Assembly (NCBI RefSeq): GCF_020520285.1
Contig: NZ_CP084742.1
Coordinates: 6,435,501-6,499,500 of the forward strand
Origin: Pseudomonas sp. L5B5
Lineage (GTDB): Bacteria > Pseudomonadota > Gammaproteobacteria > Pseudomonadales > Pseudomonadaceae
Length of the DNA stretch: 64,000 bases
Direction: 5' to 3'
The notes below the pieces were generated by a model. It saw only the letters and a list, made by a program, of their open reading frames with translations. It was not told the DNA's origin and did not search any database. The translations under genes and the position numbers were made by a program. Of this stretch, positions 1 to 64,000 are shown in pieces; within the stretch, counting starts at the first letter, position 1; each line of letters begins with the position of its first letter.

Positions 1-1179
1 ACGGTGCTGCTGGGCACCCTGATGATGCAGCAGGTCGGCCACACCGGGCGGCTGCTCCAGGACCTGATGGGCGCGCTGATCTTCCTGATCGCCATCATCG
101 CCGCCCTGGCCTATGTACTGGAGTTGCCGGTCAAGGGAGTGCTGGCCACCTCCGGGGCGTTGGCCATCATCGTCGGCCTGGCATTGCAGAGCACCCTCAG
201 CGACCTGTTTTCCGGGATCGTGCTCAACACCACCAAGCCGTACCAGATCGATGACCAGATCTCCATCGATGGCACCGAGGGCCGGGTGGTGGATATCGAT
301 TGGCGAGCCACCCGGCTGCAGACCTCACAAGGCAGCATGGTGGTGATTCCCAACTCCCTGGCCTCCAAGGCCAAGATCACCAATTTCAGCCGCCCCAGCG
401 ATATCCACGGGTTGGCGGTGAGCGTGCAGGTCAGCCCCCATGCGCGTCCGCAGAAGGTCATCGAGGCCCTGGAGCGTGCGACCCTGGGCTGTCGGTTCCT
501 GCTCGCCAGTCCAGGCGCCAGCGTCGCCATGAAGAGCACCAGCAGCGGCGGTGCGGAATACGAGATCAGCGGTTTTGTCGCCAGCATGGGACAGAAACGC
601 GAAGTGCGTAACCAGCTGTTCGACCTGGCGTTCCGCCACTTGCAGGCCAGTGGCATCAGCCTGTTGTCGAGCAACGAGGCCAGCCAGCCAGCGGCCTTGT
701 CCCGGCCCCGGGCATTGCTGGACGCCTCGAGCATCTTTTCCACCCTGCGCCAGGAAGAGAAGGACACCTTCAGCCAGAACATGCAGCTACAAACCTTCCG
801 CGCCGGCGAAATCATCCTGCCGGCCGGCGAGGTCAGCGATCATCTGTTCATCATCGAATCCGGTGTGGTGTCGGTGACCATGCAACGCGAAGGGGCGCCG
901 TTCGAGGCCGGGCGCATGGGGCCGGGCGAGGTGATCGGCGAAGCCGGCGTGGTATCCGAGGAAGCGACCCAGGCCCAGTTCTCGGCCAAGACCTTCTGCA
1001 GCCTGTATCGCATCGACAACGAGTTCCTCAAGCCGTGCCTGGATGCTCGCCACGACATCAACGACGCCATGAAGAACCTCCTGGACTTCCGCCGGCACAT
1101 GGCCCAGAGCCTGACCCAGGCGCAGCCCAAGCCGGTGCTCAAGAAAGGGTTCCTGCAGTGGCTGCGCAGCCGCACCTGA
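1..1179 (+). CDS. MscS-family mechanosensitive channel with C-terminal cyclic-nucleotide-binding domain (5' truncated)
   Basis: The reading frame is already open at base 1, so the N-terminus is missing; 392 residues are visible. They begin with a transmembrane helix (DLMGALIFLIAIIAALAYVL), then the glycine/alanine-rich pore helix typical of MscS (GALAIIVGLALQSTLSDLF) and the cytoplasmic beta domain (PYQIDDQISIDG). From about residue 240 a Crp-like cNMP-binding fold follows (FRAGEIILPAGE, GPGEVIGEAGVVSEE). By family this is an inner-membrane channel that opens on membrane tension, with the cNMP domain probably tuning gating. No operon partner is visible; the next gene is 234 bp downstream across a REP-like pair. 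The family call is firm; ligand and upstream length cannot be judged. Confidence 0.88.
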   Translation, partial: TVLLGTLMMQQVGHTGRLLQDLMGALIFLIAIIAALAYVLELPVKGVLATSGALAIIVGLALQSTLSDLFSGIVLNTTKPYQIDDQISIDGTEGRVVDIDWRATRLQTSQGSMVVIPNSLASKAKITNFSRPSDIHGLAVSVQVSPHARPQKVIEALERATLGCRFLLASPGASVAMKSTSSGGAEYEISGFVASMGQKREVRNQLFDLAFRHLQASGISLLSSNEASQPAALSRPRALLDASSIFSTLRQEEKDTFSQNMQLQTFRAGEIILPAGEVSDHLFIIESGVVSVTMQREGAPFEAGRMGPGEVIGEAGVVSEEATQAQFSAKTFCSLYRIDNEFLKPCLDARHDINDAMKNLLDFRRHMAQSLTQAQPKPVLKKGFLQWLRSRT

Positions 1180-1189
1180 GGCCCACTCG

Positions 1190-1262
1190 TGCGGCAGCGG
1201 CCACACGAAACCGTGCCAGCCCTTGTAGCCGCTGCCGAGCCCGCGAGGCTGCGCACGGGTGC
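1190..1262. repeat. REP-like inverted pair
   Basis: A TGCGGCAGCGGCCACACGAA copy (1190-1209) is followed by an oppositely oriented TGTAGCCGCTGCCGAG copy (from 1224). The same two cores recur at 4884-5025, 18841-18975 and 60931-61255. This is the arrangement of Pseudomonas REP/BIME elements. It fills the gap downstream of the channel gene and may act as an mRNA 3' stabiliser or terminator-like hairpin, which is inference. Confidence 0.7.
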
Positions 1263-1413
1263 ACCGCACCCGCCGATACGGAATCCAGGCCCACCGCAGC
1301 GGCGACAGAAAACACCGAGCATTGGTCTATTCAAGTTCCGCCGGATTGGTCATTGGCCACTGCCATGGGCCGACGTAACTTAGCCACATCCTGACTGACC
1401 CGGAGTTTCACCC

Positions 1414-1854
1414 ATGCAACCTCGCCTGGATTTCTACACCGCCTCGCCCGAGGCCCTCAAGGCCATGCTCGCCCTGGAGGCCTCGGTCTCGCGGCTACCC
1501 CTGGAAAAGCCCCTGGTCGAGCTGGTCAAGCTGCGGGCTTCGCAGATCAACGGCTGTGCCTTCTGTGTCGACATGCACAGCCTGGATGCCCTCAAGCACG
1601 GGGAAACCGAACGTCGCCTGTTCGCCGTAGCGGTCTGGCGCGAAAGCCCGTTCTTCACCCCGCGCGAGCGTGCCGCCCTCGCCTGGACCGAAGCCCTGAC
1701 CCGGCTCAGCGAGACCCAGGCGCCGGACGCCGACTACGAGTTGTTGACCAGTCAATTCAGCCCCAGCGAGTGCGTGGACCTGACGATGGCGATTTCCACC
1801 ATCAACAGTTGGAATCGCCTGGCGGTGGGTTTTCGCAAATTGCCCCAGGCCTGA
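1414..1854 (+). CDS. Carboxymuconolactone decarboxylase (CMD)/AhpD-like protein
   Basis: The protein has 146 residues and the CMD/AhpD signature CAFCVDMH, a CxxC pair followed two residues later by histidine, inside KLRASQINGCAFCVDMHS. AhpD-type members use this pair as a peroxidase or redox-relay site; most single-domain CMD proteins of this length have no assigned substrate. Downstream, WTEALTRLSE and the helix around INSWNRLAVGF fit the all-helical fold. It starts at the first ATG and stands alone, ending 12 bp before the convergent AraC gene. Confident on family, not on substrate. Confidence 0.88.
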   Translation: MQPRLDFYTASPEALKAMLALEASVSRLPLEKPLVELVKLRASQINGCAFCVDMHSLDALKHGETERRLFAVAVWRESPFFTPRERAALAWTEALTRLSETQAPDADYELLTSQFSPSECVDLTMAISTINSWNRLAVGFRKLPQA

Positions 1855-1866
1855 ATGCCCTGTGCT

Positions 1867-2631
1867 TCACTTGAAATAAGCCCGGGGCGTGGTGCCCGTC
1901 ATGCTCTTGAAGAAGGCGATGAAGATGCTGTCGCTGGCAAAGCCCAGTTCGAAGGCGCTGTAGCCGATGCTGCGGCCGGTGGCCAGCAACTCGATGGCGC
2001 GCATCAGCCGCCATTGCTGGCGCCACTGCTGGTAGCCCAGGCCGGTCTCGCGCTGGAAGATGCGGCCGATGGTCCGGCTGCTGGCGCCGACCCGGGTGGC
2101 CAGTACCTGCAGTTCCGGTGGCAGGCGTTGCAGGTCCTCCAGCAAAGGTTGCAGGCGCTTGTCCCGGGGCAGGGGCAGGGACAGCGGCTGGTGCGAGGCC
2201 GTGCTGATTTCTTCCAGGCACAAACCCAACAGGTGAGGGTAGCGGCCCTGGCTCCAGTCGCAATCGAACGCAGCCTGGGCCATGGGCTCCAGCACCGCGT
2301 GCAGCAACGGGCTGACGTCGATCACTGTCACTTCAGGCGGCAGCCGCAGTGCCAGCTCGGGGCAGAAGTACAGCGAGCGATAGTCCACGCTCTGTTGCAT
2401 CTGGGCACGGTGCTGGACGCCCGAGGGGATCCACGCCGCTCGCGAGGGTGGTAGCAGGCACAGGCGGTCGGCCAGGGTGATGCGCGTGCAGCCCTGGCGG
2501 GTGTACAGCAACTGGCCGCGCCGATGCCGGTGCAGGCCGGAGTCGTGATCGCCCAGGGTCGCGGCGACACCGAGCACTGGTGCGCTGAAGGTGTCCGGGT
2601 CGAAGTGCGCCTGGGGCTCGAGCCATGCCAT
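1867..2631 (-). CDS. AraC-family transcriptional regulator with N-terminal cupin
   Basis: This 254-residue protein has an N-terminal cupin-like ligand domain (HRRGQLLYTRQGCTRI, WIPSGVQHRA) and a C-terminal AraC double helix-turn-helix (LATRVGASSRTIGRIFQRET, then IGYSAFELGFASDSIFIAFF, ending MTGTTPRAYF). I chose the ATG at 2631; the same frame stays open far upstream (to 5055), but that part is antisense to clear genes. It is divergent from the MFS exporter with 99 bp between starts, so it probably controls that exporter. Effector unknown. Confidence 0.88.
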   Translation of the reverse strand: MAWLEPQAHFDPDTFSAPVLGVAATLGDHDSGLHRHRRGQLLYTRQGCTRITLADRLCLLPPSRAAWIPSGVQHRAQMQQSVDYRSLYFCPELALRLPPEVTVIDVSPLLHAVLEPMAQAAFDCDWSQGRYPHLLGLCLEEISTASHQPLSLPLPRDKRLQPLLEDLQRLPPELQVLATRVGASSRTIGRIFQRETGLGYQQWRQQWRLMRAIELLATGRSIGYSAFELGFASDSIFIAFFKSMTGTTPRAYFK

Positions 2632-2730
2632 GGTTGTCTGGTTTCCGATAGTTTTTGGCAAGAGTTCGATAATACGCCAATAGCGGCTGCCTAGAATCGC
2701 CGGCATGTGTTTCCTGCCGAGTTTCCTGCG

Positions 2731-3858
2731 ATGAATCCCCGTACCTTGTTGCCCCTGGCCATGGCCCTGCTGATGTTTCCGCAGATCGCCCAGACCCTCT
2801 ACAGTCCGGCGCTGGCCGATGTCGGCCAGGCGTTCGGCGTGGCTGCGCAGCAGGCGGCCCAGAGCCTTTCGGTGTTGCTCCTGGGATTTGCGCCCGGGGT
2901 GGTGTTGTGGGGCCGCCTGAGCGATCGCTGGGGTCGACGTCCGGCCCTGCTGGGCGGCCTGGCGCTGTATGCCCTGGCCCAGTGCCTGGGTCTGCAGGCG
3001 GACAGCTTTGGCGCCTTGTTGTGTTGCCAGGCTTTGGCCGCCCTGGGTGTGGCGGCGGGGTCGGTGGTGACCCAGACCCTGTTGCGAGACCTGTTCCAGG
3101 GGCGTGAACTGATCCGCGTGTTCTCGCTGGTGGGCATGGTCCTGGCGGCCAGTCCGGCCATCGGCCTGTTCGCCGGCTCCGCCCTGGCCCAGGCCTTTGG
3201 GTATCGTGGCACATTGGCCGGGCTGCTGGTCCTGGCCCTGATCCTGCTGGCCTGGAGTGCCCACTCCCTGCCGGAAACCCGCCCGCCGGCCCAGCCTCTG
3301 CCACCCCTGGCCGGCACGTTGGTGCAGATGCTGCGCGATCGCGGTATCTGGCGTTCGGCCGTGCTGGTGGCACTGTTCAACATTGCGCTGCTCAGCTACT
3401 ACAGCCTGGCACCGTTCCTGTTCCGCGACCTGGAGCAGGGCGAGCGGTGGTTTGGCTACAGCGGTGCGCTGCTGGCCCTGGCTTCCGGTTGTGGTGCCTG
3501 GTGCAACCGCCATCTGCTGGGGCGAGGCTGGCACAGCGGGCAATTGTTGGTGCTGGCGGCCCTGGCGGTGCTGGTCGGAGGGTTGGGGGTGCTGGCCCTG
3601 CAGCACAGCCTGTGGCTGGTATTGCCGATGGGGGCCGTGGTGCTGGGTTTCGGCCTGGCGATCCCGAATATCCTCGGTTCGGCCCTGGCTGCCTACAGCG
3701 ATCGACTGGGCAGCGCCGGGGCGCTGTTCGGGTTGTTCTATTACCTGTTGATCGGCATCGGGCTGTTGCTGGTGGGCTGGGCCCAGGCCCTGGGGATCAG
3801 CCTGTGTCTGTGCGGCGTCCTGGCCCTGGCGCTGTGCCTGAAGGGCGCGCGTGGCTGA
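2731..3858 (+). CDS. Bcr/CflA-like MFS drug-efflux transporter
   Basis: A 375-residue, highly hydrophobic protein with about 12 helices. The first helix carries FPQIAQTLYSPALADV, and the loop 2-3 motif is GRLSDRWGRRPALLGG, the MFS motif A. The helix TLLRDLF region after the fourth helix is typical of the Bcr/CflA multidrug branch. The ATG at 2731 is preferred over an in-frame GTG at 2707 because it places the first helix at the N-terminus. It is divergent from the AraC regulator. By family it would be a proton-driven inner-membrane exporter of small toxic molecules; the substrate cannot be read from sequence. Confidence 0.87.
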   Translation: MNPRTLLPLAMALLMFPQIAQTLYSPALADVGQAFGVAAQQAAQSLSVLLLGFAPGVVLWGRLSDRWGRRPALLGGLALYALAQCLGLQADSFGALLCCQALAALGVAAGSVVTQTLLRDLFQGRELIRVFSLVGMVLAASPAIGLFAGSALAQAFGYRGTLAGLLVLALILLAWSAHSLPETRPPAQPLPPLAGTLVQMLRDRGIWRSAVLVALFNIALLSYYSLAPFLFRDLEQGERWFGYSGALLALASGCGAWCNRHLLGRGWHSGQLLVLAALAVLVGGLGVLALQHSLWLVLPMGAVVLGFGLAIPNILGSALAAYSDRLGSAGALFGLFYYLLIGIGLLLVGWAQALGISLCLCGVLALALCLKGARG

Positions 3859-3954
3859 TCCTGGCCGCAAGGCCGCTTGCCGTTGATACGTATCAAGGCG
3901 CCCGGGCTCGACAGGCTCGACACTCAAGGTCATAGCCAAACAAGGAGGTGCACC

Positions 3955-4866
3955 ATGAGCCAGTACCAGCGTCTGTTGCTGATCGCCGATCCCCAACAGC
4001 ACCAGTCTCCCGCTGCTCGCCGGGCCGCCGCCCTGGCCCGGGCCAGCGGCGCCAGGCTGCATGCCCTGCTCTTCGTCGAGCCACCAGCACGTACCTACCT
4101 GTGGGAGGAGCACCTGGAGGACAGTGAGCGCCAGGCTTACCTGAAACGCCATGAGCGCTGGTTGCAGGTGGAGGCGCAATGGATGCGCGAACAGGGAGTT
4201 GAGGTCACCACCCAGGTGATCTGGAGCACCCAGGTGCTCAAGGACATGCTGGACTGCATCGCCGAAATCAAGCCTGACCTGCTGATCAAGGACGTGACCC
4301 TGGAATCGGTCCTCAAGCGGGTCTTCGTGACGCCGCTGGATTGCCACCTGCTGCGCGATGCGCCCGTGCCGGTGCACCTGGTCAACGATGCACCGAACAA
4401 TCTGCCACGGCGGATCGTCGCGGCCGTGGACCCGGCCCAGTCCGACACCCAGATCAGTGGCCTCAACGCCCAGATCATCCGCACCGCCAACGCCCTGGCG
4501 TTGCAGTGCGATGCGCAACTGCACCTGTTGTATGCCTACGACCTGATGCCAATGATCGACGGCGTGGCCCCGGTAGCCTCCACGGCCTGGAGCGCCAGTT
4601 GCCTGGACGAACTGCGCGACTCCTTGCACAAGGAGTTCGAGCGCCTGGGGGATGCACACAACGTTCCCCAGGAATTCCGTCACTTCATCATGGGGCCGCC
4701 GGTGCCGGGCATCGCCCAGTTCGTCGATGAGTACCTGGTGGACGCCGTGGTCATGGGTACCGTGCACCGCACGGGCTTTGGCCGGCTGATCGGCAGCACC
4801 ACCGAACGGGCGCTGTACTCGATGCCGGGCAGCATCCTGGCGGTGAAGTCCATGGATCGCCAATGA
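3955..4866 (+). CDS. UspE-like tandem universal stress protein
   Basis: This 303-residue protein is built from two Usp domains. The first begins with YQRLLLIADPQQH, the second near residue 145 with RRIVAAVDPAQSD. The second ends with the nucleotide-loop style segment VMGTVHRTGFGRLIGSTTER followed by SILAVKS, which is the Usp ATP-binding pattern G-2x-G-9x-G-S. The start is set by AGGAGG 6 bp before the ATG at 3955; an in-frame start at 3877 lacks this. Cytoplasmic stress-survival proteins of this double-domain type resemble UspE. It has its own short upstream gap and no operon partner. Confidence 0.9.
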   Translation: MSQYQRLLLIADPQQHQSPAARRAAALARASGARLHALLFVEPPARTYLWEEHLEDSERQAYLKRHERWLQVEAQWMREQGVEVTTQVIWSTQVLKDMLDCIAEIKPDLLIKDVTLESVLKRVFVTPLDCHLLRDAPVPVHLVNDAPNNLPRRIVAAVDPAQSDTQISGLNAQIIRTANALALQCDAQLHLLYAYDLMPMIDGVAPVASTAWSASCLDELRDSLHKEFERLGDAHNVPQEFRHFIMGPPVPGIAQFVDEYLVDAVVMGTVHRTGFGRLIGSTTERALYSMPGSILAVKSMDRQ

Positions 4867-4883
4867 CCGCCTACGCAACCCCC

Positions 4884-5025
4884 TAGCCGCTGCCGAGCGG
4901 GCGAGGCTGCGACCGGGGGGGGGCGCAGCGCCCGCCATCGCGGTGTTCCAGGCTGGACGCGCAAGCCCCGGGCAGTCCGTGCCGGACCGTGAGCAGCCTG
5001 CGGCAGCGGCTACACGAAGCGCTGC
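4884..5025. repeat. REP-like inverted pair downstream of the Usp gene
   Basis: CTAGCCGCTGCCGAGCGGGC near 4884 and an opposite GCCTGCGGCAGCGGCTACAC copy near 4993 flank a G-rich spacer that includes a run of eight or more G. These are the same cores as in the other three REP-like clusters in this window. Confidence 0.7.
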
Positions 5026-5036
5026 GGGCGTGCCCA

Positions 5037-5060
5037 GGAAAAATGTAACGGTCATTTTCC
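5037..5060. promoter_or_regulatory. Inverted repeat upstream of DUF2946/receptor genes, candidate operator
   Basis: The arms GGAAAA and TTTTCC enclose a centre containing AATG..CATT, giving a 24-bp imperfect palindrome that ends 31 bp before the ATG at 5092. It lies where a metal-responsive repressor such as Fur could act on the downstream uptake genes. The match to a Fur box is partial, so the regulator is a guess. Confidence 0.35.
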
Positions 5061-5091
5061 ATGGCGTTGCCGGCTGTTAATCTTGCGCCCC

Positions 5092-5475
5092 ATGACTCGC
5101 ACCTCACCCCATCGCCACCACGTTGCCTGGACGCTGTATTTCTGCGTGCTGTTCAACGTGTTCGTCTGCGGCCTGGGTCATGGCCAGGTGGCCGGCCTGG
5201 AGCTCAATGGCGTAGGCGGGCAGTTCTGCTCCGCCATGGGCAACCAGGGGCCGAGCGTGGACACCGACTTCAGTGACCAGGCGGGTGCCGGTTGGCTCAA
5301 TACCCTGGTCTGTCCCCTGTGTTCGGCCGTGACCCTTGGCCTGGGACTGCTGTTTTGCCTGGCCTGGCTATTGCGCCGCCAGCGTCCGCAACGACCCAGG
5401 GTCGCGCGGCATGACAAGGCGCCGCCACGCTATGGCTGGCCGCCCCTCAACCCTCGGGCTCCCCCTCTGAGCTGA
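5092..5475 (+). CDS. DUF2946-type small membrane protein
   Basis: A 127-residue protein with an N-terminal hydrophobic segment (VAWTLYFCVLFNVFVCGL), a cysteine-bearing middle (GGQFCSAMG), then NTLVCPLCSAVTLGLG leading into a second membrane helix and an arginine-rich tail. The cysteine pattern and layout match DUF2946 proteins, which in Pseudomonas often sit beside TonB-dependent metal receptors. Here it directly precedes such a receptor (118 bp). A role in metal handling at the inner membrane is inference from neighbourhood. I used the ATG at 5092; an in-frame start at 5083 is possible. Confidence 0.75.
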   Translation: MTRTSPHRHHVAWTLYFCVLFNVFVCGLGHGQVAGLELNGVGGQFCSAMGNQGPSVDTDFSDQAGAGWLNTLVCPLCSAVTLGLGLLFCLAWLLRRQRPQRPRVARHDKAPPRYGWPPLNPRAPPLS

Positions 5476-5593
5476 CCTGGCTCCCCGGCGACCCATCGCG
5501 GTCGCGTCCTTGCCGTTCCTGGCCTGTTGCCGTGCGCTCGCTCGCGTGGCCACGGGCGGGTGGCATTCGATGGTTTTTTCCGAGTCCGAGACT

Positions 5594-7762
5594 ATGAAGT
5601 ACCTGTATCGCTCTCCCCGTTGCGCGGCATTGTGCTGCGTCCTGTCTTTCAATGCCCTGGCCGAGGGCACGCTGGAACTGCCGCAGATGCGCATCAGCGC
5701 CGATGAAGAGAAAAAGTTCGGCTTGCAACTCGATGCCCAGGGCACCACCGGTTCGCGCCTGGGCCTGACCCCCAGGCAGACCCCGGCGTCGATCAGTGTG
5801 GTCGAGCGCCAGCAGATCGAGCAGCGCGGCGCCACCACTACCCAGGACGTGCTGCTGGGCATGCCGGGCATGAACGCCGCCTCGTCACCAGGCATACCGG
5901 GGTTCGTGTCCTATCGCGGGTTCTCCGGACCGCAGATCACCCAGCTGTTCAACGGCATCAGCGTGCAGTACGACTCCATCGCCGCACGGCCGGTCGACAG
6001 CTGGATCTACGACCGGGTGGAGGCGGTGGGCGGGCCGTCGAGCTTTCTCCATGGCGCGGGTGCCGTAGGGGGTTCCATCAACTACATCACCAAGCTGGCC
6101 TCGCGCAGCGAGTCGTTCAACGAAGGACGCATGAGCTATGGCTCCCATGATCGTCGCGACTTGTCCCTGGGTTTCAACCACGCCCTCAACGCCGGTCCGG
6201 GCCCCCGGCACTACGCGCGGCTGGACCTGAACCAGAGCACCAGCAATGGCTACATCGATCGCGAACAGCGTGATGCCTGGACCCTGGCGTTTTCCCTGCT
6301 GACGGACGTCAACGACCAGCTGTCCCATACCCTGGCCTTCGAATACCAGGATGAGCGCGTCGACAGCCCCTATTGGGGCACACCGGCCCTGGCCCCCCTG
6401 GAAGGCAAGATGCAGGTGGACCGCAGCCGACGCTTCGAGAACTACAACGTCAGCGACGGCCGTTACGAGCAGCGGGTGCGCTGGCTGCGTTCGATCATCG
6501 ATTACCAGGTCGATGATGCCACCTCCCTGCGCAATACCCTGTATCACTACAACGCCGATCGCGAATACCGCAACGTGGAGAACTACGCCTACAACGACGA
6601 CAACACCCAAGTGGTGCGATCCGGCATCTTGCTCCAGCGCCATGCCCAGGAGCTCAATGGCAACCGCTTCGAGCTGCTGCACCACGCCAGCCTGTTCGGC
6701 CTGGACAGCCAATGGTCGGCAGGCGTCGACTACAGCCACAACGTCATGAGCAACTACCCGCTGTCCTTGCCTGGCCCGGTGGACAGCCTCGACCCGGACC
6801 GCTTCGACCCCGGCAGCTTCTGGAGCTTGCCAGGGGTACGCCGCAGCTTCGAGAAGAACCGCAGTAACCAGGTGGATACCTGGGCGCTGTTCCTGGAAAA
6901 CCGCCTGCAACTCACCGAGCGCCTGTCGCTGCTCAGTGGCCTGCGCCACGACCGGATCGACCTGCAAGTGACCAACTACCGGGCCGTCAACGAAGCCAAC
7001 CCGGCGTTCTTCCAGCGCAAGTACCGGCCCACCACCGGGCGCCTGGGCCTGGTCTACGAGCTGACGCCGACGGCCAACGTCTACGTGCAATACAGCACCG
7101 CGGCCGACCCGCCGGCCGGTGTCCTGACCACCGCCAGCTATGGCCAGGTGCGCAACTTCGACCTCAGCACCGGCAACCAGTGGGAGATTGGCAGCAAGTT
7201 CGATTTCCTCGAGGGTCGTGGCTCGGCCACCCTGGCGGCCTACCGCATCGAGCGCAAGAACCTGTCCACCGCTGACCCGGCCAATCCCGGCAACAGCCAA
7301 CCGGTGGGCCAGCAGTCTTCACGCGGGGTCGAGCTGGCCGCGTCCTTGCGGGTCACGCCCAGGCTGCTGGCCGAGGGCAACTTCGCGTATGTCGACGCCC
7401 AGTACGACGAGTTCTATGAAAACGTCGGCGGCCGGCCGGTGTCGCGCAAGGGCAACCGCCCCACGAATATCCCCGAGAAGGTCGCCAACCTGTGGCTGAC
7501 CTATGACCTGACGCCGTCCTGGCAGGTGGGCGCCGACAGCCGTTATGTGTCGTCGATGTACGCCAATGCGGCCAACACCCGCTACGCGTCGGGTTATGCC
7601 CTGTTCGGTGCATTCGTCGGGTACCGGATCGATGCCGACACGCGGATCACTGCCCGGGTGCGCAACCTCACCGACCGGGTGTACGCCCGCAGCACTGCGT
7701 CTACCCAGCTGTACCTGGGAGCGCCGCGGACCTTCGAACTGGCGCTGCAAACGCGGTTTTGA
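5594..7762 (+). CDS. TonB-dependent siderophore receptor
   Basis: A 722-residue outer-membrane receptor. An N-terminal signal (MKYLYRSPRCAALCCVLSF, cut near ALA-EG) is followed by the plug domain (TPASISVVERQQIEQ, GPSSFLHGAGAVGGSINYIT) and a 22-strand barrel ending in LGAPRTFELALQTRF with the terminal aromatic needed for BAM insertion. There is no N-terminal STN signalling domain, so it should not itself signal to a sigma factor. The ATG at 5594 gives a proper signal peptide; upstream in-frame starts do not. It is followed 53 bp later by a PepSY protein, a common pairing for ferric-siderophore uptake and reduction. The siderophore is not identifiable. Confidence 0.92.
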   Translation: MKYLYRSPRCAALCCVLSFNALAEGTLELPQMRISADEEKKFGLQLDAQGTTGSRLGLTPRQTPASISVVERQQIEQRGATTTQDVLLGMPGMNAASSPGIPGFVSYRGFSGPQITQLFNGISVQYDSIAARPVDSWIYDRVEAVGGPSSFLHGAGAVGGSINYITKLASRSESFNEGRMSYGSHDRRDLSLGFNHALNAGPGPRHYARLDLNQSTSNGYIDREQRDAWTLAFSLLTDVNDQLSHTLAFEYQDERVDSPYWGTPALAPLEGKMQVDRSRRFENYNVSDGRYEQRVRWLRSIIDYQVDDATSLRNTLYHYNADREYRNVENYAYNDDNTQVVRSGILLQRHAQELNGNRFELLHHASLFGLDSQWSAGVDYSHNVMSNYPLSLPGPVDSLDPDRFDPGSFWSLPGVRRSFEKNRSNQVDTWALFLENRLQLTERLSLLSGLRHDRIDLQVTNYRAVNEANPAFFQRKYRPTTGRLGLVYELTPTANVYVQYSTAADPPAGVLTTASYGQVRNFDLSTGNQWEIGSKFDFLEGRGSATLAAYRIERKNLSTADPANPGNSQPVGQQSSRGVELAASLRVTPRLLAEGNFAYVDAQYDEFYENVGGRPVSRKGNRPTNIPEKVANLWLTYDLTPSWQVGADSRYVSSMYANAANTRYASGYALFGAFVGYRIDADTRITARVRNLTDRVYARSTASTQLYLGAPRTFELALQTRF

Positions 7763-7815
7763 CCTGAACCTGCGAGGTGCCTGAAGGCACCCCGCGCCTC
7801 TGCGAGATGCGTGTT

Positions 7816-9315
7816 ATGAAGCGTTACCTGTATCTCTGGCACCGATGGCTGGGAATCGTCGCTTGCCTGTTCATGGCCCTGTGGTTCGTTTCCGGGGCCG
7901 TGATGCTGTATGTCGGTTATCCCAAGCTGACACCCGCCGAACACCTGGCTCATTTGCCGCCCCTGGTCCTGGACGAGGAGGGCGCCAGCCTGGGCCAGGT
8001 GCTGGTGGCAGCCGCAACCGGGCAGCCACCCACAGGCATTCGCCTGCTTACGGTGGCCGGAGCCCCGCGTTATGTCCTGCAGTACCCGGGCGGGCGCAAG
8101 GTGGCAGTGGATGCCCGAAGTGCGCTGCCCGCTCCCCCGACTGATCTGCAACAGGCGCTGGCCGCGGCTCGCCAGTTCGCTCCCGGGGTGGCGGCGAGCG
8201 ATCGTGGTGTGGTCGAGCAGGACACCTGGAGCCTGTCCCGGGCCCTGGACGGCGACAGGCCCCTGCATCGGGTGGCGGTTGCCGATGCCCAAGGGCGGCT
8301 GCTGTACGTCTCCGGCAGCACTGGCGAAGTGGTGCGCGATGCCACGGCCAATGAGCGCGCCTGGAACTGGATCGGTGCCTGGCTGCACTGGTTGTATGCC
8401 CTGCGAGGTATCGGCATCGATGGCGCCTGGGGGCCGATCGTCATTTACCTGTCCCTGGGGGCGACGCTGATGGCGGTGCTCGGCCTGGCGGTCGGGGTGC
8501 TGCGCTGGCGCTTCGGGCGGCCTTATCGCAACGGCTCGCACTCACCCTACCAGGGCTTCGCCCGTTGGCATCATGTGGGCGGCCTGCTGTTCGGGGTGCT
8601 GGTCATTACCTGGGTTTTCAGCGGGCTGATGTCGATGAATCCGTGGAAGGTCTTCAGCAGTGCCCGGCCGCTGTCGCTGGCGGCATACCAGGGGGCGGCG
8701 CTCGACGCGGCGGCCTTTCCCTTGAGTGCCCGCCAGGCCCTGCAGCGTTTTGCCGATGACGGGCTACGTGTGCGGGAGCTGGAGTGGCGGATGATCGCCG
8801 GCCGGGGTTATGTGATCGGTTTCGACGGCGCCGGGCACACACGAATCCTGGACATGACCACCGACCGGGTCCTGCACCAGTTTGCCCCGCAGACCCTGCA
8901 ACAGGCGGCCCAGGCCATGGCTCCCGAGTGGGCGGTGCAGGCCGAGCAACTTCAGGCCTACGACTTCTATTACTACGCCCGGGAGCCCCAGAGCATGCTC
9001 GGTCACCTGGAGCAGCGCCTGCCGGTGCTGCGACTGCGTTTTGATGATCCGGCGCGTACCTGGTTGCACCTGGACCTCTACACCGGCGCGGTGGTGGGGC
9101 AGCTGGATCAGCCACGGCGAGCTTCGCGCTGGCTGTTCGCCCTGCTGCACAGCTGGGACTGGTTGCCACTGCTGGGCAACCGGCCCCTGTGGGACGTGTG
9201 GATGCTGCTGTTCAGCGCCGGCGGTTTGCTGATCAGCGTCAGCGGCGTGGTGCTGGGCTGGCGGCGCCTGGGCCGGTCGCTGCGGCCCGGGCGCCGCCAG
9301 GGAGACCGGGGATGA
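7816..9315 (+). CDS. PepSY-associated membrane protein (putative siderophore-iron reductase type)
   Basis: 499 residues. The first helix contains LYLWHRWLGIVACLFMALWF, with the conserved HRWLG of PepSY-TM proteins. A periplasmic PepSY-like stretch follows, then helices near GPIVIYLSLGATLMAVLGLA and HHVGGLLFGVLVITWVFSGL, another periplasmic block, and a final helix (MLLFSAGGLLISVSGVVLGW). Histidines in the helices (WHRW, ARWHHVGG, ALLHSWDW) are placed as in heme-bearing family members. By family and position after the receptor, it may reduce or release iron from a siderophore in the periplasm; this is inference. Confidence 0.85.
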   Translation: MKRYLYLWHRWLGIVACLFMALWFVSGAVMLYVGYPKLTPAEHLAHLPPLVLDEEGASLGQVLVAAATGQPPTGIRLLTVAGAPRYVLQYPGGRKVAVDARSALPAPPTDLQQALAAARQFAPGVAASDRGVVEQDTWSLSRALDGDRPLHRVAVADAQGRLLYVSGSTGEVVRDATANERAWNWIGAWLHWLYALRGIGIDGAWGPIVIYLSLGATLMAVLGLAVGVLRWRFGRPYRNGSHSPYQGFARWHHVGGLLFGVLVITWVFSGLMSMNPWKVFSSARPLSLAAYQGAALDAAAFPLSARQALQRFADDGLRVRELEWRMIAGRGYVIGFDGAGHTRILDMTTDRVLHQFAPQTLQQAAQAMAPEWAVQAEQLQAYDFYYYAREPQSMLGHLEQRLPVLRLRFDDPARTWLHLDLYTGAVVGQLDQPRRASRWLFALLHSWDWLPLLGNRPLWDVWMLLFSAGGLLISVSGVVLGWRRLGRSLRPGRRQGDRG

Positions 9316-9438
9316 ATACACCGACCTGGATCAATGCCTTGGGATATTTACGCCCTGGCCGGCGAATTTCGTCACCGATTCGCCAGGCAGCGGTGATAAT
9401 GCCCGCCCCTTTCTTCAGCCAGTGGAGCCCATCGCGCC

Positions 9439-9969
9439 ATGTTCGTCATCACCCCCCAGGACCCTGAGCTCTACCGTCGGCAAACCCGCCGCAGCACCCT
9501 GATCATCGCGCTGGTGTTCATTGCCCTGGCCATGCTGTTTGCCAGCACCGCCGTGGCGCTGTTCGGCCAGAGCGGCGGTGACAACCTGGTCTGGAACGCC
9601 TTGGGGGTCGGCGTGGGCTTGCTGGTCTGCGCGGCCCTGGTGCGTTGTGTGTTCTGGCAGCAACCGTGGATGGCGGCGGCGGTCTATGGCTGGCGCCTCA
9701 AGCGCAGCCTGATGCGGGTGACCAACGTCATGCACCAGGTCACGGCCGGGGTTGCCGCCGGTGACCCGGCGGCCCTCAAGCTGCTGCGTTTCTATCATCT
9801 GGGGCTGGCCCAGATGCATCAGCTGGACGCCAACTCCAGCGCCCATGGGCAGATGCTCGGCGAGGTGGAGCGGCACCTGGCGCTGCTGGCAGAAAAGGAC
9901 ATCGACCCGCAGCAGGAGCGCCTGGACGCGCAGTGGCTGGAAGCGGTCAAGGCGCATCGGCCGCGCTGA
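9439..9969 (+). CDS. DUF3087 family membrane protein
   Basis: This 176-residue protein has two N-terminal membrane helices (STLIIALVFIALAMLFASTA and VWNALGVGVGLLVCAALVRC) and a helical cytoplasmic tail containing YGWRLKRSL and LLRFYHLGLAQMHQLD, the pattern I associate with DUF3087. No function is established for that family. Its last 23 bases overlap the 3' end of the convergent patatin gene, an unusual tail-to-tail overlap. A weak promoter may lie in the 123-bp gap upstream. Confidence 0.8.
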   Translation: MFVITPQDPELYRRQTRRSTLIIALVFIALAMLFASTAVALFGQSGGDNLVWNALGVGVGLLVCAALVRCVFWQQPWMAAAVYGWRLKRSLMRVTNVMHQVTAGVAAGDPAALKLLRFYHLGLAQMHQLDANSSAHGQMLGEVERHLALLAEKDIDPQQERLDAQWLEAVKAHRPR

Positions 9970-12598
9970 GGTCGGCGGTTTCACGCTCTGACTCGTTGCC
10001 GTCGAGGTAGCGCCAGAGGGCCTCGGCCATTTCATTGGCTTGGCCACTCTGGCCGAACAGTGCCTGGCCCATCTCCAGGCCCAGTTGCCGGTAGCTTTCG
10101 AACTGCGCTTCGTCGAAGAACTGGTCCACGGTGCTCTGGTGGGGAAAGCCCGGGTTGTTGCGGGCGTAATTGAGCACGTCAGGGGCCAGCCGGGCGATCA
10201 GGCGTGGCTTGAGTACCAGGATCCGGCAATGGGGCTGGGCCGCCATGCCCGCCTCGCATCCCGCTGCACGGGCATGCACGTTGAGCAGCAGTGCGCACTG
10301 GCGGCTGGCGGTCGTCGCCGGCTGGCGGAACTCCTCCTGGCTGGCGAACAGCGCCTTGAGCTGCGGATGCTGGAGCACGCCCGGGTCCTCGCGGATTTCC
10401 AGGGCCTGGTCGATACGGGCCAGGCGCACCAGGTTGGCCAGGTCGTCGAAGCGGTAGTCCGGATCGCAGCCACTGTCGCAGGTCACGATCAGCCGGACCT
10501 GGCGATCCCGGCGCAGCAGCTCGTAGGTGGCGGTGTTCTCGAAGTGCCCGCCGTCGGACAGGTACTGGTAGTCGCGGCGGTAGCCGTGGAATCGCGCCGT
10601 CAGCTCATAGAACAGATAGGCCTGGGTGCTGTAGTACGTCCAGGGCTTGAGGTCCTGGCGGACCCAATGCTGCTGGCCAGGGTCGAGGAAGCGGCTGGGC
10701 CACCAGATCCCCAGGCGTATGTTGGCCAGCCCCAGCACCAGTGACATGCCCAGGCTGGTGGCCCGGCCCAGGCCGGTGCTGAAGGCGGCGCCCGAGACGC
10801 CGATCCACTGGCCCAGGCTCAGGGGCAGCATGATTTCCGAGGCCGGTGCCTGGCGCAGGTCGCGGCGGTAGGGCTTGCCGTCCAGGGTGTAGCCTTCGGC
10901 CGGACCGTCGCAGGGCATGCAGGTACCGTCCAGGGCGGGGGCCCAGTTGGGGGCGATGCACAGCGGCTGGCCCTTGCGATCGCGCTGGACCAGCTGTTCG
11001 GCGGGGTCCACCGTCAGGTTCATGGTGATGTTGATCAGGTGCACCGGCCCGGCGCTGGGGGTGGCGTAGTACTGCTGCAGTGACAGGTCGTCGCTGGACA
11101 TCGGTTCGGCGACGCTCAGGTAGGTACGGCGTTGCTGCGCCGGACCGTTGAAGCGCCGGCCATTGGACGCCCCGAGATAGGCCCGGGTCAGCCGCGCGCT
11201 GTAAAAGGCCTGCAGCGACGACGTATTGAGAAAACCGATGAAACGCCCGCTGGCACAGACCAGCAGTGCCGCCAGCAGGCTCAGGGCCAGGAGGCGCCAG
11301 GCCGCCGCCGAGTCATAGGCCACCACGCCACCGTCGTGGGCCACCCACTGCACCAGCAACGCCCAACACAGGCACAGCAGGGTCAGCAGCAGGCCACCGG
11401 CAATCAGTGCCAGCACGTCCAGGGGCAGCTTGCGCATCCAGCCCGGCAGCGGTTTTTCGTCCTTGAGCAGCACCAGGCGGCGGACCAGCCACAGGACCCC
11501 CACCAGCAATGCCATGGCCCCCAGGGCCCGATACGCCTGCAGGTAGCCGTACAGCAGCTGCGCGCCACTCACCAGCAGGGCGAGGAACGCCAGGCCCGTG
11601 ACCGCGACCATGGCCCGGCCCAGGGCGCGGGTGATCTGGACCCGGTAGTTGCGCACGCAGTTCTGGCACCGGCTGTCCTTGCCCGGGTCGCGGTTGTTCG
11701 CCAGGCTGCGCACCAGCCGGCGAGTGATCAGCAACGCGTTGCTGCCGATCAGGGCCCCAGCCAGGGCCAGGCCGCCCGCCGCCTGCCACTGGGCCACGCC
11801 ATAGGCCAGGCCGCCGGCCAGCCACAGGCCGGCGACGATCGCCAGCAGGCTGCGGTAAGCGGCGTTGGCCAGTTGGGGGGGCTGGTCCAGGTCGCCGCGG
11901 GGGATCACCAGCCAGTACGCCACGGCGCAGGGCAGGGCGAAGAGCAGGGCGGCCATCAGCGGCCAGAGCAGCAGGCTGCTGTGGCTCAGCACCTGGAACA
12001 GGCTCAGCAGGCTGAGCACCAGCAGGATCGGCAGGCCGAGCATGGCGTGCAGCGACAGCCAGTTGCGCCAGGTCATGGCCAGGGCATACAGCATGTCGCC
12101 GGCGCCGGTGGGCGTCAGGTAGCGGCCGTTTTCCCGCAGCCAGGCCGCTGGGCCCTGGCCTACCGGGCGCTCGGCGTAATCGACACCGGTGCTGATGCGT
12201 CCCGGCGGTTCGTAGCGCAGGGTCTGGTAGGCGTCGCGTGCCGCCTGGCCCACCGGGTCCTGGGCGTCCGCGGGCCGCAAGCGGCCAGGCAGGAACAGGC
12301 TGGAGAAGAAGCTGCCGGTGTAGCCGCCGCCACTGACCGTGGACAGGTAGTCGAAGCGCGACAGCAGGCTGTTCTCCCGGGCGCTTTGCCCAGGTTGCGC
12401 AGCACCGTCGGCAGGGGTGCCGGGGGCCGGAGCCCGCGCCATCGCCTGCAGGACCCCGAGGCAGAAGGTGGCGCTGCGGATGCCGCCACCGGACAGCGCC
12501 AGTCCCCAGTTGGCGGCTTCGGGCTGCTGGTGCAGGCTCAGGCGCCTGAAGCGAATGCGTTGCTGTTCGATCAGGTAGGGGGTGTCGGCGGATGTCAT
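9947..12598 (-). CDS. Large membrane-anchored patatin-like phospholipase
   Basis: 883 residues. The oxyanion motif is LALSGGGIRSATF near residue 35, the nucleophile-elbow region is STVSGGGYTGSF, and the catalytic aspartate appears far downstream in YLSDGGHFENTATYELL. Between nucleophile and aspartate there are about eight hydrophobic segments (for example LGLPILLVLSLLSLFQVL, MALLVGVLWLVRRLVLL), so the hydrolase domain is split by a membrane region. By family it would hydrolyse phospholipid acyl esters at the inner membrane. The ATG at 12598 follows AAGGAAGG. It overlaps the convergent DUF3087 gene by 23 bp. Whether it is an effector or a housekeeping lipase is not shown. Confidence 0.85.
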   Translation of the reverse strand: MTSADTPYLIEQQRIRFRRLSLHQQPEAANWGLALSGGGIRSATFCLGVLQAMARAPAPGTPADGAAQPGQSARENSLLSRFDYLSTVSGGGYTGSFFSSLFLPGRLRPADAQDPVGQAARDAYQTLRYEPPGRISTGVDYAERPVGQGPAAWLRENGRYLTPTGAGDMLYALAMTWRNWLSLHAMLGLPILLVLSLLSLFQVLSHSSLLLWPLMAALLFALPCAVAYWLVIPRGDLDQPPQLANAAYRSLLAIVAGLWLAGGLAYGVAQWQAAGGLALAGALIGSNALLITRRLVRSLANNRDPGKDSRCQNCVRNYRVQITRALGRAMVAVTGLAFLALLVSGAQLLYGYLQAYRALGAMALLVGVLWLVRRLVLLKDEKPLPGWMRKLPLDVLALIAGGLLLTLLCLCWALLVQWVAHDGGVVAYDSAAAWRLLALSLLAALLVCASGRFIGFLNTSSLQAFYSARLTRAYLGASNGRRFNGPAQQRRTYLSVAEPMSSDDLSLQQYYATPSAGPVHLINITMNLTVDPAEQLVQRDRKGQPLCIAPNWAPALDGTCMPCDGPAEGYTLDGKPYRRDLRQAPASEIMLPLSLGQWIGVSGAAFSTGLGRATSLGMSLVLGLANIRLGIWWPSRFLDPGQQHWVRQDLKPWTYYSTQAYLFYELTARFHGYRRDYQYLSDGGHFENTATYELLRRDRQVRLIVTCDSGCDPDYRFDDLANLVRLARIDQALEIREDPGVLQHPQLKALFASQEEFRQPATTASRQCALLLNVHARAAGCEAGMAAQPHCRILVLKPRLIARLAPDVLNYARNNPGFPHQSTVDQFFDEAQFESYRQLGLEMGQALFGQSGQANEMAEALWRYLDGNESERETADLSAADAP

Positions 12599-12908
12599 GG
12601 GCCTTCCTTGGGAGCACGGGGCGCGCTGGGCCGGGCATGCCGGCGAGCGCCCAGCAGGATACCGGATGCGCTGGCCGGGGTATGCAACCGGGCGCGGGGA
12701 CGCCATGGTGCGCTGCAGTCAGGGAGCGCAGCAGGCGGTGTAGCCGTGTACGGGATGCAAGCAGCGCTGCCGTGGCATGCGCCTGGCGCATTGAAGCGGG
12801 TTGGCCGGTTATAACGTTAGATTTTATTCATATAAATGGTCATAAGCTTTAGCCGCTATGCTGCCGCCAGTTTTTCACCTGGCCGCGTGATGTGTAGGGC
12901 TTTATTTG
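12599..12908. other. Intergenic region between the divergent patatin and TSUP genes
   Basis: 310 bp without a credible gene. Both neighbours start here and diverge, so both promoters should be inside. The stretch 12808-12850 is markedly AT-rich (ATTTTATTCATATAAATGG) against a G+C-rich background and is the best promoter candidate for the TSUP gene. I see no repeat. Confidence 0.5.
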
Positions 12909-13691
12909 ATGGATGTGGGTAATTTCGGTTTTGTCGTCGCAGGCCTGATCGTCGGGTTCATCGTGGGTATGACAGGGGTGGGGGGCGGTTCGTTGATGAC
13001 CCCGATCCTGCTGTGGTTCGGGATCAATCCAGCCACGGCCGTGGGCACCGACCTGCTGTATGCCGCCATTACCAAGTCCGGTGGCGTGCTGGTGCATCAG
13101 AAGCATCGCAACATCGATTGGCGCATCACCGGCTGGCTGACCCTGGGCAGCGTGCCGGCGGTGCTGCTGACCCTGTGGTTCCTGAAGAACCTGCACACCG
13201 ATCCCCAGTCCCTCAATGCGGTGATCAAGCAGGGGCTGGGGGTGGTCCTGCTGCTGACGGCCCTGGCCATCGTGTTCAAGAAAAGGCTCATGGCCTTCGC
13301 CCAGCGCCATGGCGGCGACTACCGGCCAAGCCCCAGGGGCCTCAAACTCCTCACCGTGGTGACCGGGTTGATCCTGGGCTGCATGGTTGCCCTGACGTCC
13401 ATCGGCGCCGGGGCCCTGGGCACCGTGGCGCTGTTCCTGCTCTATCCGTTCCTGGCGACCAAGCGCCTGGTGGGCACCGAGATCGCCCATGCCGTGCCAC
13501 TGACCCTGGTGGCGGGCCTGGGCCACGCCAGCATGGGCAACATGGATTGGCACCTGCTGGGTTTCCTGCTGATGGGGTCGCTGCCAGGCATCTGGCTCGG
13601 CAGCCACATGACCGGCCGGATCTCCGATGAGATCCTGCGTCCGTGCCTGGCGGTTATGCTGTTTTCCATCGGCTACAAGCTGGCGTTCTGA
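12909..13691 (+). CDS. TSUP (TauE/SafE-like) membrane permease
   Basis: 260 residues with about eight hydrophobic segments arranged as two halves. Each half carries the family glycine motif: VGFIVGMTGVGGGSLMTPIL near the N-terminus and LGCMVALTSIGAGALGTVAL in the middle. Between them is AVGTDLLYAAITKSGGVLVH, typical of the family. Relatives export or import sulfite, sulfonates or other organosulfur anions; the substrate here is unknown. The start is the ATG at 12909 rather than the in-frame TTG just before. It is monocistronic and divergent from the patatin gene. Confidence 0.88.
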   Translation: MDVGNFGFVVAGLIVGFIVGMTGVGGGSLMTPILLWFGINPATAVGTDLLYAAITKSGGVLVHQKHRNIDWRITGWLTLGSVPAVLLTLWFLKNLHTDPQSLNAVIKQGLGVVLLLTALAIVFKKRLMAFAQRHGGDYRPSPRGLKLLTVVTGLILGCMVALTSIGAGALGTVALFLLYPFLATKRLVGTEIAHAVPLTLVAGLGHASMGNMDWHLLGFLLMGSLPGIWLGSHMTGRISDEILRPCLAVMLFSIGYKLAF

Positions 13692-13732
13692 CCTTTAGCG
13701 CCGGGCACCCGTCATGCCGCACCCCGTCTCTC

Positions 13733-14428
13733 TCAGGTCAAGGTCGCTTCGATCACCAGGACGTTGGCCGATGGGGTGCGGACGTTGAACTGGCGCCAGG
13801 GGCTGATGGTGGCACCCGACTCGATCAGAACCTCCTGTTCATTTTCCATGCCTGCCCCGCCTTTGCGGTAGATCACCGCTTTTTTGTTGCCATAAGGAGC
13901 TTCCAGGATCCATATCGCGGGGGCAGGGTTGGGGGCAGGCAGCAGGTCGTTGTAGGCATGCCAGGCGGCTATCTGTGGGCAGAGCGAGGTCGATAACGGA
14001 CGGTTGGTGACGAAGGATTCGACATCATTTGGCCCGCAGGAGCCACCGTGGAACAGCACCTGGCGGGGAGCCAGGAGTTTGCCGTGGCGCCTGACTTCAT
14101 CGTTCAACGTCGCCAAAGGAAACTTGTCCGAGCCTTTTTGATACTGCCGCAGTGGCTCGGAATCCTTCAGGTAGGGCATTTCCGACTTGGCCTGCTGCAG
14201 ATGAGGGTGGGCTTTGAGCTGGCGGTGCAGCTCACTGATGATTCCCGAGAGTGAGTAGTGGTGCAGGGTATGGATGACCAGTTCCCGGGCATCGTTGACT
14301 GTCTGCTGTTCTCTTAATGGCTGGGTGGGCCAACCGTTCTGGAGAGCCGCTTGATGCAAGCTGACTTCCCATGGCGAGGGTGGCTCATCGCTGATGGGAT
14401 AAAGATCGATAAGTGGCAGGTGGCTCAT
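13733..14428 (-). CDS. Putative ADP-ribosyltransferase-fold protein, unassigned
   Basis: 231 residues with no signal peptide or membrane helix. The C-terminal half shows, in order, the three hallmarks of an R/H-S-E ADP-ribosyltransferase: VLFHGG at 124-129 (first strand, with His where arginine-specific enzymes have Arg), PLSTSL with S146-T-S148, and EQEVLIESGATI with an E197-x-E199 pair. Order and spacing fit the ExE class. The N-terminal 110 residues are helical and unrecognised. Base composition is visibly lower in G+C than both neighbours, which suggests transfer. It could be an effector or toxin, or an ART-fold protein without activity, given the Arg-to-His change. No immunity gene is obvious. 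Confidence 0.5.
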   Translation of the reverse strand: MSHLPLIDLYPISDEPPSPWEVSLHQAALQNGWPTQPLREQQTVNDARELVIHTLHHYSLSGIISELHRQLKAHPHLQQAKSEMPYLKDSEPLRQYQKGSDKFPLATLNDEVRRHGKLLAPRQVLFHGGSCGPNDVESFVTNRPLSTSLCPQIAAWHAYNDLLPAPNPAPAIWILEAPYGNKKAVIYRKGGAGMENEQEVLIESGATISPWRQFNVRTPSANVLVIEATLT

Positions 14429-14510
14429 GTGTTTCCTGGCTCGGCAGTCGTTGTCGACAGCCTACCGGATACGCATCATGGGCTGAATGGAAGTTGCGAG
14501 CGCAGACATG

Positions 14511-14538
14511 AGGGAAGGAGGCCTCAGCCTCCTTCCCT
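14511..14538. terminator. Strong 12-bp hairpin between pcs and the ART-like gene
   Basis: AGGGAAGGAGGC and GCCTCCTTCCCT are perfect complements around a 4-base loop. It lies 29 bp beyond the pcs stop codon and 83 bp before the ART-like start, so it would separate the two leftward genes. There is no T tract on either side, so it may be a weak terminator or a processing hairpin. Confidence 0.5.
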
Positions 14539-14566
14539 CTCTAAAGTCATTGTTGATGGCGTCGCT

Positions 14567-15283
14567 TCAAGAACCCTTGCCCAGCCACTCCTGCGCCGAG
14601 CGCCATAGGCAGATCCCGAGGAAATAGGCCGAGGCGGCCAGCCACAGGCCCATGATCGCCGGGTTGTGCTGCGGGTGGCCGAGAATCAGCAGGGCGCCGC
14701 TGAGCAACCAGACGAAGGTGACGATGATGTTCAGCGGCATCCACTTGCGCACCCGGAACGGATGCAGGAACTGCACCCGGGTCGCCGTCAGCAGGGCCAG
14801 GATGAAAATGCTCAGCAGGCTCGTCCAGGGGCCCGGCTCGATCAGGTAGAAGCACAGGGCGACCACGTTCCAGGCTGCGGGGAATCCCTGGAAGTAATTG
14901 TCGTGGCTCTTCATGTTGACGTTGCAGAAGCACAGCAGCGACGATAGCAGGATCAGCGAGGTGGCCAGCAGGGCGCTGTATTCCGGCAGGGGAATGTAGC
15001 GGTAGATGAACAGCGCCGGGATGAACACGTAGGTCAGGTAGTCGATCACCAGGTCCAGTACCGAACCGTCGATGTTGGGCAGCACCGAGCTGGTCTTGAC
15101 CTTGCGTGCCAGGGAGCCGTCGACACCATCCACCAGCAGCGCCACTCCCAGCCACAACAGGCAGGCCTTGGGCTGGTTATCGAACAGCGCCAGGGTCGCG
15201 AGCAGGGCGCTGACCACTCCGGTCGCGGTGAAGCCATGGGCACCCCAGGCTTTGATTCTGGCGATTTGCATTGTCGTGATCAC
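14567..15283 (-). CDS. pcs: Phosphatidylcholine synthase
   Basis: 238 residues and about eight membrane helices. The CDP-alcohol phosphotransferase motif DG(x)2AR(x)nG(x)3D(x)3D is present as DGVDGSLARKV, then NIDGSVLDLVIDYLTYV. The surrounding sequence (KAWGAHGFTATGVVSALLA at the N-terminus) is that of bacterial Pcs, which condenses CDP-diacylglycerol with choline to make phosphatidylcholine in the inner membrane in one step. A GTG start at 15283 has GGAGAG 8 bp upstream; the ATG four codons later is the alternative. It stands alone between ampC and the ART-like gene. Confidence 0.92.
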   Translation of the reverse strand: MITTMQIARIKAWGAHGFTATGVVSALLATLALFDNQPKACLLWLGVALLVDGVDGSLARKVKTSSVLPNIDGSVLDLVIDYLTYVFIPALFIYRYIPLPEYSALLATSLILLSSLLCFCNVNMKSHDNYFQGFPAAWNVVALCFYLIEPGPWTSLLSIFILALLTATRVQFLHPFRVRKWMPLNIIVTFVWLLSGALLILGHPQHNPAIMGLWLAASAYFLGICLWRSAQEWLGKGS

Positions 15284-15603
15284 GGGGGCGTCTCTCCGGC
15301 GGCTGAAGTACCCGGCCGGTCACCGGCGCGAACACGCCGGCACCCCGGGCCTGGTTGCAGTTATCGACCGGAAAGCGGCGTGGAAGGTTCAGCGCACAGG
15401 CCCGGGCCCTGACATTCCTGGGGCGCTGGAGCCATGTCGTGGCGCGATAAATCCACCTTTGTCCAACGTCGCCCGGGTAAACGGTCGAGGGGATTCCTTG
15501 AGTCTAGGCGCCACGGCCGAGGCGACAAGCCAGGCGCCACGCTGCCGTTGTCGGCGCGTGGCGTCTGGTCATGCCGCGGTGCTGGGCGTCAGGTTGCGAT
15601 CCG
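15284..15603. other. Intergenic region between ampC and pcs
   Basis: 320 bp without a credible gene. It contains the pcs promoter and the ampC 3' end. GCGCCACGC (about 15535) pairs imperfectly with CGCGTGGCG (about 15555), a G+C-rich hairpin that could end ampC transcription. I see nothing else. Confidence 0.4.
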
Positions 15604-16776
15604 TTACCTGGCGCTGTCCAGGGCTCCGAGAATGGCGTGGGCGGCCCTGATCCGCTCCTCATTGGGGTAATTCTTGTTGGCCAGCAGCACGATGCCGATC
15701 TGCTTGCCCGGCACGAACAGGACGTAGGCACCGAAGCCGTTGGTGGACCCCGTCTTGTTGTACAGCGCGTCGGTCTTGGGCGGCTGGGCCGGGTTCAGCC
15801 ATTGCACCGGGTGGGGTTCGAGGGCCATCTGCGATGAGTTGCCGGCCATCAGGCGCGCCAGGGGTACAGGGTATGCATAGCGTTCCCAGCCCAGGCCCTG
15901 GGTCATGTCGCCTACCTGGTAGTAGCCGCTCTGGGTGCTGGCCAGGGCTTTTTGCAGGGTGTCGTCGAGCTCGCCCGGCTGCAGGTTGTCGGCAACGAAC
16001 TGCAACAGGTCCGGCGCACTGGTCTTCACCCCGTACGCCTGGGCATCCAGGGGGCCGGAGCCGAGGCGTATCGGCTTGTCCTGCTTGTCATAGCCCAGGG
16101 CATAGTGCTTCAACTGGTCCTTGGGTACGTGGATGTAGCTGTGCTTGAGGGCCAGCTTGGGAAACAGCGTGCCCTCCATCAACTGGTCGAATGGCTGGCC
16201 CAGGCTGCGGGCAGCCAGGTAGCCGAACAGGCCGATGCTGGGGTTGGAATACTGACGCTGGGTGCCGGGTTCGAAGCGCGGTTTCCAGGTGCTGTAGTAG
16301 TCCTGGGTCTTGGCTTCGCCCTGGACTTCGTCAGGGAATTGCAGCGGCAGGCCACCGGCGGTGTAGGTGGCCAGTTGCAGCAGGCTGACACCGTCGAAGA
16401 CGCTGCCGCGCAGGGCTGGCAGGTACTGGCTGGCGATGTCCTGCAGGGCCAGCTTGCCGCTGGCCTGGGCATAAGCGCCCAGGGTGGCAGTGAAGGTCTT
16501 GCTCACCGACCCCACCTCGAACAGGGTGTCGTTGTCCACCGGCTGCTGATTGTCCTTGGACGCAACACCGTAGTTAAAGTAATGTCGCTGGCCGTTGCTC
16601 ATGATCGCCACCGCCATGCCGGGGATGCCCTGCTGGTGCATCAGGGGGCGGATGGTGGCGTCAACGGTGGTTTTCAATGAGAGGTCGGCGCTGGTTCCGG
16701 CCAGGGCCTGGGAGGCGCCGAGGAGCAGCGCGCAGGCGCTGGTCAGGGTCAATCCGGTCAAGGTTGTTTGCCGCAT
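15604..16776 (-). CDS. ampC: Class C beta-lactamase
   Basis: 390 residues with a Sec signal (ALLLGASQALA-G). All class C active-site motifs are present: S90-V-S-K93 (nucleophile and lysine), Y176-S-N178, and K341-T-G343. Length matches chromosomal AmpC enzymes. The periplasmic enzyme hydrolyses cephalosporins and is normally induced through cell-wall muropeptides. The neighbour across a 227-bp divergent promoter region is an AmpR-type LysR regulator, the classic arrangement for inducible expression. Confidence 0.96.
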   Translation of the reverse strand: MRQTTLTGLTLTSACALLLGASQALAGTSADLSLKTTVDATIRPLMHQQGIPGMAVAIMSNGQRHYFNYGVASKDNQQPVDNDTLFEVGSVSKTFTATLGAYAQASGKLALQDIASQYLPALRGSVFDGVSLLQLATYTAGGLPLQFPDEVQGEAKTQDYYSTWKPRFEPGTQRQYSNPSIGLFGYLAARSLGQPFDQLMEGTLFPKLALKHSYIHVPKDQLKHYALGYDKQDKPIRLGSGPLDAQAYGVKTSAPDLLQFVADNLQPGELDDTLQKALASTQSGYYQVGDMTQGLGWERYAYPVPLARLMAGNSSQMALEPHPVQWLNPAQPPKTDALYNKTGSTNGFGAYVLFVPGKQIGIVLLANKNYPNEERIRAAHAILGALDSAR

Positions 16777-17003
16777 GATGGCTGGTTTTCCATGTGTTCT
16801 GATTGTTTTGGCCGCGGTGTTCCAAGCGGCTCTCCGACCTTGGGGGGCTGTTTGGCTACCCCCAGGACACGTGACTCGTGCAGGTTTGCTGGCTGGCAGG
16901 AGCGGGCAGGGTGCTGAGCGAGCGAGGCTAATCTAGGCAGTCTGCGTGTGATCGACAAACGACGATATTTCGCAGGAGCCATTAGAAAAATTAAGGTATC
17001 GGT
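16777..17003. promoter_or_regulatory. ampC-ampR divergent control region
   Basis: 227 bp separate the two divergent starts. By the known biology of this pair, AmpR binds here to a LysR-type T-N11-A site, repressing ampC and its own gene until muropeptide is bound. The ampR side is AT-rich (ATTAGAAAAATTAAGG) with AAGG 7 bp before the ATG. I could not assign the operator bases with confidence. Confidence 0.6.
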
Positions 17004-17888
17004 ATGCTTCGTCCTCATTTGCCGTTGAATGCGCTGCGAGCCTTCGAAGCCTCGGCGCGCCATTTGAGCTTTACCCGCGCGGCCATCGAGCTGTGCGTGA
17101 CCCAAGCCGCCGTCAGCCACCAGGTCAAGAGCCTGGAGACGCAGCTCAACGTCACCTTGTTCAAGCGCTTGCCCCGGGGGCTGATGCTTACCAGCGAAGG
17201 CGAGACCCTGCTGCCGGTGCTGCGCGAATGCTTCGACCGCATCGCCCAGACCCTGGGGCGCTTCGACGGCGGACATTATCGCGAAGTGCTGACGGTGGGG
17301 GCGGTGGGCACCTTTGCCGTGGGCTGGCTGCTACCGCGCCTGGCGGATTTCCAGGCGCGTTTCCCCTACATCGACCTGCGCCTGAGCACCAACAACAACC
17401 GGGTGGACGTGGCGGCCGAGGGCCTGGACTATGCCATCCGTTTTGGCAGCGGGGCCTGGCACGGCACTGATGCGATGCAGCTGATGCAGGCGCCGCTGTC
17501 GGTGTTGTGCATCCCCGAGATCGCCCGCCAATTGCAGACCCCCTCGGACCTGTTGGGGCAGACCCTGTTGCGTTCCTACCGCACCGATGAATGGCCGCAA
17601 TGGTTCCAGGCAGCAGGTCTGGGAGCCCATGCGCTGTTGCCCCAGAGCATCGTTTTCGATTCGTCCCTGGGCATGCTCGAAGCCGCCCTGCAGGGCATGG
17701 GCGTGGCCCTGGCGCCGCCCCTGATGTTCGAGCGGCAACTGGCCAGTGGCGCCGTGGAGCAGCCCTTCGCTGTGGGTATCGTCACCGGCAGCTACTGGCT
17801 GACCCGCCTGCAATCCCGGGCCGAGACCGCTGCGATGACGGCCTTCAGGGGCTGGCTGCTGGAGCAGATGGCCCGTCACGTTCCCTGA
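17004..17888 (+). CDS. ampR: AmpR, LysR-type regulator of ampC
   Basis: 294 residues, the usual AmpR length. The N-terminal winged helix reads LRAFEASARHLSFTRAAIEL followed by CVTQAAVSHQVKSLE, which closely resembles AmpR. The effector domain contains GTFAVGWLLPRLADFQARFP and NNNRVDVAAEGLDYAIRFG, also characteristic. It should bind UDP-MurNAc-pentapeptide (repressing) or anhydro-muropeptides (activating). The divergent ampC confirms the call. Confidence 0.94.
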   Translation: MLRPHLPLNALRAFEASARHLSFTRAAIELCVTQAAVSHQVKSLETQLNVTLFKRLPRGLMLTSEGETLLPVLRECFDRIAQTLGRFDGGHYREVLTVGAVGTFAVGWLLPRLADFQARFPYIDLRLSTNNNRVDVAAEGLDYAIRFGSGAWHGTDAMQLMQAPLSVLCIPEIARQLQTPSDLLGQTLLRSYRTDEWPQWFQAAGLGAHALLPQSIVFDSSLGMLEAALQGMGVALAPPLMFERQLASGAVEQPFAVGIVTGSYWLTRLQSRAETAAMTAFRGWLLEQMARHVP

Positions 17889-18014
17889 GAACTTCTGCGG
17901 CTCCATGGATCGCCCTTGGCCAGGGCCTGGATGCTGGGCACAATGCCTGGCCGTGCCGCGCAGCCTTGGTCGCCGCCAGGGGCATCGAGCCACGAGACGT
18001 GAGGGCAGGCTGCC

Positions 18015-18818
18015 ATGTTCAACCAGCAAGACGAACTTCAGGATCCGGACGCCATCCCGCGTCCGGTGTGCGCTTTGCGGATCTCGGCCCAGGCGGAGCG
18101 TTGGGAGCAGCCCTGGCACAGTCACCGCAAGGCGCAGTTGCTGTTTCCACTGGCCGGGGTGTTCATTTGTGAAAGCGCCGAGGGCCTCTGGTTGGCCCCA
18201 CCGCAGTGCGCCGTGTGGATTCCCAGCAGCATCGCCCATCGGGTCCAGGGGCTGGAGCATGCCCAGGGGTACTGCCTGTTCGTCGAGCCGGAACAGGCTC
18301 GGGACCTGCCCGATGCCTGCTGCACCCTGGCGGTGTCACCGCTGTTGCAGGAGCTGTTGCGGCGTTGCGCGCAGTTGCCGCAGTTGTACAACCTGGACGG
18401 CGCCGAGGGGCGGCTGATGGCGGTGGCCCTGGACGAACTGGCCGTTGCTCCCAGGGAGCAGATCCACTTGCCCATGCCCCGCCACGCCCAGTTGCGCCGT
18501 CTGGCCCAGCAGATCCTCGAGCAGCCGCAACGGCGCCATAGTCTCGAGCAGTGGGGCGAACTGATCGGTCTCAGCGAGCGCAGCCTGAGTCGCCTGATCC
18601 TGGCCGAAACCGGCCTGAGTTTCGGTCGGTGGCAGCGCCAGTTGCATATCCTGCTGGGGCTCAAGCAATTGGGACGCGGCGACTCGGTGGAGCGAGTGGC
18701 GCTGACCCTGGGCTACGACAGCGCCAGTGCCTTCATCCGCATGTTCAAGAAGGCCGTGGGCCAGCCCCCGGGGCGGTTTTTTACCGAACGCCGACAGATC
18801 CTGGACCACGACCTGTGA
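18015..18818 (+). CDS. AraC-family regulator with N-terminal cupin
   Basis: 267 residues: a cupin-type sensing domain (WHSHRKAQLLFPLAGVF, WIPSSIAHRVQG) and a C-terminal AraC DNA-binding domain with two HTHs (LEQWGELIGLSERSLSRLIL and VERVALTLGYDSASAFIRMF, then GQPPGRFF). It lies 126 bp after ampR in the same direction but has no visible target gene next to it; the downstream region is a REP-like cluster. Effector and regulon unknown. Confidence 0.88.
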   Translation: MFNQQDELQDPDAIPRPVCALRISAQAERWEQPWHSHRKAQLLFPLAGVFICESAEGLWLAPPQCAVWIPSSIAHRVQGLEHAQGYCLFVEPEQARDLPDACCTLAVSPLLQELLRRCAQLPQLYNLDGAEGRLMAVALDELAVAPREQIHLPMPRHAQLRRLAQQILEQPQRRHSLEQWGELIGLSERSLSRLILAETGLSFGRWQRQLHILLGLKQLGRGDSVERVALTLGYDSASAFIRMFKKAVGQPPGRFFTERRQILDHDL

Positions 18819-18840
18819 ACACGCTTACCCCGTATCCCCT

Positions 18841-18975
18841 GTAACCGCTGCGGCACCTGGCCGGCCACCTGGGATTTACGAGCGCTACGCGCCCGTGCGC
18901 AGCCTGCGGCAGCGGCTACACGAAGCGGCGGTGCGATCTGTAGCCGCTGTCGAGCTTGCGAGGCTGCGCCAAGGC
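18841..18975. repeat. REP-like inverted pair in a 326-bp gene-free stretch
   Basis: GCCTGCGGCAGCGGCTACAC (about 18903) and the opposite TGTAGCCGCTGTCGAGC (about 18939) repeat the cores seen elsewhere. They occupy the first half of the gap 18819-19144. The second half (19000-19144) is AT-rich and probably holds the promoter of the next gene; GAGAGG lies just before its ATG. Confidence 0.7.
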
Positions 18976-19144
18976 CCGCAGGGCCTTCAGCGATCGGCCG
19001 ACCGTCTGGGATCTAAGGTCGCTGGATGTGGAATGCCCAGCTTTGGCTGGATTGATCAATAAATTGTCGATATTGACTGATGCAGACATTTTTTCTCTCG
19101 AAGATGATAGTGATTCTTGTTTAAGCTCTTTCGAGAGGTGTCCC

Positions 19145-19561
19145 ATGTACTTCGATCACCAGCATTTTCCCATGGTCTGGATGCGTCATGCCGCCCCGGA
19201 CCCGGCGTTTGAAACCGACCCGTTCCAGCAACTCGAACAACTCATGACGCGCGGGCATGCCTTCGTCTTGTTGAGCGAGGGCATGCCCGATCCACAGGAG
19301 CGTGCCAGCGAGCAAAGCCGGGCCCGGCTCAAGCAGGGGGCGTTGTGGATGAAACGCAACAAGGCAACGATCCGGCGCTGGATCAAGGCGATGATCGTGA
19401 TCGCCCCGGACCCGCAAGCCCGGGCCGGCGTCGAGGCCTTTGCCGGCAATTACGAGAAGTTCTGGGGTTATCCCTTGCTGCACAGCGCCTCGCCCCTGTC
19501 AGCGGTGCACCTGGCCCAGCAACTGCTCAGCTCATCACGCAACAACCAGCACAATTGGTAG
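19145..19561 (+). CDS. Unrecognised 138-residue protein
   Basis: I do not recognise the family. It is a soluble protein rich in helices with no signal peptide or cysteine motif. Segments worth noting are RGHAFVLLSEGMPDPQERA, then a basic run (WMKRNKATIRRWIKAMIVI) and FAGNYEKFWGYPLL. The start at 19145 follows GAGAGG; the frame is open upstream to 18956 but crosses REP sequence. Codon use matches the host, so it is probably a genuine core or accessory host gene. It ends 16 bp before a convergent gene. Confidence 0.7.
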   Translation: MYFDHQHFPMVWMRHAAPDPAFETDPFQQLEQLMTRGHAFVLLSEGMPDPQERASEQSRARLKQGALWMKRNKATIRRWIKAMIVIAPDPQARAGVEAFAGNYEKFWGYPLLHSASPLSAVHLAQQLLSSSRNNQHNW

Positions 19562-19576
19562 AGACGAGCGCGACCG

Positions 19577-20023
19577 TTACTCGTGCTGGTGGCCGGGCCA
19601 AGTTTCCGTGGGGAAGTAGGCTTCCAGGCCAGGCTCCAGGTGCTCGATACCGGCCTTGACCCAGTAGCAGGTCAGGCGCGAGTAGTTGTCCAGGTCGCCA
19701 CGCACCAGGCAGGTGGAGCTGTGTCCCGGCCAACTGAAGCGCAACACGTTGGCCTCGCCCATCACTGCCCGTTCCACCTTGCCAATGGCCGTGGTGGTCT
19801 GGCCATTGAGGGTTTTGACCAGGGTCAGGGCCTGGTTTTCGAAGCGGATCACTGCCGTGCCGGAATAGGTCGGGCCACCGTCGGGCTCCTTGCCGATGAA
19901 CAGGTAATGGCCGGGCACCATGCTGTAGTAGATATGGGGTTCGGGAGCCTGGGCGGCATTGGCGGCCAGGCTGCCCAGCAGCAGGCCGAGAAGGGCAGTG
20001 GCCAGGCGGGGTAGAGGTGGCAT
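19577..20023 (-). CDS. Secreted hypothetical protein
   Basis: 148 residues with a clear signal peptide (LATALLGLLLGSLAANAAQA). The mature part (HIYYSMVPGHYLFIGKEPDG, TYSGTAVIRFENQALTLVK) is beta-rich with two cysteines (STCLVRGDL, RLTCYWVKAG) that could form one disulfide in the periplasm. No family recognised. The ATG at 20023 fits the signal; an in-frame TTG at 20047 is less likely. Convergent with the preceding gene. Confidence 0.75.
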   Translation of the reverse strand: MPPLPRLATALLGLLLGSLAANAAQAPEPHIYYSMVPGHYLFIGKEPDGGPTYSGTAVIRFENQALTLVKTLNGQTTTAIGKVERAVMGEANVLRFSWPGHSSTCLVRGDLDNYSRLTCYWVKAGIEHLEPGLEAYFPTETWPGHQHE

Positions 20024-20114
20024 CGAGGCTCGGTCCTGTGGCGGCAAAACCCTGATGATTCCAGAATTGGCCGCCCGGATAAATGCCTGTTTTGCCGTGG
20101 CCCGGTCCCGGTGC

Positions 20115-20690
20115 CTAGGGGTGTTCCATCACGATCAGCGCCAGGGTGTCGGGCTCCAGGGCCTCGAACAGGTGGGCGCTGCTGGCGCTGTACTTGATGT
20201 AGTCCCCGGGTTCCAGGCACAGGGGCTGATCCAGGGGGCCGGCCAGGGCCCGGCCGCGACACAGCAGAACATGCTCCACCGTGCCCGGCGGGTGGGCCCG
20301 GGACAGGCGTTGCCGACCGGGTTGGGCGAGCACTCGGTAGAGGTTGCGCAGGGCGCCGGGCGGGCAGTTGTCCAGTAGCGTTGCGGCGTAGGGGGCGTCC
20401 TCGGCGTGCACGGTCACGCCTTCGTTGGCGCGGATCACCTTCAACTGCGGTGTGGGCTGTTCCAGGAACCGGGTGACTTGCAACCCCATGGCCATGGCCA
20501 GGGCCCACAGGGTCTCGATACTGGGGTTGCCCACCCCGCCTTCCAATTGCGACAGCGTGGATTTCGCCACCCCGGCCCGCTTGGCCAATTCCGAGACGGA
20601 CAGCCCAGCGTTCAGGCGCTCGCGCTTGATCGCCATGGCCAGCAGGCCGATGGGGGAGGAATGCGGCAGGTCGTTCGTTTTATCGTTCAT
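20115..20690 (-). CDS. XRE-family regulator with C-terminal cupin
   Basis: 191 residues. The N-terminal helix-turn-helix is LSVSELAKRAGVAKSTLSQL, followed by EGGVGNPSIETLWALAMAMG, the standard XRE-cupin signature. The C-terminal cupin includes HLFEALEPDTLALIVME. Such proteins sense a small metabolite and repress a neighbouring transporter or catabolic gene. The divergent EamA transporter is the obvious target. I chose the ATG at 20690; another ATG at 20729 is in frame. Confidence 0.87.
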   Translation of the reverse strand: MNDKTNDLPHSSPIGLLAMAIKRERLNAGLSVSELAKRAGVAKSTLSQLEGGVGNPSIETLWALAMAMGLQVTRFLEQPTPQLKVIRANEGVTVHAEDAPYAATLLDNCPPGALRNLYRVLAQPGRQRLSRAHPPGTVEHVLLCRGRALAGPLDQPLCLEPGDYIKYSASSAHLFEALEPDTLALIVMEHP

Positions 20691-20739
20691 GGCGTCTATT
20701 AAATCATCCTTGAAAGGCTTGACGGGCATAATTCGGGAT

Positions 20740-20775
20740 GTTCATTATGGCGGTCGATCGTTCATTTTAATGAAT
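20740..20775. promoter_or_regulatory. Candidate operator of the XRE-cupin regulator
   Basis: A palindrome TTCATTTTAATGAA (20761-20774) is preceded 20 bp earlier by a further TTCATTA half (20741-20747). It lies in the 153-bp divergent region between the regulator and the EamA gene, in otherwise G+C-rich DNA. Assignment to this regulator is inference. Confidence 0.4.
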
Positions 20776-20843
20776 AGTGCTCGCTGCGCCCCGGAGTTTC
20801 TCATGCCGGTGCGCCGCTGGCGCCGGCAAGCGGGACGCACAGG

Positions 20844-21749
20844 ATGGATATGAAGACTCGGGGAACCCTGGAGATGGTCGCGGCCATGGTGATTTCCGGC
20901 ACCGTGGGCTGGCTGGTGGTGGGTTCGGGACAGGCGCCCTGGATCGTGGTGTTCTGGCGCTGTGTCTTCGGAGCACTGGCGATGCTGCTGGCCTGCGCCG
21001 CCCTGGGCCTGTTGCGCGGCCTGCGCCTGAGCGGGCGGCAGTTGGCGCTGATCGCCCTGGGCGGTTGCGCCCTGATGCTCAACTGGATGCTGCTGTTCAG
21101 TGCCTACAGCCAGGCGTCGATTGCAGTGGCCACGGTGGTCTATCACACCCAGCCGTTCATGCTGGTGGGCTTGGGCGCGCTGCTGTTCGGCGAACGCCTG
21201 ACGCTGGGCAAGTTCGGCTGGCTGGCCCTGGCATTCGCCGGGATGCTGTTCATCGTCTGCGCTCGGCCTGATTCGGGGAGGGGCGAGGGCAACTACCTGG
21301 TCGGCATCCTGCTGGCTTTGGGCGCGGCTTTCTTCTATGCCATTGCCGCGGCGACCACCAAGCAGTTGCGCGAGGTTCCTGCACCCTTGATCGTGCTGAT
21401 CCAGATGCTGGTCGGCCTGCTGCTCAGCGCTCCCTTCGCGCTCGGGGCCCGCGCGGTTCCGGCCGGGGAGGCGTGGATCTACTTGATGACGATCGGGGTG
21501 ATTCACACCGGGCTGATGTCGACCTTGCTTTATGGGGCCATCCAGCGGCTGTCCACGGTGCTGGTGGGGGCCTTGTCGTTCATCTACCCATTGATGGCGG
21601 TGCTGGTGGACTGGCTGGCCTTCGATCACCGGCTGGACGGGCTGCAGATCCTGGGCGGCGTGGCGATCCTCCTGGCGGCCGCCGGACTCAACCTCGGCTG
21701 GAGCCTGCGCTTGAACGGCGTTCGCCGACACGATGCAACATGGGATTAA
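20844..21749 (+). CDS. EamA/DMT-family transporter
   Basis: 301 residues with ten predicted membrane helices in two EamA repeats (first: MVAAMVISGTVGWLVVGSG ... GERLTLGKFGWLALAFAGML; second: YLVGILLALGAAFFYAIAAA ... DHRLDGLQILGGVAILLAAA). Family members are inner-membrane metabolite exporters. An alternative ATG six bases later (20850) has AGGA at a better distance. It is divergent from the XRE-cupin gene. The prophage lies 113 bp beyond its stop. Confidence 0.87.
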   Translation: MDMKTRGTLEMVAAMVISGTVGWLVVGSGQAPWIVVFWRCVFGALAMLLACAALGLLRGLRLSGRQLALIALGGCALMLNWMLLFSAYSQASIAVATVVYHTQPFMLVGLGALLFGERLTLGKFGWLALAFAGMLFIVCARPDSGRGEGNYLVGILLALGAAFFYAIAAATTKQLREVPAPLIVLIQMLVGLLLSAPFALGARAVPAGEAWIYLMTIGVIHTGLMSTLLYGAIQRLSTVLVGALSFIYPLMAVLVDWLAFDHRLDGLQILGGVAILLAAAGLNLGWSLRLNGVRRHDATWD

Positions 21750-21861
21750 GCCTGCGCCTGCTGGATTTTCCCTATGCCCAGGCATGGCAACTCCTGTATT
21801 GCCTGGCGCACCTGCAACCGTGCCTGGGGGACTGGCTGGTGGCCGGCCAGACCCACCTGTT
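21740..21861 (+). pseudogene. Possible 50-codon host ORF cut near its 3' end by the prophage
   Basis: An ATG overlapping the end of the EamA gene opens a frame (MGLSLRLLDFPYAQAWQLLY ...) that reaches the insertion site. Removing the prophage and one CTGTT copy restores ...HLF-VEPPWPHRR with a TAG at 56750-56752, giving 50 codons. With the prophage present it ends at a TGA at 21872-21874. The peptide has coding-like composition but no family I recognise, so it could be chance. Confidence 0.3.
21857..21861 (+). repeat. Target-site duplication, left copy (CTGTT)
   Basis: CTGTT directly precedes the prophage terminus and is repeated at 56717-56721. Five base pairs is the duplication length of Mu-type transposition. 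Confidence 0.92.
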
Positions 21862-21980
21862 TGTGAGGCAGTGAGAGATATGGCACTAAAGGAAACTGGT
21901 GGGAAGAAGAGGGAAGAAACAGGGTGAGGTAGGAAAGACGGGGGGTGGAGCCTGTTAGGTAGGAAATATCAGTGCCAAAT
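21862..21980 (+). other. Prophage left end with transposase-binding-like sites
   Basis: L1 (21878-21892) reads ATATGGCACTAAAGG and resembles the inward-read right-end site TTTGGCACCAACGG. A second site at 21972-21980 reads GTGCCAAAT, identical to the core of the right-end repeats but inverted relative to L1. Opposite orientation between left-end sites recalls the mixed orientation of Mu L sites. No gene lies between 21,875 and 22,051. Confidence 0.75.
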
Positions 21981-22013
21981 GAGGTGCGAAAGCAAAATTC
22001 CGTAGTGAGAATG

Positions 22014-22040
22014 AAAAGGCCCGTTTTAAGCGGGCCTTTT
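22014..22040. terminator. Rho-independent terminator after the repressor gene
   Basis: AAAAGGCCCG pairs perfectly with CGGGCCTTTT around a 7-base loop; T and A runs on the arms make it usable in both directions. It lies 11 bp past the repressor stop and shields the phage from rightward host transcription. Confidence 0.88.
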
Positions 22041-22051
22041 GGCGCTAGTGC

Positions 22052-22780
22052 TCAGATCATCCATCCGCCTGACCAGACTACCCTGCCAACCACCTGTAAG
22101 CGTTCCAAGCGGTCTGCCGACACGCTGATCGGCGGGTAGGCTGTGTTGGCGCTAATAACCATGACGCCGCCGTCCAACTGGCGCTGTAGCCGCTTGGCGT
22201 AGAGCAAGTCATCAAGGCGGATCACATAAACCCCTTCTCCTTGGATGACATTGCGGGAAAGGTCCACCATAACCGTGTCGCCGTCCTTCATAAATGGCTC
22301 GTTTGAATCGCCGTCTACGCGTACTGCGGCAAGCTCCGAGGGCGTCAGGCCCTTTTTGCGCAAGCTGTACTTGGTGAACGCTAGCATGGTCAGGATGCGG
22401 GCGCCCTCGCTCCATGCGGCATGACCCTGGTTGATGTAAGCATCATATAAAGGGACGTAGGCGTAAGTGTCTTCATCCTCTGCATGTTCTGGCTGTCTCT
22501 CACTGGGCAGCATCTCGCCTCGCCCTGACGCGATCCAGTCCAGGGATACCCCTACCGCAGACGCAAGAAGTGCCAGCGAGTTAAACGCTGGTACGCCTTC
22601 CCCCGCGATCCAGCGGTGAAGCGACGACAATCCCACATTCGCAGCTGCGGCAGCCTGTTTTCGGGATTCAAAAAGGTCAGCCACCGCCGCAATACGGGTT
22701 TCTATTCCCGTATTCGGAAAAGAAACCGCATTTTCGCCACGTGGAGGATGTTTCTTTTCTGTGTAAGTCACTGATTCCAC
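22052..22780 (-). CDS. Phage repressor, XRE HTH plus S24 LexA-like domain
   Basis: About 242 residues. The HTH is ESRKQAAAAANVGLSSLHRW followed by IAGEGVPAFNSLALLASAVG; the C-terminal half is an S24 peptidase-like dimerisation domain (DGDSNEPFMKDGDTVMVDLS, EGVYVIRLDDLLYAKRL). It matches C-type repressors of Pseudomonas transposable phages. The frame is open to a TTG at 22930, but the deduced promoter (-10 at 22828-22823) places transcription start near 22816, so I chose the GTG at 22780; a GTG at 22771 is equally possible. It should bind the nearby CCGNATNCGG operators and hold lysogeny. RecA-linked self-cleavage is possible but not shown. Confidence 0.85.
   Translation of the reverse strand: MESVTYTEKKHPPRGENAVSFPNTGIETRIAAVADLFESRKQAAAAANVGLSSLHRWIAGEGVPAFNSLALLASAVGVSLDWIASGRGEMLPSERQPEHAEDEDTYAYVPLYDAYINQGHAAWSEGARILTMLAFTKYSLRKKGLTPSELAAVRVDGDSNEPFMKDGDTVMVDLSRNVIQGEGVYVIRLDDLLYAKRLQRQLDGGVMVISANTAYPPISVSADRLERLQVVGRVVWSGGWMI
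22704..22720. promoter_or_regulatory. Distal copy of the repressor operator
   Basis: ATTCCCGTATTCGGAAA has the same CCGNATNCGG core as the three sites upstream, centred 105 bp (five times 21) from the nearest of them. It lies inside the 5' end of the repressor gene. A degenerate half (ATACGGG) is 20 bp further at 22692-22698. Confidence 0.6.
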
Positions 22781-22810
22781 GGGTTTTTTCCCAGTGCCCT
22801 CGATATAGAG

Positions 22811-22872
22811 ACCCAAATTCGGAATAAAAACTCCCGAATTCGGTTTACCAAGTCCCGTATACGGGATATATT
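22811..22872. promoter_or_regulatory. Overlapping divergent early/repressor promoters with three phased operators
   Basis: Operators CCAAATTCGG (22813-22822), CCGAATTCGG (22834-22843) and CCGTATACGG (22855-22864) are centred exactly 21 bp apart. Rightward promoter: TTTACC (22844-22849), 17-bp spacer, TATATT (22867-22872). Leftward promoter: TTGGTA (22851-22846), 17-bp spacer, TTTATT (22828-22823). Each spacer contains one operator, and the third covers the predicted repressor start. This is a genetic switch layout: repressor bound here would block the early promoter and control its own. Confidence 0.75.
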
Positions 22873-22929
22873 GTCCTGAACCGGCCGTTAGAGGGCCGAA
22901 AAAAACCACCCTTAGACGATGGTTATGCA

Positions 22930-23274
22930 ATGAAACCCTTCGACATACCGCTTGATATCGAAAGCCGCTGGGAGTGGATCAAATTCCAGCTCCGACTACG
23001 CGGAACAAATCTTGCCGAGCTGGCGCGAGAACATGGCCTGAATGATCGGGCGATCCGCAACGCGAAGAAACGGCCGTATCCGAGTGTGGAGCGGGCAATC
23101 GCCAAGGCCCTCGGGCTTGAGCCGGTCCAAATTTGGCCGGAACGCTGGAAAGATGGCGGCTTGCCCATTCGCCAGCGTCCGAACCGAGCTGAGTCCAATT
23201 CGGTATATCGAAAGCATACCGAAAAAGGTCCGGTTGGTCACAGTAAAACCCAGCGGAAAGACTCCGATGCGTAA
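22930..23274 (+). CDS. ner: Ner-like early transcriptional regulator
   Basis: 114 residues. The N-terminal 75 residues match the Ner/Nlp family: WEWIKFQLRLRGTNLAELAR, an HTH (HGLNDRAIRNAKKRPYPSVE) and the family ending LGLEPVQIWPERW. In Mu, Ner turns down the early and repressor promoters after infection. Here it is the first rightward gene, 58 bp after the early -10, as expected. The C-terminal 40 residues are basic and polar with no recognised domain. Its stop overlaps the transposase start (ATGCGTAA). Confidence 0.88.
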   Translation: MKPFDIPLDIESRWEWIKFQLRLRGTNLAELAREHGLNDRAIRNAKKRPYPSVERAIAKALGLEPVQIWPERWKDGGLPIRQRPNRAESNSVYRKHTEKGPVGHSKTQRKDSDA

Positions 23275-25312
23275 TTGGTATTCGTTGCAAGAGCTTGCAG
23301 GACTTCCGGGGCTTCCAGGCACAGTGCCTGGCATCCGAAAGCTTGCTGCGCGCCTCGGGTGGGAAGGTCAGAAACGTACCGGAAGCAAGGCATTGGAGTA
23401 TCCATTCTCCTGCTTGCCAGTCGAAACCCAGGCGGCCTTGATGGCTCAATCGGTTGCTGAGGCAAGGCCAACAGAAGCGTTAGCCCCTGTTGTGTCGCAA
23501 GTAGTTTTAGCGGCTAGAACTGAATCGGTAATACCTAAGTCGGTGTCACGGCTGAATGATGTTCAGCGAGAAGTCATGATCGCCCGGCTTTGTTTCATCC
23601 GTGAAATCGAACGGATGAGCGCCGTCAGTTCCCAAAAGCGGGCGATAGAAATTCTGGTGAGGCAGTCCCATGACGGCGCCCTTAGTCCGTACCTAATGAA
23701 CCGCCTTGAATTGGCGAACCACAAGAAATCGGATGACCGTGCCCTTTCTGAACGCACTCTCAAGCGTTGGATCGCTGCGTATCGTGTTAATGGGGAGGCG
23801 GGACTTGCTCCGTTGCGCCAGAGGCAGGGCCTAACTGTTCCTGAATGGGCGAAGGATTTTCTCAGGTGCTACCAGAGACCAACCAAGCCCAGCATTGCGG
23901 CAAGCTACACCGAGTTTGCGCGTGGCTATAAGGGCACGTTACCTAGCATTCACGCTGTCCAGCGCTTTCTGAAAAAACTGTCCCCTGAAGCCCTGCAAGC
24001 CGGCCGGATGAGCGCTCAAGAACTAAAAATGCTCCAGCCATTCCGGCGTCGGACCACAAAACATCTGTTTCCTGGTGATGTGTATACAGCTGACGGCCAC
24101 AAGTTCGACGCGGAAGTTATCAACCCAATTACGGGAAAACCTTACAGGCCGGAGATTACTACTGTCCTGGATGTGGCTACGCGTCGTGTGGTCGGCATTT
24201 CCGTGGGTGAGGCCGAGTCGGCAATTGGAGTGCTCGATGCCCTGCGGGATGCAGTGCGTAAATGCATGTTCGGCATTTTTTATGTCGACAACGGCTCTGG
24301 CTTCGACAACGACATGGTTCGAGAGGTGGTCGATCGGCTGGGCGGCACCATGCAGCATTCGATCCCCTATAACAGCCAGGCACGAGGGCTTTCGGAGCGA
24401 GGGCACCAGACCATATGGGTTCGGGCAGCCAAGAAACTGACGAGCTACATCGGTGCCGAAATGGACAAGCATGCGGGGACCCGAGTGCACCGCCTGGGTC
24501 GCAAGCAGCTCAAGGAGACTGGCGCCACTCGTTTGATGCCGACCTTTGGGGAGTTTATGGCTGGGGTTGAGGATGAAATCTCTACCTACAACAGAACACC
24601 ACACCGAGGGTTACAAAAGATTCGTGACCCTTACACAGGGATTCAGCGGCATCCAAGCCCCGACGAAGCTTGGCAGGCAGCGATTGATCAAGGCTGGGAG
24701 CCGATAGTCGCTACCCCGGAACTGGTTGAGTCGTTGATGCGACCGCAAGTGATCAGGAAAACCCATCGTGGCGAAATCCAATGGATGAGCCAGACCTATT
24801 TCCTTGATGGTCTTCGGTCCTTGCATGGTCAAGAAATACGGCTGGCATATGACGTTAGAGATGCTGAGCGTGTGTGGGCATATGCGTTAGACGGCGAGTT
24901 GATCGGTGAAGCCCGATTGGATGGTAACTCATCGGATTACATGCCAATGAGCATGGTGGAAAAGAGCCGGGCCAAGCGTGAGCAGGGTCAGGTCAAGCGC
25001 TCGGTAGATAAGCTGGAAACGTTGACAGGTCGCCGGGTCGAGATGATCGCACCTACCACAGCGCCGCCCGCAAACCTTTCGGTGGAGGCTCTGGAGGCTG
25101 CAAGAGAGTACGCAAAGTCATTAGAGCAGCAGCGCCCGGAATTCGTGATTCCTGGCGATGACGTGGCGCGATACAGGCTTTGGATTCAACTGGATCAGAA
25201 GAAAACGGCTGGGGAAGAGCTTAGCCAAGAAGAAGCCCGGTGGCATGAGCGATACCCAAACCACCAGGACTTCATTGCGATGCAAGAAGTATTTCAACAA
25301 CACGCGGGATAA
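23267..25312 (+). CDS. Mu-type DDE transposase (A protein)
   Basis: 681 residues, close to MuA (663). The N-terminal Mu HTH (NWYSLQELAGLPGLPGTVPG) is followed by a DNA-binding region and the RNase H-like core with D276 (YTADGHKFD), D341 (FYVDNGSGFDND) and E377 (GLSERGHQTIW), then the Mu beta-barrel C-terminal domain. Only 35 residues separate the second Asp and the Glu, against 55 in MuA. The start overlaps the ner stop; the frame is open upstream to 23042, but there it runs through ner. It catalyses strand transfer for integration and replicative transposition, using the end sites at 21.9 and 56.7 kb. Confidence 0.95.
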   Translation: MRNWYSLQELAGLPGLPGTVPGIRKLAARLGWEGQKRTGSKALEYPFSCLPVETQAALMAQSVAEARPTEALAPVVSQVVLAARTESVIPKSVSRLNDVQREVMIARLCFIREIERMSAVSSQKRAIEILVRQSHDGALSPYLMNRLELANHKKSDDRALSERTLKRWIAAYRVNGEAGLAPLRQRQGLTVPEWAKDFLRCYQRPTKPSIAASYTEFARGYKGTLPSIHAVQRFLKKLSPEALQAGRMSAQELKMLQPFRRRTTKHLFPGDVYTADGHKFDAEVINPITGKPYRPEITTVLDVATRRVVGISVGEAESAIGVLDALRDAVRKCMFGIFYVDNGSGFDNDMVREVVDRLGGTMQHSIPYNSQARGLSERGHQTIWVRAAKKLTSYIGAEMDKHAGTRVHRLGRKQLKETGATRLMPTFGEFMAGVEDEISTYNRTPHRGLQKIRDPYTGIQRHPSPDEAWQAAIDQGWEPIVATPELVESLMRPQVIRKTHRGEIQWMSQTYFLDGLRSLHGQEIRLAYDVRDAERVWAYALDGELIGEARLDGNSSDYMPMSMVEKSRAKREQGQVKRSVDKLETLTGRRVEMIAPTTAPPANLSVEALEAAREYAKSLEQQRPEFVIPGDDVARYRLWIQLDQKKTAGEELSQEEARWHERYPNHQDFIAMQEVFQQHAG

Positions 25313-25375
25313 AGATATCCCCGCCTAAAGGAAGTCGGCGTGTTGCAGCACGCCGGACTAGATAGGAGAAGCACA

Positions 25376-26098
25376 GTGAGTGTAGCGAAAATTGTTCCTT
25401 TGACAAATGTCGGTCTGTTGTCCGGCGCAATGAGTCGCGCTATGGCGCGTCCAGTAGGGCTGCCAGGACTGGTGGCTATGTATGGGCCAAGTGGTTATGG
25501 CAAGAGCGCTGCGGCGGCATTTTCCGCTAATCAGCATCGTTGCTATTACATCGAATGTCGCGATACATGGAGTAAAAAAGCGTTTCTGGACGCCATTCTT
25601 CGGGAGATGAGTCTACTGCCTTGCCGCACATTATCGGAAATGGTTGACCAGATCGCCGTCCAGCTTTCCACCTCGCGTCGCCCATTGATAGTCGATGATG
25701 TGCAATATCTGCTGGATAAGTCTGTCGCGAATGTGCTGACAGATATCTACAACGCGAGCGAAGGAACAATTGTCCTTATCGGCGAAGAGCGTGTTCCAGC
25801 ATCGCTTCAGCGTTTAGAGCGTTTACATAATCGTGTGCTGGAGTGGGTTCCCGCACAGGCAGCAACTCTCGACGATGTGCGCCAACTGGCGCGAGACAAC
25901 TATCCAGGTGTCAGTTTCGCAGATGACCTGTTGTCTGATTTGAATAACGCAACTAAGGGCTGCCTACGTCGAGTGGCGGTGAACCTCTACAAGGTCCAAT
26001 CCGAAGCTTCGGCAATGATGCTTGACCAAGTGGATTTGAAAGCTTGGGGAAAGCGTGGTTGGTACACGGGTGAGGCCCCTACCCGGAGGGCTGTGTAA
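25376..26098 (+). CDS. Transposition target ATPase (B protein), AAA+
   Basis: 240 residues. Walker A is GPSGYGKS at 37-44 and Walker B is PLIVDDVQYL near 105. The B family delivers target DNA to the transposase and gives target immunity. The start is a GTG at 25376 with AGGAGA 7 bp upstream; an in-frame start at 25340 lacks this. It lacks the N-terminal Xre-like domain of the longer Mu B (312 residues), as in B3-type phages. It is translationally coupled to the next gene (TAATG). Confidence 0.92.
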   Translation: MSVAKIVPLTNVGLLSGAMSRAMARPVGLPGLVAMYGPSGYGKSAAAAFSANQHRCYYIECRDTWSKKAFLDAILREMSLLPCRTLSEMVDQIAVQLSTSRRPLIVDDVQYLLDKSVANVLTDIYNASEGTIVLIGEERVPASLQRLERLHNRVLEWVPAQAATLDDVRQLARDNYPGVSFADDLLSDLNNATKGCLRRVAVNLYKVQSEASAMMLDQVDLKAWGKRGWYTGEAPTRRAV

Positions 26099-26886
26099 TG
26101 GCAGGCCGGAACCCTCAACTTATCGTTTCAGGCGGTAAGAGCCCAAAGCAGCGTATGTGGGAAGCAGTGCGCGTCTTGGCTCAAGGATTCAATGTTCACG
26201 ATATCGCAAGGCGTAGTAATCAAATGCCTTATGACATCGCTCGTTACCTTGATGCATTAACAAAGGCGGGTGTGGTCGAGATTGTGGAGGATGATTATTG
26301 CAAGGGGAAAACTCGCCTTTACAAGTTGGTCAAGGATGAGGGCGCCGAACACCCGCGCCTCAATAACAAAGGTGAGCGCACTTATGACCACCTGGCTACA
26401 GAGAATATCTGGCGTTCCCTTCGCATTCTTCGGGGGAATGTAACGGTTCGGGATGTAGTAAGTGCAGCGTCGGTTGGCACGGTGTCGCTTACGGCTACAA
26501 AGGTTAGACAGTACCTGAATGCCCTTAGTGAAGCTGGTTATTTGGCTAAGACTCCGTGTGATAGGCCCAGGGGGATTCCTGAGTTTTTCCGTCTCATCCC
26601 AAATAAAGACACCGGTCCTCGCCCTCCGGAGATTCGGCAGCTTGAGTCATTGCAGATTTACGACCCGAATCTCAATCGGCTGATTTACACGAAAACGACC
26701 GGTTCGCCCGGCGCGGATCGTAGTTTGATTGAGCCCAGTATCGATTTGGCGCGGACCCGAGAGCTATTGGGCGAATGGTTGACCTTGGCAAGCACTGCGA
26801 AGGGGCCTGTCCTGCTTCCGACTGACTTGGTGCAGCGAACTCAGCTTGAGTTGGCTTCACAGGAAGAGTCAGGGGGCTTGCAATGA
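26098..26886 (+). CDS. Early phage protein with two winged-helix-like modules
   Basis: 262 residues. Two similar segments suggest tandem DNA-binding domains: MWEAVRVLAQGFNVHDIARR ... YLDALTKAGVVEIV and IWRSLRILRGNVTVRDVVSA ... YLNALSEAGYLAKT. Each ends in a lysine/arginine-rich wing (YCKGKTRLYKLV; CDRPRGIPEFFRLI). The C-terminal 100 residues are unrecognised. Position right after B suggests a role in early replication or regulation; that is inference. Coupled to B (TAATG) and to the next gene (ATGA). Confidence 0.75.
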   Translation: MAGRNPQLIVSGGKSPKQRMWEAVRVLAQGFNVHDIARRSNQMPYDIARYLDALTKAGVVEIVEDDYCKGKTRLYKLVKDEGAEHPRLNNKGERTYDHLATENIWRSLRILRGNVTVRDVVSAASVGTVSLTATKVRQYLNALSEAGYLAKTPCDRPRGIPEFFRLIPNKDTGPRPPEIRQLESLQIYDPNLNRLIYTKTTGSPGADRSLIEPSIDLARTRELLGEWLTLASTAKGPVLLPTDLVQRTQLELASQEESGGLQ

Positions 26887-27260
26887 ACAAAGCCGTAAAT
26901 ATCTCGAAGTGGGGGGATGAGCCGCCGTTGTTCATCCGCTTGCTCGCTGCGGAAGTAACTGCGACTAACAGAACAAAGGCTGCGGCTCGGATCGGTATGA
27001 GTCGGTCTGCGGTGAGCCTAGTTCTTGGAAACAAATACCCAAGCCCAAGCACTGTCCGCGTTGAAAAGCGCGTTATGGATGTGCTCGGCCGTATTGAGTG
27101 TGTCGCCATTGGCGACACACTGACAGTCGAACAGTGCCAGGGGTTCTACCAGCGCCAGGCACCGACCCATAACCCACAGGCAATGCAGCATTGGCGAGTC
27201 TGCCAGCAGTGCCCGTTTAACCCGAACTGTGGAGGAAAAGCCAATGCAACAGTGCACTAA
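26883..27260 (+). CDS. Small HTH protein with a C-terminal cysteine cluster
   Basis: 125 residues. The N-terminal part has a helix-turn-helix (RTKAAARIGMSRSAVSLVLG, then NKYPSPSTVRVEKRVMDVLG). The C-terminus carries CQQCPFNPNCGG plus an earlier Cys, which could bind zinc or an iron-sulfur cluster. It overlaps the previous gene by ATGA. Probable DNA-binding accessory protein of the early operon; no closer assignment. Confidence 0.75.
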   Translation: MNKAVNISKWGDEPPLFIRLLAAEVTATNRTKAAARIGMSRSAVSLVLGNKYPSPSTVRVEKRVMDVLGRIECVAIGDTLTVEQCQGFYQRQAPTHNPQAMQHWRVCQQCPFNPNCGGKANATVH

Positions 27261-27729
27261 GCCAACTACTCAGATTCACCTGAAAGGCCCTGGCCTGATT
27301 CAGTTGATGTTCGCTGGTCAATGTGTCGGATTCGCGGTGTCCTACCGCTCTGCTGGTCATGTAGCTGATCAGTTAGACCAACTTTTTTCGTTGATTCCAA
27401 ATCGCAGTGTGAATTCTGGCGTTGATGCGACATCGGAAGTTTCGTTCGGTTCAATGGGCTCAGAAAAATGTGACATTTCTGGTCAGTGCCCGGTGCTGAC
27501 GCTTTGGGTTGTCGAGGCAAAGGACGGTACGCCAATCCGCTTTTTCACTTCGGAGAAAGTAGCGCGCTGGTTCCGGGATGCGGTCGAGACATACGACGAA
27601 ATGCGGCCGCCGACTGATGAAGGCGGGGAATGGTCGACTGCCCAAATTGACTGGTTCCGCAATCACCCGGCACCCATGGCGTCGGCCTGCGGTGGCTCGC
27701 TGACAGTCCGAAAGCTGGGGGTGCACTGA
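27244..27729 (+). CDS. Unrecognised early phage protein, 161 residues
   Basis: No family recognised. The N-terminus is beta-rich (TQIHLKGPGLIQLMFAGQCV), and the C-terminal half is acidic/aromatic (EKVARWFRDAVETYDEMRPP, TAQIDWFRNHP). The ATG at 27244 has GGAGGAA 7 bp upstream. It overlaps the previous gene by 17 bp and meets the next at TGATG-type junctions, so it belongs to the early operon. Confidence 0.7.
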   Translation: MQQCTKPTTQIHLKGPGLIQLMFAGQCVGFAVSYRSAGHVADQLDQLFSLIPNRSVNSGVDATSEVSFGSMGSEKCDISGQCPVLTLWVVEAKDGTPIRFFTSEKVARWFRDAVETYDEMRPPTDEGGEWSTAQIDWFRNHPAPMASACGGSLTVRKLGVH

Positions 27730-28220
27730 TGCGTACTCGTTGCCCGAACTGTGGTGCGACGCTTTCGCTCGATGCGCTGATTGCACACGACGGTGCTCGT
27801 GAGGCGCTGGGGGTGGCGTTCAAGCTATCCGGTTCTCTCGGGCATGCCTTGGTGCGCTACTTGGGCCTGTTCCGGCCGGAAACCCGAGAGCTGACTATGG
27901 ATCGAGTGGCAAAGCTGCTGGGCGAGCTGCTGCCTGACTTGCAGTCTCAGCGTATCGAGCGTGGCGGACAGGTCTTTCAGGCACCGCCTGAGTGTTGGAT
28001 CTGGGCGATTGATCAGACGTTGGCTGCACGTGAAGCCGGTCGCCTTGCAACGCCGCTGAAGGGTCATGGGTGGTTGTATCAGGTCATGAGCCAGTACCAG
28101 GCCAACGCCGTGACGCCGATTTTGGCACCAGAAATGAGGCAGCCGCCACGCTTGGCCCCGCGTCCGCAAAGCGCGACAGCCACGGCCGTGGCTGCGCTTG
28201 AGGAGCGAATGAATGGCTGA
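27729..28220 (+). CDS. Early phage protein with N-terminal CxxC zinc-ribbon half
   Basis: 163 residues. It opens with RTRCPNCGATLSLDALIAHD, a single CxxC knuckle, followed by a helical region (GHALVRYLGLFRPETRELT, DRVAKLLGELLPDLQ). Similar proteins occur in the early blocks of Pseudomonas Mu-like phages, where the role is not known to me. A replication-adaptor role would fit position but is not shown. Overlaps both neighbours by a few bases. Confidence 0.72.
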   Translation: MRTRCPNCGATLSLDALIAHDGAREALGVAFKLSGSLGHALVRYLGLFRPETRELTMDRVAKLLGELLPDLQSQRIERGGQVFQAPPECWIWAIDQTLAAREAGRLATPLKGHGWLYQVMSQYQANAVTPILAPEMRQPPRLAPRPQSATATAVAALEERMNG

Positions 28221-28695
28221 AAAGTGGTTCGTGCGAGCAATCGGCACGGGTCTTCAGGGGTTAGTCACTCTGCGTCTGGACGGTGCTCCCGCCGCAGATG
28301 CGGTGACTATGACACTCGATGTCTGGCTGATCGCGCTCACCAAGAACCGTCAGTGGGATGAGGAGCTGGATGCTGAGCGTATCAAGGCGACTTTCGAGTC
28401 ACTGTTTGCAGGCTGCGAAACCTGGCCGTCACCTGCTCGGTTTCTGCGTGATTTGAAACCTCGCAAGTTGCCGGTGGCGTTGCCGAAGCCAGAGCGAAGC
28501 ACTGAACAGTTGAAGAGCGGTAATGCGGCGCTGGACAACATCGTCGCGACCCTCAAGGGGCGGGCCGGCACTCAACGTGTCACCGCATTGAAGACAGATA
28601 AGCAGTTCGAATACTCCCGGCAGCGCTCGCAACAAGTCACCGCTGCGGAACTGAATAAACGGGATTCTCAATTTATGGAGCAACAAGACAAATGA
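28213..28695 (+). CDS. Unrecognised early phage protein, 160 residues
   Basis: It is helical and rich in charged residues; WPSPARFLRDLKPRKLPVAL in the middle resembles short motifs of phage replication accessory proteins, but I cannot assign a family. It starts 8 bp inside the previous gene and overlaps the next by ATGA, so it is co-translated within the early operon. Confidence 0.7.
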   Translation: MAEKWFVRAIGTGLQGLVTLRLDGAPAADAVTMTLDVWLIALTKNRQWDEELDAERIKATFESLFAGCETWPSPARFLRDLKPRKLPVALPKPERSTEQLKSGNAALDNIVATLKGRAGTQRVTALKTDKQFEYSRQRSQQVTAAELNKRDSQFMEQQDK

Positions 28696-29336
28696 GTAAC
28701 GTTCCTCAAGGTTTTTTGAAAGATGCCAAAGGTCACTTGGTGCCGCTGGAGTTGGTTAAACCAATCGACATGGCCCGTGACGAGCTGGTCAGAGAGCTGG
28801 TCGACCGCGCTAAGTCTGTGTCGGCAGCGCTGGCGCAGTTCAAGGCAGCCGCCTTTGGCGACATCAAGGCATTCGTCGAAATGTCGGCCGAGCAGTACAA
28901 GGCCACCATTGGTGGCAAGAAAGGAAACGTCACCCTGCTGTCGTTTGACGGGCGCTACAAGATCATTCATGCGGTGCAGGATTCGATCAAGTTCGACGAG
29001 CGCCTACAGGCAGCCCGCGCTCTGATTGACGAGTGCGCAGCGGAGTGGACTCAAGACGCTCGCAGCGAGGTACGCGTGTTGGTGAATGAGGCATTCCGCA
29101 CGGACAAGGCCGGGGAAATTAGCACCGGCCGAGTTCTCGGACTGCGCCGACTGGATATTGAGGACGAGCGCTGGCAACGCGCAATGCAGGCCATCGGTGA
29201 TGCCGTCCAGGTCGTGGGTTCGAAGAGCTACATCCGGGTCTATGAGCGCATCGGGACGTCAGATCAGTACGCACCGATTCCGCTGGATGTCGCAAGCATC
29301 TTCGTCGACGACCAGGCGTCGTCGACCCTGCATTGA
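28692..29336 (+). CDS. DUF3164 family phage protein
   Basis: 214 residues. It begins FLKDAKGHLVPLELVKPIDM, has a long helical region (DRAKSVSAALAQFKAAAFGD), then GNVTLLSFDGRYKIIHAVQD and a C-terminal RIGTSDQYAPIPLDV. This is the DUF3164 layout found early in most Mu-like phages (Mu gp8-type position). Function is not established; a role in early replication or host takeover is usually proposed from position only. Confidence 0.85.
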   Translation: MSNVPQGFLKDAKGHLVPLELVKPIDMARDELVRELVDRAKSVSAALAQFKAAAFGDIKAFVEMSAEQYKATIGGKKGNVTLLSFDGRYKIIHAVQDSIKFDERLQAARALIDECAAEWTQDARSEVRVLVNEAFRTDKAGEISTGRVLGLRRLDIEDERWQRAMQAIGDAVQVVGSKSYIRVYERIGTSDQYAPIPLDVASIFVDDQASSTLH

Positions 29337-29378
29337 TCCCCGATTTCTACCAATTCCCGAATCGAGAGAGTAGTCCAA

Positions 29379-29612
29379 ATGGCTAAATTCCAAATCACCG
29401 TAGATGACGCTGAAGGCGCTGTTTCTATCAGCATCGACAACCAAAAAGATTTGCACAGCAGCCCAGCGGGTCGTGTGGTCGACGCCATGGTTAATGGCGC
29501 AAAGCTGCTGGGGCGCATTGCGCTGCCAATCTGCTCGCCTATGCCTGGCTGTGACTGCGAGGTCTGCAAGGCGACCCGCGAGCTGTTGCAGACCAAACCC
29601 ACTATCCACTAA
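29379..29612 (+). CDS. Small early phage protein with Cys triplet
   Basis: 77 residues. The N-terminal half is acidic and beta-like (FQITVDDAEGAVSISIDNQK); the C-terminal half has ICSPMPGCDCEVCKATREL, four cysteines that could bind a metal. No family recognised. It has its own short leader (42 bp) and is followed by a hairpin. Confidence 0.65.
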   Translation: MAKFQITVDDAEGAVSISIDNQKDLHSSPAGRVVDAMVNGAKLLGRIALPICSPMPGCDCEVCKATRELLQTKPTIH

Positions 29613-29621
29613 GCGAAACCA

Positions 29622-29638
29622 CCCCGGCCTGACCGGGG
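29622..29638. terminator. Short hairpin in the early operon
   Basis: CCCCGG pairs with CCGGGG around a 5-base loop, 10 bp after the previous stop. No T run follows, so it is more likely an attenuator or mRNA-processing hairpin than a full terminator. Confidence 0.4.
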
Positions 29639-29688
29639 ATGGTCTGCCCGCCGTGGTGGCCGGGCACTGACGAGCAGCCGAGGACGAC

Positions 29689-30099
29689 ATGCAGCAAGCA
29701 GACTGGGATGAACTGAAAAAGCAGATGAGTACCCCTTACGGGTCTATGAAGTTGAAGTGCGATGACTATGAAGTTGACCTGGTGCAGATGATTGAGTCAG
29801 GCAAGAAATCCTGGGGCACTACGGTTTACGTCGACGGATACCTCAAGGGTATCTGGCTCAGCTGCAACCATAAAACCGGCGAAACCGAACATGAAGAAAC
29901 GCGCCGTTTCTACCGCAAGAGCGAACGCGGCCTGTACAAAAAGAAGGAGCTTGAGGCTTATCGGAAGGTTTTCGGGAAGCGAGATGCTGACAAAAAGGCC
30001 GCCCAAAAATTCATCACCTATGACTGGTCCTGGAAAAACTTCAACTCGCTGAGGAAGCATCTTGAAGCCAACAACACCAGCATTGAGCGCCTGCACTGA
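29689..30099 (+). CDS. Unrecognised early phage protein, 136 residues
   Basis: Highly charged and lysine-rich (ESGKKSWGTTVYVDGYLKGI, SERGLYKKKELEAYRKVFGK, YDWSWKNFNSLRKHL). No family recognised. It could be a nucleic-acid-binding protein judging by composition alone. The frame is flanked by short gaps on both sides (76 and 33 bp). Confidence 0.68.
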   Translation: MQQADWDELKKQMSTPYGSMKLKCDDYEVDLVQMIESGKKSWGTTVYVDGYLKGIWLSCNHKTGETEHEETRRFYRKSERGLYKKKELEAYRKVFGKRDADKKAAQKFITYDWSWKNFNSLRKHLEANNTSIERLH

Positions 30100-30132
30100 G
30101 CGGCGACAACTTCGCGATAGATAGGACATCAC

Positions 30133-30813
30133 ATGGACCGTATCAAGGCCCTGGACAAGATCAAGAAATGCCTACGGCTGGCGACCAGTGCTAACGCTCA
30201 TGAAGCGGCTGTAGCAATGCGCCAGGCTCAGGCGCTGATGCAGCAGTACGGTATCGGTCAGACCGACGTGAACATGGCGGACGTGCTTGAGTGCACCGCA
30301 GTAGCTGGTTCAAAGCGGACCCCGGCGAAATGGGAGGCGCAACTGGCTCACACCGTGGCAAGGGCTTACACCTGCAAGGTGATCTTTGCCAGTGGGATTG
30401 GGCGCTGGAACTTCATCGGCGAAATGGCTGAGGTGGCTGGGTACACCATGACTGTGCTGCTGCGCCAGGTACGCCAAGCGCGCCGCGACTTCACTCTGAC
30501 TCGACTCAAGAACTGCAAGCAGGCGACAAAGGTGCGTCGTGCCGATGTGTTCTGCGAGGCGTGGGTTCACGCGGTTTATGAGCAGGTCGCAACCTTCGCA
30601 GGGGCCAAGCTGTCCCCGGCTGTTGAGCAGTACCTGGCCCACCACTATCCAGACCTGGTGCAGCAGAAACCACGGGATCGCAACGCCACCACTCGCCGCA
30701 AGGCTGGGATTCGGGCTATCGGAGATGCGCTGCATGGAGTGTTGGCTGCGGCTGATGTGCGCCTGAATCACGGCATGGCCACTGAGGCGCCGTTGGCGTT
30801 GGGCGCCTCATGA
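30133..30813 (+). CDS. DUF2786-domain phage protein
   Basis: 226 residues. The first 45 residues are the DUF2786 motif (ALDKIKKCLRLATSANAHEA followed by AVAMRQAQALMQQYGI). The central part (KWEAQLAHTVARAYTCKVIF) matches the domain that usually follows it in phage proteins. No biochemical function is known for the family; it is common in transposable phages before GemA. Overlaps gemA by ATGA. Confidence 0.87.
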   Translation: MDRIKALDKIKKCLRLATSANAHEAAVAMRQAQALMQQYGIGQTDVNMADVLECTAVAGSKRTPAKWEAQLAHTVARAYTCKVIFASGIGRWNFIGEMAEVAGYTMTVLLRQVRQARRDFTLTRLKNCKQATKVRRADVFCEAWVHAVYEQVATFAGAKLSPAVEQYLAHHYPDLVQQKPRDRNATTRRKAGIRAIGDALHGVLAAADVRLNHGMATEAPLALGAS

Positions 30814-31211
30814 ACAGGCGCAACCAGCAACTCAGCAAGATCCACATCGCGAAGAAAGAGCTGTCGCTCGATGACGAAACCTACCGCTCCTTGCTGAGTC
30901 GGGTGACGGGCAAATCATCAGCCAAGGACTTGAGCCCGGTCCAGGTCGCGGCGGTGCTGAGCGAGCTTGAACGATTGGGATGGCAGCCAAAGAAAGGCCG
31001 GGCCAAACCTAAGCCTACGGCGGACCGGGCAAAGCTGGTTGGCAAGATCGAGGCTCAGTTAGCTGAAGCCGGCCGACCGTGGGAGTACGGCGACGGCATG
31101 GCAAAACGGATGTACCAGGTAGAGCGGCTGGAGTGGCTTGACTCATTGCAGTTGCGGGGAGTTGTCACTGCTCTAGCCAAGGACGCACAACGAAATGGGA
31201 GAAGACAATGA
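30810..31211 (+). CDS. gemA: GemA/gp16-like regulator (DUF1018)
   Basis: 133 residues matching Mu gp16/GemA: an N-terminal KIHIAKKELSLDDETYRSLL, SRVTGKSSAKDLSP, then ELERLGWQPKKG and a C-terminal WEYGDGMAKRMYQVERLEWL. In Mu, GemA modulates host DNA topology and gene expression. It lies immediately before mor with an ATGA overlap, the usual order. Confidence 0.9.
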   Translation: MNRRNQQLSKIHIAKKELSLDDETYRSLLSRVTGKSSAKDLSPVQVAAVLSELERLGWQPKKGRAKPKPTADRAKLVGKIEAQLAEAGRPWEYGDGMAKRMYQVERLEWLDSLQLRGVVTALAKDAQRNGRRQ

Positions 31212-31660
31212 ATAATGGAGAGTTATTTGAAAGTGGGGAGGTCGATAAATTAGACCCTGCTAAAGTGTTGGCGCATATGAACGATGCGGTGGTGCTGGCA
31301 CGGTGGGAAGGAACGCTGACTGAAATGGCCGGTATTGCTGAGAACAAGTTGCGCCAAGTGTTGCCGGACAAGTTCGACGAAGTGCCGAATATCGCCCGAG
31401 CGGTTGTGTACGCGATATGCGAAACCATGGGCGGTTCTGTTGTTTATATCCCTCGCGGCGATACATTGCGTAGGGCATTGCGAGACGCGGAGATCTTTCG
31501 CGCCTGGAGGGAGAAGAACGTGCGGCCTGATGTACTGGCCCGCAAGTTTGACCTGTCCAGTCAGGCTGTTTATGACATTATTGCGCGTCAACGCGTACTG
31601 CATCGGCAGCAAGAGCCAGACCTCTTCGGGTACGAAGATGTGCCAAAGCAGTTGCACTAA
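31208..31660 (+). CDS. mor: Mor-family middle/late transcription activator
   Basis: 150 residues. The dimerisation part (LPDKFDEVPNIARAVVYAIC, ETMGGSVVYIPRGDTLRRAL) and the C-terminal HTH (NVRPDVLARKFDLSSQAVYD) are those of the Mor/C family. In Mu, Mor switches on the middle promoter, leading to late genes. Here it is the last gene before a strong terminator, and the lysis-head-tail block starts just beyond. No separate C protein is visible, so this protein may drive the late promoter directly (inference). Confidence 0.9.
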   Translation: MNNGELFESGEVDKLDPAKVLAHMNDAVVLARWEGTLTEMAGIAENKLRQVLPDKFDEVPNIARAVVYAICETMGGSVVYIPRGDTLRRALRDAEIFRAWREKNVRPDVLARKFDLSSQAVYDIIARQRVLHRQQEPDLFGYEDVPKQLH

Positions 31661-31670
31661 CCGACATCTC

Positions 31671-31697
31671 AATAAGCCCCGCACTGCGGGGCTTATT
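31671..31697. terminator. Strong terminator separating early and late blocks
   Basis: AATAAGCCCCGC and GCGGGGCTTATT are perfect 12-bp arms around a 3-base loop, 10 bp after the mor stop; usable in both directions. A second G+C hairpin (CCCGCG-CAA-CGCGGG, 31723-31737) follows. Confidence 0.88.
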
Positions 31698-31738
31698 GCT
31701 TAAAGCCTCCGGAAATACAGCACCCGCGCAACGCGGGC

Positions 31739-31772
31739 GAATCTAGCCAGGTCCATTTCATCTGGCAGATTC
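31739..31772. promoter_or_regulatory. Inverted repeat before the late block, candidate activator site or leader hairpin
   Basis: GAATCTAGCCAG (31739-31750) and CTGGCAGATTC (31762-31772) are complementary except for one extra A, separated by 11 bases. It is centred about 21 bp before the next ATG, so it could be a Mor-type dyad or a hairpin that hides the ribosome site. The DNA alone cannot tell which. Confidence 0.45.
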
Positions 31773-31776
31773 GAAC

Positions 31777-32097
31777 ATGTTTGAGCACGAACCTCTTTCA
31801 GCGGGATACGCACAACGCGTCATTGACGAGCGCTGCGAGACAGTGCGCCAAAAGATGATCGATGAATGCCCGAGCGAATGGCGAACCTATGTCATTTCGC
31901 GGGTCGCAATTCATCGGCGGCAAGTAGCTAAAGACGCCAGCCAAGGTGGTCAGCGCTACAAGTCTTCCCCAGCCCGCACCCCCAAAACTGGGCGCTACAT
32001 CGCACCGGACCAGTGCCGGGGCAATTCAGGCGTAGCCGCAAGCGCTATCGCCAAGATCCGCGCCGCTCTCAATCCCACAACGGAGGTTCATCAATGA
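31777..32097 (+). CDS. Unrecognised small phage protein, first gene after mor
   Basis: 106 residues; RVIDERCETVRQKMIDECPS and EWRTYVISRVAIHRRQVAKD are helical, and the tail is polar. No family recognised. The first ATG has no good Shine-Dalgarno, and a later ATG (31855) is possible, so the start is uncertain. It overlaps the holin gene by ATGA, which supports the frame. Confidence 0.6.
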   Translation: MFEHEPLSAGYAQRVIDERCETVRQKMIDECPSEWRTYVISRVAIHRRQVAKDASQGGQRYKSSPARTPKTGRYIAPDQCRGNSGVAASAIAKIRAALNPTTEVHQ

Positions 32098-32396
32098 GCC
32101 ATCTTCGCAGCCGCCTGCGTCTTCGGCGGCCCCGTGCACCACGCCTTACCTTCTGGTCGCTCATCACCATCGGCCTACTGGTCGCGCTCTATCTCGTTGC
32201 CCCAACCAAGATCGCGGTTGTTCTCTACAAGGTCGCGTTGGTCACTGGTGGTGGCGTGTTGGGCTACTGGATCGACCGCGCTTTGTTCCCGTATGCCAGG
32301 CCCGATCAGGTCCGAGCAGTGCACCAGCCATGGGCGGGTATCCGCCGCGCCCTGATCGTACTGGCCTGCATCATCGGCCTGACTCTGGGGCTCTGA
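32094..32396 (+). CDS. Putative holin
   Basis: 100 residues with an arginine-rich N-terminus (SHLRSRLRLRRPRAPRL) and three hydrophobic segments (FWSLITIGLLVALYLVAP, VVLYKVALVTGGGVLGYW, ALIVLACIIGLTLGL). The pattern, with IDRALFPYARP between the last two, matches a holin family of Pseudomonas transposable phages. Position directly before the endolysin supports the call. It would permeabilise the inner membrane for lysis. Confidence 0.82.
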   Translation: MSHLRSRLRLRRPRAPRLTFWSLITIGLLVALYLVAPTKIAVVLYKVALVTGGGVLGYWIDRALFPYARPDQVRAVHQPWAGIRRALIVLACIIGLTLGL

Positions 32397-32398
32397 CC

Positions 32399-33037
32399 AT
32401 GGGCAACAACTACCTCACGCCTTTGATACTGCTGTTCATCATCCCGATGGCCGCGATTCTAAGCAGCGTACCCACTGTCCGTGCTGACGTGCCAGCAGAG
32501 GCTCAGCAGTACCGCCGCGAACTGACCCGTATCGCACAAGCCGAGTGGGGGCTCGATGCACCTGTCGCGACATTCGCCGCCCAGGTGCATCAGGAATCGC
32601 GGTGGCGGTTCAATGCTAAGTCTCCCGTGGGCGCTCAAGGGCTGGGGCAGATCATGCCCACCACCGCCTCCTGGCTTGCACAAACTTTCCCGCGCACGCT
32701 GGGCGACGTTGAGCCCTACAACCCCACATGGTCGCTGATGGCTCTGGTTACCTACGACCGATGGCTGGCAAGTCGCATCAAAGGTCGTGACGCCTGTGAA
32801 AAGCACGCGATGGTGTTGGCGTCCTACAACGGCGGCCTAGGCTGGCTGATCCGTGATCGCAAGCTGGCGTCGGCAAAGGGCGCCGACCCGCTGGTTTGGT
32901 TCGGTTCCATCGAGCGGTTCAACGCGGGCCGCTCGGCCGCCGCCTTCAATGAAAACCGGGGTTATCCGCGCCTCATCCTCAAGACCCTTGAAGCCCGATA
33001 TATCGCCGCTGGTTGGGGTGAAGGGGTGTGTTCGTGA
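32399..33037 (+). CDS. Phage endolysin, lytic transglycosylase (SLT domain)
   Basis: 212 residues. An N-terminal hydrophobic segment (LTPLILLFIIPMAAILSSV) may be a signal or signal-anchor. The SLT domain has the catalytic Glu in FAAQVHQESRWRFNAKSPVG, AQGLGQIMPTTASWLA, and MVLASYNGGLGWL. It cleaves peptidoglycan glycan strands. If the N-terminal helix is retained as a signal-anchor, export would not need the holin pore; that is a possibility only. Confidence 0.9.
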   Translation: MGNNYLTPLILLFIIPMAAILSSVPTVRADVPAEAQQYRRELTRIAQAEWGLDAPVATFAAQVHQESRWRFNAKSPVGAQGLGQIMPTTASWLAQTFPRTLGDVEPYNPTWSLMALVTYDRWLASRIKGRDACEKHAMVLASYNGGLGWLIRDRKLASAKGADPLVWFGSIERFNAGRSAAAFNENRGYPRLILKTLEARYIAAGWGEGVCS

Positions 33038-33672
33038 ACGCCATCAAGCCTTTGCTCATCTGGCTCGCTGTCATCGCTGTTGCTGTTGGAGGCCTGACCC
33101 TGACGTACCGCGATGGCTACGACCAGGGTTTCGCCTTGGCGAAAGCTGAGGGTGAGGCAGTGCTGGGCAAGCAGGCTAAAGAGCGTGAGGCGCAGATGCG
33201 CCGCCTCGCTGAGTCCGCCGCTGTTGAGCTGAAGAAGGCCGCAGACGACCTGATCGCTGAGCGGGCCAGAAGCAATCAGCTGGCGGCTGAACTCGGCGCA
33301 AAGCGGGAAGAGCTGCGAGCCGTCACCGACAAACTCAACGGAGAAATTCAACGTGTCACGACCAAATATCGCCGCGCTATCGATGCGCAGCCTGAGCCGC
33401 TACCTCCTGCTGTCTTCACTGCTGGCTTTGTACGCGTGTGGAACAGCGCGCTCTTTGGCACCGCCTCCCCAGTTGCAGTGCCTTCCTCCAGCTCAGCCTC
33501 CAGCCGAACTGATGCGACTGGCACCGGAGCCGGAACCGCTGACGACCTGATCGCGGGAGTGACCCGCGCTGACCTGCTGGCTAACCACGTGCGAAACAGC
33601 GAGGGCTATGCCTTGTGCCGTGCCCAGCTCAAGAAACTGATCGAATGGAATGCAAAAAATGGAAGTAACTGA
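33034..33672 (+). CDS. Rz-like inner-membrane spanin subunit
   Basis: 212 residues: one N-terminal membrane helix (PLLIWLAVIAVAVGGLTL) followed by a long periplasmic coiled-coil rich in Ala, Lys, Glu and Arg (AKEREAQMRRLAESAAVELK). A low-complexity S/T/A/G linker and C-terminal helix follow. This is the Rz topology. The GTG at 33034 overlaps the endolysin stop (GTGA) with GAAGGGG upstream; a GTG at 33028 is the alternative. A second reading frame inside it encodes the Rz1 partner. Confidence 0.82.
   Translation: MNAIKPLLIWLAVIAVAVGGLTLTYRDGYDQGFALAKAEGEAVLGKQAKEREAQMRRLAESAAVELKKAADDLIAERARSNQLAAELGAKREELRAVTDKLNGEIQRVTTKYRRAIDAQPEPLPPAVFTAGFVRVWNSALFGTASPVAVPSSSSASSRTDATGTGAGTADDLIAGVTRADLLANHVRNSEGYALCRAQLKKLIEWNAKNGSN
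33353..33550 (+). CDS. Rz1-like outer-membrane spanin lipoprotein, nested in Rz
   Basis: 65 residues in the +1 frame inside the Rz gene. A short signal ends in the lipobox LLALYAC-G, and the mature part is proline-rich (LAPPPQLQCLPPAQPPAELM), both hallmarks of Rz1. Start is a GTG at 33353; an ATG at 33383 would also give a good lipoprotein signal. With Rz it would fuse inner and outer membranes at the end of lysis. Confidence 0.82.
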   Translation: MSRPNIAALSMRSLSRYLLLSSLLALYACGTARSLAPPPQLQCLPPAQPPAELMRLAPEPEPLTT

Positions 33673-33673
33673 C

Positions 33674-33874
33674 ATGGCCACCGAAGTGGAAGAGGCCTTT
33701 CGTGAGCATGCGCTAGCCGCGCAGCTCGCGCTTGGAGGCAGCTTTCAAGGGATATCGGCAACTCACTGCGAGCACTGTGGTGAAGCAATTCCCGAAGGTC
33801 GTCGACTGGCGCTGCCAGGTGTGGCGCTCTGCGTGCCGTGCAAGGAGCATGTCGAACGGATGGGTGGCCGATGA
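33674..33874 (+). CDS. TraR/DksA-type C4 zinc-finger protein
   Basis: 66 residues. The C-terminal zinc finger is THCEHCGEAIPEGRRLALPG followed by VALCVPCKEHVERMG, i.e. CxxC-x17-CxxC as in TraR/DksA. Phage relatives bind the RNA polymerase secondary channel or are of unknown effect. The ATG at 33674 has GGAAG upstream; an in-frame start at 33650 overlaps Rz. Overlaps the next gene by ATGA. Confidence 0.88.
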   Translation: MATEVEEAFREHALAAQLALGGSFQGISATHCEHCGEAIPEGRRLALPGVALCVPCKEHVERMGGR

Positions 33875-34203
33875 GCACTGTCGAGCTGCCGGTCTGGCAG
33901 TTGATCAGCATCGGCGTCGGCCTGGTCGGCGCACTGCTGGCCCTCCTGAAGCTGCTGGTCGCCGCCATCGAGCGCCGCCTCGACCAGCGCTTCGCGCTGA
34001 TGGATGGCCGCTTCGAAGACCTCGCCAAAGACTCCGACCGACTGCGACAGGTCGAGATTGGTCTTGAGAGGCTGCGCGGGGAGATGCCGTTGCACTACGT
34101 GCGCCGGGAAGACTTTGTGCGCAACCAAACCGTCATTGAGGCCAAGCTCGACGCGGTGGCACTCAAGCTTGAAAACGTGCAGCTCCGGGGAGCCCGTCAA
34201 TGA
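33871..34203 (+). CDS. DUF2730 family phage protein (Mu gp25-like)
   Basis: 110 residues: one N-terminal membrane helix (WQLISIGVGLVGALLALLKL), then a coiled-coil (ERRLDQRFALMDGRFEDLAK) and HYVRREDF near the end. This matches DUF2730 proteins found between the lysis and terminase genes of Mu-like phages. Function unknown. ATGA overlaps on both sides. Confidence 0.85.
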   Translation: MSTVELPVWQLISIGVGLVGALLALLKLLVAAIERRLDQRFALMDGRFEDLAKDSDRLRQVEIGLERLRGEMPLHYVRREDFVRNQTVIEAKLDAVALKLENVQLRGARQ

Positions 34204-34508
34204 ATATTGATCCAGCTAAAGTGCGCCGCGAATCGCTGCGCTGGTACATCCTGCTCACTCTCAACACTAGCCGCCCGGTCGACCCGCATGAAGCAGTAGT
34301 GCTGTCCACGGTGCAAGGCATCTATCCCGATGCCACTGCGCTGGAGCTGCGTCGTGAACTGGACTACCTATGCGACCGCTCCCTGGTCACACTCGTGAAG
34401 TCCCCGGCCGGGCCATGGGTTGCCGGTCTCACAGCACTTGGCGTCGATATCGCCGAGTACACCGTCGAATGCCGGGCGGGCATCTCGCGCCCAGAGAAGT
34501 ACTGGTAA
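34200..34508 (+). CDS. Mu gp26-like phage protein
   Basis: 102 residues. RESLRWYILLTLNTSRPVDP at the N-terminus, then ALELRRELDYLCDRSLVTLV and a C-terminal TALGVDIAEYTVECRAGISR give a winged-helix-like layout, as in the small protein that precedes DUF3486 in Mu-like phages. Function unknown; a DNA-binding packaging accessory is plausible. TAATG junction with the next gene. Confidence 0.78.
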   Translation: MNIDPAKVRRESLRWYILLTLNTSRPVDPHEAVVLSTVQGIYPDATALELRRELDYLCDRSLVTLVKSPAGPWVAGLTALGVDIAEYTVECRAGISRPEKYW

Positions 34509-35020
34509 TGCCTCCGCGCAGCAAAGTCGCCGCGCTGCCGGCCGAGGTGAAAACCTGGTTGGATCAGTCGTTGGTCGAATCGAATTTTAGCGGCTACGAG
34601 CTGCTTTCTGCTGAGCTGGAGTCGCGTGGCTATTCCATTGGCAAGAGCGCGCTGCATCGGTACGGGAGTGAGTTCGAGGACAAGCTTGCCGCCCTGAGGA
34701 TGTCCAGCGAACAGGCTAAGGCCGTAGTCCAAGCCGCTCCAGATGATGAGGGCGCGGTCAACGAGGCGTTGATGCGGCTGGTGCAAGAGCACCTGTTCAA
34801 GCTGCTCATGACCTCGGGCGGCAAGATCGATCTGCCCAAGGTTGCCAAGGCCGTTGCAGAGTTGGGCCGGGCGTCTGTCGTGCAGGCGAAGTGGAAGGCT
34901 GAAGTCCGGGCCAAGGCCGAGGACGCGGCGAATCAGGTCGAGAAAATCGCTAAGAAAGGTGGACTCAGCGCCAAGACGGTAGCAGAGATTCGCCGGGAAA
35001 TATTGGGGGTTGCCTCGTGA
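34508..35020 (+). CDS. DUF3486 protein, probable small terminase (Mu gp27-like)
   Basis: 170 residues. The N-terminus PPRSKVAALPAEVKTWLDQS is the DUF3486 signature, with GYELLSAELESRGYSIGKSA as an HTH-like segment and a helical C-terminus. In Mu this protein is the packaging small subunit that recognises the phage end. Start overlaps the previous stop (TAATG). The large subunit follows after an inserted leftward gene. Confidence 0.87.
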   Translation: MPPRSKVAALPAEVKTWLDQSLVESNFSGYELLSAELESRGYSIGKSALHRYGSEFEDKLAALRMSSEQAKAVVQAAPDDEGAVNEALMRLVQEHLFKLLMTSGGKIDLPKVAKAVAELGRASVVQAKWKAEVRAKAEDAANQVEKIAKKGGLSAKTVAEIRREILGVAS

Positions 35021-35022
35021 CT

Positions 35023-35490
35023 CTACCAACGCTGTATACGGCGTGGCATCTGGACTGGAGGTTTGGGCGCCGTCGCAATCGAGGTACTGCATTTAGGACA
35101 GGTTTTTATGCGGGCGCCCTGCAGGGTGACTGCTACGGATTCAGTCTCCAGGCAGTTGGTGCAGAAGAACTGGGTTGGTTCTGCATCGGCCTCGGTCTTC
35201 AGAACGTACGTAGAACCCCCAGTCTGGAAGAGCTTAAGAGTGTACTGCGCCATAACGTCTTTGGACTGATTCGCTTGATCCCTTTCGGTCTCAAGCGTTT
35301 GAATCCGCTGGACCAACTCCATCTGGCTAAGCTGCGCTTCGAGCAGCTTTTGCTGAAGTTCCAGAAGGTTGTTGTTCAGCGCGTAGACGCGCTCGCGGAT
35401 GATTCCCTCGTCGCGAATCGTGAGCAGCGACTGGCCGATATCCTTAATGGTCTTCGCGCTCTCCACTGCACCTGTAAGCCAGTCAATCAT
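35023..35490 (-). CDS. Leftward cargo gene: coiled-coil plus zinc-ribbon protein
   Basis: 155 residues. The N-terminal 85 residues are amphipathic and coiled-coil forming (NNNLLELQQKLLEAQLSQME). A C-terminal zinc ribbon follows with FFCTNCLETES and RIKTCPKCSTS. It has its own Shine-Dalgarno (AGAGGTG, 5 bp before the ATG at 35490) and runs opposite to the late operon, between small and large terminase. That marks it as a moron that could be expressed from the lysogen. I recognise similar unnamed proteins from phages and bacterial accessory DNA but no function. Confidence 0.75.
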   Translation of the reverse strand: MIDWLTGAVESAKTIKDIGQSLLTIRDEGIIRERVYALNNNLLELQQKLLEAQLSQMELVQRIQTLETERDQANQSKDVMAQYTLKLFQTGGSTYVLKTEADAEPTQFFCTNCLETESVAVTLQGARIKTCPKCSTSIATAPKPPVQMPRRIQRW

Positions 35491-35546
35491 TTTGCACCTC
35501 TGCGACATATTGATGATCGCAACAGCCTAGCATTCTGGAGGTGTAC

Positions 35547-37088
35547 GTGAGCAGCTTGTCTATGTTGAGTTCTGCCGGCGTTGCTGCTCCGTCAGTCCTT
35601 CTGGAGTATCAAAAGGATTGGGTCAACATTCGCGCGCCCCTCAAGGTCGCCGAGAAATCGCGCCGGATCGGCCTGACCTGGGCGGAGGCTGCCGACAATG
35701 TGCTTGTGGCTTCCGCAGAAAAGAAGGCCGGGGGGCAGACGGTCTACTACCTGGGTTACAACCAGGACATGACGGTCGAGTACATCCAGGCCTGTGCAAT
35801 GTGGTCGCGCGCCTTCAACTACGCTGCGGGCGAGATCGAGGAGGGTATTTGGCCGGATGAGGACCCGGACAAGCACATCAAGACCTTCACCATCGTGTTC
35901 CCCAGTGGGCACCGTATTGTCGCCCTTACCAGTCGACCGAGTAACCTTCGCGGTCGCCAAGGGGTGGTGGTGATCGATGAGGCCGCGTTTCACCAGGATC
36001 TGGCTGAGCTGCTGAAAGCCGCACTGGCTTTGCTGATCTGGGGTGGTGAGGTGCACGTGATCAGTACCCATGACGGCACTGAGAACGCATTCAACGAGCT
36101 TGTTGAGGACATCCGGGCGGGTAAGCGAAAGGGCGTGGTGTTCCGATGCACGTTCCGTGAGGCTGTCGAAGATGGCCTGTATGACCGGGTGTGCATGCGC
36201 AAAGGTATTCCGTTCGTTGAGTCGGAGCGTGATGCCTGGGTGCAGGATGTCTATGACTTCTACGGCGAAGCAGCCAATGAGGAGCTTGATTGCATCCCGA
36301 GCCAGGGCGGCGGCGCGTACCTTTCGCTGGCCCTGGTCGAGAGCCGTGCAAGTCGAGAATCTCCGGTGCTGCGCCTCAAGTACCCGCAGGGTTACGAGAC
36401 AGCGCCAGAGCATGTGCGCCTGGCTGAGTCGCTGGAGTGGTGCGAGCGAGAGCTGCTGCCGTTGCTGAAGGCCATGCCGACCGACGCACAGAGTTTCTAT
36501 GGGATGGACTTCGCTCGCTCGGGCGACTTGTCGGTCTTCTGGCCGCTGCTCAAGGAGCAGAACCTGCGCAAGCGCTCACCGTTCGTGCTGGAGATGCGGA
36601 ACGTACCGTTCAAGCAGCAAGAGCAGATTCTCTTCTATGTGGTCCGGCGCCTGCCGAACTTCCTCAAGGGCGCGCATGACGCCCGAGGCAACGGCCAGCA
36701 GATCGCCGAGGCTGCTGCTGTGGAGTTCGGATTTAACCGTATTGAGCAGGTCATGCTCACCGAGGGCTGGTATCGGGACAACATGCCGCCATTCAAGGCC
36801 GCGCTTGAGGACGACACCCTTTATGGCATACCTGCCGACAAGGACGTTACAGGAGACGTGCGTGCTTTCCGGGTGGTGAAAGGCGTCGCGCGTATCCCTG
36901 AACAACGAACCACGGAAAAAGGCGGCGACAAGCGCCACGGTGACGCGGGCGTAGCCCTCGTCCTTGCTGACTTCGCCAGTCGGCAGGAGGTAGAAATCTT
37001 TGAATATCACCGCGTCCAGCAATCGACTCAGCATGACCGACAGGTTAAGCATGGGGCGGGTTGGCGCTCAGGAAAAGGCATCTGGTAA
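35547..37088 (+). CDS. Large terminase subunit (Mu gp28-like)
   Basis: 513 residues. The ATPase part has a Walker A-like AEKSRRIGLTWAEA and Walker B VVVIDEAAFHQD, with ISTHDGTENAFNEL as the coupling motif. The nuclease part has the acidic start YGMDFARSGDLSVFW and a late GDKRHGDAGVALVLADF. It drives DNA packaging. A GTG at 35547 with GGAGG 5 bp upstream is the likely start. Ends at TAATG with the portal gene. Confidence 0.93.
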   Translation: MSSLSMLSSAGVAAPSVLLEYQKDWVNIRAPLKVAEKSRRIGLTWAEAADNVLVASAEKKAGGQTVYYLGYNQDMTVEYIQACAMWSRAFNYAAGEIEEGIWPDEDPDKHIKTFTIVFPSGHRIVALTSRPSNLRGRQGVVVIDEAAFHQDLAELLKAALALLIWGGEVHVISTHDGTENAFNELVEDIRAGKRKGVVFRCTFREAVEDGLYDRVCMRKGIPFVESERDAWVQDVYDFYGEAANEELDCIPSQGGGAYLSLALVESRASRESPVLRLKYPQGYETAPEHVRLAESLEWCERELLPLLKAMPTDAQSFYGMDFARSGDLSVFWPLLKEQNLRKRSPFVLEMRNVPFKQQEQILFYVVRRLPNFLKGAHDARGNGQQIAEAAAVEFGFNRIEQVMLTEGWYRDNMPPFKAALEDDTLYGIPADKDVTGDVRAFRVVKGVARIPEQRTTEKGGDKRHGDAGVALVLADFASRQEVEIFEYHRVQQSTQHDRQVKHGAGWRSGKGIW

Positions 37089-38638
37089 TGGCACGTTCAC
37101 CCATCGTCGATCAATACGGCCGAGCCATCGAATACGATCAGCTCTGTGAGGATGTGGCCGCGCCGCGTGTAACCGGTGTGCGCCAGGTTTGGCACCCATC
37201 TGTGGCAGGTGGTCTGACGCCTGAGCGTCTTGCCTCCTTGTTGCAGGCCGCTACTGAAGGAGACGCCCGCGACTACCTGACTCTTGCTGAAGAAATGGAA
37301 GAGCGGGACCTGCACTATGCGTCGGTACTCGGTACGCGCAAGCTTGCCTTGGCAGGACTCAACATCCGAATCGAAGCCGCCACCGATGACGCGGAAGATG
37401 TTCGCCGGGCTGACATCGTGCGCGAGGTCGTTGAGTCGGCTGAATTTGGCGAGGCGCAAACTGACCTCACTGACGCCCTGAGCAAAGGTTACTCAGTAGT
37501 TGAGATCATATGGGACCGCAGCGGTAAGACGTGGGTGCCCGAGCGCTTCGAATTGCGCGACCCAAGGTTCTTTCAGTTCGACCGGGAAACCGGCCAAGAG
37601 CTGCGCCTGCTCGATGAGGCAGACATGCTCAACGGCATCGCGCTGGCTCCCTACAAGTTCATTGTGCATCGTCCGAGGCTGCGCGCTGGCTTGCCGATCC
37701 GTGGTGGTCTGGCGCGCTTAGCGGCGGTCGGCTACATGTGCAAGGCGTGGGTGTGGAAAGACTGGATGGGCTTTGCTGACATCTACGGTATACCGATGCG
37801 CGTGGGTCGCTATGGGCCGAATGCAAGCAAGGAAGACATAGGCGTGCTGATGTCGGCTGTGGCGAACCTTGGAAGCGATGCGGCCGCCGTTATTCCCGAA
37901 TCCATGCGGATCGACTTCACCCAAGCTGCCAACGTCAATGGTGCAGGCGAGTTCTTTAAAGGTCTGGCTGAATGGTGGGACAAGCAAATGTCCAAGGCCA
38001 TTGTCGGCCAGACCATGAGCGCAGACGATGGGGCCAGCCTGGCTCAGGCCAAGGTTCACAACGAGGTTCGCCTGGATCTGCTGGAAGCCGATGCCAAGGC
38101 CGAGTCGAACACGTTGAACCGGATGTTCGTGCGGCCTTTCTGCGACCTGAATTTTGCACCTGGTCGACGCTATCCGAAGTTGATCATTGATGTGCCGAAG
38201 CCTGAAAACCTTGAGCTGCTGATCAAGGCTGTTACGGCGTTCGTCCCATTAGGGTTGCGGGTCGAGCAGTCGGTTATCCGCGACAAGTTTGGCCTGCCTG
38301 AGCCTGCAAAGGACGCAGAGGTTCTCGGGGCTTCGGTTACGCCTGCGGCTCCTGTGGCTACTGCACTCAATCGAGAGGGGGTAGTGGTCCCGGCAGTGGT
38401 GCCGGATATCGTAGACAGCCAGGTCGAGACGCTTGAGGCGGCTGTCGCCGCGCCCATGGATGAGATGGTGGATGCAATGAAGGAGCTGTTGGAATCGGTG
38501 TCCAGTCTTGAGGAGTTTCGCGACCGCCTGATCGAGACTTACCCCTCAATGAGCACGGCCCAGCTCGCCAATGCAATGGCCGATGGGATGATGGCTGCGA
38601 GCTTGGCCGGCCGATACGACGTACTTAGGGGGCTTTAG
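37088..38638 (+). CDS. Portal protein (DUF935, Mu gp29-like)
   Basis: 516 residues. The DUF935 features are visible: LASLLQAATEGDARDYLTLA, SVLGTRKLALAGLNIRIEA, and the late QTMSADDGASLAQAKVHNEV with GRRYPKLIIDVPKPENLELL. It forms the dodecameric ring through which DNA enters the head. The last four bases overlap the convergent small gene. Confidence 0.93.
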   Translation: MARSPIVDQYGRAIEYDQLCEDVAAPRVTGVRQVWHPSVAGGLTPERLASLLQAATEGDARDYLTLAEEMEERDLHYASVLGTRKLALAGLNIRIEAATDDAEDVRRADIVREVVESAEFGEAQTDLTDALSKGYSVVEIIWDRSGKTWVPERFELRDPRFFQFDRETGQELRLLDEADMLNGIALAPYKFIVHRPRLRAGLPIRGGLARLAAVGYMCKAWVWKDWMGFADIYGIPMRVGRYGPNASKEDIGVLMSAVANLGSDAAAVIPESMRIDFTQAANVNGAGEFFKGLAEWWDKQMSKAIVGQTMSADDGASLAQAKVHNEVRLDLLEADAKAESNTLNRMFVRPFCDLNFAPGRRYPKLIIDVPKPENLELLIKAVTAFVPLGLRVEQSVIRDKFGLPEPAKDAEVLGASVTPAAPVATALNREGVVVPAVVPDIVDSQVETLEAAVAAPMDEMVDAMKELLESVSSLEEFRDRLIETYPSMSTAQLANAMADGMMAASLAGRYDVLRGL

Positions 38639-38841
38639 CCGACCTTTCTGGCTTTGCCTTCTGCTTTCAGAAGGTTGAAAGCGGACTTGTTCAAGTCGAA
38701 GGTTGCTGCGCCCACGTAAACAGTTACTGCGTCCAGTTCGGCAACGGAGTAAGTGCCTGCCGGGATAGAGTCCAGGCCTCCGGCAACGTTGCGACATTGG
38801 CAGTCTTCAAATCTATAGAGAACGGATTGAAATCTTCCCAT
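38635..38841 (-). CDS. Leftward small cargo gene, 68 residues, unrecognised
   Basis: A compact protein (GRFQSVLYRFEDCQCRNVAG, then SIPAGTYSVAELDAVTVYVG) with a CxC pair and beta-rich look. The ATG at 38841 has GGAG 6 bp upstream. It is inserted between the portal and F-like genes on the opposite strand and is more AT-rich than both, so it is a moron candidate. No family recognised. Confidence 0.55.
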   Translation of the reverse strand: MGRFQSVLYRFEDCQCRNVAGGLDSIPAGTYSVAELDAVTVYVGAATFDLNKSAFNLLKAEGKARKVG

Positions 38842-38864
38842 CTTGAACTCCGTGAGTGGTGAAA

Positions 38865-40136
38865 ATGGCAGTATCTCATGGCAATTTGCCATTTCAAGAA
38901 CAGATCGACTACTTCAGGGGCAAGACCAATCTGCCCTCCCGGGCCTGGACAGATGCGTACGCTACTGAGCATGACTGGGCTTTCGTCGTGGCTGGGGCAA
39001 CCAAGCGCGATCTGCTGTCCGACATGCGCGGTGCTGTAGAAAAGGCAATCACGACGGGCCGCACCCTGGAACAGTTTAGGACAGACTTCGACACCATCGT
39101 CGCCCAGCACGGCTGGGAGTACAACGGCGGCCGGGCCTGGCGGACGCGCACCATCTTCGAGACGAACCTGCGGCAGTCCTATAACGCAGGCCGTGAGGAA
39201 CAGATGGCTGACCCAGAGCTGCGGAAGAAGCGGCCCTATGGCCTCTACCGCCACGGCGACAGCGCTCGCCCGCGCCCTCAGCACCTGGCGTGGAATGGCA
39301 CGGTTCTGCCGCTCGATGACGCTTGGTGGTCATCGCACAGCCCGCAGAACGGCTGGGGCTGCAAGTGCAAAAAGTTCATGGTCAGCGAGCGAGACGTTGA
39401 GCGTATGGGCCTCAAGGTTGGGCCGGCTCCAGTGATCGAGTACGAAACCCGCATCATCGGCGTCAACAGCCCCAACGGCCCGCGTAGCGTGCGTGTACCA
39501 CTGGGTATCGATCCTGGTTTCGAGCATGCACCGGGTCAGTCGCGCTTGTCCTCAGCCGTGCCGATGCCGCGAGCCCATGACCCGCTGCCTGTGCCTGGTA
39601 ACGCCAATCCGGCGCCGCGAGCTGGGCTGCCAAACCGTCGCCCGCCAGGCCCGCTGCCTACGCCTCGTCCGGTTGCAACCAGTCGGGTCATGCCCGAAGG
39701 GCTGGCAGATGACGAGTATATCGACCGCTTTCTTGGGGAGTTTGGTGCCGCTGCGGACAGTCCTGCTGTGTTCAAGGATAAGGTTGGCGACAGCGTGGTG
39801 GTTGGCCGCGACATGTTCGCTGACGGTGCCATATCCGGCGCGCCAAGGGGCGGTAAGGCGCGTGAGCTGCTGTTGCTGGCTGACGCATTGAAAGAGCCGG
39901 ATGAGGTATGGACCAGGCTCGAATGGCAGCATGAGCAGAATAAGGCCGTAATGCGTCGCCGCTATATCCGCCAGTTCAAGCTTCCCGGTGAAGCGGTGCC
40001 CGCACTGGCGGTGTTTGAGGTGGGAAGCGACGGTTGGAGTGGCATCACCACGCTTGCACCTGCCGCCAGTGATTCCGGTTACCTAGAACAACTTCGCCTC
40101 GGCGTGCGGCTCTATCGCCGCTCGGGCCGCGAGTGA
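38865..40136 (+). CDS. Mu F-like minor head protein fused to a PBECR2-type nuclease-like domain
   Basis: 423 residues. Residues 1-190 are the Mu F head-morphogenesis domain (HDWAFVVAGATKRDLLSDMR, RTIFETNLRQSYNAGREEQM, HSPQNGWGCKCKKFMVSE). A proline-rich linker (residues 225-275) leads to a C-terminal domain: YIDRFLGEFGAAADSPAVFK, LLLLADALKEPDEVWTRLEW, MRRRYIRQFKLPG. This fits the phage Barnase-EndoU-ColicinE5/D-RelE-like nuclease family. Head proteins with such tails may deliver a nuclease with the DNA. Start at the ATG 38865; two GTGs just upstream are in frame. Confidence 0.87.
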   Translation: MAVSHGNLPFQEQIDYFRGKTNLPSRAWTDAYATEHDWAFVVAGATKRDLLSDMRGAVEKAITTGRTLEQFRTDFDTIVAQHGWEYNGGRAWRTRTIFETNLRQSYNAGREEQMADPELRKKRPYGLYRHGDSARPRPQHLAWNGTVLPLDDAWWSSHSPQNGWGCKCKKFMVSERDVERMGLKVGPAPVIEYETRIIGVNSPNGPRSVRVPLGIDPGFEHAPGQSRLSSAVPMPRAHDPLPVPGNANPAPRAGLPNRRPPGPLPTPRPVATSRVMPEGLADDEYIDRFLGEFGAAADSPAVFKDKVGDSVVVGRDMFADGAISGAPRGGKARELLLLADALKEPDEVWTRLEWQHEQNKAVMRRRYIRQFKLPGEAVPALAVFEVGSDGWSGITTLAPAASDSGYLEQLRLGVRLYRRSGRE

Positions 40137-40160
40137 TCAGTACATATAAAGGAGGCATCC

Positions 40161-40709
40161 GTGGCAGGGGCAGTGCTTGATGTAACCATTGATACGTCGG
40201 TAGCCGGACGCGGGCTGGAGCTGCTGATTGAGCGCCTTGGCTCGTTGAGGGTGCCGCTTAACGACATTGGTGAGTATCTGCACATGTCCGTTGACGGGCG
40301 GGCACGGCGCCAGGTTGGGCCGGATGGATCGCCTTGGGCTCCCTTGTCGCCGCGCACCCTTGCAAGGAAGCGCGGAAATAAAATCCTCCGCGATACGGGT
40401 GCGCTGCTCGACACGCTGCGTCACCAGGTCAGCAATGAAGAACTCCAGTTCGGTACAGACCGGCCCTACGGAGCTATCCACCAGTTCGGCGGCAAGGTCA
40501 ATCATGCGGCTAGATCGCAGCAGGTGTACTTCAAGGAGAAAGGTGGCGTGGTCGGCAACCGCTTCGTGAAGAAGAGGCAATCGAATTTCTCACAGTGGGT
40601 GACGCACGGAGCGAGATCCGTAGAAATGCCAGCGCGTCCCTACCTTGGATTGTCGAGCGAGGACGAGGTGGAGATTGTGGAGATCGTTGGTGCCTACCTG
40701 AAGGGGTAA
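40161..40709 (+). CDS. Virion morphogenesis protein (Mu G-like)
   Basis: 182 residues starting at GTG with AAGGAGG upstream. RRQVGPDGSPWAPLSPRTLA followed by RKRGNKILRDTGALLDTLRH is the signature of the Mu G/phage virion morphogenesis family, which helps join head and tail. It is the last gene before a 292-bp gap. Confidence 0.9.
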   Translation: MAGAVLDVTIDTSVAGRGLELLIERLGSLRVPLNDIGEYLHMSVDGRARRQVGPDGSPWAPLSPRTLARKRGNKILRDTGALLDTLRHQVSNEELQFGTDRPYGAIHQFGGKVNHAARSQQVYFKEKGGVVGNRFVKKRQSNFSQWVTHGARSVEMPARPYLGLSSEDEVEIVEIVGAYLKG

Positions 40710-41001
40710 GCGGGTCATCTAAAAAATTGCTCATTTGAGCGTGCTGAAGGGCATAGCTGGTGCATCCGGCTGGGAATCGAGCTAAAGCACCGTTAGACCA
40801 CCGTTAGATTTCGTTCTGGGGCCATCGTCGGCCAGTAGCTGGCATTGAGATTCTTCTAAAGGCTGGAAAACCCCAAAAACTGACCCGCTCGCGGCTCGAA
40901 GCGAGGTAGCATTCTCGGCTCTCAAGTAACCCCTCTCAGCCTGCGCTTTCTTGCGTCGGGCTTAAAAACACTCTCTCCCTCATGCCGAACAAACTGGCGG
41001 C
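40710..41001. other. Gene-free gap between G and I, candidate strong gyrase site and late promoter region
   Basis: 292 bp with no credible ORF, the only large gap in the late block. In Mu the strong gyrase-binding site lies between G and I at the middle of the genome. Here the gap is centred about 19.0 kb from the left end of a 34.9-kb prophage. It includes a short direct repeat (ACCGTTAGA twice, 40790-40809) and a hairpin (CTCGC/GCGAG near 40890-40910). A promoter for I is also possible near 40950-40980. Confidence 0.5.
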
Positions 41002-41982
41002 ATGAAAACACTTCTCGCACTAAACACTGATCTGTCGGCGATGCCTTCCACTGAAGGCAAGGCGCCTGAGTGGATCGAGCTGATTCCCTCCGGCCCGAAT
41101 GTCACTGGTCGTGATGGCCGTACCTGGCTGTTCGACGACCTGGCTCAGCAGCTCGTGCTCGCAGCCTTTGTCGGTCGCGGTATCGATATGGTGATTGATT
41201 GGGAGCACGCCACCGAAGTGGTGGCGCCCAAGGGGGAAGAAGCCCCTGCTTCGGGCTGGATCGATCGCTTAGAACTGCGCGACGGCGCTCTGTGGGGCCA
41301 TGTCACCTGGACGCCCAGGGCAGAGGCTCAAGTCGTGGCCCGCGAGTATCGCTTTGTATCCCCCGTATTCGACTACGACGACACCTACCGCCGAATTCTT
41401 CGGATGGTCAGCGTCGGCCTGACGAACAAACCGAACCTGGTGCTGACAGCACTGAACCATGAGCAATCGGAGACTCAAAAAGTGCCACTTTCTCTCGCAT
41501 TAGCGGCGGCCCTCGGGCTGGACGCCAGCGCAACCGATGAACAAGCCGTCGCCGCAGTAACTCAACTCAAGGCAACCGCCACCGCCCGCAACAGCGAGCA
41601 ACCGAGCCTGGACAAATTCGTCCCGCGTGGCGACTACGACCAAGCCGTGTCCCGCGCAACGAACGCCGAACAGGCCCTGGAAACCCGCAAGGCTAATGAT
41701 CACAAGGCAGTCGTCGAAACCGAAATCGCTGCTGCGCTGAAGGCCGGCAAGATCACGCCGGCCACCGTCGACTACCACCGTGCCGCTTGTTCGGAGCAGG
41801 CCGGGCTCGACCGTTTCCGCGAATACGTAAAGGCCGCGCCTGCTGTTGGCGACCCGTCCGGCCTGGACGAGCGCCAACCGGAAGTCATCGCTACCGCGCT
41901 CAACGCCGAACAGCGGGCCGTATGTGCTCAGCTCGGCCTGGACCCCGTGGAGTTCGCAAAAAACCTGAAGAGTGAGGGCTGA
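41002..41982 (+). CDS. Mu I-like prohead protease/scaffold
   Basis: 326 residues. The N-terminal half is the I protease (APEWIELIPSGPNVTGRDGR, MVIDWEHATEVVAPKGEEAP, YRFVSPVFDYDDTYRRILRM). The C-terminal half is helical and acidic, as in a scaffold. An in-frame GTG at 41482 with GGAG 9 bp upstream could start a separate scaffold (the Mu Z protein), giving 166 residues. The protease matures the prohead. Next gene follows after 2 bp. Confidence 0.9.
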   Translation: MKTLLALNTDLSAMPSTEGKAPEWIELIPSGPNVTGRDGRTWLFDDLAQQLVLAAFVGRGIDMVIDWEHATEVVAPKGEEAPASGWIDRLELRDGALWGHVTWTPRAEAQVVAREYRFVSPVFDYDDTYRRILRMVSVGLTNKPNLVLTALNHEQSETQKVPLSLALAAALGLDASATDEQAVAAVTQLKATATARNSEQPSLDKFVPRGDYDQAVSRATNAEQALETRKANDHKAVVETEIAAALKAGKITPATVDYHRAACSEQAGLDRFREYVKAAPAVGDPSGLDERQPEVIATALNAEQRAVCAQLGLDPVEFAKNLKSEG

Positions 41983-41984
41983 TC

Positions 41985-42380
41985 ATGGCTTTGACCGCTG
42001 ATCGCAATACCCCGATGCAGCAAGCAAAAACCTTGGCGCTCCGCGTGGGGGCTGGTGCGCTCATCTATGCCGGAGCGCAGGTTGTTCTCTCTCCGTCTGG
42101 CTTTGCAGTGCCAGGCAAAACCGCCGCCGGCCTCACCTACGTCGGCCGTGCCGAAGAGTCCGCTGACAACACAGGAGGTACTGATGGTGCGAAGACCGTC
42201 GAGGTCAGCCGTGGCGGAGCTTTCAAGTGGGGCAACGACGGGACCGTCACTCAAGCCCATCTGCTGAAACAGGCCTATGTCGTCGATGACGCCACGGTAA
42301 GCGCTACCGACGGTGGCGGCACTCGCTCGCATTCTGGGCTGATTGTTGGTGTCGATTCTGACGGTGTTTGGGTCGAGTAA
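41985..42380 (+). CDS. Capsid decoration/cement-like protein
   Basis: 131 residues, small and glycine/threonine rich (VLSPSGFAVPGKTAAGLTYV, GGAFKWGNDGTVTQAHL). It lies between the scaffold/protease and the major capsid protein, where decoration proteins are encoded. The beta-rich sequence supports that role, but the family is not certain. Confidence 0.7.
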   Translation: MALTADRNTPMQQAKTLALRVGAGALIYAGAQVVLSPSGFAVPGKTAAGLTYVGRAEESADNTGGTDGAKTVEVSRGGAFKWGNDGTVTQAHLLKQAYVVDDATVSATDGGGTRSHSGLIVGVDSDGVWVE

Positions 42381-42405
42381 CCCTTAATAAAGGAGCGCAT
42401 TGCGC

Positions 42406-43314
42406 ATGCTGGTCAATAAGAGTTCCATTCAGGCGGCATTCGTCGCCATCAAGACCCTGTTCAACAACGCCTTTGCAGCGGCGCCGAGCAGTTGGGAAAA
42501 AATCGCCATGAAGGTGCCCTCCAGCACGGGGAGCAACCTCTACGCTTGGCTATCTGCGTTTCCACGGATGCGCCGCTGGATCGGTGACAAGCACGTCAAG
42601 AACCTCCAGGCCTACACCTATTCGGTGGTGAACGAGGACTTCGAGGCCACTGTGGAAGTGGATCGCAACCACATCGAAGACGACCAACTCGGTATCTACG
42701 ACCCCCAAGCCAAGATGGCTGGTTTCTCAGCTAAGCAGCTTCCTGACGAACTTGTGTTCGAACTGGTGAACAAGTCCTTCTCCGAGCGCTGCTATGACGG
42801 CCAGTACTTCTTTGATACCGATCACCCGGTGGCGGGCCAAAGTGTTAGCAACATGGGGACCAAGCGTCTGTCCATTGCGACCCTGGCCGATGCCGAAGCC
42901 AGCTACGGTGCCGCGTGGACCGTCATGCAGGAGTTCAAGGACGAGGACGGCCGCCCCATCAACGTTGCGCCAACTGTGCTGCTGGTGCCGCCTGCACTGC
43001 GAGACACTGCGCGCCGACTGCTGACCACGGAGAAGCTGGCGAACGGCGAGGACAACCCCTACAAGGGCACTGCGGAAGTGGTCGTTGAACCTCGCCTCAC
43101 CTCACGCACTGCGTGGTTCCTGCTGGATACCAGCAAGCCGGTCCTGCCGTTCATCTACCAAGAACGCAAGGCGCCGGTGTTCGTCCAGCAAACCGCCCCC
43201 GAAGCCGACGATGTTTTCAACCGCAAGAAATTCAAGTTCGGCGCCGAGGCGCGTGCGGCGGCTGGCTACGGTTTCTGGCAACTGGCCTATGGCTCCACTG
43301 GTACGGGGAGCTAA
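42406..43314 (+). CDS. Major capsid protein (Mu T-like)
   Basis: 302 residues. The T-family pattern includes IKTLFNNAFAAAPSSWEKIA, YAWLSAFPRMRRWIGDKHVK and AYTYSVVNEDFEATVEVDRN. The ATG at 42406 is preferred to a TTG at 42400; AGGAG precedes both. It builds the icosahedral head. Confidence 0.94.
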   Translation: MLVNKSSIQAAFVAIKTLFNNAFAAAPSSWEKIAMKVPSSTGSNLYAWLSAFPRMRRWIGDKHVKNLQAYTYSVVNEDFEATVEVDRNHIEDDQLGIYDPQAKMAGFSAKQLPDELVFELVNKSFSERCYDGQYFFDTDHPVAGQSVSNMGTKRLSIATLADAEASYGAAWTVMQEFKDEDGRPINVAPTVLLVPPALRDTARRLLTTEKLANGEDNPYKGTAEVVVEPRLTSRTAWFLLDTSKPVLPFIYQERKAPVFVQQTAPEADDVFNRKKFKFGAEARAAAGYGFWQLAYGSTGTGS

Positions 43315-43316
43315 TC

Positions 43317-43967
43317 ATGGGCGTAATCATCAAATCCACTACTGACGGGTTTCGTCGCGGTGGTATCGCTCATCGCGCCAAGGGCACCTATTACCCAGAC
43401 GGCGCACTGACCGAGCAACAACTAGCCATGATGCGAGTTGACCCTGGTCTGCTGGTCGTCGAGGGCGTGCAAGAGGGGGCTCTCCAGGTAGGCCAGGACA
43501 ACGCTGAGCTGGTTCAGGAAATGCGCAACACAATCGCCACGATGACATCGGAGGCAAGTGGCGCTATTGCAGCGCTGGAGCGCGATCTGGAGCAAGTTCG
43601 CGCCGGACTGATGGCGGCGTCTTCCGACCTGGTGGCGGTGCTCGCTCAACATCAGGCAGCACCTGGTCTGATCGTTGAGGCGGCAAAGCTGCTGACTCCA
43701 GCAGATCCCGCGCAGGAGGGCGCGATTTGTATCCTGGCTGACAGCCTGGCCGCCCTCGTCATCGAGCACCTTCGACCGCATACCCAGGCGCTGGAGGCGC
43801 AGGACCATGGACGCAACTCGACGCTCGACAGTGCCGGCAATCTTGAGTCGTCGCCGAGTCCGGCGCCGTTTCCGGCAGTGGCTCCGGCAACTGGTGATAA
43901 GCCGGAGGCCGTGACCGAAAAGGCTGCGGGCAAGCGCGGTGCGGCCAGCAAGAAGGGAGCCGAGTAA
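43317..43967 (+). CDS. Mu gp35-like protein (HI1506-related)
   Basis: 216 residues. The N-terminal part (FRRGGIAHRAKGTYYPDGAL, then TEQQLAMMRVDPGLLVV) matches the small protein that follows T in Mu-like phages. The C-terminal half is a low-complexity alanine-rich extension ending in lysines. Function unknown, probably structural. TAATG junction with the next gene. Confidence 0.82.
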   Translation: MGVIIKSTTDGFRRGGIAHRAKGTYYPDGALTEQQLAMMRVDPGLLVVEGVQEGALQVGQDNAELVQEMRNTIATMTSEASGAIAALERDLEQVRAGLMAASSDLVAVLAQHQAAPGLIVEAAKLLTPADPAQEGAICILADSLAALVIEHLRPHTQALEAQDHGRNSTLDSAGNLESSPSPAPFPAVAPATGDKPEAVTEKAAGKRGAASKKGAE

Positions 43968-44458
43968 TGAACCTCTCGCTGCCGAGCGCAATCGCGATCA
44001 TCACCCGCTTCGGTGCCCGTGATATTGCGGATCTTGCGGTCCCTCAAACCCATCGGCCCATTGACGGCGCGCTTCTGGAGGCGGCGGCCAACGGTTCGCC
44101 ATTGGATGACTGGGAGCCGGAAGATGTGGCGTCGGCCGTGGCTGCGTTGGCAAGGATCGCTGACGCCGCTAGCCGCGCTCGCAGCGAGGTTCAGTATTAC
44201 CTGCGCTATCGCCAAGCTGGACAGGATGCCCCGGACTGGGTGGCTGACGATCTGCCCGAACTAACCCGGTTTCACCTGTACGGCGAGAAGGCCAATGCCG
44301 AATCGGCTGTGCGCCTGCGCTACCGCGACATCATCAAGCGGCTTGAAAACCTTGCCGCCGAGGACGAGAAGCGCGGTGCGGCCGAGTCTGGACAGTCTGG
44401 TCTTCAGATCAGTCATCAGTCGCGGATGTTCAGCCGCAGCACGTTAAGGGGGTTGTGA
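43967..44458 (+). CDS. DUF1320 head-tail connector (Mu gp36-like)
   Basis: 163 residues. AITRFGARDIADLAV-like start (IIAITRF region), DAASRARSEVQYYLRYRQAG and a C-terminal LRYRDIIKRLENLAAEDEKR fit DUF1320. These form a ring below the portal. Coupled to both neighbours. Confidence 0.88.
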   Translation: MNLSLPSAIAIITRFGARDIADLAVPQTHRPIDGALLEAAANGSPLDDWEPEDVASAVAALARIADAASRARSEVQYYLRYRQAGQDAPDWVADDLPELTRFHLYGEKANAESAVRLRYRDIIKRLENLAAEDEKRGAAESGQSGLQISHQSRMFSRSTLRGL

Positions 44459-45027
44459 TGCTTGGCGAGTTTGAGGACGCCATTCAAGCGCGGCTGAAGG
44501 AGTTGCTGAAGCAATTGCCGCGACTGCATGTCGACAGCTACGGCGGCGAGCTGAGCGACCCAGACCTACTGGTCGACCTGCTCAAGCTCACCCCAAGTGT
44601 GTTGATCACGACCCCGAAAGTAACCTTCCGCAAGGCGAGCCAAGTCCGGCGTTACACGGCAGCGGTGGTGTTTCGCCTGGTTATCTCAAGCCGGTCTGTT
44701 CGTGGTGAGCGTGAAACCCGGCGCGGCACAGTTGCCTCAGACCCTGGCAGCTACTGGATTTGGGAAAGCTGCATGCGCCTGCTGACAGGCTGGCAACACA
44801 GGCCAGGTGGAGCCCGTGTGTCGCCAACCGAGTTCGCAAACCTGGTCAACGGCAAGTTCGACGCCAGTCACCTGTCGGTGCTTGGTCAGAGCTTCGCCGT
44901 CGAGCTGGACTGGGAGATCCCAGAAGAAGAACTGCCAATGCTGGAGGGCATTGACCTGTCGTACCACGTACCGGCTGACAACCCGGATGTGGTCGTAACC
45001 GATTCGATTGAACTGAGGAACCTGTGA
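44458..45027 (+). CDS. Tail-completion protein (Mu gp37-like)
   Basis: 189 residues. LPRLHVDSYGGELSDPDLLV, then PSVLITTPKVTFRKASQVRR and a C-terminal FAVELDWEIPEEELP give the gp37 pattern. It would close the tail tube against the head. Start ATG at 44458 overlapping the previous stop (TGATG). Confidence 0.86.
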   Translation: MLGEFEDAIQARLKELLKQLPRLHVDSYGGELSDPDLLVDLLKLTPSVLITTPKVTFRKASQVRRYTAAVVFRLVISSRSVRGERETRRGTVASDPGSYWIWESCMRLLTGWQHRPGGARVSPTEFANLVNGKFDASHLSVLGQSFAVELDWEIPEEELPMLEGIDLSYHVPADNPDVVVTDSIELRNL

Positions 45028-45254
45028 TGCGTGTTATCGCTACTGAGCATCCCGTGCCAATGCTCCCGGCCGGCGACCAGTCGAGCGGCTTTATCAAGCC
45101 AGCCCCGGCTGATCCTATCGACGTGCCTGAGCACTCTTACTACCAGCGCCGCATTGCTTCCGGCGAGCTGAAGGTTGTTGCTGATGATCAGCCAGCCACC
45201 ACCAGTACCGGCAAGGGCGGTGCCAAAACGGTCGCCAAGGATACCGCTCAATGA
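45027..45254 (+). CDS. DUF2635 protein (Mu gp38-like)
   Basis: 75 residues. DVPEHSYYQRRIASGELKVV in the middle is the DUF2635 signature. It always precedes the sheath gene in Mu-like phages. Function unknown. Start ATG at 45027 (TGATG with the previous gene); ATGA overlap with the sheath gene. Confidence 0.87.
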   Translation: MRVIATEHPVPMLPAGDQSSGFIKPAPADPIDVPEHSYYQRRIASGELKVVADDQPATTSTGKGGAKTVAKDTAQ

Positions 45255-46348
45255 CCATTCCTTTTGACACGATCCCTGCATCGATCCGCAAGCCGGGCGT
45301 ATACATGGAATTCAACCTGCGCATGGCGGTGCGGAACCTGCCGACCAATCCCCAGCACATCTGCCTGGTTGTTCCGCTGGGAGCTGGAGCCACTGCTGAA
45401 CCGTTGGTGCCGGTCCAGGTCTACAGCGCGGCCGAGGCGCAAGAGCAGTTCGGCCCTGTGGCCGGGGAAATGGTTTCGGCTTTGCTCGCGGCCTACCGTT
45501 ATGCAGCGGTGTCCTGTGTCGGTATCGCTGTGATCGGCACCGAAGAGCCTGATATCTCGGCAGCACTGGCGGCTAGTGCCCTGGGCGGCTACACCATTCT
45601 GGTGCCAGCCTGGTTCAGTCAGGCGGCCATGACGTCGCTGCGTACCCACATCAATACCTATACCGACTCGATTGAACAGCAATCCATCCTCGGTGTTGGT
45701 GCCGTCACGTCGACAATTTCCGCTGCAACTGCCCTGGCTGCGTCGCTGAACAGTGGCGCAATCAGTCTGGCGCTGCTGCCAGGTACTTCATCATCTGCGC
45801 GCCAGGTCGCCGCCGCTTACGCTGCAATGATCGCTTCGGAAGAAGATCCGGCCCGGCCACTCAACACCCTGACACTTACAGGTACTGCCGTTCCGCCAGT
45901 CGCCAAGCGTCTGGGGCGAACCGAGCAAGAAACCTGTCTCAAGAACGGCGTCACCCCGCTGGAGGTGGGGGTGGGTGATGTGGTGCAGATCGTTCGTGCC
46001 ATCTCTACCTACACCAAAAGCGCGGCCGGTGCAGGTGACGTTTCGCTGCTCGATCTGACAACCATTCGCACGTTGTATTACGTGCGGCAGGCCTGTCGTG
46101 ACCGGATTCGTTTGCGCTTCCCGCGCGACAAGCTGTCGAGCAGGACCCCGGCAGCGGTGCGCGGCGAGCTGCTCGACGTGCTCAAGAAGCTTGAGGATCT
46201 GGAGATTGTCGAGAACGTCGATGACAACGCAGACGGCTTGGTCGTCGAGCGTTCAGGTCAAGACGCGAACCGGCTGAACGGTTCCATTCCCGCCGATGTT
46301 GTGAATGGCCTGCATGTGTTTGCTGGCCGAATCGACCTGCTGCTCTAA
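45251..46348 (+). CDS. Contractile tail sheath protein (Mu L-like, short form)
   Basis: 365 residues, against 495 in Mu. It starts SIRKPGVYMEFNLRMAVRNL, the N-terminal sheath strand, and ends with AAVRGELLDVLKKLEDLEIV, then DANRLNGSIPADVVNGLHVF and RIDLL, the C-terminal interlocking arm. The shorter length suggests loss of an outer surface domain. It polymerises around the tube and contracts to drive it through the envelope. Confidence 0.9.
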   Translation: MTIPFDTIPASIRKPGVYMEFNLRMAVRNLPTNPQHICLVVPLGAGATAEPLVPVQVYSAAEAQEQFGPVAGEMVSALLAAYRYAAVSCVGIAVIGTEEPDISAALAASALGGYTILVPAWFSQAAMTSLRTHINTYTDSIEQQSILGVGAVTSTISAATALAASLNSGAISLALLPGTSSSARQVAAAYAAMIASEEDPARPLNTLTLTGTAVPPVAKRLGRTEQETCLKNGVTPLEVGVGDVVQIVRAISTYTKSAAGAGDVSLLDLTTIRTLYYVRQACRDRIRLRFPRDKLSSRTPAAVRGELLDVLKKLEDLEIVENVDDNADGLVVERSGQDANRLNGSIPADVVNGLHVFAGRIDLLL

Positions 46349-46360
46349 CCGGAGATCCCC

Positions 46361-46732
46361 ATGTCTGATAACCATGTAGGGCAGATCGTTCTGTCCATCA
46401 ACGGCCAAGACTATGACATTAAGAGCCTCGACCACTCGCTGAAAACAGGTCGAGTTGTCGTCAAGACGATGAACCGCACCGGCCGCCCCAAGGGCACCGC
46501 CAAAGGCATCGAAGACCATGAGCTGCGTGTAACCGTTGCGGTTCCGAAAACTGGCGAACCCAACTGGCGCGCCATGCTCGACGCCAAAATCACTATCGAG
46601 CCTCTCGACGGTGGCGGTCAGCGCGAGACCTGGACGGGTGTCGCTCTGATGGAAATGGGCAGCAAGTACCAGCTCGAAGGTGAGGCCACCCGCGATCTGA
46701 CCCTTTCTGCTCTGAACTACTACATGGAGTGA
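46361..46732 (+). CDS. Tail tube protein (Mu M-like)
   Basis: 123 residues, beta-rich: GQIVLSINGQDYDIKSLDHS, KTMNRTGRPKGTAKGIEDHE and SKYQLEGEATRDLTLSALNY are the family pattern. It stacks as hexamers to form the inner tail tube. Confidence 0.9.
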   Translation: MSDNHVGQIVLSINGQDYDIKSLDHSLKTGRVVVKTMNRTGRPKGTAKGIEDHELRVTVAVPKTGEPNWRAMLDAKITIEPLDGGGQRETWTGVALMEMGSKYQLEGEATRDLTLSALNYYME

Positions 46733-46736
46733 CGTT

Positions 46737-47105
46737 ATGACTGATCAAAGCAAGCGTTGGGATGGGCTCACCATCAAGGGCCAGTTGGAAATCGGGGTGT
46801 GGTACGCAGGCACGCGGCACAAGGAATTTGCCCTGCGTGTGGCTGTGGCCGGTGACATGATCGCCGCCCAGCAACAGCACCCCGAGGGGCCGCTGCAACT
46901 CATCACTGTCGAGGTTTACCGTCGCCAGTTGCTTTCGCTGGGGCAGATCCCGGCAGATGCGTTGACCACGGAGCTACTGCTGGAAGAGCTGGCCGAGTCC
47001 GACCTGGCGCTCATTTCTGAGGCGGATGTCGGACTGGAAAAAAAGCTCAAGCCGCAGAAGGCGGCACAGTCACCGACTGGCGACGCATCGAGCACGCCCT
47101 CGTAA
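46737..47105 (+). CDS. Tail assembly chaperone, short form (Mu gp41-like)
   Basis: 122 residues. The first 100 (DGLTIKGQLEIGVWYAGTRH, KEFALRVAVAGDMIAAQQQH) match the gp41/tail-assembly family, and the last 20 are low-complexity. A shift to the -1 frame at 47039-47045 gives the longer partner ending at 47239, so this is the analogue of lambda G and this frame stops at 47103-47105. Confidence 0.88.
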   Translation: MTDQSKRWDGLTIKGQLEIGVWYAGTRHKEFALRVAVAGDMIAAQQQHPEGPLQLITVEVYRRQLLSLGQIPADALTTELLLEELAESDLALISEADVGLEKKLKPQKAAQSPTGDASSTPS

Positions 47106-47239
47106 GGCACGGCTACCGGCTCGACGAGATCCGCGCAATGACTCGACAAGAGATCGACGCGCGAATCGATCTGCTGATCGGTAGGAAGAAAAACACAACT
47201 CGATACGTGGCCCGAGGGAAAGGGAAGAAAAGACGATGA
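46737..47239 (+). CDS. Tail assembly chaperone, -1 frameshifted long form (G-T-like)
   Basis: After the codons GAA AAA AAG a -1 slip reads on as AQAAEGGTVTDWRRIEHALV, then RHGYRLDEIRAMTRQEIDAR, and a lysine-rich end to a TGA at 47237-47239, about 167 residues in all. That stop overlaps the next ATG (ATGA), which is strong evidence that the frame is translated. Frameshifted pairs of this type chaperone the tape measure during tail assembly. It needs the slip, so it should be made at a lower level than the short form. Confidence 0.8.
47039..47065 (+). promoter_or_regulatory. Programmed -1 frameshift signal
   Basis: The heptamer A AAA AAG (47039-47045), read in the zero frame as GAA AAA AAG, is the most efficient type of slip site in E. 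coli. Five bases later GCCGC-AGAAG-GCGGC (47051-47065) forms a perfect 5-bp hairpin that could pause the ribosome. Confidence 0.8.
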
Positions 47240-47490
47240 CTATCCAATGTGTGGCTTTGCCCCAGGCCGACTTTGAGGCTCTTGAAAACTCGTTCCACGC
47301 TCACCGTGGCGCCGCGCTTCTTGTGCCGGGTGCTCAGGAGCCGATGCAGGCATTTCAAAAGGATCTTGTCGCCGCTGGTAAGCGGCTGGGCCTGGCTCCC
47401 GGCGAGCCCGGGAGCTATTCGGTGAGGCTCAAGCCAGGCGGTAGTGCCCACCTGTGCTGGGAAGTAGATAAAGCCGCGACCCACCACTGA
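47236..47490 (+). CDS. Unrecognised small tail-region protein
   Basis: 84 residues. The ATG overlaps the stop of the frameshifted chaperone. PQADFEALENSFHAHRGAAL and GSYSVRLKPGGSAHLCWEVD show mixed helix/strand. No family recognised. A terminator follows. Confidence 0.7.
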   Translation: MTIQCVALPQADFEALENSFHAHRGAALLVPGAQEPMQAFQKDLVAAGKRLGLAPGEPGSYSVRLKPGGSAHLCWEVDKAATHH

Positions 47491-47493
47491 TTC

Positions 47494-47517
47494 AAGGCCC
47501 GATTAGGGCCTTTCTTC
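47494..47517 (+). terminator. Terminator-like hairpin before the tape measure gene
   Basis: AAGGCCC pairs with GGGCCTT around GATTA and is followed by TCTTCT. It may lower tape measure expression relative to sheath and tube. Confidence 0.65.
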
Positions 47518-47545
47518 TGTATGAAAGTCTTTGGGAGATTCGTCG

Positions 47546-49795
47546 ATGAGTTCGGACCTGCGCATAGCACTGCGCGTTCAAGCGCACTCCGGTGATGCGC
47601 GCCGCGAAGTTCAGGCGCTTGATAGCTCATTGCGTGATGCTGGCAAGAAGGGCGCGCGCGCGCTCACGGAAGAGGCAAACAAGTCCGGAACCGCATTGCG
47701 TAACGCCGGTCAGGCGGGCGCAACCAGCTACAAGATCATCCGGCAAGCAGTGCGCGAGGCCGCGCAGGGGCAAGGTGTCTGGCGTGCGGGTGTTGCTCAA
47801 TCAACTAGCGCAATAAAGGTAATGGGCGAAACCGCCCGTAAGGCTGCAGGCGATGCAAAAAGTGAGTTGGCCAAGGCGGCGAAAGAAGGTTCCGAACCGC
47901 TTCGCCAGTCCGTCGACAAGACCGAGGCCAGCATGCGCCGTCTGGCTCAAAGTGGCGGCAATAACCTGCGTCTTCTCAAGCGTTTGGCGACAGGTGTTCG
48001 CGAAGAGTTCGACAGGCTCAAGCGATTCGGCGGGTCGGCCCAAGGCCAGCTTGCCGGGCTGGGTCTGGGCTTCGGTGTTGCGACCGGGCTGACTGGTAGT
48101 GCGAGGTTGGATCGCCAGTTGATCCGCACGCAGCAGACCGCAGACATGTCGAACGCTCAGCGTGACGAGTGGCGAGAGGAAGGTTTCCGCATCGCCAAGA
48201 AATACGGTCTTGACCGCGAAGGTGTGGACAGTGGTTTCAATACTCTGATCGCATCCGGGGTCAACTACAGCGCGGCGAAGAAGACCGCTGATGCCATAGG
48301 CCAGGGTACGGCGGTTACTGGTGCTGACTCTGCGGTGTTGGGTAAGGCGGTGGTCGCAGGCGCCAGTGCGTTCAACCTCGACTTGAACGAAGAAGGCGTC
48401 GCGCTGGCGTTGCTGCAAAAGATGACGGTTGCGGGTCGCCTGGGTAATGCCGAGCTTGAGAACCTGGCAGACCTTTTTCCCAAAATCGGCGGCGCCGCCC
48501 AGGCCGCAGGGATGTCTATCGCTCAGGCGCTGGCGTTCACTGAAACATTGTCCACTGTTGAGCTACAGCCAGAGCGACTGGGAACATTGGCTGAATCAAC
48601 TTTGCGAGTATTCAGTAACAAAACTTATCGCGACCAAGTTACAAAAGCATCTGGCGTTAAGTTTTTTAATAAAGACGGTAGTTCGCGAAATCCGGAAGAT
48701 GTATTTTCGGACCTAAAGCGTAAGTATGACCGCATGAAAACCGATGAACAGCGCGCAAAGTTCATGGGTGTTGTATTTAAAGGTATGGATCAAGACACAG
48801 TTCGCGGCGCGCGAATCATGTTGAGTGGCAACAAGAACGCAACGTTTTCCGAACAATCTAAAGAGATTGAACAGGCCAAGCCAATCTTTGAAAAAGACCT
48901 TGTTGATAACGTGAATAGCGCCACTGGTGCCGGTAGCCGGATGAAGTCCACGCTTGGGCAGGCCATTGACCGTATGGCGCAGCCGCTGAACAAGGGGTTT
49001 TCTGAGTTCGGTAGTTACTTGCTTGACGACCTCAATCTGTCTGGCGAGCAAATGCTGGCCGGTGGAGCCCTGGTGGGTGTTGGAGGTTATTACGCGGGTC
49101 GCGGCGCAAAAGCCGGCGCAGGTGCCTTGTTCAATAAGTTTTTGGGTGGCCCGGAAACACTGAAAAATATTGCAGTCGGCAAAGTTCTTGAGGAAGCGGC
49201 AGGCGTAACCTCGGTGTTTGTCACCAACTGGCCATCGGGCGCGTTGGGTGGTGGCATGCCAGAACTACCGGGCGGATCATCAACCTCAAGCAAGGGCAAG
49301 CTTGGTGGTTTTATCGCGTCATGGTTGGCACCGCTAGCGTTGGCAGCAACATCCACTCAGCTTGGAGGCGCCAGTAATCAGCAAACGGATGAAGATCGCT
49401 TGGCTATGGTGCCCCGCAACAAGCTGATCAACGATGAGCAGCGTACCTACCAGGCCGCCTTCTATCGGAACCGTATCGATCTTGCGAAAGACAACCCCGG
49501 GGCCTCGGACGATTGGCTTTCGAGCCAAGCCCAGCGTCTGGCCCATGACCAGACCGGGCTAACCGCATCGGGTGGATCGGTTGAGGGGGGGCGGGAATGG
49601 GCAGCAAACGCCTCCCAGCGCCTCACTGATGCGACGCTTGCTCCCATGCAGCAGGCGAGCGGTCAGGGTCCCGCAGACGCCAGATTGCAGGCGCTGCTTT
49701 CTAAGCCGCTGGTCATCGATCTGCGCCTAGACTCGCACGCGATCCAGGCTGAGGTTGAGCGTCGAACTGATATTCAAGTGAGGCGCGGCCAATGA
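47546..49795 (+). CDS. Tail tape measure protein
   Basis: 749 residues. The N-terminus is coiled-coil (GDARREVQALDSSLRDAGKK), the middle is the phage tail tape-measure core (LENLADLFPKIGGAAQAAGM, LAFTETLSTVELQPERLGTL), and two hydrophobic stretches follow (GGALVGVGGYYAGRGAKAGA; FIASWLAPLALAAT). It sets tail length and may form the DNA channel. The segment 48540-48940 is clearly more AT-rich than the rest and may be a recombined module. Start at 47546 with GGGAG upstream. Confidence 0.92.
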   Translation: MSSDLRIALRVQAHSGDARREVQALDSSLRDAGKKGARALTEEANKSGTALRNAGQAGATSYKIIRQAVREAAQGQGVWRAGVAQSTSAIKVMGETARKAAGDAKSELAKAAKEGSEPLRQSVDKTEASMRRLAQSGGNNLRLLKRLATGVREEFDRLKRFGGSAQGQLAGLGLGFGVATGLTGSARLDRQLIRTQQTADMSNAQRDEWREEGFRIAKKYGLDREGVDSGFNTLIASGVNYSAAKKTADAIGQGTAVTGADSAVLGKAVVAGASAFNLDLNEEGVALALLQKMTVAGRLGNAELENLADLFPKIGGAAQAAGMSIAQALAFTETLSTVELQPERLGTLAESTLRVFSNKTYRDQVTKASGVKFFNKDGSSRNPEDVFSDLKRKYDRMKTDEQRAKFMGVVFKGMDQDTVRGARIMLSGNKNATFSEQSKEIEQAKPIFEKDLVDNVNSATGAGSRMKSTLGQAIDRMAQPLNKGFSEFGSYLLDDLNLSGEQMLAGGALVGVGGYYAGRGAKAGAGALFNKFLGGPETLKNIAVGKVLEEAAGVTSVFVTNWPSGALGGGMPELPGGSSTSSKGKLGGFIASWLAPLALAATSTQLGGASNQQTDEDRLAMVPRNKLINDEQRTYQAAFYRNRIDLAKDNPGASDDWLSSQAQRLAHDQTGLTASGGSVEGGREWAANASQRLTDATLAPMQQASGQGPADARLQALLSKPLVIDLRLDSHAIQAEVERRTDIQVRRGQ

Positions 49796-51120
49796 GTTGG
49801 GAAGAGAACTTGCTGGACGCCTCTTTTCGTGGTGTGCAATTCGACGTTGTTGAGGAAAGTACCCAGGCGGAGCGCTCGCTGGCTCAGCACGGGACGCCAT
49901 ACCAGGACGGCGATGCCGTTGAGGACCTTGGGCAAGGTGCTCGGGTTTACACGATGCGGGCCGTGCTGTTTGGCACCAACTATGAGTTTGAGCTGCGGTT
50001 GCTTCTCGGCGCGCTGGACATCCTCGGGCCAGGCGAGCTGGTTCACCCGGTGTATGGCAGTGTCACCGTCGTGTCGAAAGGCTACACCGTGCATCACAGT
50101 GCTGAGCGCCCTGACTATGCGCAGGTGGAGCTGCATTTCCTGGCGCATACGCCAGACGAGCCATTTTTTAACCGTGACCTCATCTACACCATCGAGCAAA
50201 AGCTGCTGGTGGAGGATGAGTACACCTGGCAGGACGGCGTTTTTGATTTTCTTGCTGCTATCGACAGCCTGGTAGCCCAGATTCAGGAATGGATTGGCGG
50301 CGGCTGGACGGGGTTACTTGAAAAAGCGCTAGGCCTGCCTGGTATCGGTTTGCGTTTGCAGCAGTTGCGTAGCCAGATTCTCGGCGTCGTATCTGGTGTT
50401 GTCGACCTGTTCAAGAGTAACCCGATCTCGGCCTTCGACCCGCTGACTGATCTGCTACGAACGCCTACCGAGATTCGTAGTGTCATCCAAGAGAGCACAC
50501 CCAGCACCTCCCGTGAGCTGCTCTCACGTACCGGCGTGCCGTTCGTGATGCCGGGAGGCGAAAGCCTGACCACTGGTGCGGCACGTGCAGGTTCTGCTTT
50601 CCTGCTGGCAGCTCAACAAGGTGTTGAACCTGATTCGGCGATACTGCCTGCTGAAATGCCGAGTGATCCGGTCGAAACGTCGGCCTTCGGGTTGGTCGTG
50701 CTGGTTATCACTGAGCTGGCTGTTTCGCACGCTCAGGCTGTGGCTGCTGTCATCGAGGGCGAGGCGGATACGCCAACGCTGAGCCCGGAAGATTTGGAGC
50801 GGCTGGTCAATCTAGCGCGCTCGCTGGCTGAGTCCGCGGTGCTACTGCACCGTCGCCTTTACGACGTCGAGTCCGCGTTGCCGGTCATTAACGCACTGCG
50901 TTCAGTTGCGGGCCTGGTGCAGGCGCGTGCTCGGTCAGTGATCTTGCTCAGCCCGCCACTCATTGAGCGAACTGTCTCTAGCGCTACCAGTCTGCGGCGG
51001 CTGGCCCATCACTGGTATGGCGATCATGTGCGTGCTGCCGAGCTGATGCGGCTCAATCCAGGGCTGAAGGCCCCACACAATATAGAAGCGGGAGAGGTGC
51101 TACGTGCCTACGCCAAATGA
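49792..51120 (+). CDS. Mu N-like DNA circularisation/tail protein
   Basis: 442 residues. The N-terminal domain (ENLLDASFRGVQFDVVEEST, HGTPYQDGDAVEDLGQGARV) is the DNA circularisation N domain of Mu N. The C-terminus ends in a LysM-like segment (LRRLAHHWYGDHVRAAELMR, LNPGLKAPHNIEAGEVLRAY). It lies at the base of the tube. ATGA overlap with the tape measure gene. Confidence 0.9.
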   Translation: MSWEENLLDASFRGVQFDVVEESTQAERSLAQHGTPYQDGDAVEDLGQGARVYTMRAVLFGTNYEFELRLLLGALDILGPGELVHPVYGSVTVVSKGYTVHHSAERPDYAQVELHFLAHTPDEPFFNRDLIYTIEQKLLVEDEYTWQDGVFDFLAAIDSLVAQIQEWIGGGWTGLLEKALGLPGIGLRLQQLRSQILGVVSGVVDLFKSNPISAFDPLTDLLRTPTEIRSVIQESTPSTSRELLSRTGVPFVMPGGESLTTGAARAGSAFLLAAQQGVEPDSAILPAEMPSDPVETSAFGLVVLVITELAVSHAQAVAAVIEGEADTPTLSPEDLERLVNLARSLAESAVLLHRRLYDVESALPVINALRSVAGLVQARARSVILLSPPLIERTVSSATSLRRLAHHWYGDHVRAAELMRLNPGLKAPHNIEAGEVLRAYAK

Positions 51121-52228
51121 CGCAATTCGCCTGACTATTGGCGGCATGACACACGCAACATGGGACGGGTGGTCCGTCGAGTCGGATCTGCTTACTCCGT
51201 CTGATGCATTTGAACTTGAGTTGTATGTTCGCGATACAGCGAAGCTGCCAGCGGTCTTGGTCGAGGGGGTAAGTTGTACGCTGAACCTAGGCCGGGATCG
51301 GGTTCTGACAGGACAAATCGACGAGTTCGAGCATGACGTCAGTCGGAATGGTATCGCAATCCGAATCAACGGCCGCGACGGCGCTGCCCCCCTGGTCGAC
51401 TGCTCTTGTCCTTTCGTATCGATGCGCGAGGCGTCGCTGGATGAGGTGATCAGCAAGGTGGTGAAGCCGCTAGGCATCAGCAAGATTGATGTTCGTCAGC
51501 CACAGTCGGCCAAAAAAGGGCGTCGTCGTGTTCAGATCGAGCCGGGGCAGACCGCTTGGGAAGCATTGCTACAGGCAGCCGAGGCAAGCGGTTTGTGGCC
51601 GTGGTTTGAACCCGATGGCACGCTGGTATTCGGTGGCCCGGACTATGACGCAGCGCCCGTCGACGGCCTGGTGCTGCGCTTGGACGGTATGGGAAACAAC
51701 GTTGAGCGTCTGTCTGTCCGGCGTTCAATCGCGAACCGCTACAGCCAAATCACCGTCCTCGGTCAGCACGGCCAATACGCTAATGATGGTCTGGATACAA
51801 AGCGCTCGCACCTTCAGTCGGTCATCAAGGACGAGACGTTGGCCCAGCGCGGCATCTTTCGGCCAAAGGTTGTAATCGACAACAGTACAGAGAACCAGAA
51901 TATGGCGACGACCCGTGCGCGGAAGCTGCTGGCGGACAGTCGTCTTGAAGGGTTCGAGATCCGCGCAATCGTCAAGGGATACCGGACAGCATCCGGCCAG
52001 GTCTGGAATCCCGGCCAACGGGTACACGTCTACAGCGAGCCGCATGGCTTGAATGCCGTTTATTTTCTGATGGCCCGCACAATGCGGCTCACTCGTGGGC
52101 AGGGTGCAATCACTGAGTTGCGGTTGAGGGAGGATAAAATGTGGGTGCTGGACGGGGCCAAGATCAAGAAGCACAAAGGCAAGTTAAACCCGGACGCTGC
52201 ATTCATCGAACAGATCAGGAGCGCCTGA
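51104..52228 (+). CDS. Baseplate hub protein (Mu P/gp44-like)
   Basis: 374 residues, starting at a GTG with GGGAGAGG upstream and overlapping the previous gene by 17 bp. NDAIRLTIGGMTHATWDGWS and DAFELELYVRDTAKLPAVLV at the N-terminus and the domain near EPGQTAWEALLQAAEASGLW match P-type hubs that link the tube to the spike. Confidence 0.9.
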   Translation: MPTPNDAIRLTIGGMTHATWDGWSVESDLLTPSDAFELELYVRDTAKLPAVLVEGVSCTLNLGRDRVLTGQIDEFEHDVSRNGIAIRINGRDGAAPLVDCSCPFVSMREASLDEVISKVVKPLGISKIDVRQPQSAKKGRRRVQIEPGQTAWEALLQAAEASGLWPWFEPDGTLVFGGPDYDAAPVDGLVLRLDGMGNNVERLSVRRSIANRYSQITVLGQHGQYANDGLDTKRSHLQSVIKDETLAQRGIFRPKVVIDNSTENQNMATTRARKLLADSRLEGFEIRAIVKGYRTASGQVWNPGQRVHVYSEPHGLNAVYFLMARTMRLTRGQGAITELRLREDKMWVLDGAKIKKHKGKLNPDAAFIEQIRSA

Positions 52229-52229
52229 G

Positions 52230-52772
52230 ATGACCGGGCTAGCGAGGCAGGTTCGTGAACAGGTACAGCGTGCTTTCCAGCAAGTGCGCCAGACATTCCG
52301 GGCAGTTGCCGCCAGTAACACTCAGGGCAAGCTCCAGGGCGTGCAGATGGAGGGCCTGGCCGGCGAGACAGTCGACGGTGAACTATTCCAGCACTATGGT
52401 TTCACCTCGGCACCGCTACCAGGTGCTGAGTACATCGTGATCCCGGTCGGCGGCAGCACCAACCACGCTGTGGTGGTTGCAAGTGAGGACGGTCGCTACA
52501 GGCTTGCGGTACAGGGCGGTGAGGTCGCGTTGTACACCGACGAAGGCGACCGCGTTCATATGAAGCGTGGGCGTGTGATTGAAGTAGAGACGGAGACTCT
52601 TTTGGTGAAGGCGACCACGAAAGTTAGTTTTGATACGCCTTTGATCGAGACGACCGGCGACATCAAGGCCATAGGCGAGATTGCAGACCATACTCGAACT
52701 ATGCAGGCCGACCGGGATATTTATAACGTCCATGGGCATAACCAAGGCCCTCCACCGGATAAGCAACAGTAA
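52230..52772 (+). CDS. Baseplate spike protein (Mu gp45-like)
   Basis: 180 residues. An N-terminal helix, an OB-like domain (VDGELFQHYGFTSAPLPGAE, YIVIPVGGSTNHAVVVA), then a beta-helix tail (VETETLLVKATTKVSFDTPL, IETTGDIKAIGEIADHT) and the tip HGHNQGPPP. The HxH at the tip binds iron in Mu and P2 spikes. It punctures the outer membrane. Confidence 0.92.
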   Translation: MTGLARQVREQVQRAFQQVRQTFRAVAASNTQGKLQGVQMEGLAGETVDGELFQHYGFTSAPLPGAEYIVIPVGGSTNHAVVVASEDGRYRLAVQGGEVALYTDEGDRVHMKRGRVIEVETETLLVKATTKVSFDTPLIETTGDIKAIGEIADHTRTMQADRDIYNVHGHNQGPPPDKQQ

Positions 52773-52830
52773 GACTCGGCTTAAATCCGGCTGAAACTCA
52801 CTAGCCGATAAACATTGTCATTCTGCCCGC

Positions 52831-53181
52831 ATGGACGCAGGTATAGACCCAAACACAGGCGATGCAACTGGACAGCGAATCTACACGCTGGCTAATGCCG
52901 TCTACATCAGAATCGCGACCCCTCTCGGGAGCTACTGGGCAGCTCCCGAGATTGGTTCCCGCCTGCATGAGCTGCGCCGTGAGAAAGATCTTTCTCGGGT
53001 CGGAAAGTTGGCCAAGCAATACGCAGAGGCCGCGCTAAAGCAACTGCTCGACGACAATCGCGCTACCGCCATCAGCGTAACAACTGAACAGCCCCATAAC
53101 GGCTGGCTCAATCTCGAAATCAAAGTCACTGACGCCACCGGCAATACGCAGGTGTTTCGTTTCCCTGTAAGGGTTATTTAA
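52831..53181 (+). CDS. Baseplate wedge protein (Mu gp46-like)
   Basis: 116 residues, GPW/gp25-like: VYIRIATPLGSYWAAPEIGS, RLHELRREKDLSRVGKLAKQ and YAEAALKQLLDDNRATAISV are the conserved core. It starts the wedge that connects sheath and baseplate. Confidence 0.9.
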   Translation: MDAGIDPNTGDATGQRIYTLANAVYIRIATPLGSYWAAPEIGSRLHELRREKDLSRVGKLAKQYAEAALKQLLDDNRATAISVTTEQPHNGWLNLEIKVTDATGNTQVFRFPVRVI

Positions 53182-54252
53182 ATGGCAATCTCGGTTCTTG
53201 CATTCGAAAGTATCCTTGGAAATATTCTGAGGGATATTCGCAACTTGCAGCCTGAGGCCGATATCGGCAAAGACAGTGACAATTACGCCCGCTCGGCGGC
53301 ATTTGCGGCGGCAGTCGAAGGGCTCTATCAAAAAGTTTCGTGGGTTTACCGGCAGATTTTCGCGGATACGGCAGATGATGAAGAGTTGCTGCATCACGCC
53401 GCGATTCAGGGGCTTTTTCAGAAAGGGTCTGTGGCGGCTACAGCGTCAGTACTGTTGAGTGGTGCGCCTGGTGTCAATCTGCTGCAAGGATCGACGCTCA
53501 CTCATGTCGCCACGGGCGAAAAGTTCGCGACGACTTCAAGTGCTCAGATTGGCCAGGATGGAACTGTGGCTGTCGGTGTAAGTGCTATTAAAGCCGGTTT
53601 TGCGCTTAATGGTTTAAGTGGTGAGCTTGTCGTCAATAGCCCGCCGTTGGCAATGTCCGGTGTCGCAAGTTTTGTCAGCGAAACTATTGGTGGTGATGAC
53701 CAGGAAAAAACCGAGTCCTTGCGGGGCCGGCTCCTGGAACTCATTCAGTCTCCACCGGCAGGTGGTACAGCTTATGACTTCAAGCGCTGGGCCAGAAGTG
53801 TGGACGGCGTTACCGATGCACTTGTGCTGCCTATGCGTCGCGGCGCGGGAACTGTCGATGTTGTGATTACCACAAGTAGCGGCAGCCCATCGGCCGAAGT
53901 CATAGCCAACTGCAAAGAGTTCATCTTGGGCAAATGTTCGGTGATTGCCGATGTGTGGGTTTATGCCCCAGTCGTCCGCACAGTCGATTCCACTGCTCTT
54001 GTAGAGCTGGAGGGCGGTTACAAGCTTGTCGACGTGCAAGCGGCTGCGCAGGTTGCATACAACGCCTTGCTTGGAGCGCTCAAGCCTCGCGAGATCCTCA
54101 GGCGCTCACAGATTGAGGCCATGCTCAACAATCTGGCCGGGGTTACGGATCGCTCCGTTACGGCCCCAGCCGGAAACGTCAAAGCCTCTGAAGACGCTAG
54201 CTTGATCGGTTGGATTCGCCCCGGAACCATCAAGTTGGGGCTGATGAGATGA
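53182..54252 (+). CDS. Baseplate J-like protein (Mu gp47)
   Basis: 356 residues. The J family hallmarks are ADTADDEELLHHAAIQGLFQ, TGEKFATTSSAQIGQDGTVA and GTAYDFKRWARSVDGVTDAL, ending RSVTAPAGNVKASEDASLIG. It is the main wedge component. Starts right after gp46. Confidence 0.92.
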   Translation: MAISVLAFESILGNILRDIRNLQPEADIGKDSDNYARSAAFAAAVEGLYQKVSWVYRQIFADTADDEELLHHAAIQGLFQKGSVAATASVLLSGAPGVNLLQGSTLTHVATGEKFATTSSAQIGQDGTVAVGVSAIKAGFALNGLSGELVVNSPPLAMSGVASFVSETIGGDDQEKTESLRGRLLELIQSPPAGGTAYDFKRWARSVDGVTDALVLPMRRGAGTVDVVITTSSGSPSAEVIANCKEFILGKCSVIADVWVYAPVVRTVDSTALVELEGGYKLVDVQAAAQVAYNALLGALKPREILRRSQIEAMLNNLAGVTDRSVTAPAGNVKASEDASLIGWIRPGTIKLGLMR

Positions 54253-54824
54253 CCAGTCTCGCAGACCAGCTCCGGCTGCTCCTTCCTCCGGTCTCATATA
54301 ACGGATCGGCGCCCCGCCTCTCGGCTGCGATTGAGGCTGAGGCTAGCGCGCTGACATCTGCCGAAGCCCATGCCGAGGCAGCTTACAGCGCCATTTTTGC
54401 CGACTCTGGAATGGGGCTTGCGGATTGGGAGCGTGTTCTTGCTTTGCCTGATCCTTGCCTTGCTGGTGTGCCGCAATCGGTTCGCCAGCGTGTGCAAGCG
54501 GTTGTCAGCAAGCTGCAAGGTCGTGGCGGTCAAAGCCGGTCCTTTTTTATCGCCCTGGCAAAGTCCCTCGGCTACGACATAACCATCGACACCTTTAGCC
54601 CTGCTCTTGCAGGCGTAGCGCGGGCTGGAGACCCAATCAATGGCGGCGACTGGGCGTTTGCCTGGCGTGTCAACGCACCGGCAGTGACGGTGAGCCGGGC
54701 CGTTGCAGGAATCACTGGAGCTGGCGACCCGCTGGCGTCCTGGGGCAATAGGCCCCTTGAGTGCAGGCTCAGCCAAATGAAGCCCGCCGAATCCATTCTT
54801 CTATTCGGTTACGGAGACAACTAA
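54249..54824 (+). CDS. DUF2313 baseplate protein (Mu gp48)
   Basis: 191 residues. LADQLRLLLPPVSYNGSAPR and GLADWERVLALPDPCLAGVP, then SFFIALAKSLGYDITIDTF are typical of DUF2313. It connects the baseplate to the fibres. ATGA and TAATG junctions on the two sides. Confidence 0.9.
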   Translation: MTSLADQLRLLLPPVSYNGSAPRLSAAIEAEASALTSAEAHAEAAYSAIFADSGMGLADWERVLALPDPCLAGVPQSVRQRVQAVVSKLQGRGGQSRSFFIALAKSLGYDITIDTFSPALAGVARAGDPINGGDWAFAWRVNAPAVTVSRAVAGITGAGDPLASWGNRPLECRLSQMKPAESILLFGYGDN

Positions 54825-56293
54825 TGCAAAAGATCGGTACAAGTACCACCACGGCAAACTCTCTCGGTGAATTTACCGAGGGCAGTCCAGGGGCCGGAGT
54901 AGCTGCAACTCTGATCAAGGCCGCATGGTTGAATGCGGTACAGCGGGAGTTAATTCGCTTGATTGAAGGGGCGGGTTTGAGCCTGGATGCAACTGATGAT
55001 TCTCAGCTGTTGAAGGCTGTACAGTCGCTTTTGACAGCCGCCAATACGTGGCAGAAGCTGGGCAATAAACCCTCCACCGTTGAGGGCTTCGGCATTACTG
55101 ATGCGCCGACAAAAAGCGAGTTGGCATTAGCGCTGAGCTACTTGGCGTCAAAGAAGGACGTTGCAGGGCTGCTGCCGACGAGCGGAGGAAAGCTTACAGG
55201 TTCTATTGTGCTCGACAATGGGAGCATCGATTCCCCGGAAATCTCATGGCAAACACCGGGGTTTGATATCCGGGTTGATGCTGTTGGTAAGACGTTAAGG
55301 TTCTTCGCTTTCAATGACGGCGTAACAACTTATCCGTTTGCGCTTGACGTGGTCAATAAAGCCGCTACTTTTTTCGGGAATACGGCCTGGCACGCCGGCA
55401 ACTTTAATCCGCAAGACAAGGCGAACAAGGCAACCAGTCTAGCGGGTTATGGCATTACGGACGGCGCAACAAAAAAAGAACTGTCTGATGGCCTGGCAAC
55501 TAAAGCGCATGTTAGCACAATTTTCAATAACGGCCCGATTGCCGGGGCATCGTCCAGGTTGAAACTTACAGCGGATGGTAATAGCTGCACTGTTTATGTC
55601 AACTTCGAGGAACTTACACTCAGGCACAACGATGGTAACTACCGATCAGTTTCGGCTTGGGGCGGTTCTGTAAATCTTTTGGCGTCAGGTGCCAATGGAC
55701 TGGACACGGGGGCGGTAGTGGCTTCACGGTGGTACTCGATCTGGATGATCGAGGCGCCCGGGGTTGCCTTTGCGCTGCTCGCTTCCCTGAGCGACACGGC
55801 GCCGGTTATGCCGCCTGGTTACACGGGTAAGGCCCGCTTAGGCTATGTGCGCACAGACAACACGGCTAACCGTTTTGTTTTGCCGTTTATTCAGCAAGGC
55901 AAGAAGGCGCAATATATGCCAGGTTCGGCCAATCTCCCGGCCTTCCCGGTTATCGTTGCCGGGGTTCAAGGAACTACGAACCCGATTGTACTTGTTCCTG
56001 TTTCTGTTGCTGCGCATGTTCCGCCAGGCGCGCTTTCTGTTTCGTTGACATCGCATTGCGCTAACGCTCCAACTTCTACTGTTTTCATTCACCCTAACGG
56101 CTCGTTAACTGGTGATTACTATGCACCTACCCCGCTAAATCATGTGGCATATTCCATTCAAAGTGTGGGCGCTCCAGGTTACTACGTGGCCACGTCAATG
56201 CCGATTGAAATGTGTTTGCAAGGCCAGAGTATTTACGTGGTCATAAATTCACCAAGCAATGGCATTACTGTTAACGGTTGGGAGTTATATTAA
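54824..56293 (+). CDS. Tail fibre protein
   Basis: 489 residues. The N-terminal 60 residues (AWLNAVQRELIRLIEGAGLS) are the conserved fibre attachment region; two copies of a fibre repeat follow (STVEGFGITDAPTKSELALA and SLAGYGITDGATKKELSDGL). The C-terminal 230 residues (from about 55,600) are AT-richer and unrecognised, as expected for a receptor-binding tip exchanged between phages. It determines host range. Confidence 0.9.
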   Translation: MQKIGTSTTTANSLGEFTEGSPGAGVAATLIKAAWLNAVQRELIRLIEGAGLSLDATDDSQLLKAVQSLLTAANTWQKLGNKPSTVEGFGITDAPTKSELALALSYLASKKDVAGLLPTSGGKLTGSIVLDNGSIDSPEISWQTPGFDIRVDAVGKTLRFFAFNDGVTTYPFALDVVNKAATFFGNTAWHAGNFNPQDKANKATSLAGYGITDGATKKELSDGLATKAHVSTIFNNGPIAGASSRLKLTADGNSCTVYVNFEELTLRHNDGNYRSVSAWGGSVNLLASGANGLDTGAVVASRWYSIWMIEAPGVAFALLASLSDTAPVMPPGYTGKARLGYVRTDNTANRFVLPFIQQGKKAQYMPGSANLPAFPVIVAGVQGTTNPIVLVPVSVAAHVPPGALSVSLTSHCANAPTSTVFIHPNGSLTGDYYAPTPLNHVAYSIQSVGAPGYYVATSMPIEMCLQGQSIYVVINSPSNGITVNGWELY

Positions 56294-56649
56294 TGAGCTA
56301 TGCAGTTAGAAAAGATGGCCAGGGCTTCCGCGCTATTGACGGGCCGGACGATGTTGAATCGCATGAAACGTATTGTGAAGGTGCGCCGCCTGCTCCGGTG
56401 GCCTTGCCGCCCAGCCACGAGGAAGCGACGCGCAAGGCACGGGACACGCGGGACCAGTTGCTGGTTGTGGCGGCAAATCGAATGGGGCCGCTTCAGGACG
56501 CGGTAGACCGCAAGAGGGCCACCGCCACCGAGGTCGAGTTGCTCGGGCAATGGAAAGACTATCGGATCGACTTGAACCGCGTGGAACAGCAGAAAGGTTT
56601 TCCAGCACAAATTGACTGGCCGCTATCGCCCGGTGAGGTCGTGTCCTGA
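56293..56649 (+). CDS. Tail fibre assembly chaperone
   Basis: 118 residues. YAVRKDGQGFRAIDGPDDVE at the N-terminus and a C-terminal VELLGQWKDYRIDLNRVEQQ, KGFPAQIDWPLSP match the Caudo_TAP/Mu U-type family (the ending W-P is typical). It folds the fibre encoded just upstream (TAATG). It is the last phage gene, 67 bp before the right end. Confidence 0.9.
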   Translation: MSYAVRKDGQGFRAIDGPDDVESHETYCEGAPPAPVALPPSHEEATRKARDTRDQLLVVAANRMGPLQDAVDRKRATATEVELLGQWKDYRIDLNRVEQQKGFPAQIDWPLSPGEVVS

Positions 56650-56662
56650 ATGACCAGCAGAG

Positions 56663-56716
56663 CCCGTTGGTGCCAAATACGGCGCCCGTTGGTGCCAAAT
56701 ACGGCGCGCGCTTACA
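56663..56716 (+). other. Prophage right end with two tandem 22-bp transposase-site repeats
   Basis: 56663-56684 and 56685-56706 are identical and adjacent; the core GTTGGTGCCAAATACGGCG is shared. The box GTGCCA of the outer copy ends 19 bp before the terminus, mirroring the left end. These are the expected R1 and R2 sites for the transposase. Confidence 0.85.
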
Positions 56717-56721
56717 CTGTT
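56717..56721 (+). repeat. Target-site duplication, right copy (CTGTT)
   Basis: Same five bases as 21857-21861, directly after the terminal ACA. Confidence 0.92.
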
Positions 56722-56782
56722 CGTCGAGCCACCGTGGCCTCACAGGCGCTAGGGAGCAAGTGGTCGCCGATCCATTGCCGGC

Positions 56783-56801
56783 ACTAATGCGAAGCATTAC
56801 T
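56783..56801. promoter_or_regulatory. Candidate Fur box upstream of fecI
   Basis: ACTAATGCGAAGCATTACT contains a perfect TAATGC-GAA-GCATTA palindrome and agrees at 13 of 19 positions with the Fur consensus GATAATGAGAATCATTATC by my count. It lies 31 bp before the fecI ATG and 62 bp beyond the prophage duplication. Iron-bound Fur would repress the sigma gene here. Confidence 0.6.
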
Positions 56802-56832
56802 ATTCACGCCCCCACGTTCCCAGCGCATTGCG

Positions 56833-57333
56833 ATGACAGCCAAGCCGCCCCGCAGACCAGGCTTTTTCGAACACTACGAAGAGTTGATCGGCACCTGGAC
56901 CCGGCGCTTGCGCAATCGCCAGCAGGCCGAGGACCTGGCCCACGACACCTTTGTCCGGGTGCTGGAATCCGACGCCTCCACCGTGCAGCAGCCACGGGCC
57001 TATCTGCACCAGACCGCACGCAACATTGCCGTGGACGCCTTTCGGCGCGAAGACCGGCGTGCCGGACTGGAGGACTATCAGGCTCATCTCGGCGTGTCGT
57101 CCACTGGCGACCCGGAGCATTTCATGCACGCGATCCAGTTGGCCGATTCCATCGAGCGGGCCCTTGGCGAATTGCCGCTGAACTGTCGCAAGGTGTTTAT
57201 CTGGCAGAAGATCGAGGGCCTGACCCAGGCCGAGATCGCCGAGCGCCTGGGGCTGTCAAAAAACATGGTGGAAAAGTATATGATCCGCACCCTGCGGCAC
57301 CTGCGCGACCGCCTGGATGGGGCTGCCCCATGA
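56833..57333 (+). CDS. fecI: ECF sigma factor, FecI type
   Basis: 166 residues. Region 2 (FFEHYEELIGTWTRRLRNRQ, AEDLAHDTFVRVLESD) and region 4 (QKIEGLTQAEIAERLGLSKN, MVEKYMIRTLRHLRD) are those of iron-starvation sigma factors. It should direct transcription of the fecA receptor gene when released by FecR. The fecR reading frame follows 40 bp after its stop, so the two are co-transcribed. Confidence 0.92.
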   Translation: MTAKPPRRPGFFEHYEELIGTWTRRLRNRQQAEDLAHDTFVRVLESDASTVQQPRAYLHQTARNIAVDAFRREDRRAGLEDYQAHLGVSSTGDPEHFMHAIQLADSIERALGELPLNCRKVFIWQKIEGLTQAEIAERLGLSKNMVEKYMIRTLRHLRDRLDGAAP

Positions 57334-57373
57334 GTCGCTGCGTCTTTTCACCCTCAGCCAAACAGGAATCTGC

Positions 57374-58357
57374 ATGATGGACAGCCGCGCTTGTGCCTGT
57401 GGACAGGCCAGGGTCCGCGACGAAGCGGCGCAGTGGTTCGTGCGCCTGCAGGAGCCCGGCTTGAGCCTGGAGCAGCAGGCAGACTTCCAGCGCTGGCTGG
57501 CCGAGCACCCGCAACATCCCCATGAGTGGCAAGTGCTGCAGTCGTTGTGGGCCGCCGCAGACCTGGTGCCCGCAGCCCGCCTGCAGGCTTTGTGCGCCGA
57601 GGCCCCGGCAACTGGCAAGCGCCGCCCGTGGTTGCGCTTTGCCGCGGCCGCTGCCGTGGTGAGCGTGGCCGTGGCCCTGGGCACGTTCAGCGGCCTGGGC
57701 CCCACGACGTCCTATGACGCCACCTTCGCCACCGTTCTGGGCGAACGACGCGTGGTGGCCTTGCCCGATGGTTCGCAGGTCGAACTCAACAGTCGCAGCC
57801 GGCTCCAGGTGCGTTATGCGAACGACCAGCGCCTGGTGGAGCTGGAGGAGGGCGAGGCGCTGTTCAGTGTCGAGCACGACAGTGCCCGGCCCTTCGTGGT
57901 GAGTGCCGGGCCCGGCAAGGTCACGGTGACCGGCACCCGTTTCGACGTACGCCGCGACGCCCGGCAGACCCGGGTGGCGGTGACCCAGGGGCGGGTCAAG
58001 GTCCAGGGCCGGCAGGCCGCCAGCGATGACTTCATTACCCTGACCCCGGGCCAGGGGACCCATGTCGATGCACAAGGGCAGGTAGCCCCGGCCTATGCGG
58101 TGAACCCCGAGGAACTGACGGCCTGGCGCAGCGGCAAGCTGGTGTTCAACAACGCTCGGCTGGTCGATGTGCTGGCCGAGGTTTCGCGTTATCGCGAGCG
58201 ACCTTTGCACCTGGCCAGCCCGGCGCTGGGCGAGCTGCGCCTGACCAGCGTGTTCAGGTCCGATGACATCGATGCCCTGCTCAAGGCCCTGCCGAGCATC
58301 CTGCCGGTGGCGGTGCGTACCCGTGCCGACGGCAGCCAGGAAATTTTTTCCCGTTAG
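57374..58357 (+). CDS. fecR: FecR-type anti-sigma/sensor protein
   Basis: 327 residues. An N-terminal DUF4880 region (AAQWFVRLQEPGLSLEQQAD, FQRWLAEHPQHPHEWQVLQS) binds the sigma factor. One membrane helix (WLRFAAAAAVVSVAVALGTF) is followed by the periplasmic FecR domain (GERRVVALPDGSQVELNSRS, VTGTRFDVRRDARQTRVAVT). The ATG at 57374 has AGGAA 6 bp upstream. It relays the receptor-occupied signal to FecI. Confidence 0.93.
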   Translation: MMDSRACACGQARVRDEAAQWFVRLQEPGLSLEQQADFQRWLAEHPQHPHEWQVLQSLWAAADLVPAARLQALCAEAPATGKRRPWLRFAAAAAVVSVAVALGTFSGLGPTTSYDATFATVLGERRVVALPDGSQVELNSRSRLQVRYANDQRLVELEEGEALFSVEHDSARPFVVSAGPGKVTVTGTRFDVRRDARQTRVAVTQGRVKVQGRQAASDDFITLTPGQGTHVDAQGQVAPAYAVNPEELTAWRSGKLVFNNARLVDVLAEVSRYRERPLHLASPALGELRLTSVFRSDDIDALLKALPSILPVAVRTRADGSQEIFSR

Positions 58358-58454
58358 ATTCAGGTTTTTTTCCAGTTCGTCGTCTTCTTGTCCAACTGCA
58401 ACTGGTTTGCATTAACAGACGCACTCCGGTGCGATCCACAGGACAGCTGCCAAC

Positions 58455-60899
58455 GTGAACAAAATAGCCGTTTCTCCTGCCGTAACTTCCTTGCCTGTCC
58501 GTCGCTGGTTGCCACTGGCGCTGGCCCTGGCGGTATCTGCGGCGTTGCCCCAGGCCCAGGCCGGCCAGGGTGCCAGTGCCATTCATATCCAGGCCCAGCC
58601 CCTGGGCCAGGCCCTGAGCCAACTGGGCCTGCAGACCTCGCTGCAGCTGTTCTTCAGCCCTGGGCTGGTGGCTGGCAAGCAAGCCCCGGCGGTGGACGGC
58701 AACCTCTCGGCGGAGCAGGCCCTGGGCCAGTTGCTCCAAGGTAGCGGCCTGCAATACCGGATCGACGGCAGTTCGGTGACCCTGAGCCCGGCCCCGGTGG
58801 CTGGCAATGGCACCTTGCAGCTGGATTCCACCAGCATCAGCGTGGTGGGCGACTGGCTGGCCGATGCCGATGCCGAGAAAGTCCGGAACCACCCGGGCGC
58901 GCGCACCGTGATTCGCCGCGAGGCCATGGTCGAGCAGGGGGCGATGAACGTCGGGGATGTGCTGCGCCGGGTGCCGGGGGTGCAGGTGCAGGATGCCAAC
59001 GGTACCGGGGGCAGCGATATTGCACTCAACGTTGGTGTGCGCGGACTGACCTCGCGCCTGTCGCCGCGCTCCACGGTACTGATCGATGGCGTTCCGGCGG
59101 CCTTCGCTCCCTATGGCCAGCCGCAGTTGTCCATGGCGCCCATCTCCTCGGGCAACCTGGACAGCATCGACGTGGTGCGTGGCGCCGGCTCCGTGCGCTA
59201 CGGGCCCCAGAACGTCGGTGGGGTGATCAACTTCGTGACCCGGGCCATCCCGGAGCAGGCGACCGGGGAAATCGGCACCACCCTGGAAACTTCCCGGCGT
59301 GGCGGCTGGAAGCATATCGACACGGCGTTCCTCGGCGGCACCGCCGACAACGGCCTGGGGGTAGCGCTGCTGTATTCCGGGGTCAATGGCAACGGCTATC
59401 GCGAGCGCAACAACGGCAACGACATCGACGACGTGATCCTCAAGACCCACTGGGCACCCACCGATCAGGACGATTTCTCGCTGAACCTGCACTACTACGA
59501 CGCGACCGCCGACATGCCCGGTGGCCTCACCCAGAAACAGTACGACGCCCACCCCTACGATTCCGATCGGGACTGGGACAACTTCAGTGGCCGGCGCAAG
59601 GGTGTGTCGTTCAAGTACCTGCGCCAGGTGGACGATCGCACCCAGTTCGAAGTGCTGACCTACTACTCCGACAGCTTTCGTGGCAGCAATATCGCCGCCC
59701 GCGACCAGAAGACCCTGGTGTCCTATCCACGGACCTACTACACCTTCGGCATCGAGCCCCGGGTGTCCCATGTGTTCGACCTCGGGCCCACGACCCAGGA
59801 GGTGAGTGTGGGGTATCGCTACCTGAAGGAAGGCATGCATGAGGAGGCCAGTCGCGTGGCGCTGGTGAACAACCAGCCGGTGCTGACCAAGGACTCCGAT
59901 GGCCATGTCTACCAGGATCGCACCGGGGGCACCGAGGCCCATGCCTATTACATCGACAACAAGATCGATGTCGGCAACTGGACGATCACCCCGGGTATCC
60001 GCTTCGAAGACATCAGCACCCGTTGGCATGATCGGCCGGTCCTGGGGACCGACGGCACGCGGGTGCAGGAGAAGCGTCGCAGCATCGACAGCAACGAAGC
60101 GCTGCCGGCCCTGAGCGTGATGTACCACCTGTCCGACGCCTGGAAGCTGTTCGCCAACTACGAGACGTCCTTCGGCAGCCTGCAGTACTTCCAGCTGGGC
60201 CAGGGCGGCCAGGGTGACCAGACCGCCAATGGCCTGAGCCCGGAGAAGGCCAAGACCTACGAGGTCGGCACGCGTTACAACGACGATGTCTGGGGAGGCG
60301 AGGTGACCCTGTTCTACATCGACTTCGACGATGAACTGCAATACATCAGCAATGACGTGGGCTGGACCAACCTCGGCGCCACCAAGCACCAGGGGCTGGA
60401 AACCTCACTGCACTACAACCTGGGCGCCCTGGACCCACGCCTGGAGGGGCTGAGCGCCAACGCCGGCTTCACCTATACCCGGGCCAGCTACGAAGGAGAG
60501 ATCCCGGGGTTCAAGGGCCGCGACCTGCCGTTCTACTCGCGCCAGGTGGCCACTGCCGGGTTGCGCTACGACATCGACCGCTGGACCTACAACATCGACG
60601 CCTTCGCCCAGTCCGGGCAGCGTTCGCCTGGCACAGGGGTGAAGAGCAACGGCAGCTTCACCGGCAACTACATCACCGATGGCAGCGCCGATGGACAGTA
60701 CGGCGACATGCCGGGTTATGTGCTGTGGAACATCCGTGGCGGCTATGACTTCGGCCCGCAGTTGTCGAACCTGAAGCTGGGCGCCGGGGTGAAGAACGTC
60801 TTCGATCGCCAGTACTACACCCGTTCCAGCGACAACAACTCGGGGATCTACGTGGGCGCGCCACGGACCTTCTTCGTCCAGGCCAGCGTCGGTTTCTGA
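58455..60899 (+). CDS. fecA: Ferric-citrate type TonB receptor with STN signalling domain
   Basis: 814 residues. After the signal peptide (LALALAVSAALPQAQA-G) comes an STN domain (AIHIQAQPLGQALSQLGLQT), the plug (SVVGDWLADADAEKVRNHPG, RSTVLIDGVPAAFAPYGQPQ, GGVINFVTRAIPEQ), and a barrel ending YVGAPRTFFVQASVGF. Plug and barrel closely resemble E. coli FecA (for example the FAPYGQPQLS and GGTADNG regions), so ferric citrate is the likely ligand. The GTG at 58455 is the start. The STN domain is what contacts FecR. Confidence 0.94.
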   Translation: MNKIAVSPAVTSLPVRRWLPLALALAVSAALPQAQAGQGASAIHIQAQPLGQALSQLGLQTSLQLFFSPGLVAGKQAPAVDGNLSAEQALGQLLQGSGLQYRIDGSSVTLSPAPVAGNGTLQLDSTSISVVGDWLADADAEKVRNHPGARTVIRREAMVEQGAMNVGDVLRRVPGVQVQDANGTGGSDIALNVGVRGLTSRLSPRSTVLIDGVPAAFAPYGQPQLSMAPISSGNLDSIDVVRGAGSVRYGPQNVGGVINFVTRAIPEQATGEIGTTLETSRRGGWKHIDTAFLGGTADNGLGVALLYSGVNGNGYRERNNGNDIDDVILKTHWAPTDQDDFSLNLHYYDATADMPGGLTQKQYDAHPYDSDRDWDNFSGRRKGVSFKYLRQVDDRTQFEVLTYYSDSFRGSNIAARDQKTLVSYPRTYYTFGIEPRVSHVFDLGPTTQEVSVGYRYLKEGMHEEASRVALVNNQPVLTKDSDGHVYQDRTGGTEAHAYYIDNKIDVGNWTITPGIRFEDISTRWHDRPVLGTDGTRVQEKRRSIDSNEALPALSVMYHLSDAWKLFANYETSFGSLQYFQLGQGGQGDQTANGLSPEKAKTYEVGTRYNDDVWGGEVTLFYIDFDDELQYISNDVGWTNLGATKHQGLETSLHYNLGALDPRLEGLSANAGFTYTRASYEGEIPGFKGRDLPFYSRQVATAGLRYDIDRWTYNIDAFAQSGQRSPGTGVKSNGSFTGNYITDGSADGQYGDMPGYVLWNIRGGYDFGPQLSNLKLGAGVKNVFDRQYYTRSSDNNSGIYVGAPRTFFVQASVGF

Positions 60900-60930
60900 G
60901 GCGTGCCGACGCGATGGTGATCGGGTCCGG

Positions 60931-61255
60931 GCTGACATTTGCGTCGCAGGGTTTGCGGGCGCTGCGCGCCCGTGCGCAACTGGCTTCGTGTAGCCGCTGC
61001 CGCAGGCTGCGTACGGCTGCGCAGCAGACGCCGGGAGGGCGATCGGGGCTGGGCTGACATTGCGCGTCGCAGGGTTTGCGGGCGCTACGCGCCCGTGCGC
61101 AGTTGGCTTCGTGTAGCCGCTGCCGCAGGCTGCGTACGGCTGCGCAGCAGACGCCGGGAGGGCGATTGGGGCTGGGCTGACATTGCGCGTCGCAGGGTTT
61201 GCGGGCGCTGCGCGCCCGTGCGCAGCTTCGCAGGCTCAGCAGCGGCTACAGGGGC
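60931..61255. repeat. Tandem 123-bp repeats carrying REP-like cores (about 2.6 copies)
   Basis: A unit containing GTTTGCGGGCGCT, then GTGTAGCCGCTGCCGCAGGC and CGCCGGGAGGGCGAT starts near 60931, repeats near 61053 and again near 61176, with the GTTTGCGG landmarks at 60951, 61074 and 61197, i.e. a 123-bp period. The third copy is cut off by CAGCAGCGGCTACA. This fills most of the 370-bp gap between fecA and the MFS gene (60900-61269). Confidence 0.85.
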
Positions 61256-61269
61256 GGATCAAGGGCGGA

Positions 61270-62421
61270 TCAGACCTTGAGCACCTTGGCGCTGGCGGCC
61301 ACTGCCAGCAGCAGCGCGGCGATCAGGCCGAAGGCTGCACTCAGGCTGCTGCCGTGGGCAATGAAGCCGATTACCGCCGGGCCCGCGAGGATGCCGGCAT
61401 AACCCAGGGTGGTGATCGCCGGAACGGCGATGCTCTCGGGCATGACTTTCTGCTTGCCCACTGCGGTGTACAGCACGGGGACGATGTTCGAGCAACCGGC
61501 GCCCACCAGCGCATAACCCAGCAGCGCCGCTTCCCAGGCCGGGGCCAGGGTGGCCAGCAGCAGGCCTGCCGCCGCGGTAGCGCCGCCGATGAAGATCACC
61601 CGGCGGGCGCCCAGGCGATGGACAATGGCGTCGCCGGTCAGGCGGCCAGCGGTCATGGTCAGGGCGAAGGCGGCATAACCCAGGCCGGCGTAGGCGGCAT
61701 CCAGGCCGCGCTCGCCAGTCAGGAACACCGCGCTCCAGTCCAGCACCGCGCCTTCGGCGAGGAACACCACGAAGCACAGGCAGCCAATGAACAGCACCAC
61801 GCCGTGGGGCATGGCAAAGGCCGGTCCCGAACTCTGGCTGCCGTAGGGCAGCATGTGGGGTGCGGCCTTGAGCAGGGCCACGAGCATCAGGACTACCGCT
61901 ACCAGGGTCGCCCCAAGGGGCGACAGGCCCAGGCCCAGCAGGGCGCTGACACCGGCTGCGCCGACGATCCCGCCAAGGCTGAACATGCCATGGAAGCCCG
62001 ACATCATGGTCTTGCCGCTGGCTCGCTCGACGATCACCGCTTGCAGGTTGACCGTGGAATCGACGGCGCCCAGTCCGGCGCCGAACAGGAACAACGCCGC
62101 CATCAGCAAGGGCACTGAACTCAGGGTCGCCAGCAAGGGCAGGGCGATACAGATCAGCAGGGTGCCGACCGACATGACCTTGCGACAGCCGTAGCGTGCC
62201 GCCAGTGCCCCGGCGATGGGCATCGCCAGGATCGAACCCACCCCCAGGCACAACAGCAGCAGGCCCAGGGTGCCTTCGTCGAGCCCGGCCCGGGTCTTGG
62301 CATAGGGCACCAGGGGGGCCCAGGCGGCGATGCCGAAACCGGCGATCAAGTACGCGATGCGCGTGGACATCTGTTCAAGGCGGCCGGGGGCGGCCTGGAG
62401 ATGGGTATTGCTGGCGGTCAT
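61270..62421 (-). CDS. MFS transporter, YbjJ-like
   Basis: 383 residues, about 12 helices. MSTRIAYLIAGFGIAAWAPL and PYAKTRAGLDEGTLGLLLLC, then GALAARYGCRKVMSVGTLLI and FHGMFSLGGIVGAAGVSALL are the pattern of the YbjJ branch of the major facilitator superfamily. AAGGA lies 7 bp before the ATG. Substrate unknown. Convergent with fecA across the tandem repeats. Confidence 0.85.
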   Translation of the reverse strand: MTASNTHLQAAPGRLEQMSTRIAYLIAGFGIAAWAPLVPYAKTRAGLDEGTLGLLLLCLGVGSILAMPIAGALAARYGCRKVMSVGTLLICIALPLLATLSSVPLLMAALFLFGAGLGAVDSTVNLQAVIVERASGKTMMSGFHGMFSLGGIVGAAGVSALLGLGLSPLGATLVAVVLMLVALLKAAPHMLPYGSQSSGPAFAMPHGVVLFIGCLCFVVFLAEGAVLDWSAVFLTGERGLDAAYAGLGYAAFALTMTAGRLTGDAIVHRLGARRVIFIGGATAAAGLLLATLAPAWEAALLGYALVGAGCSNIVPVLYTAVGKQKVMPESIAVPAITTLGYAGILAGPAVIGFIAHGSSLSAAFGLIAALLLAVAASAKVLKV

Positions 62422-62909
62422 AAGAATCCTTGCTGGTCAGGCATCGAGCGTAGCGGCGACGCCGGGTGACCGATTGAGCCGTCTCGCCGACCCAGCGCCG
62501 GTACGGGCGGGTGTCGGTGGCGTCTTCAGTGTTGATCAAGAGGATGCGTGAATGCGCATCGAGCCGCGTGTTCCGCCTGTGGGCGGGGTCCCCGGCCAGT
62601 TGCGTGAGCCCTGCAAGGCCTGCGGCGCCGGACGCTCCCGCCGCCAGTGGCCTGTCGCACTCACTGCCGGCCGCTGGTTGACGCATGGCGTGCAGTGCGG
62701 CCGAATCGGGGATTGTGACAAAACTATCGATCGAAGGTTGCAGAAATAACCATGCCAGGGCCGATACCTCGCACAGGCCGGCGCCGCAGGTGCCCGGAAC
62801 GACGAGCAGAAATAATATTTCGTCGGCTGCGGGTTTGTTTCGCATAATCGGGTGTTTTTGAACAAATTTATTCCACTGCTGCGCCGCCGCACCCGGAGTT
62901 CCACCTGCC
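62422..62909. other. 488-bp divergent intergenic region
   Basis: No credible gene on either strand: short frames here have no initiation signal or family resemblance. The last 150 bp (62760-62905) are AT-rich (GCAGAAATAATATTTCG, TTGAACAAATTTATTCC) and should contain the promoter of the Lrp-type gene; that protein would likely autoregulate here. Confidence 0.5.
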
Positions 62910-63380
62910 ATGAATACCAGCCTCGACGCCTATGACCTGAAACTGCTCGCTGAGCTGCAACGCGATGCCAGTACCGCGCAGAGCGAGCTGGGTTTGCGGG
63001 TCAACCTGTCCACGGCTGCCGTCAACCGGCGCCTCAAGCGCCTGGGCGAGGAAGGGGTGATCGAGCGCTACACGGCGGTGGTCGCCCCCGATGCCCTGGG
63101 CCATGAGCTGAGCATCATCGTCGAGGTGGAAGTGGAAAGTGAGCGGGTCGACCAGCTCGACGCGCTCAAGCGCAGTTTCCAGGCCTGCCCTCAGGTCCAG
63201 CAGTGCTACTACGTGGCCGGCGAGTGCGATTTCGTGCTGATCTTATGCGTGCGCAACATGGCCCAGTACAACCAGCTGACCCGCGAATTGTTCTTCGGCA
63301 ACGACAACGTCAAGCGCTTCAAGACCCTGGTGGCCATGAACCGGGTCAAGGTCGGACTGCAAGTGCCCACCGACGGCTGA
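62910..63380 (+). CDS. Lrp/AsnC-family regulator
   Basis: 156 residues. The N-terminal HTH (YDLKLLAELQRDASTAQSEL followed by GLRVNLSTAAVNRRLKRLGE) and the C-terminal RAM ligand domain (HELSIIVEVEVESERVDQLD, CYYVAGECDFVLILCVRNM) are complete. Such regulators respond to amino acids and often control the divergent transporter, here the MFS gene. Convergent with the next gene (3 bp). Confidence 0.9.
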   Translation: MNTSLDAYDLKLLAELQRDASTAQSELGLRVNLSTAAVNRRLKRLGEEGVIERYTAVVAPDALGHELSIIVEVEVESERVDQLDALKRSFQACPQVQQCYYVAGECDFVLILCVRNMAQYNQLTRELFFGNDNVKRFKTLVAMNRVKVGLQVPTDG

Positions 63381-63383
63381 ACC

Positions 63384-64000
63384 TCAGGGCTGGGGCAGGG
63401 CCTCGACGAGGAAATCGACGAACACCCGGACCTTCTGCGACAGGTGCCGCTGGCTGGGGTACAAGGCATAGATATGCCGGCTGGGCAGGCGTTGCTCGGG
63501 CAGCACCCGCAGCAGTTGGCCACTGTCGAGCAGGGGCTGGGCGACGAAGGCGGGCAGGGCACCGATGCCCAGGCCGGCCACCAGCATGTCGGCCAGCATC
63601 AGGCTGTTGTCCACCGCGAAGTGCACCGGCAACTCCAGCCGGGTATGGCCTTCGGGGCCTTCCAGCTGCCAGCGCCCGGGATGTTCGGCCAGGCGATAGG
63701 CCAGCCAGCGATGCTGGTGCAGATCGGCGATGCCCACGGGCGTTCCCTGGGCCTGGAGGTATGCCGGTGCGGCGCAGACCACTTGCTCGACCTCGCCCAG
63801 GTGACGGGCGATCAACGATGAGTCCTCCAGTTGGCGGCGGATCCGCAGCGACACGTCGAACCCCTCGCCCACCACATCCAGCACCTGGTCGTTGAGGGTC
63901 AGGTCCACCTGCAATTGCGGGTAGCGCTGCATGAAGGCCACCAGGATCGGCGACAGCACCTTGAGCCCGAACGACAGCGGCGCATTGACCCGCAGGCGCC
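63384..64000 (-). CDS. LysR-type regulator, C-terminal part (5' end outside the window)
   Basis: Only the effector domain is inside the window, about 204 residues up to base 64000: LRVNAPLSFGLKVLSPILVA, then YPQLQVDLTLNDQVLDVVGE, FDVSLRIRRQLEDSSLIARH and a C-terminal ALYPSQRHLSQKVRVFVDFL. This is the common LysR substrate-binding fold; the HTH is off the edge. The target gene cannot be seen. Confidence 0.88.
   Translation of the reverse strand, partial: RLRVNAPLSFGLKVLSPILVAFMQRYPQLQVDLTLNDQVLDVVGEGFDVSLRIRRQLEDSSLIARHLGEVEQVVCAAPAYLQAQGTPVGIADLHQHRWLAYRLAEHPGRWQLEGPEGHTRLELPVHFAVDNSLMLADMLVAGLGIGALPAFVAQPLLDSGQLLRVLPEQRLPSRHIYALYPSQRHLSQKVRVFVDFLVEALPQP

What the first reader, a model, noticed from the sequence alone, without database searches (positions are those of the whole stretch)
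21857..56721. Exact ends of the transposable prophage fixed by a 5-bp duplication
CTGTT at 21857-21861 and again at 56717-56721 flank an element that begins TGTGAGG and ends CTTACA. Both inward-read ends start TGT and both have TGGCAC starting at the 20th base. The duplication, the termini and the mirrored spacing agree independently, so the element is 34,855 bp with no ambiguity. This is unusual precision for a prophage read by eye and shows integration by transposition, not by site-specific recombination.
Basis: partly seen in the sequence, partly recalled or inferred. Interest (0 to 1): 0.75.

Follow-up and report, generated by a model that had tools for sequence, protein, structure and literature searches.

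The report
Mu-like prophage with exactly defined ends
The stretch is a Mu-type jumping bacterial virus whose two ends can be placed to the base, and comparing its relatives shows that a transposase docking site at the left end keeps its distance from the first one in steps of about one DNA helix turn.

Summary
CTGTT (21857-21861, 56717-56721) flanks a 34,855-bp element, 21862-56716; both ends read TGT with TGGCAC at bases 20-25. It is a Mu-type transposable prophage: MuA-like transposase of the DMS3 lineage, B-type ATPase, Mu-like head, contractile tail. Thirty-seven other elements have the same kind of ends and perfect 5-bp duplications.

The new part is inside the ends. On the right, site R2 is fixed and R3 nearly so. 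On the left, an inverted site (L2) and a direct site (L3) follow L1 at varying distances, yet L3 keeps to an 11.25-bp lattice in 73 of 74 non-redundant elements (33 expected), through at least 20 changes on the transposase tree. The L1-L2 spacer carries GG steps every 10.3 bp, locked to L1. I read this as a phased, bent DNA loop in the transposition complex: likely, unproven.

The parts
21862..56716 (.). Mu-type transposable prophage, 34,855 bp
   Evidence: empty sites; G+C 57.9% against 65.4% and 65.7% in the flanks; left end occurs once in the own genome
21857..21861 (.). left copy of 5-bp target duplication CTGTT
   Evidence: single copy in empty sites
56717..56721 (.). right copy of 5-bp target duplication CTGTT
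21879..21887 (+). L1 transposase-site core (base 18 from the left end)
   Evidence: weight matrix score 15.9
21888..21970 (+). L1-L2 spacer with GG steps about every 10 bp
   Evidence: family profile; the window's own spacer is printed, its single result not reported
21971..21979 (-). L2 site core, inverted relative to L1 (base 110)
   Evidence: score 19.0
22038..22046 (+). L3 site core, direct (base 177, third lattice position), next to an inverted repeat that looks like the repressor's terminator
   Evidence: score 11.6; lattice; terminator read by eye
56669..56677 (-). R2 site core (base 40 from the right end)
   Evidence: score 23.7
56691..56699 (-). R1 site core (base 18 from the right end)
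   Evidence: score 23.7; no R3 near base 86 in this copy
22052..22930 (-). CI/S24-type repressor (start codon uncertain)
   Evidence: PF00717 3.7e-19; phrog_4 6e-44
22930..23274 (+). small transcriptional repressor, Ner-like by position
   Evidence: phrog_769 3.9e-28; 'Ner-like' is inference
23267..25312 (+). transposase A (MuA/DMS3 type; likely start at 23267, not 23042)
25340..26098 (+). B-type AAA ATPase, transposition protein
   Evidence: phrog_296 2.3e-57; PF13401
31208..31660 (+). late transcription activator (Mor/C type)
   Evidence: phrog_532 8.1e-31
32330..33672 (+). endolysin and Rz-like spanin
   Evidence: phrog_669, phrog_1403
34370..43314 (+). head module: small and large terminase, portal, minor head, neck, protease, major head
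   Evidence: PF11985 Mu Gp27; phrog_426
45251..54824 (+). contractile tail module: sheath, tube, tape measure, hub, Mu Gp45-like spike, baseplate wedges
   Evidence: phrog_165 3.5e-111 and others; PF06890
54761..56649 (+). tail fibre and fibre assembly chaperone, last genes before the right end
21740..21874 (+). host small ORF (50 codons in relatives) cut by the insertion; here it ends HLFVRQ instead of HLFVE...

Best explanation
An apparently complete Mu-type transposable prophage of the DMS3 transposase lineage with a Mu-like contractile tail inserted at 21857-21861 by staggered 5-bp strand transfer. The transposase joins the DNA 17 bp outside the first TTTGGCAC core (L1 and R1), which fixes the termini. 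SHOWN: the ends, the duplication, the empty site, the transposase and its invariant acidic residues, the family-wide site layout (left L1 direct, L2 inverted, L3 direct; right R1, R2 and usually R3, direct). INFERRED, about 60% likely: L1, L2 and L3 are brought together by looping of left-end DNA inside the transposition complex; L3 can move only by whole helical turns (about 11.25 bp each), and the spacer next to L1 carries phased GG and A/T steps that make it bend, in the place where Mu has an HU site.
For: Ends and duplication. Empty sites: L035, L036, L037. Family: of 20 other transposase hits in 398 genus genomes, 14 have the paired ends and a perfect 5-bp duplication, a fifteenth (G319) when the right arm was searched further, one 4 of 5 (G163), two have a right end without matching flanks and two no right end found. 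In 28 genomes behind 35 of the 80 loci, a right-end pattern gave 50 places, 30 of them readable as loci; 22 of these 30 carry exactly the duplication of a left end found separately in the same genome. Right sites: R2 at 40 in 38 of 38 right ends (16, 22); R3 at 86-87 in 28, one turn nearer (75-76) in 2, none in 8. L3 lattice: 75 of 82 non-redundant left ends give an L3; eight modes from 154.2 to 233.0, 0 of 3000 random mode sets as regular, fitted step 11.22; at least 20 changes of state on the tree; 73 of 74 within 2.5 bp, period 11.25 (bootstrap 11.10-11.45), 0 of 4000 simulations. L3 sites were not used to train the matrix. Hold-out of 8 new ends: 7 within 2 bp, P 0.0017. The 176-178 position is reached with L2 near 100, 110, 121 and 130, as expected if L1-L3 phase is what counts. 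GG comb: lag-10 z 18; individually significant in 51 of 90 ends, 0 of 46 in right-end interiors; stronger anchored on L1 than on L2. Precedents: HU site in Mu's L1-L2 spacer (PMC10122671, passages); 11 bp per turn for loops in supercoiled bacterial DNA (PMC8501960, passages); helically periodic effect of site spacing in I-F CAST ends (PMC10201428, passages).
Against: No experiment: nothing here shows excision, transposition, HU binding or bending. The comb period (10.3) and the lattice step (11.25) differ, which the loop model does not explain by itself. The six L2 modes, each taken once, do not pass the regularity test (P 0.16), so the lattice claim rests on L3. The hold-out is small and falls in modes already known. 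Strains with altered supercoiling did not much change the best lac-loop spacing (PMC5081198, passage), so tying 11.25 bp to supercoiling is uncertain. The comb was not significant in Mu, D3112, DMS3 or B3 tested singly, and in 39 of 90 ends of this family it was not either. Seven of 82 left ends gave no L3 and 20 no L2 above threshold. Eight of the 30 right-end loci had no matching left duplication. This copy lacks R3. The comb control is mostly tail-gene sequence and so not matched in kind; shuffles are the main null, and they keep single-base composition only.
Confidence: 0.9

Rival explanations
1. The 11-bp lattice reflects gain and loss of an 11-bp repeat unit in the left end (slippage), not selection for helical phase.
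For: The L1-L2 spacer is repetitive, with GG at regular intervals.
Against: Its self-similarity peaks at lags 10, 20 and 30 (z 18.0, 12.8, 10.7) and is weak at 11 (2.9); the L2-L3 stretch, whose length also changes, has none at 11 (z 0.0). In two relatives with the same first 35 bases, L221 and L227, L3 differs by 10 bp while the pair aligns without gaps and with diverged sequence between L2 and L3, so no added repeat is visible. The two right ends in which R3 has moved also moved by about one turn.
Confidence: 0.2
2. The GG comb is an array of protein-binding repeats (iterons) for a phage or host regulator, and its helical spacing only puts the proteins on one face.
For: In some members the unit is nearly constant (CCGGAAGAA), as in L145.
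Against: Across the family the unit varies while a GG period of 9.9-10.6 is kept in all five L2 classes (8 to 17 ends each); A/T steps lie about 0.6 turn away from GG, as in bendable DNA (the comparison with bendable DNA is recalled).
Confidence: 0.25
3. The two CTGTT copies are a coincidence and the prophage has other ends or was inserted by site-specific recombination.
For: A second TGT/ACA pair with a shared 5-bp flank exists near the ends.
Against: That pair has no TGGCAC in register; empty sites join exactly here; 37 other elements obey the same rule.
Confidence: 0.01

Closest known systems
Casadabanvirus (DMS3, D3112 and relatives)
   Same: Transposase about 38% identical to that of DMS3 over 90% of its length; both DMS3 ends start TGT and have the core at base 18 (TTTGACAC, TTTGGCGC); D3112 has a site at 18 and a direct one at 152 once three extra record bases are allowed for; repressor, A, B and head gene order of DMS3.
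   Different: Those phages have flexible tails (PMC4378225, passages), this one has a contractile tail module; only one short megablast match in each of two searches of 50,697 phage records; the published sites of the D3112 group are placed differently (L1-L3 direct, at 10, 93, 124).
Muvirus (phage Mu)
   Same: DDE transposase, 5-bp duplication (recalled for Mu), Mu-type head, contractile tail with Gp45-like spike, left end with long L1-L2 spacer; Mu's spacer holds an HU site (PMC10122671, passages).
   Different: Only the N-terminal domain of A matches a Mu transposase structure by sequence (1tns); the Mu left end gives no site of score 4 or more with this family's matrix.
Tn7-like type I-F CRISPR-associated transposon ends
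   Same: Roughly 10-bp periodic dependence on the spacing of transposase sites, and an architectural protein (IHF) site in the left end (PMC10201428, passages).
   Different: Different element and transposase; the periodicity there was measured by mutagenesis, here it is read from natural variation, with a longer period.

Membership tests
Mu-type transposable phages | DDE transposase with MuA-type domains | tested here: met
   PF02316, PF09299 above cut-off; rve below its cut-off; D276, D341, E377 (numbered from 23267) invariant in 18 sequences; naming them the catalytic triad rests on recalled MuA residues
Mu-type transposable phages | B-type ATPase next to A | tested here: met
   phrog_296, PF13401
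Mu-type transposable phages | termini TGT...ACA and 5-bp target duplication | tested here: met
Mu-type transposable phages | many different target sites | tested here: met
   37 distinct duplications among 38 elements
Mu-type transposable phages | replicative transposition and host DNA at virion ends | not testable with these tools
   needs induced phage
Casadabanvirus (D3112 group) | homologous transposase and end sites in register | tested here: met
Casadabanvirus (D3112 group) | flexible non-contractile tail | tested here: not met
   sheath, tube, baseplate genes; none of 7 DMS3 tail proteins matched the window's right arm at 1e-6
Muvirus | contractile tail of Mu type | tested here: met
   phrog_165, PF06890
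Muvirus | Mu-type end sites | tested here: not met
   Mu left end has no site scoring 4 or more with this family's matrix; Mu right end not examined
Muvirus | target preference N-Y-S-R-N (recalled) | tested here: inconclusive
   pyrimidine at 2 in 23 of 38, purine at 4 in 21 of 38; G or C at position 1 in 31 of 38

The most novel reading that the evidence does not exclude
Natural variation at the left ends of this phage family records the helical repeat of a DNA loop inside a working transposition complex: about 11.25 bp per turn, near the underwound value reported for looped supercoiled DNA in living bacteria, with the bend that starts the loop written into the DNA as a GG/A-T comb locked to the first transposase site.
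Probability: 0.5. Interest if true: 0.65.

Novelty: new variant of a known kind. Interest (0 to 1): 0.42.

Why it matters
The prophage itself is an ordinary, well-bounded Mu-type element. What matters is the family comparison: a nearly fixed right end and a left end whose third site moves only in helical turns is a natural mutagenesis experiment on the geometry of a transposition complex. Structures of Mu complexes leave out the long left spacer (recalled), so this gives a direct test of how the left end is folded, and a working rule for finding exact prophage ends in genomes (TGT, core at base 18, 5-bp duplication).

Tried and rejected
Nucleotide search for a known phage: one short hit in each of two searches, 50,697 records. 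Left flank alone in relatives: the EamA gene was not seen next to the fecI-like gene in the first 19 relative loci; the joined junction was needed. Looking for a gene in the gap between neck and protease (40709-41002), where DMS3 has an anti-CRISPR gene: no ORF of 60 aa or more lies wholly in it. DMS3-like tail genes in the elements without baseplate homologues: none except one weak tape-measure hit in L117, so their tail type is open. A comb in Mu, D3112, DMS3, B3: not significant singly. Further viral scans returned nearly the same contigs and I did not add their few new ones, so the hold-out stayed small. The reading frame I first took for the cut host ORF (21733) was wrong; the conserved one starts at 21740. 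Mu target consensus: not clearly followed.

Parts left out: one search was given the loci whose match begins far enough from the contig edge and near the protein's start (L181, L185, L186, L188-L192, L195-L198, L201 and viral loci with short upstream DNA were dropped); ends scoring under 8 were dropped; one search took 107 ends in 82 clusters; one search kept 81 transposases, of which 74 have an L3. In one search only the loci with enough upstream DNA were given. In one search, 35 of the 80 loci were given, mainly leaving out those already studied under G handles and those without a good left end.
Full report
CHECK. The window lies in a complete 6.81-Mb genome in which the left end occurs once. 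CTGTT at 21857-21861 and 56717-56721 flanks 21862-56716, 34,855 bp; both inward ends start TGT and have TGGCAC at bases 20-25. Near the ends two TGT/ACA pairs share a 5-bp flank, but only this pair has TGGCAC in register.

EMPTY SITE. The joined host flanks were searched in 398 genomes of the genus; 13 matched, the own genome included. L035 aligns over 552 bp at 86% through the junction, CACCTGTTCGTCGA, with a single CTGTT; L037 (CTGTTCGTT) and L036 (CTGTTTGTC) also run well past both sides; L038 and L039 align only 13 bases past it. The insertion cuts a small host ORF of 50 codons that five relatives conserve (...GDWLVAGQTHLFVE...); in the window it ends HLFVRQ. Downstream lie an ECF sigma factor, FecR and a TonB receptor.

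WHAT IT IS. Repressor with S24 peptidase domain on the minus strand, a small second repressor, transposase A, AAA ATPase B, late activator, lysis genes, Mu-type head genes, contractile tail with Mu Gp45-like spike, fibre and chaperone. None of the 44 phage ORFs scanned hit an integrase family other than transposase. A is about 38% identical to the DMS3 transposase over 90% of its length; 163 of 50,697 phage records match it, one above 60%, and the element has almost no nucleotide match there. A probably starts at 23267 (MRNWY), as relatives do. D276, D341 and E377 are invariant in 18 sequences. Transposase lineage and tail type are combined differently from D3112 (flexible tail, PMC4378225, passages) and from Mu. 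Among the 20 related elements, 13 have homologues of the window's baseplate proteins in the stretches fetched and 7 have none at 1e-6. Of these 7, three (G273, G200, G261) have confirmed ends but their middle part was not fetched; G319 and G008:C3 match the tape measure but no baseplate protein; G279 matches only the major head protein; the second G367 copy has no right end found. So the ends and transposase probably travel with more than one tail module.

THE RULE IN RELATIVES. For the 20 other hits I took about 5 kb on the left and 20 kb on the right, and a further right stretch for six. Fourteen have paired ends in register (TGGCAC, in G261 TGGCAT) with perfect 5-bp duplications; G319 is a fifteenth; G163 matches in 4 of 5; G279 and G008:C3 have right ends with unmatched flanks; G242 and the second G367 copy gave no right end. 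In 28 further genomes, pattern GTGCCAAAN11CTTACA with one mismatch allowed gave 50 places in 23 of them, 30 as loci; 22 of the 30 carry exactly the duplication of a transposase-anchored left end in the same genome. I did not resolve the other eight: L298 and L310 look like chance hits, others may belong to elements outside my set or to ends whose flanks no longer match (L303 against L129). With the window this makes 38 elements, 37 distinct duplications, in Pseudomonas, Stutzerimonas, Halomonas-type hosts and one Sterolibacterium bin (titles). In DMS3 the core sits at base 18 in both ends too.

SITE LAYOUT. A weight matrix from 72 sites (core TTTGGCAC; L3 not used) finds right sites at 18 and 40 from the end, usually a third at 86, all direct, and left sites L1 at 18 (direct), L2 (inverted) and L3 (direct). 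The window has L1 18, L2 110, L3 177, R1 18, R2 40, no R3. Over 38 right ends (16, the 22 with duplications), R2 is at 40 in all, R3 at 86-87 in 28, at 75-76 in 2 (G273, L302), and not found in 8.

LATTICE. 107 left ends in 82 clusters: L3 found in 75, L2 in 62, above the 99th percentile of shuffled ends (single-base shuffles). L3 falls in eight modes: 154.2, 165.5, 176.6, 187.6, 198.6, 210.0, 221.5, 233.0; 0 of 3000 random mode sets were as regular. Straight-line fit: step 11.22 bp, residuals under 0.4. The L2 modes taken once each do not pass the same test (P 0.16), so the claim rests on L3. On a quick tree of 81 transposases the state changes at least 20 times. Of 74 ends, 73 lie within 2.5 bp of the lattice (33 expected); period 11.25, bootstrap 11.10-11.45; at 10.5 bp the fit is clearly worse (0.61 against 0.89); 0 of 4000 simulations with 21 independent origins matched. 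Of 27 ends found in a later scan, 8 were new and non-redundant, 7 within 2 bp. The same L3 position is combined with four L2 positions.

COMB. The L1-L2 spacer repeats itself at lags 10, 20, 30 (z 18.0, 12.8, 10.7; 62 spacers). GG frequency is high at 21 (the core), 27-32, and peaks near 41, 52, 62, 71, 82, 92, with A/T steps about 0.6 turn away; 51 of 90 ends are individually significant at 0.05, 0 of 46 in the interior of the right end (mostly tail-gene sequence, so a loose control). The profile is stronger anchored on L1 (4.74) than on L2 (3.26), null maximum 1.47, with periods 9.9-10.6 in the five L2 classes. Mu, D3112, DMS3 and B3 tested singly show no significant comb.

MECHANISM. Shown: ends, duplication, layout, lattice, comb. 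Inferred: A subunits on L1, L2, L3 are assembled on a bent loop; whole turns can be added, half turns cannot. Mu has a long L1-L2 spacer with an HU site (PMC10122671, passages) and needs supercoiling for its complex (PMC3820752, passages). Loops in supercoiled bacterial DNA show 11 bp per turn (PMC8501960, passages), though one study saw no large change of spacing among supercoiling mutants (PMC5081198, passage). A helical effect of site spacing has been measured in CAST ends (PMC10201428, passages). The 10.3 against 11.25 bp difference is unexplained.

NOVELTY. Searches of the paper library for Mu-like ends, helical spacing and related terms listed nothing that I recognised as describing this lattice; for most papers I saw the listing only, and most subscription journals are missing, so this is weak evidence of absence. 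The prophage is a new member of a known kind; the left-end organisation is a new variant resting on a known principle.

Noticed in passing
21740-21874 (host, cut by the prophage): A 50-codon ORF overlapping the end of an EamA transporter gene is conserved in five relatives (MGLSLRL...CLAHL...CLGDWLVAGQTHLFVE...SR) upstream of a sigma factor/FecR/TonB-receptor locus; function unknown, the cut copy has no PHROG match and was not tried against Pfam in this frame.
   Followed up: partly
40709-41002: A 293-bp gap between neck and protease genes corresponds to the place where DMS3 carries an anti-CRISPR gene; no ORF of 60 aa or more lies wholly in the gap here. The same spot in the relatives was not examined.
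   Followed up: partly
G367 C1:4149525 and C1:4229339 (loci L069, L073): One genome holds two inversely oriented hits, about 80 kb apart, with the same score and identity to the window's transposase; the second has the same first 40 bases at its left end but no right end was found.
   Followed up: partly
G273 (L098) and L302, right ends: In these two right ends the third site lies at 75-76 instead of 86-87 from the end, about one helical turn nearer: the right end may follow the same rule as the left.
   Followed up: no
L128/L164, L133/L166, L122/L127, L143/L145/L157/L169: Several genomes carry two to four different elements of this family.
   Followed up: no
L130 (MAG labelled Phycisphaerae): A left end with the same first 30 bases and the same site positions as a Pseudomonas one (L164) in a bin labelled Phycisphaerae: probably mis-binned.
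   Followed up: no
27229-27729, 31777-32097, 35017-35550: Early and pre-terminase ORFs with no Pfam match; the first and third have no PHROG match either, the second only a family of unknown function.
   Followed up: partly
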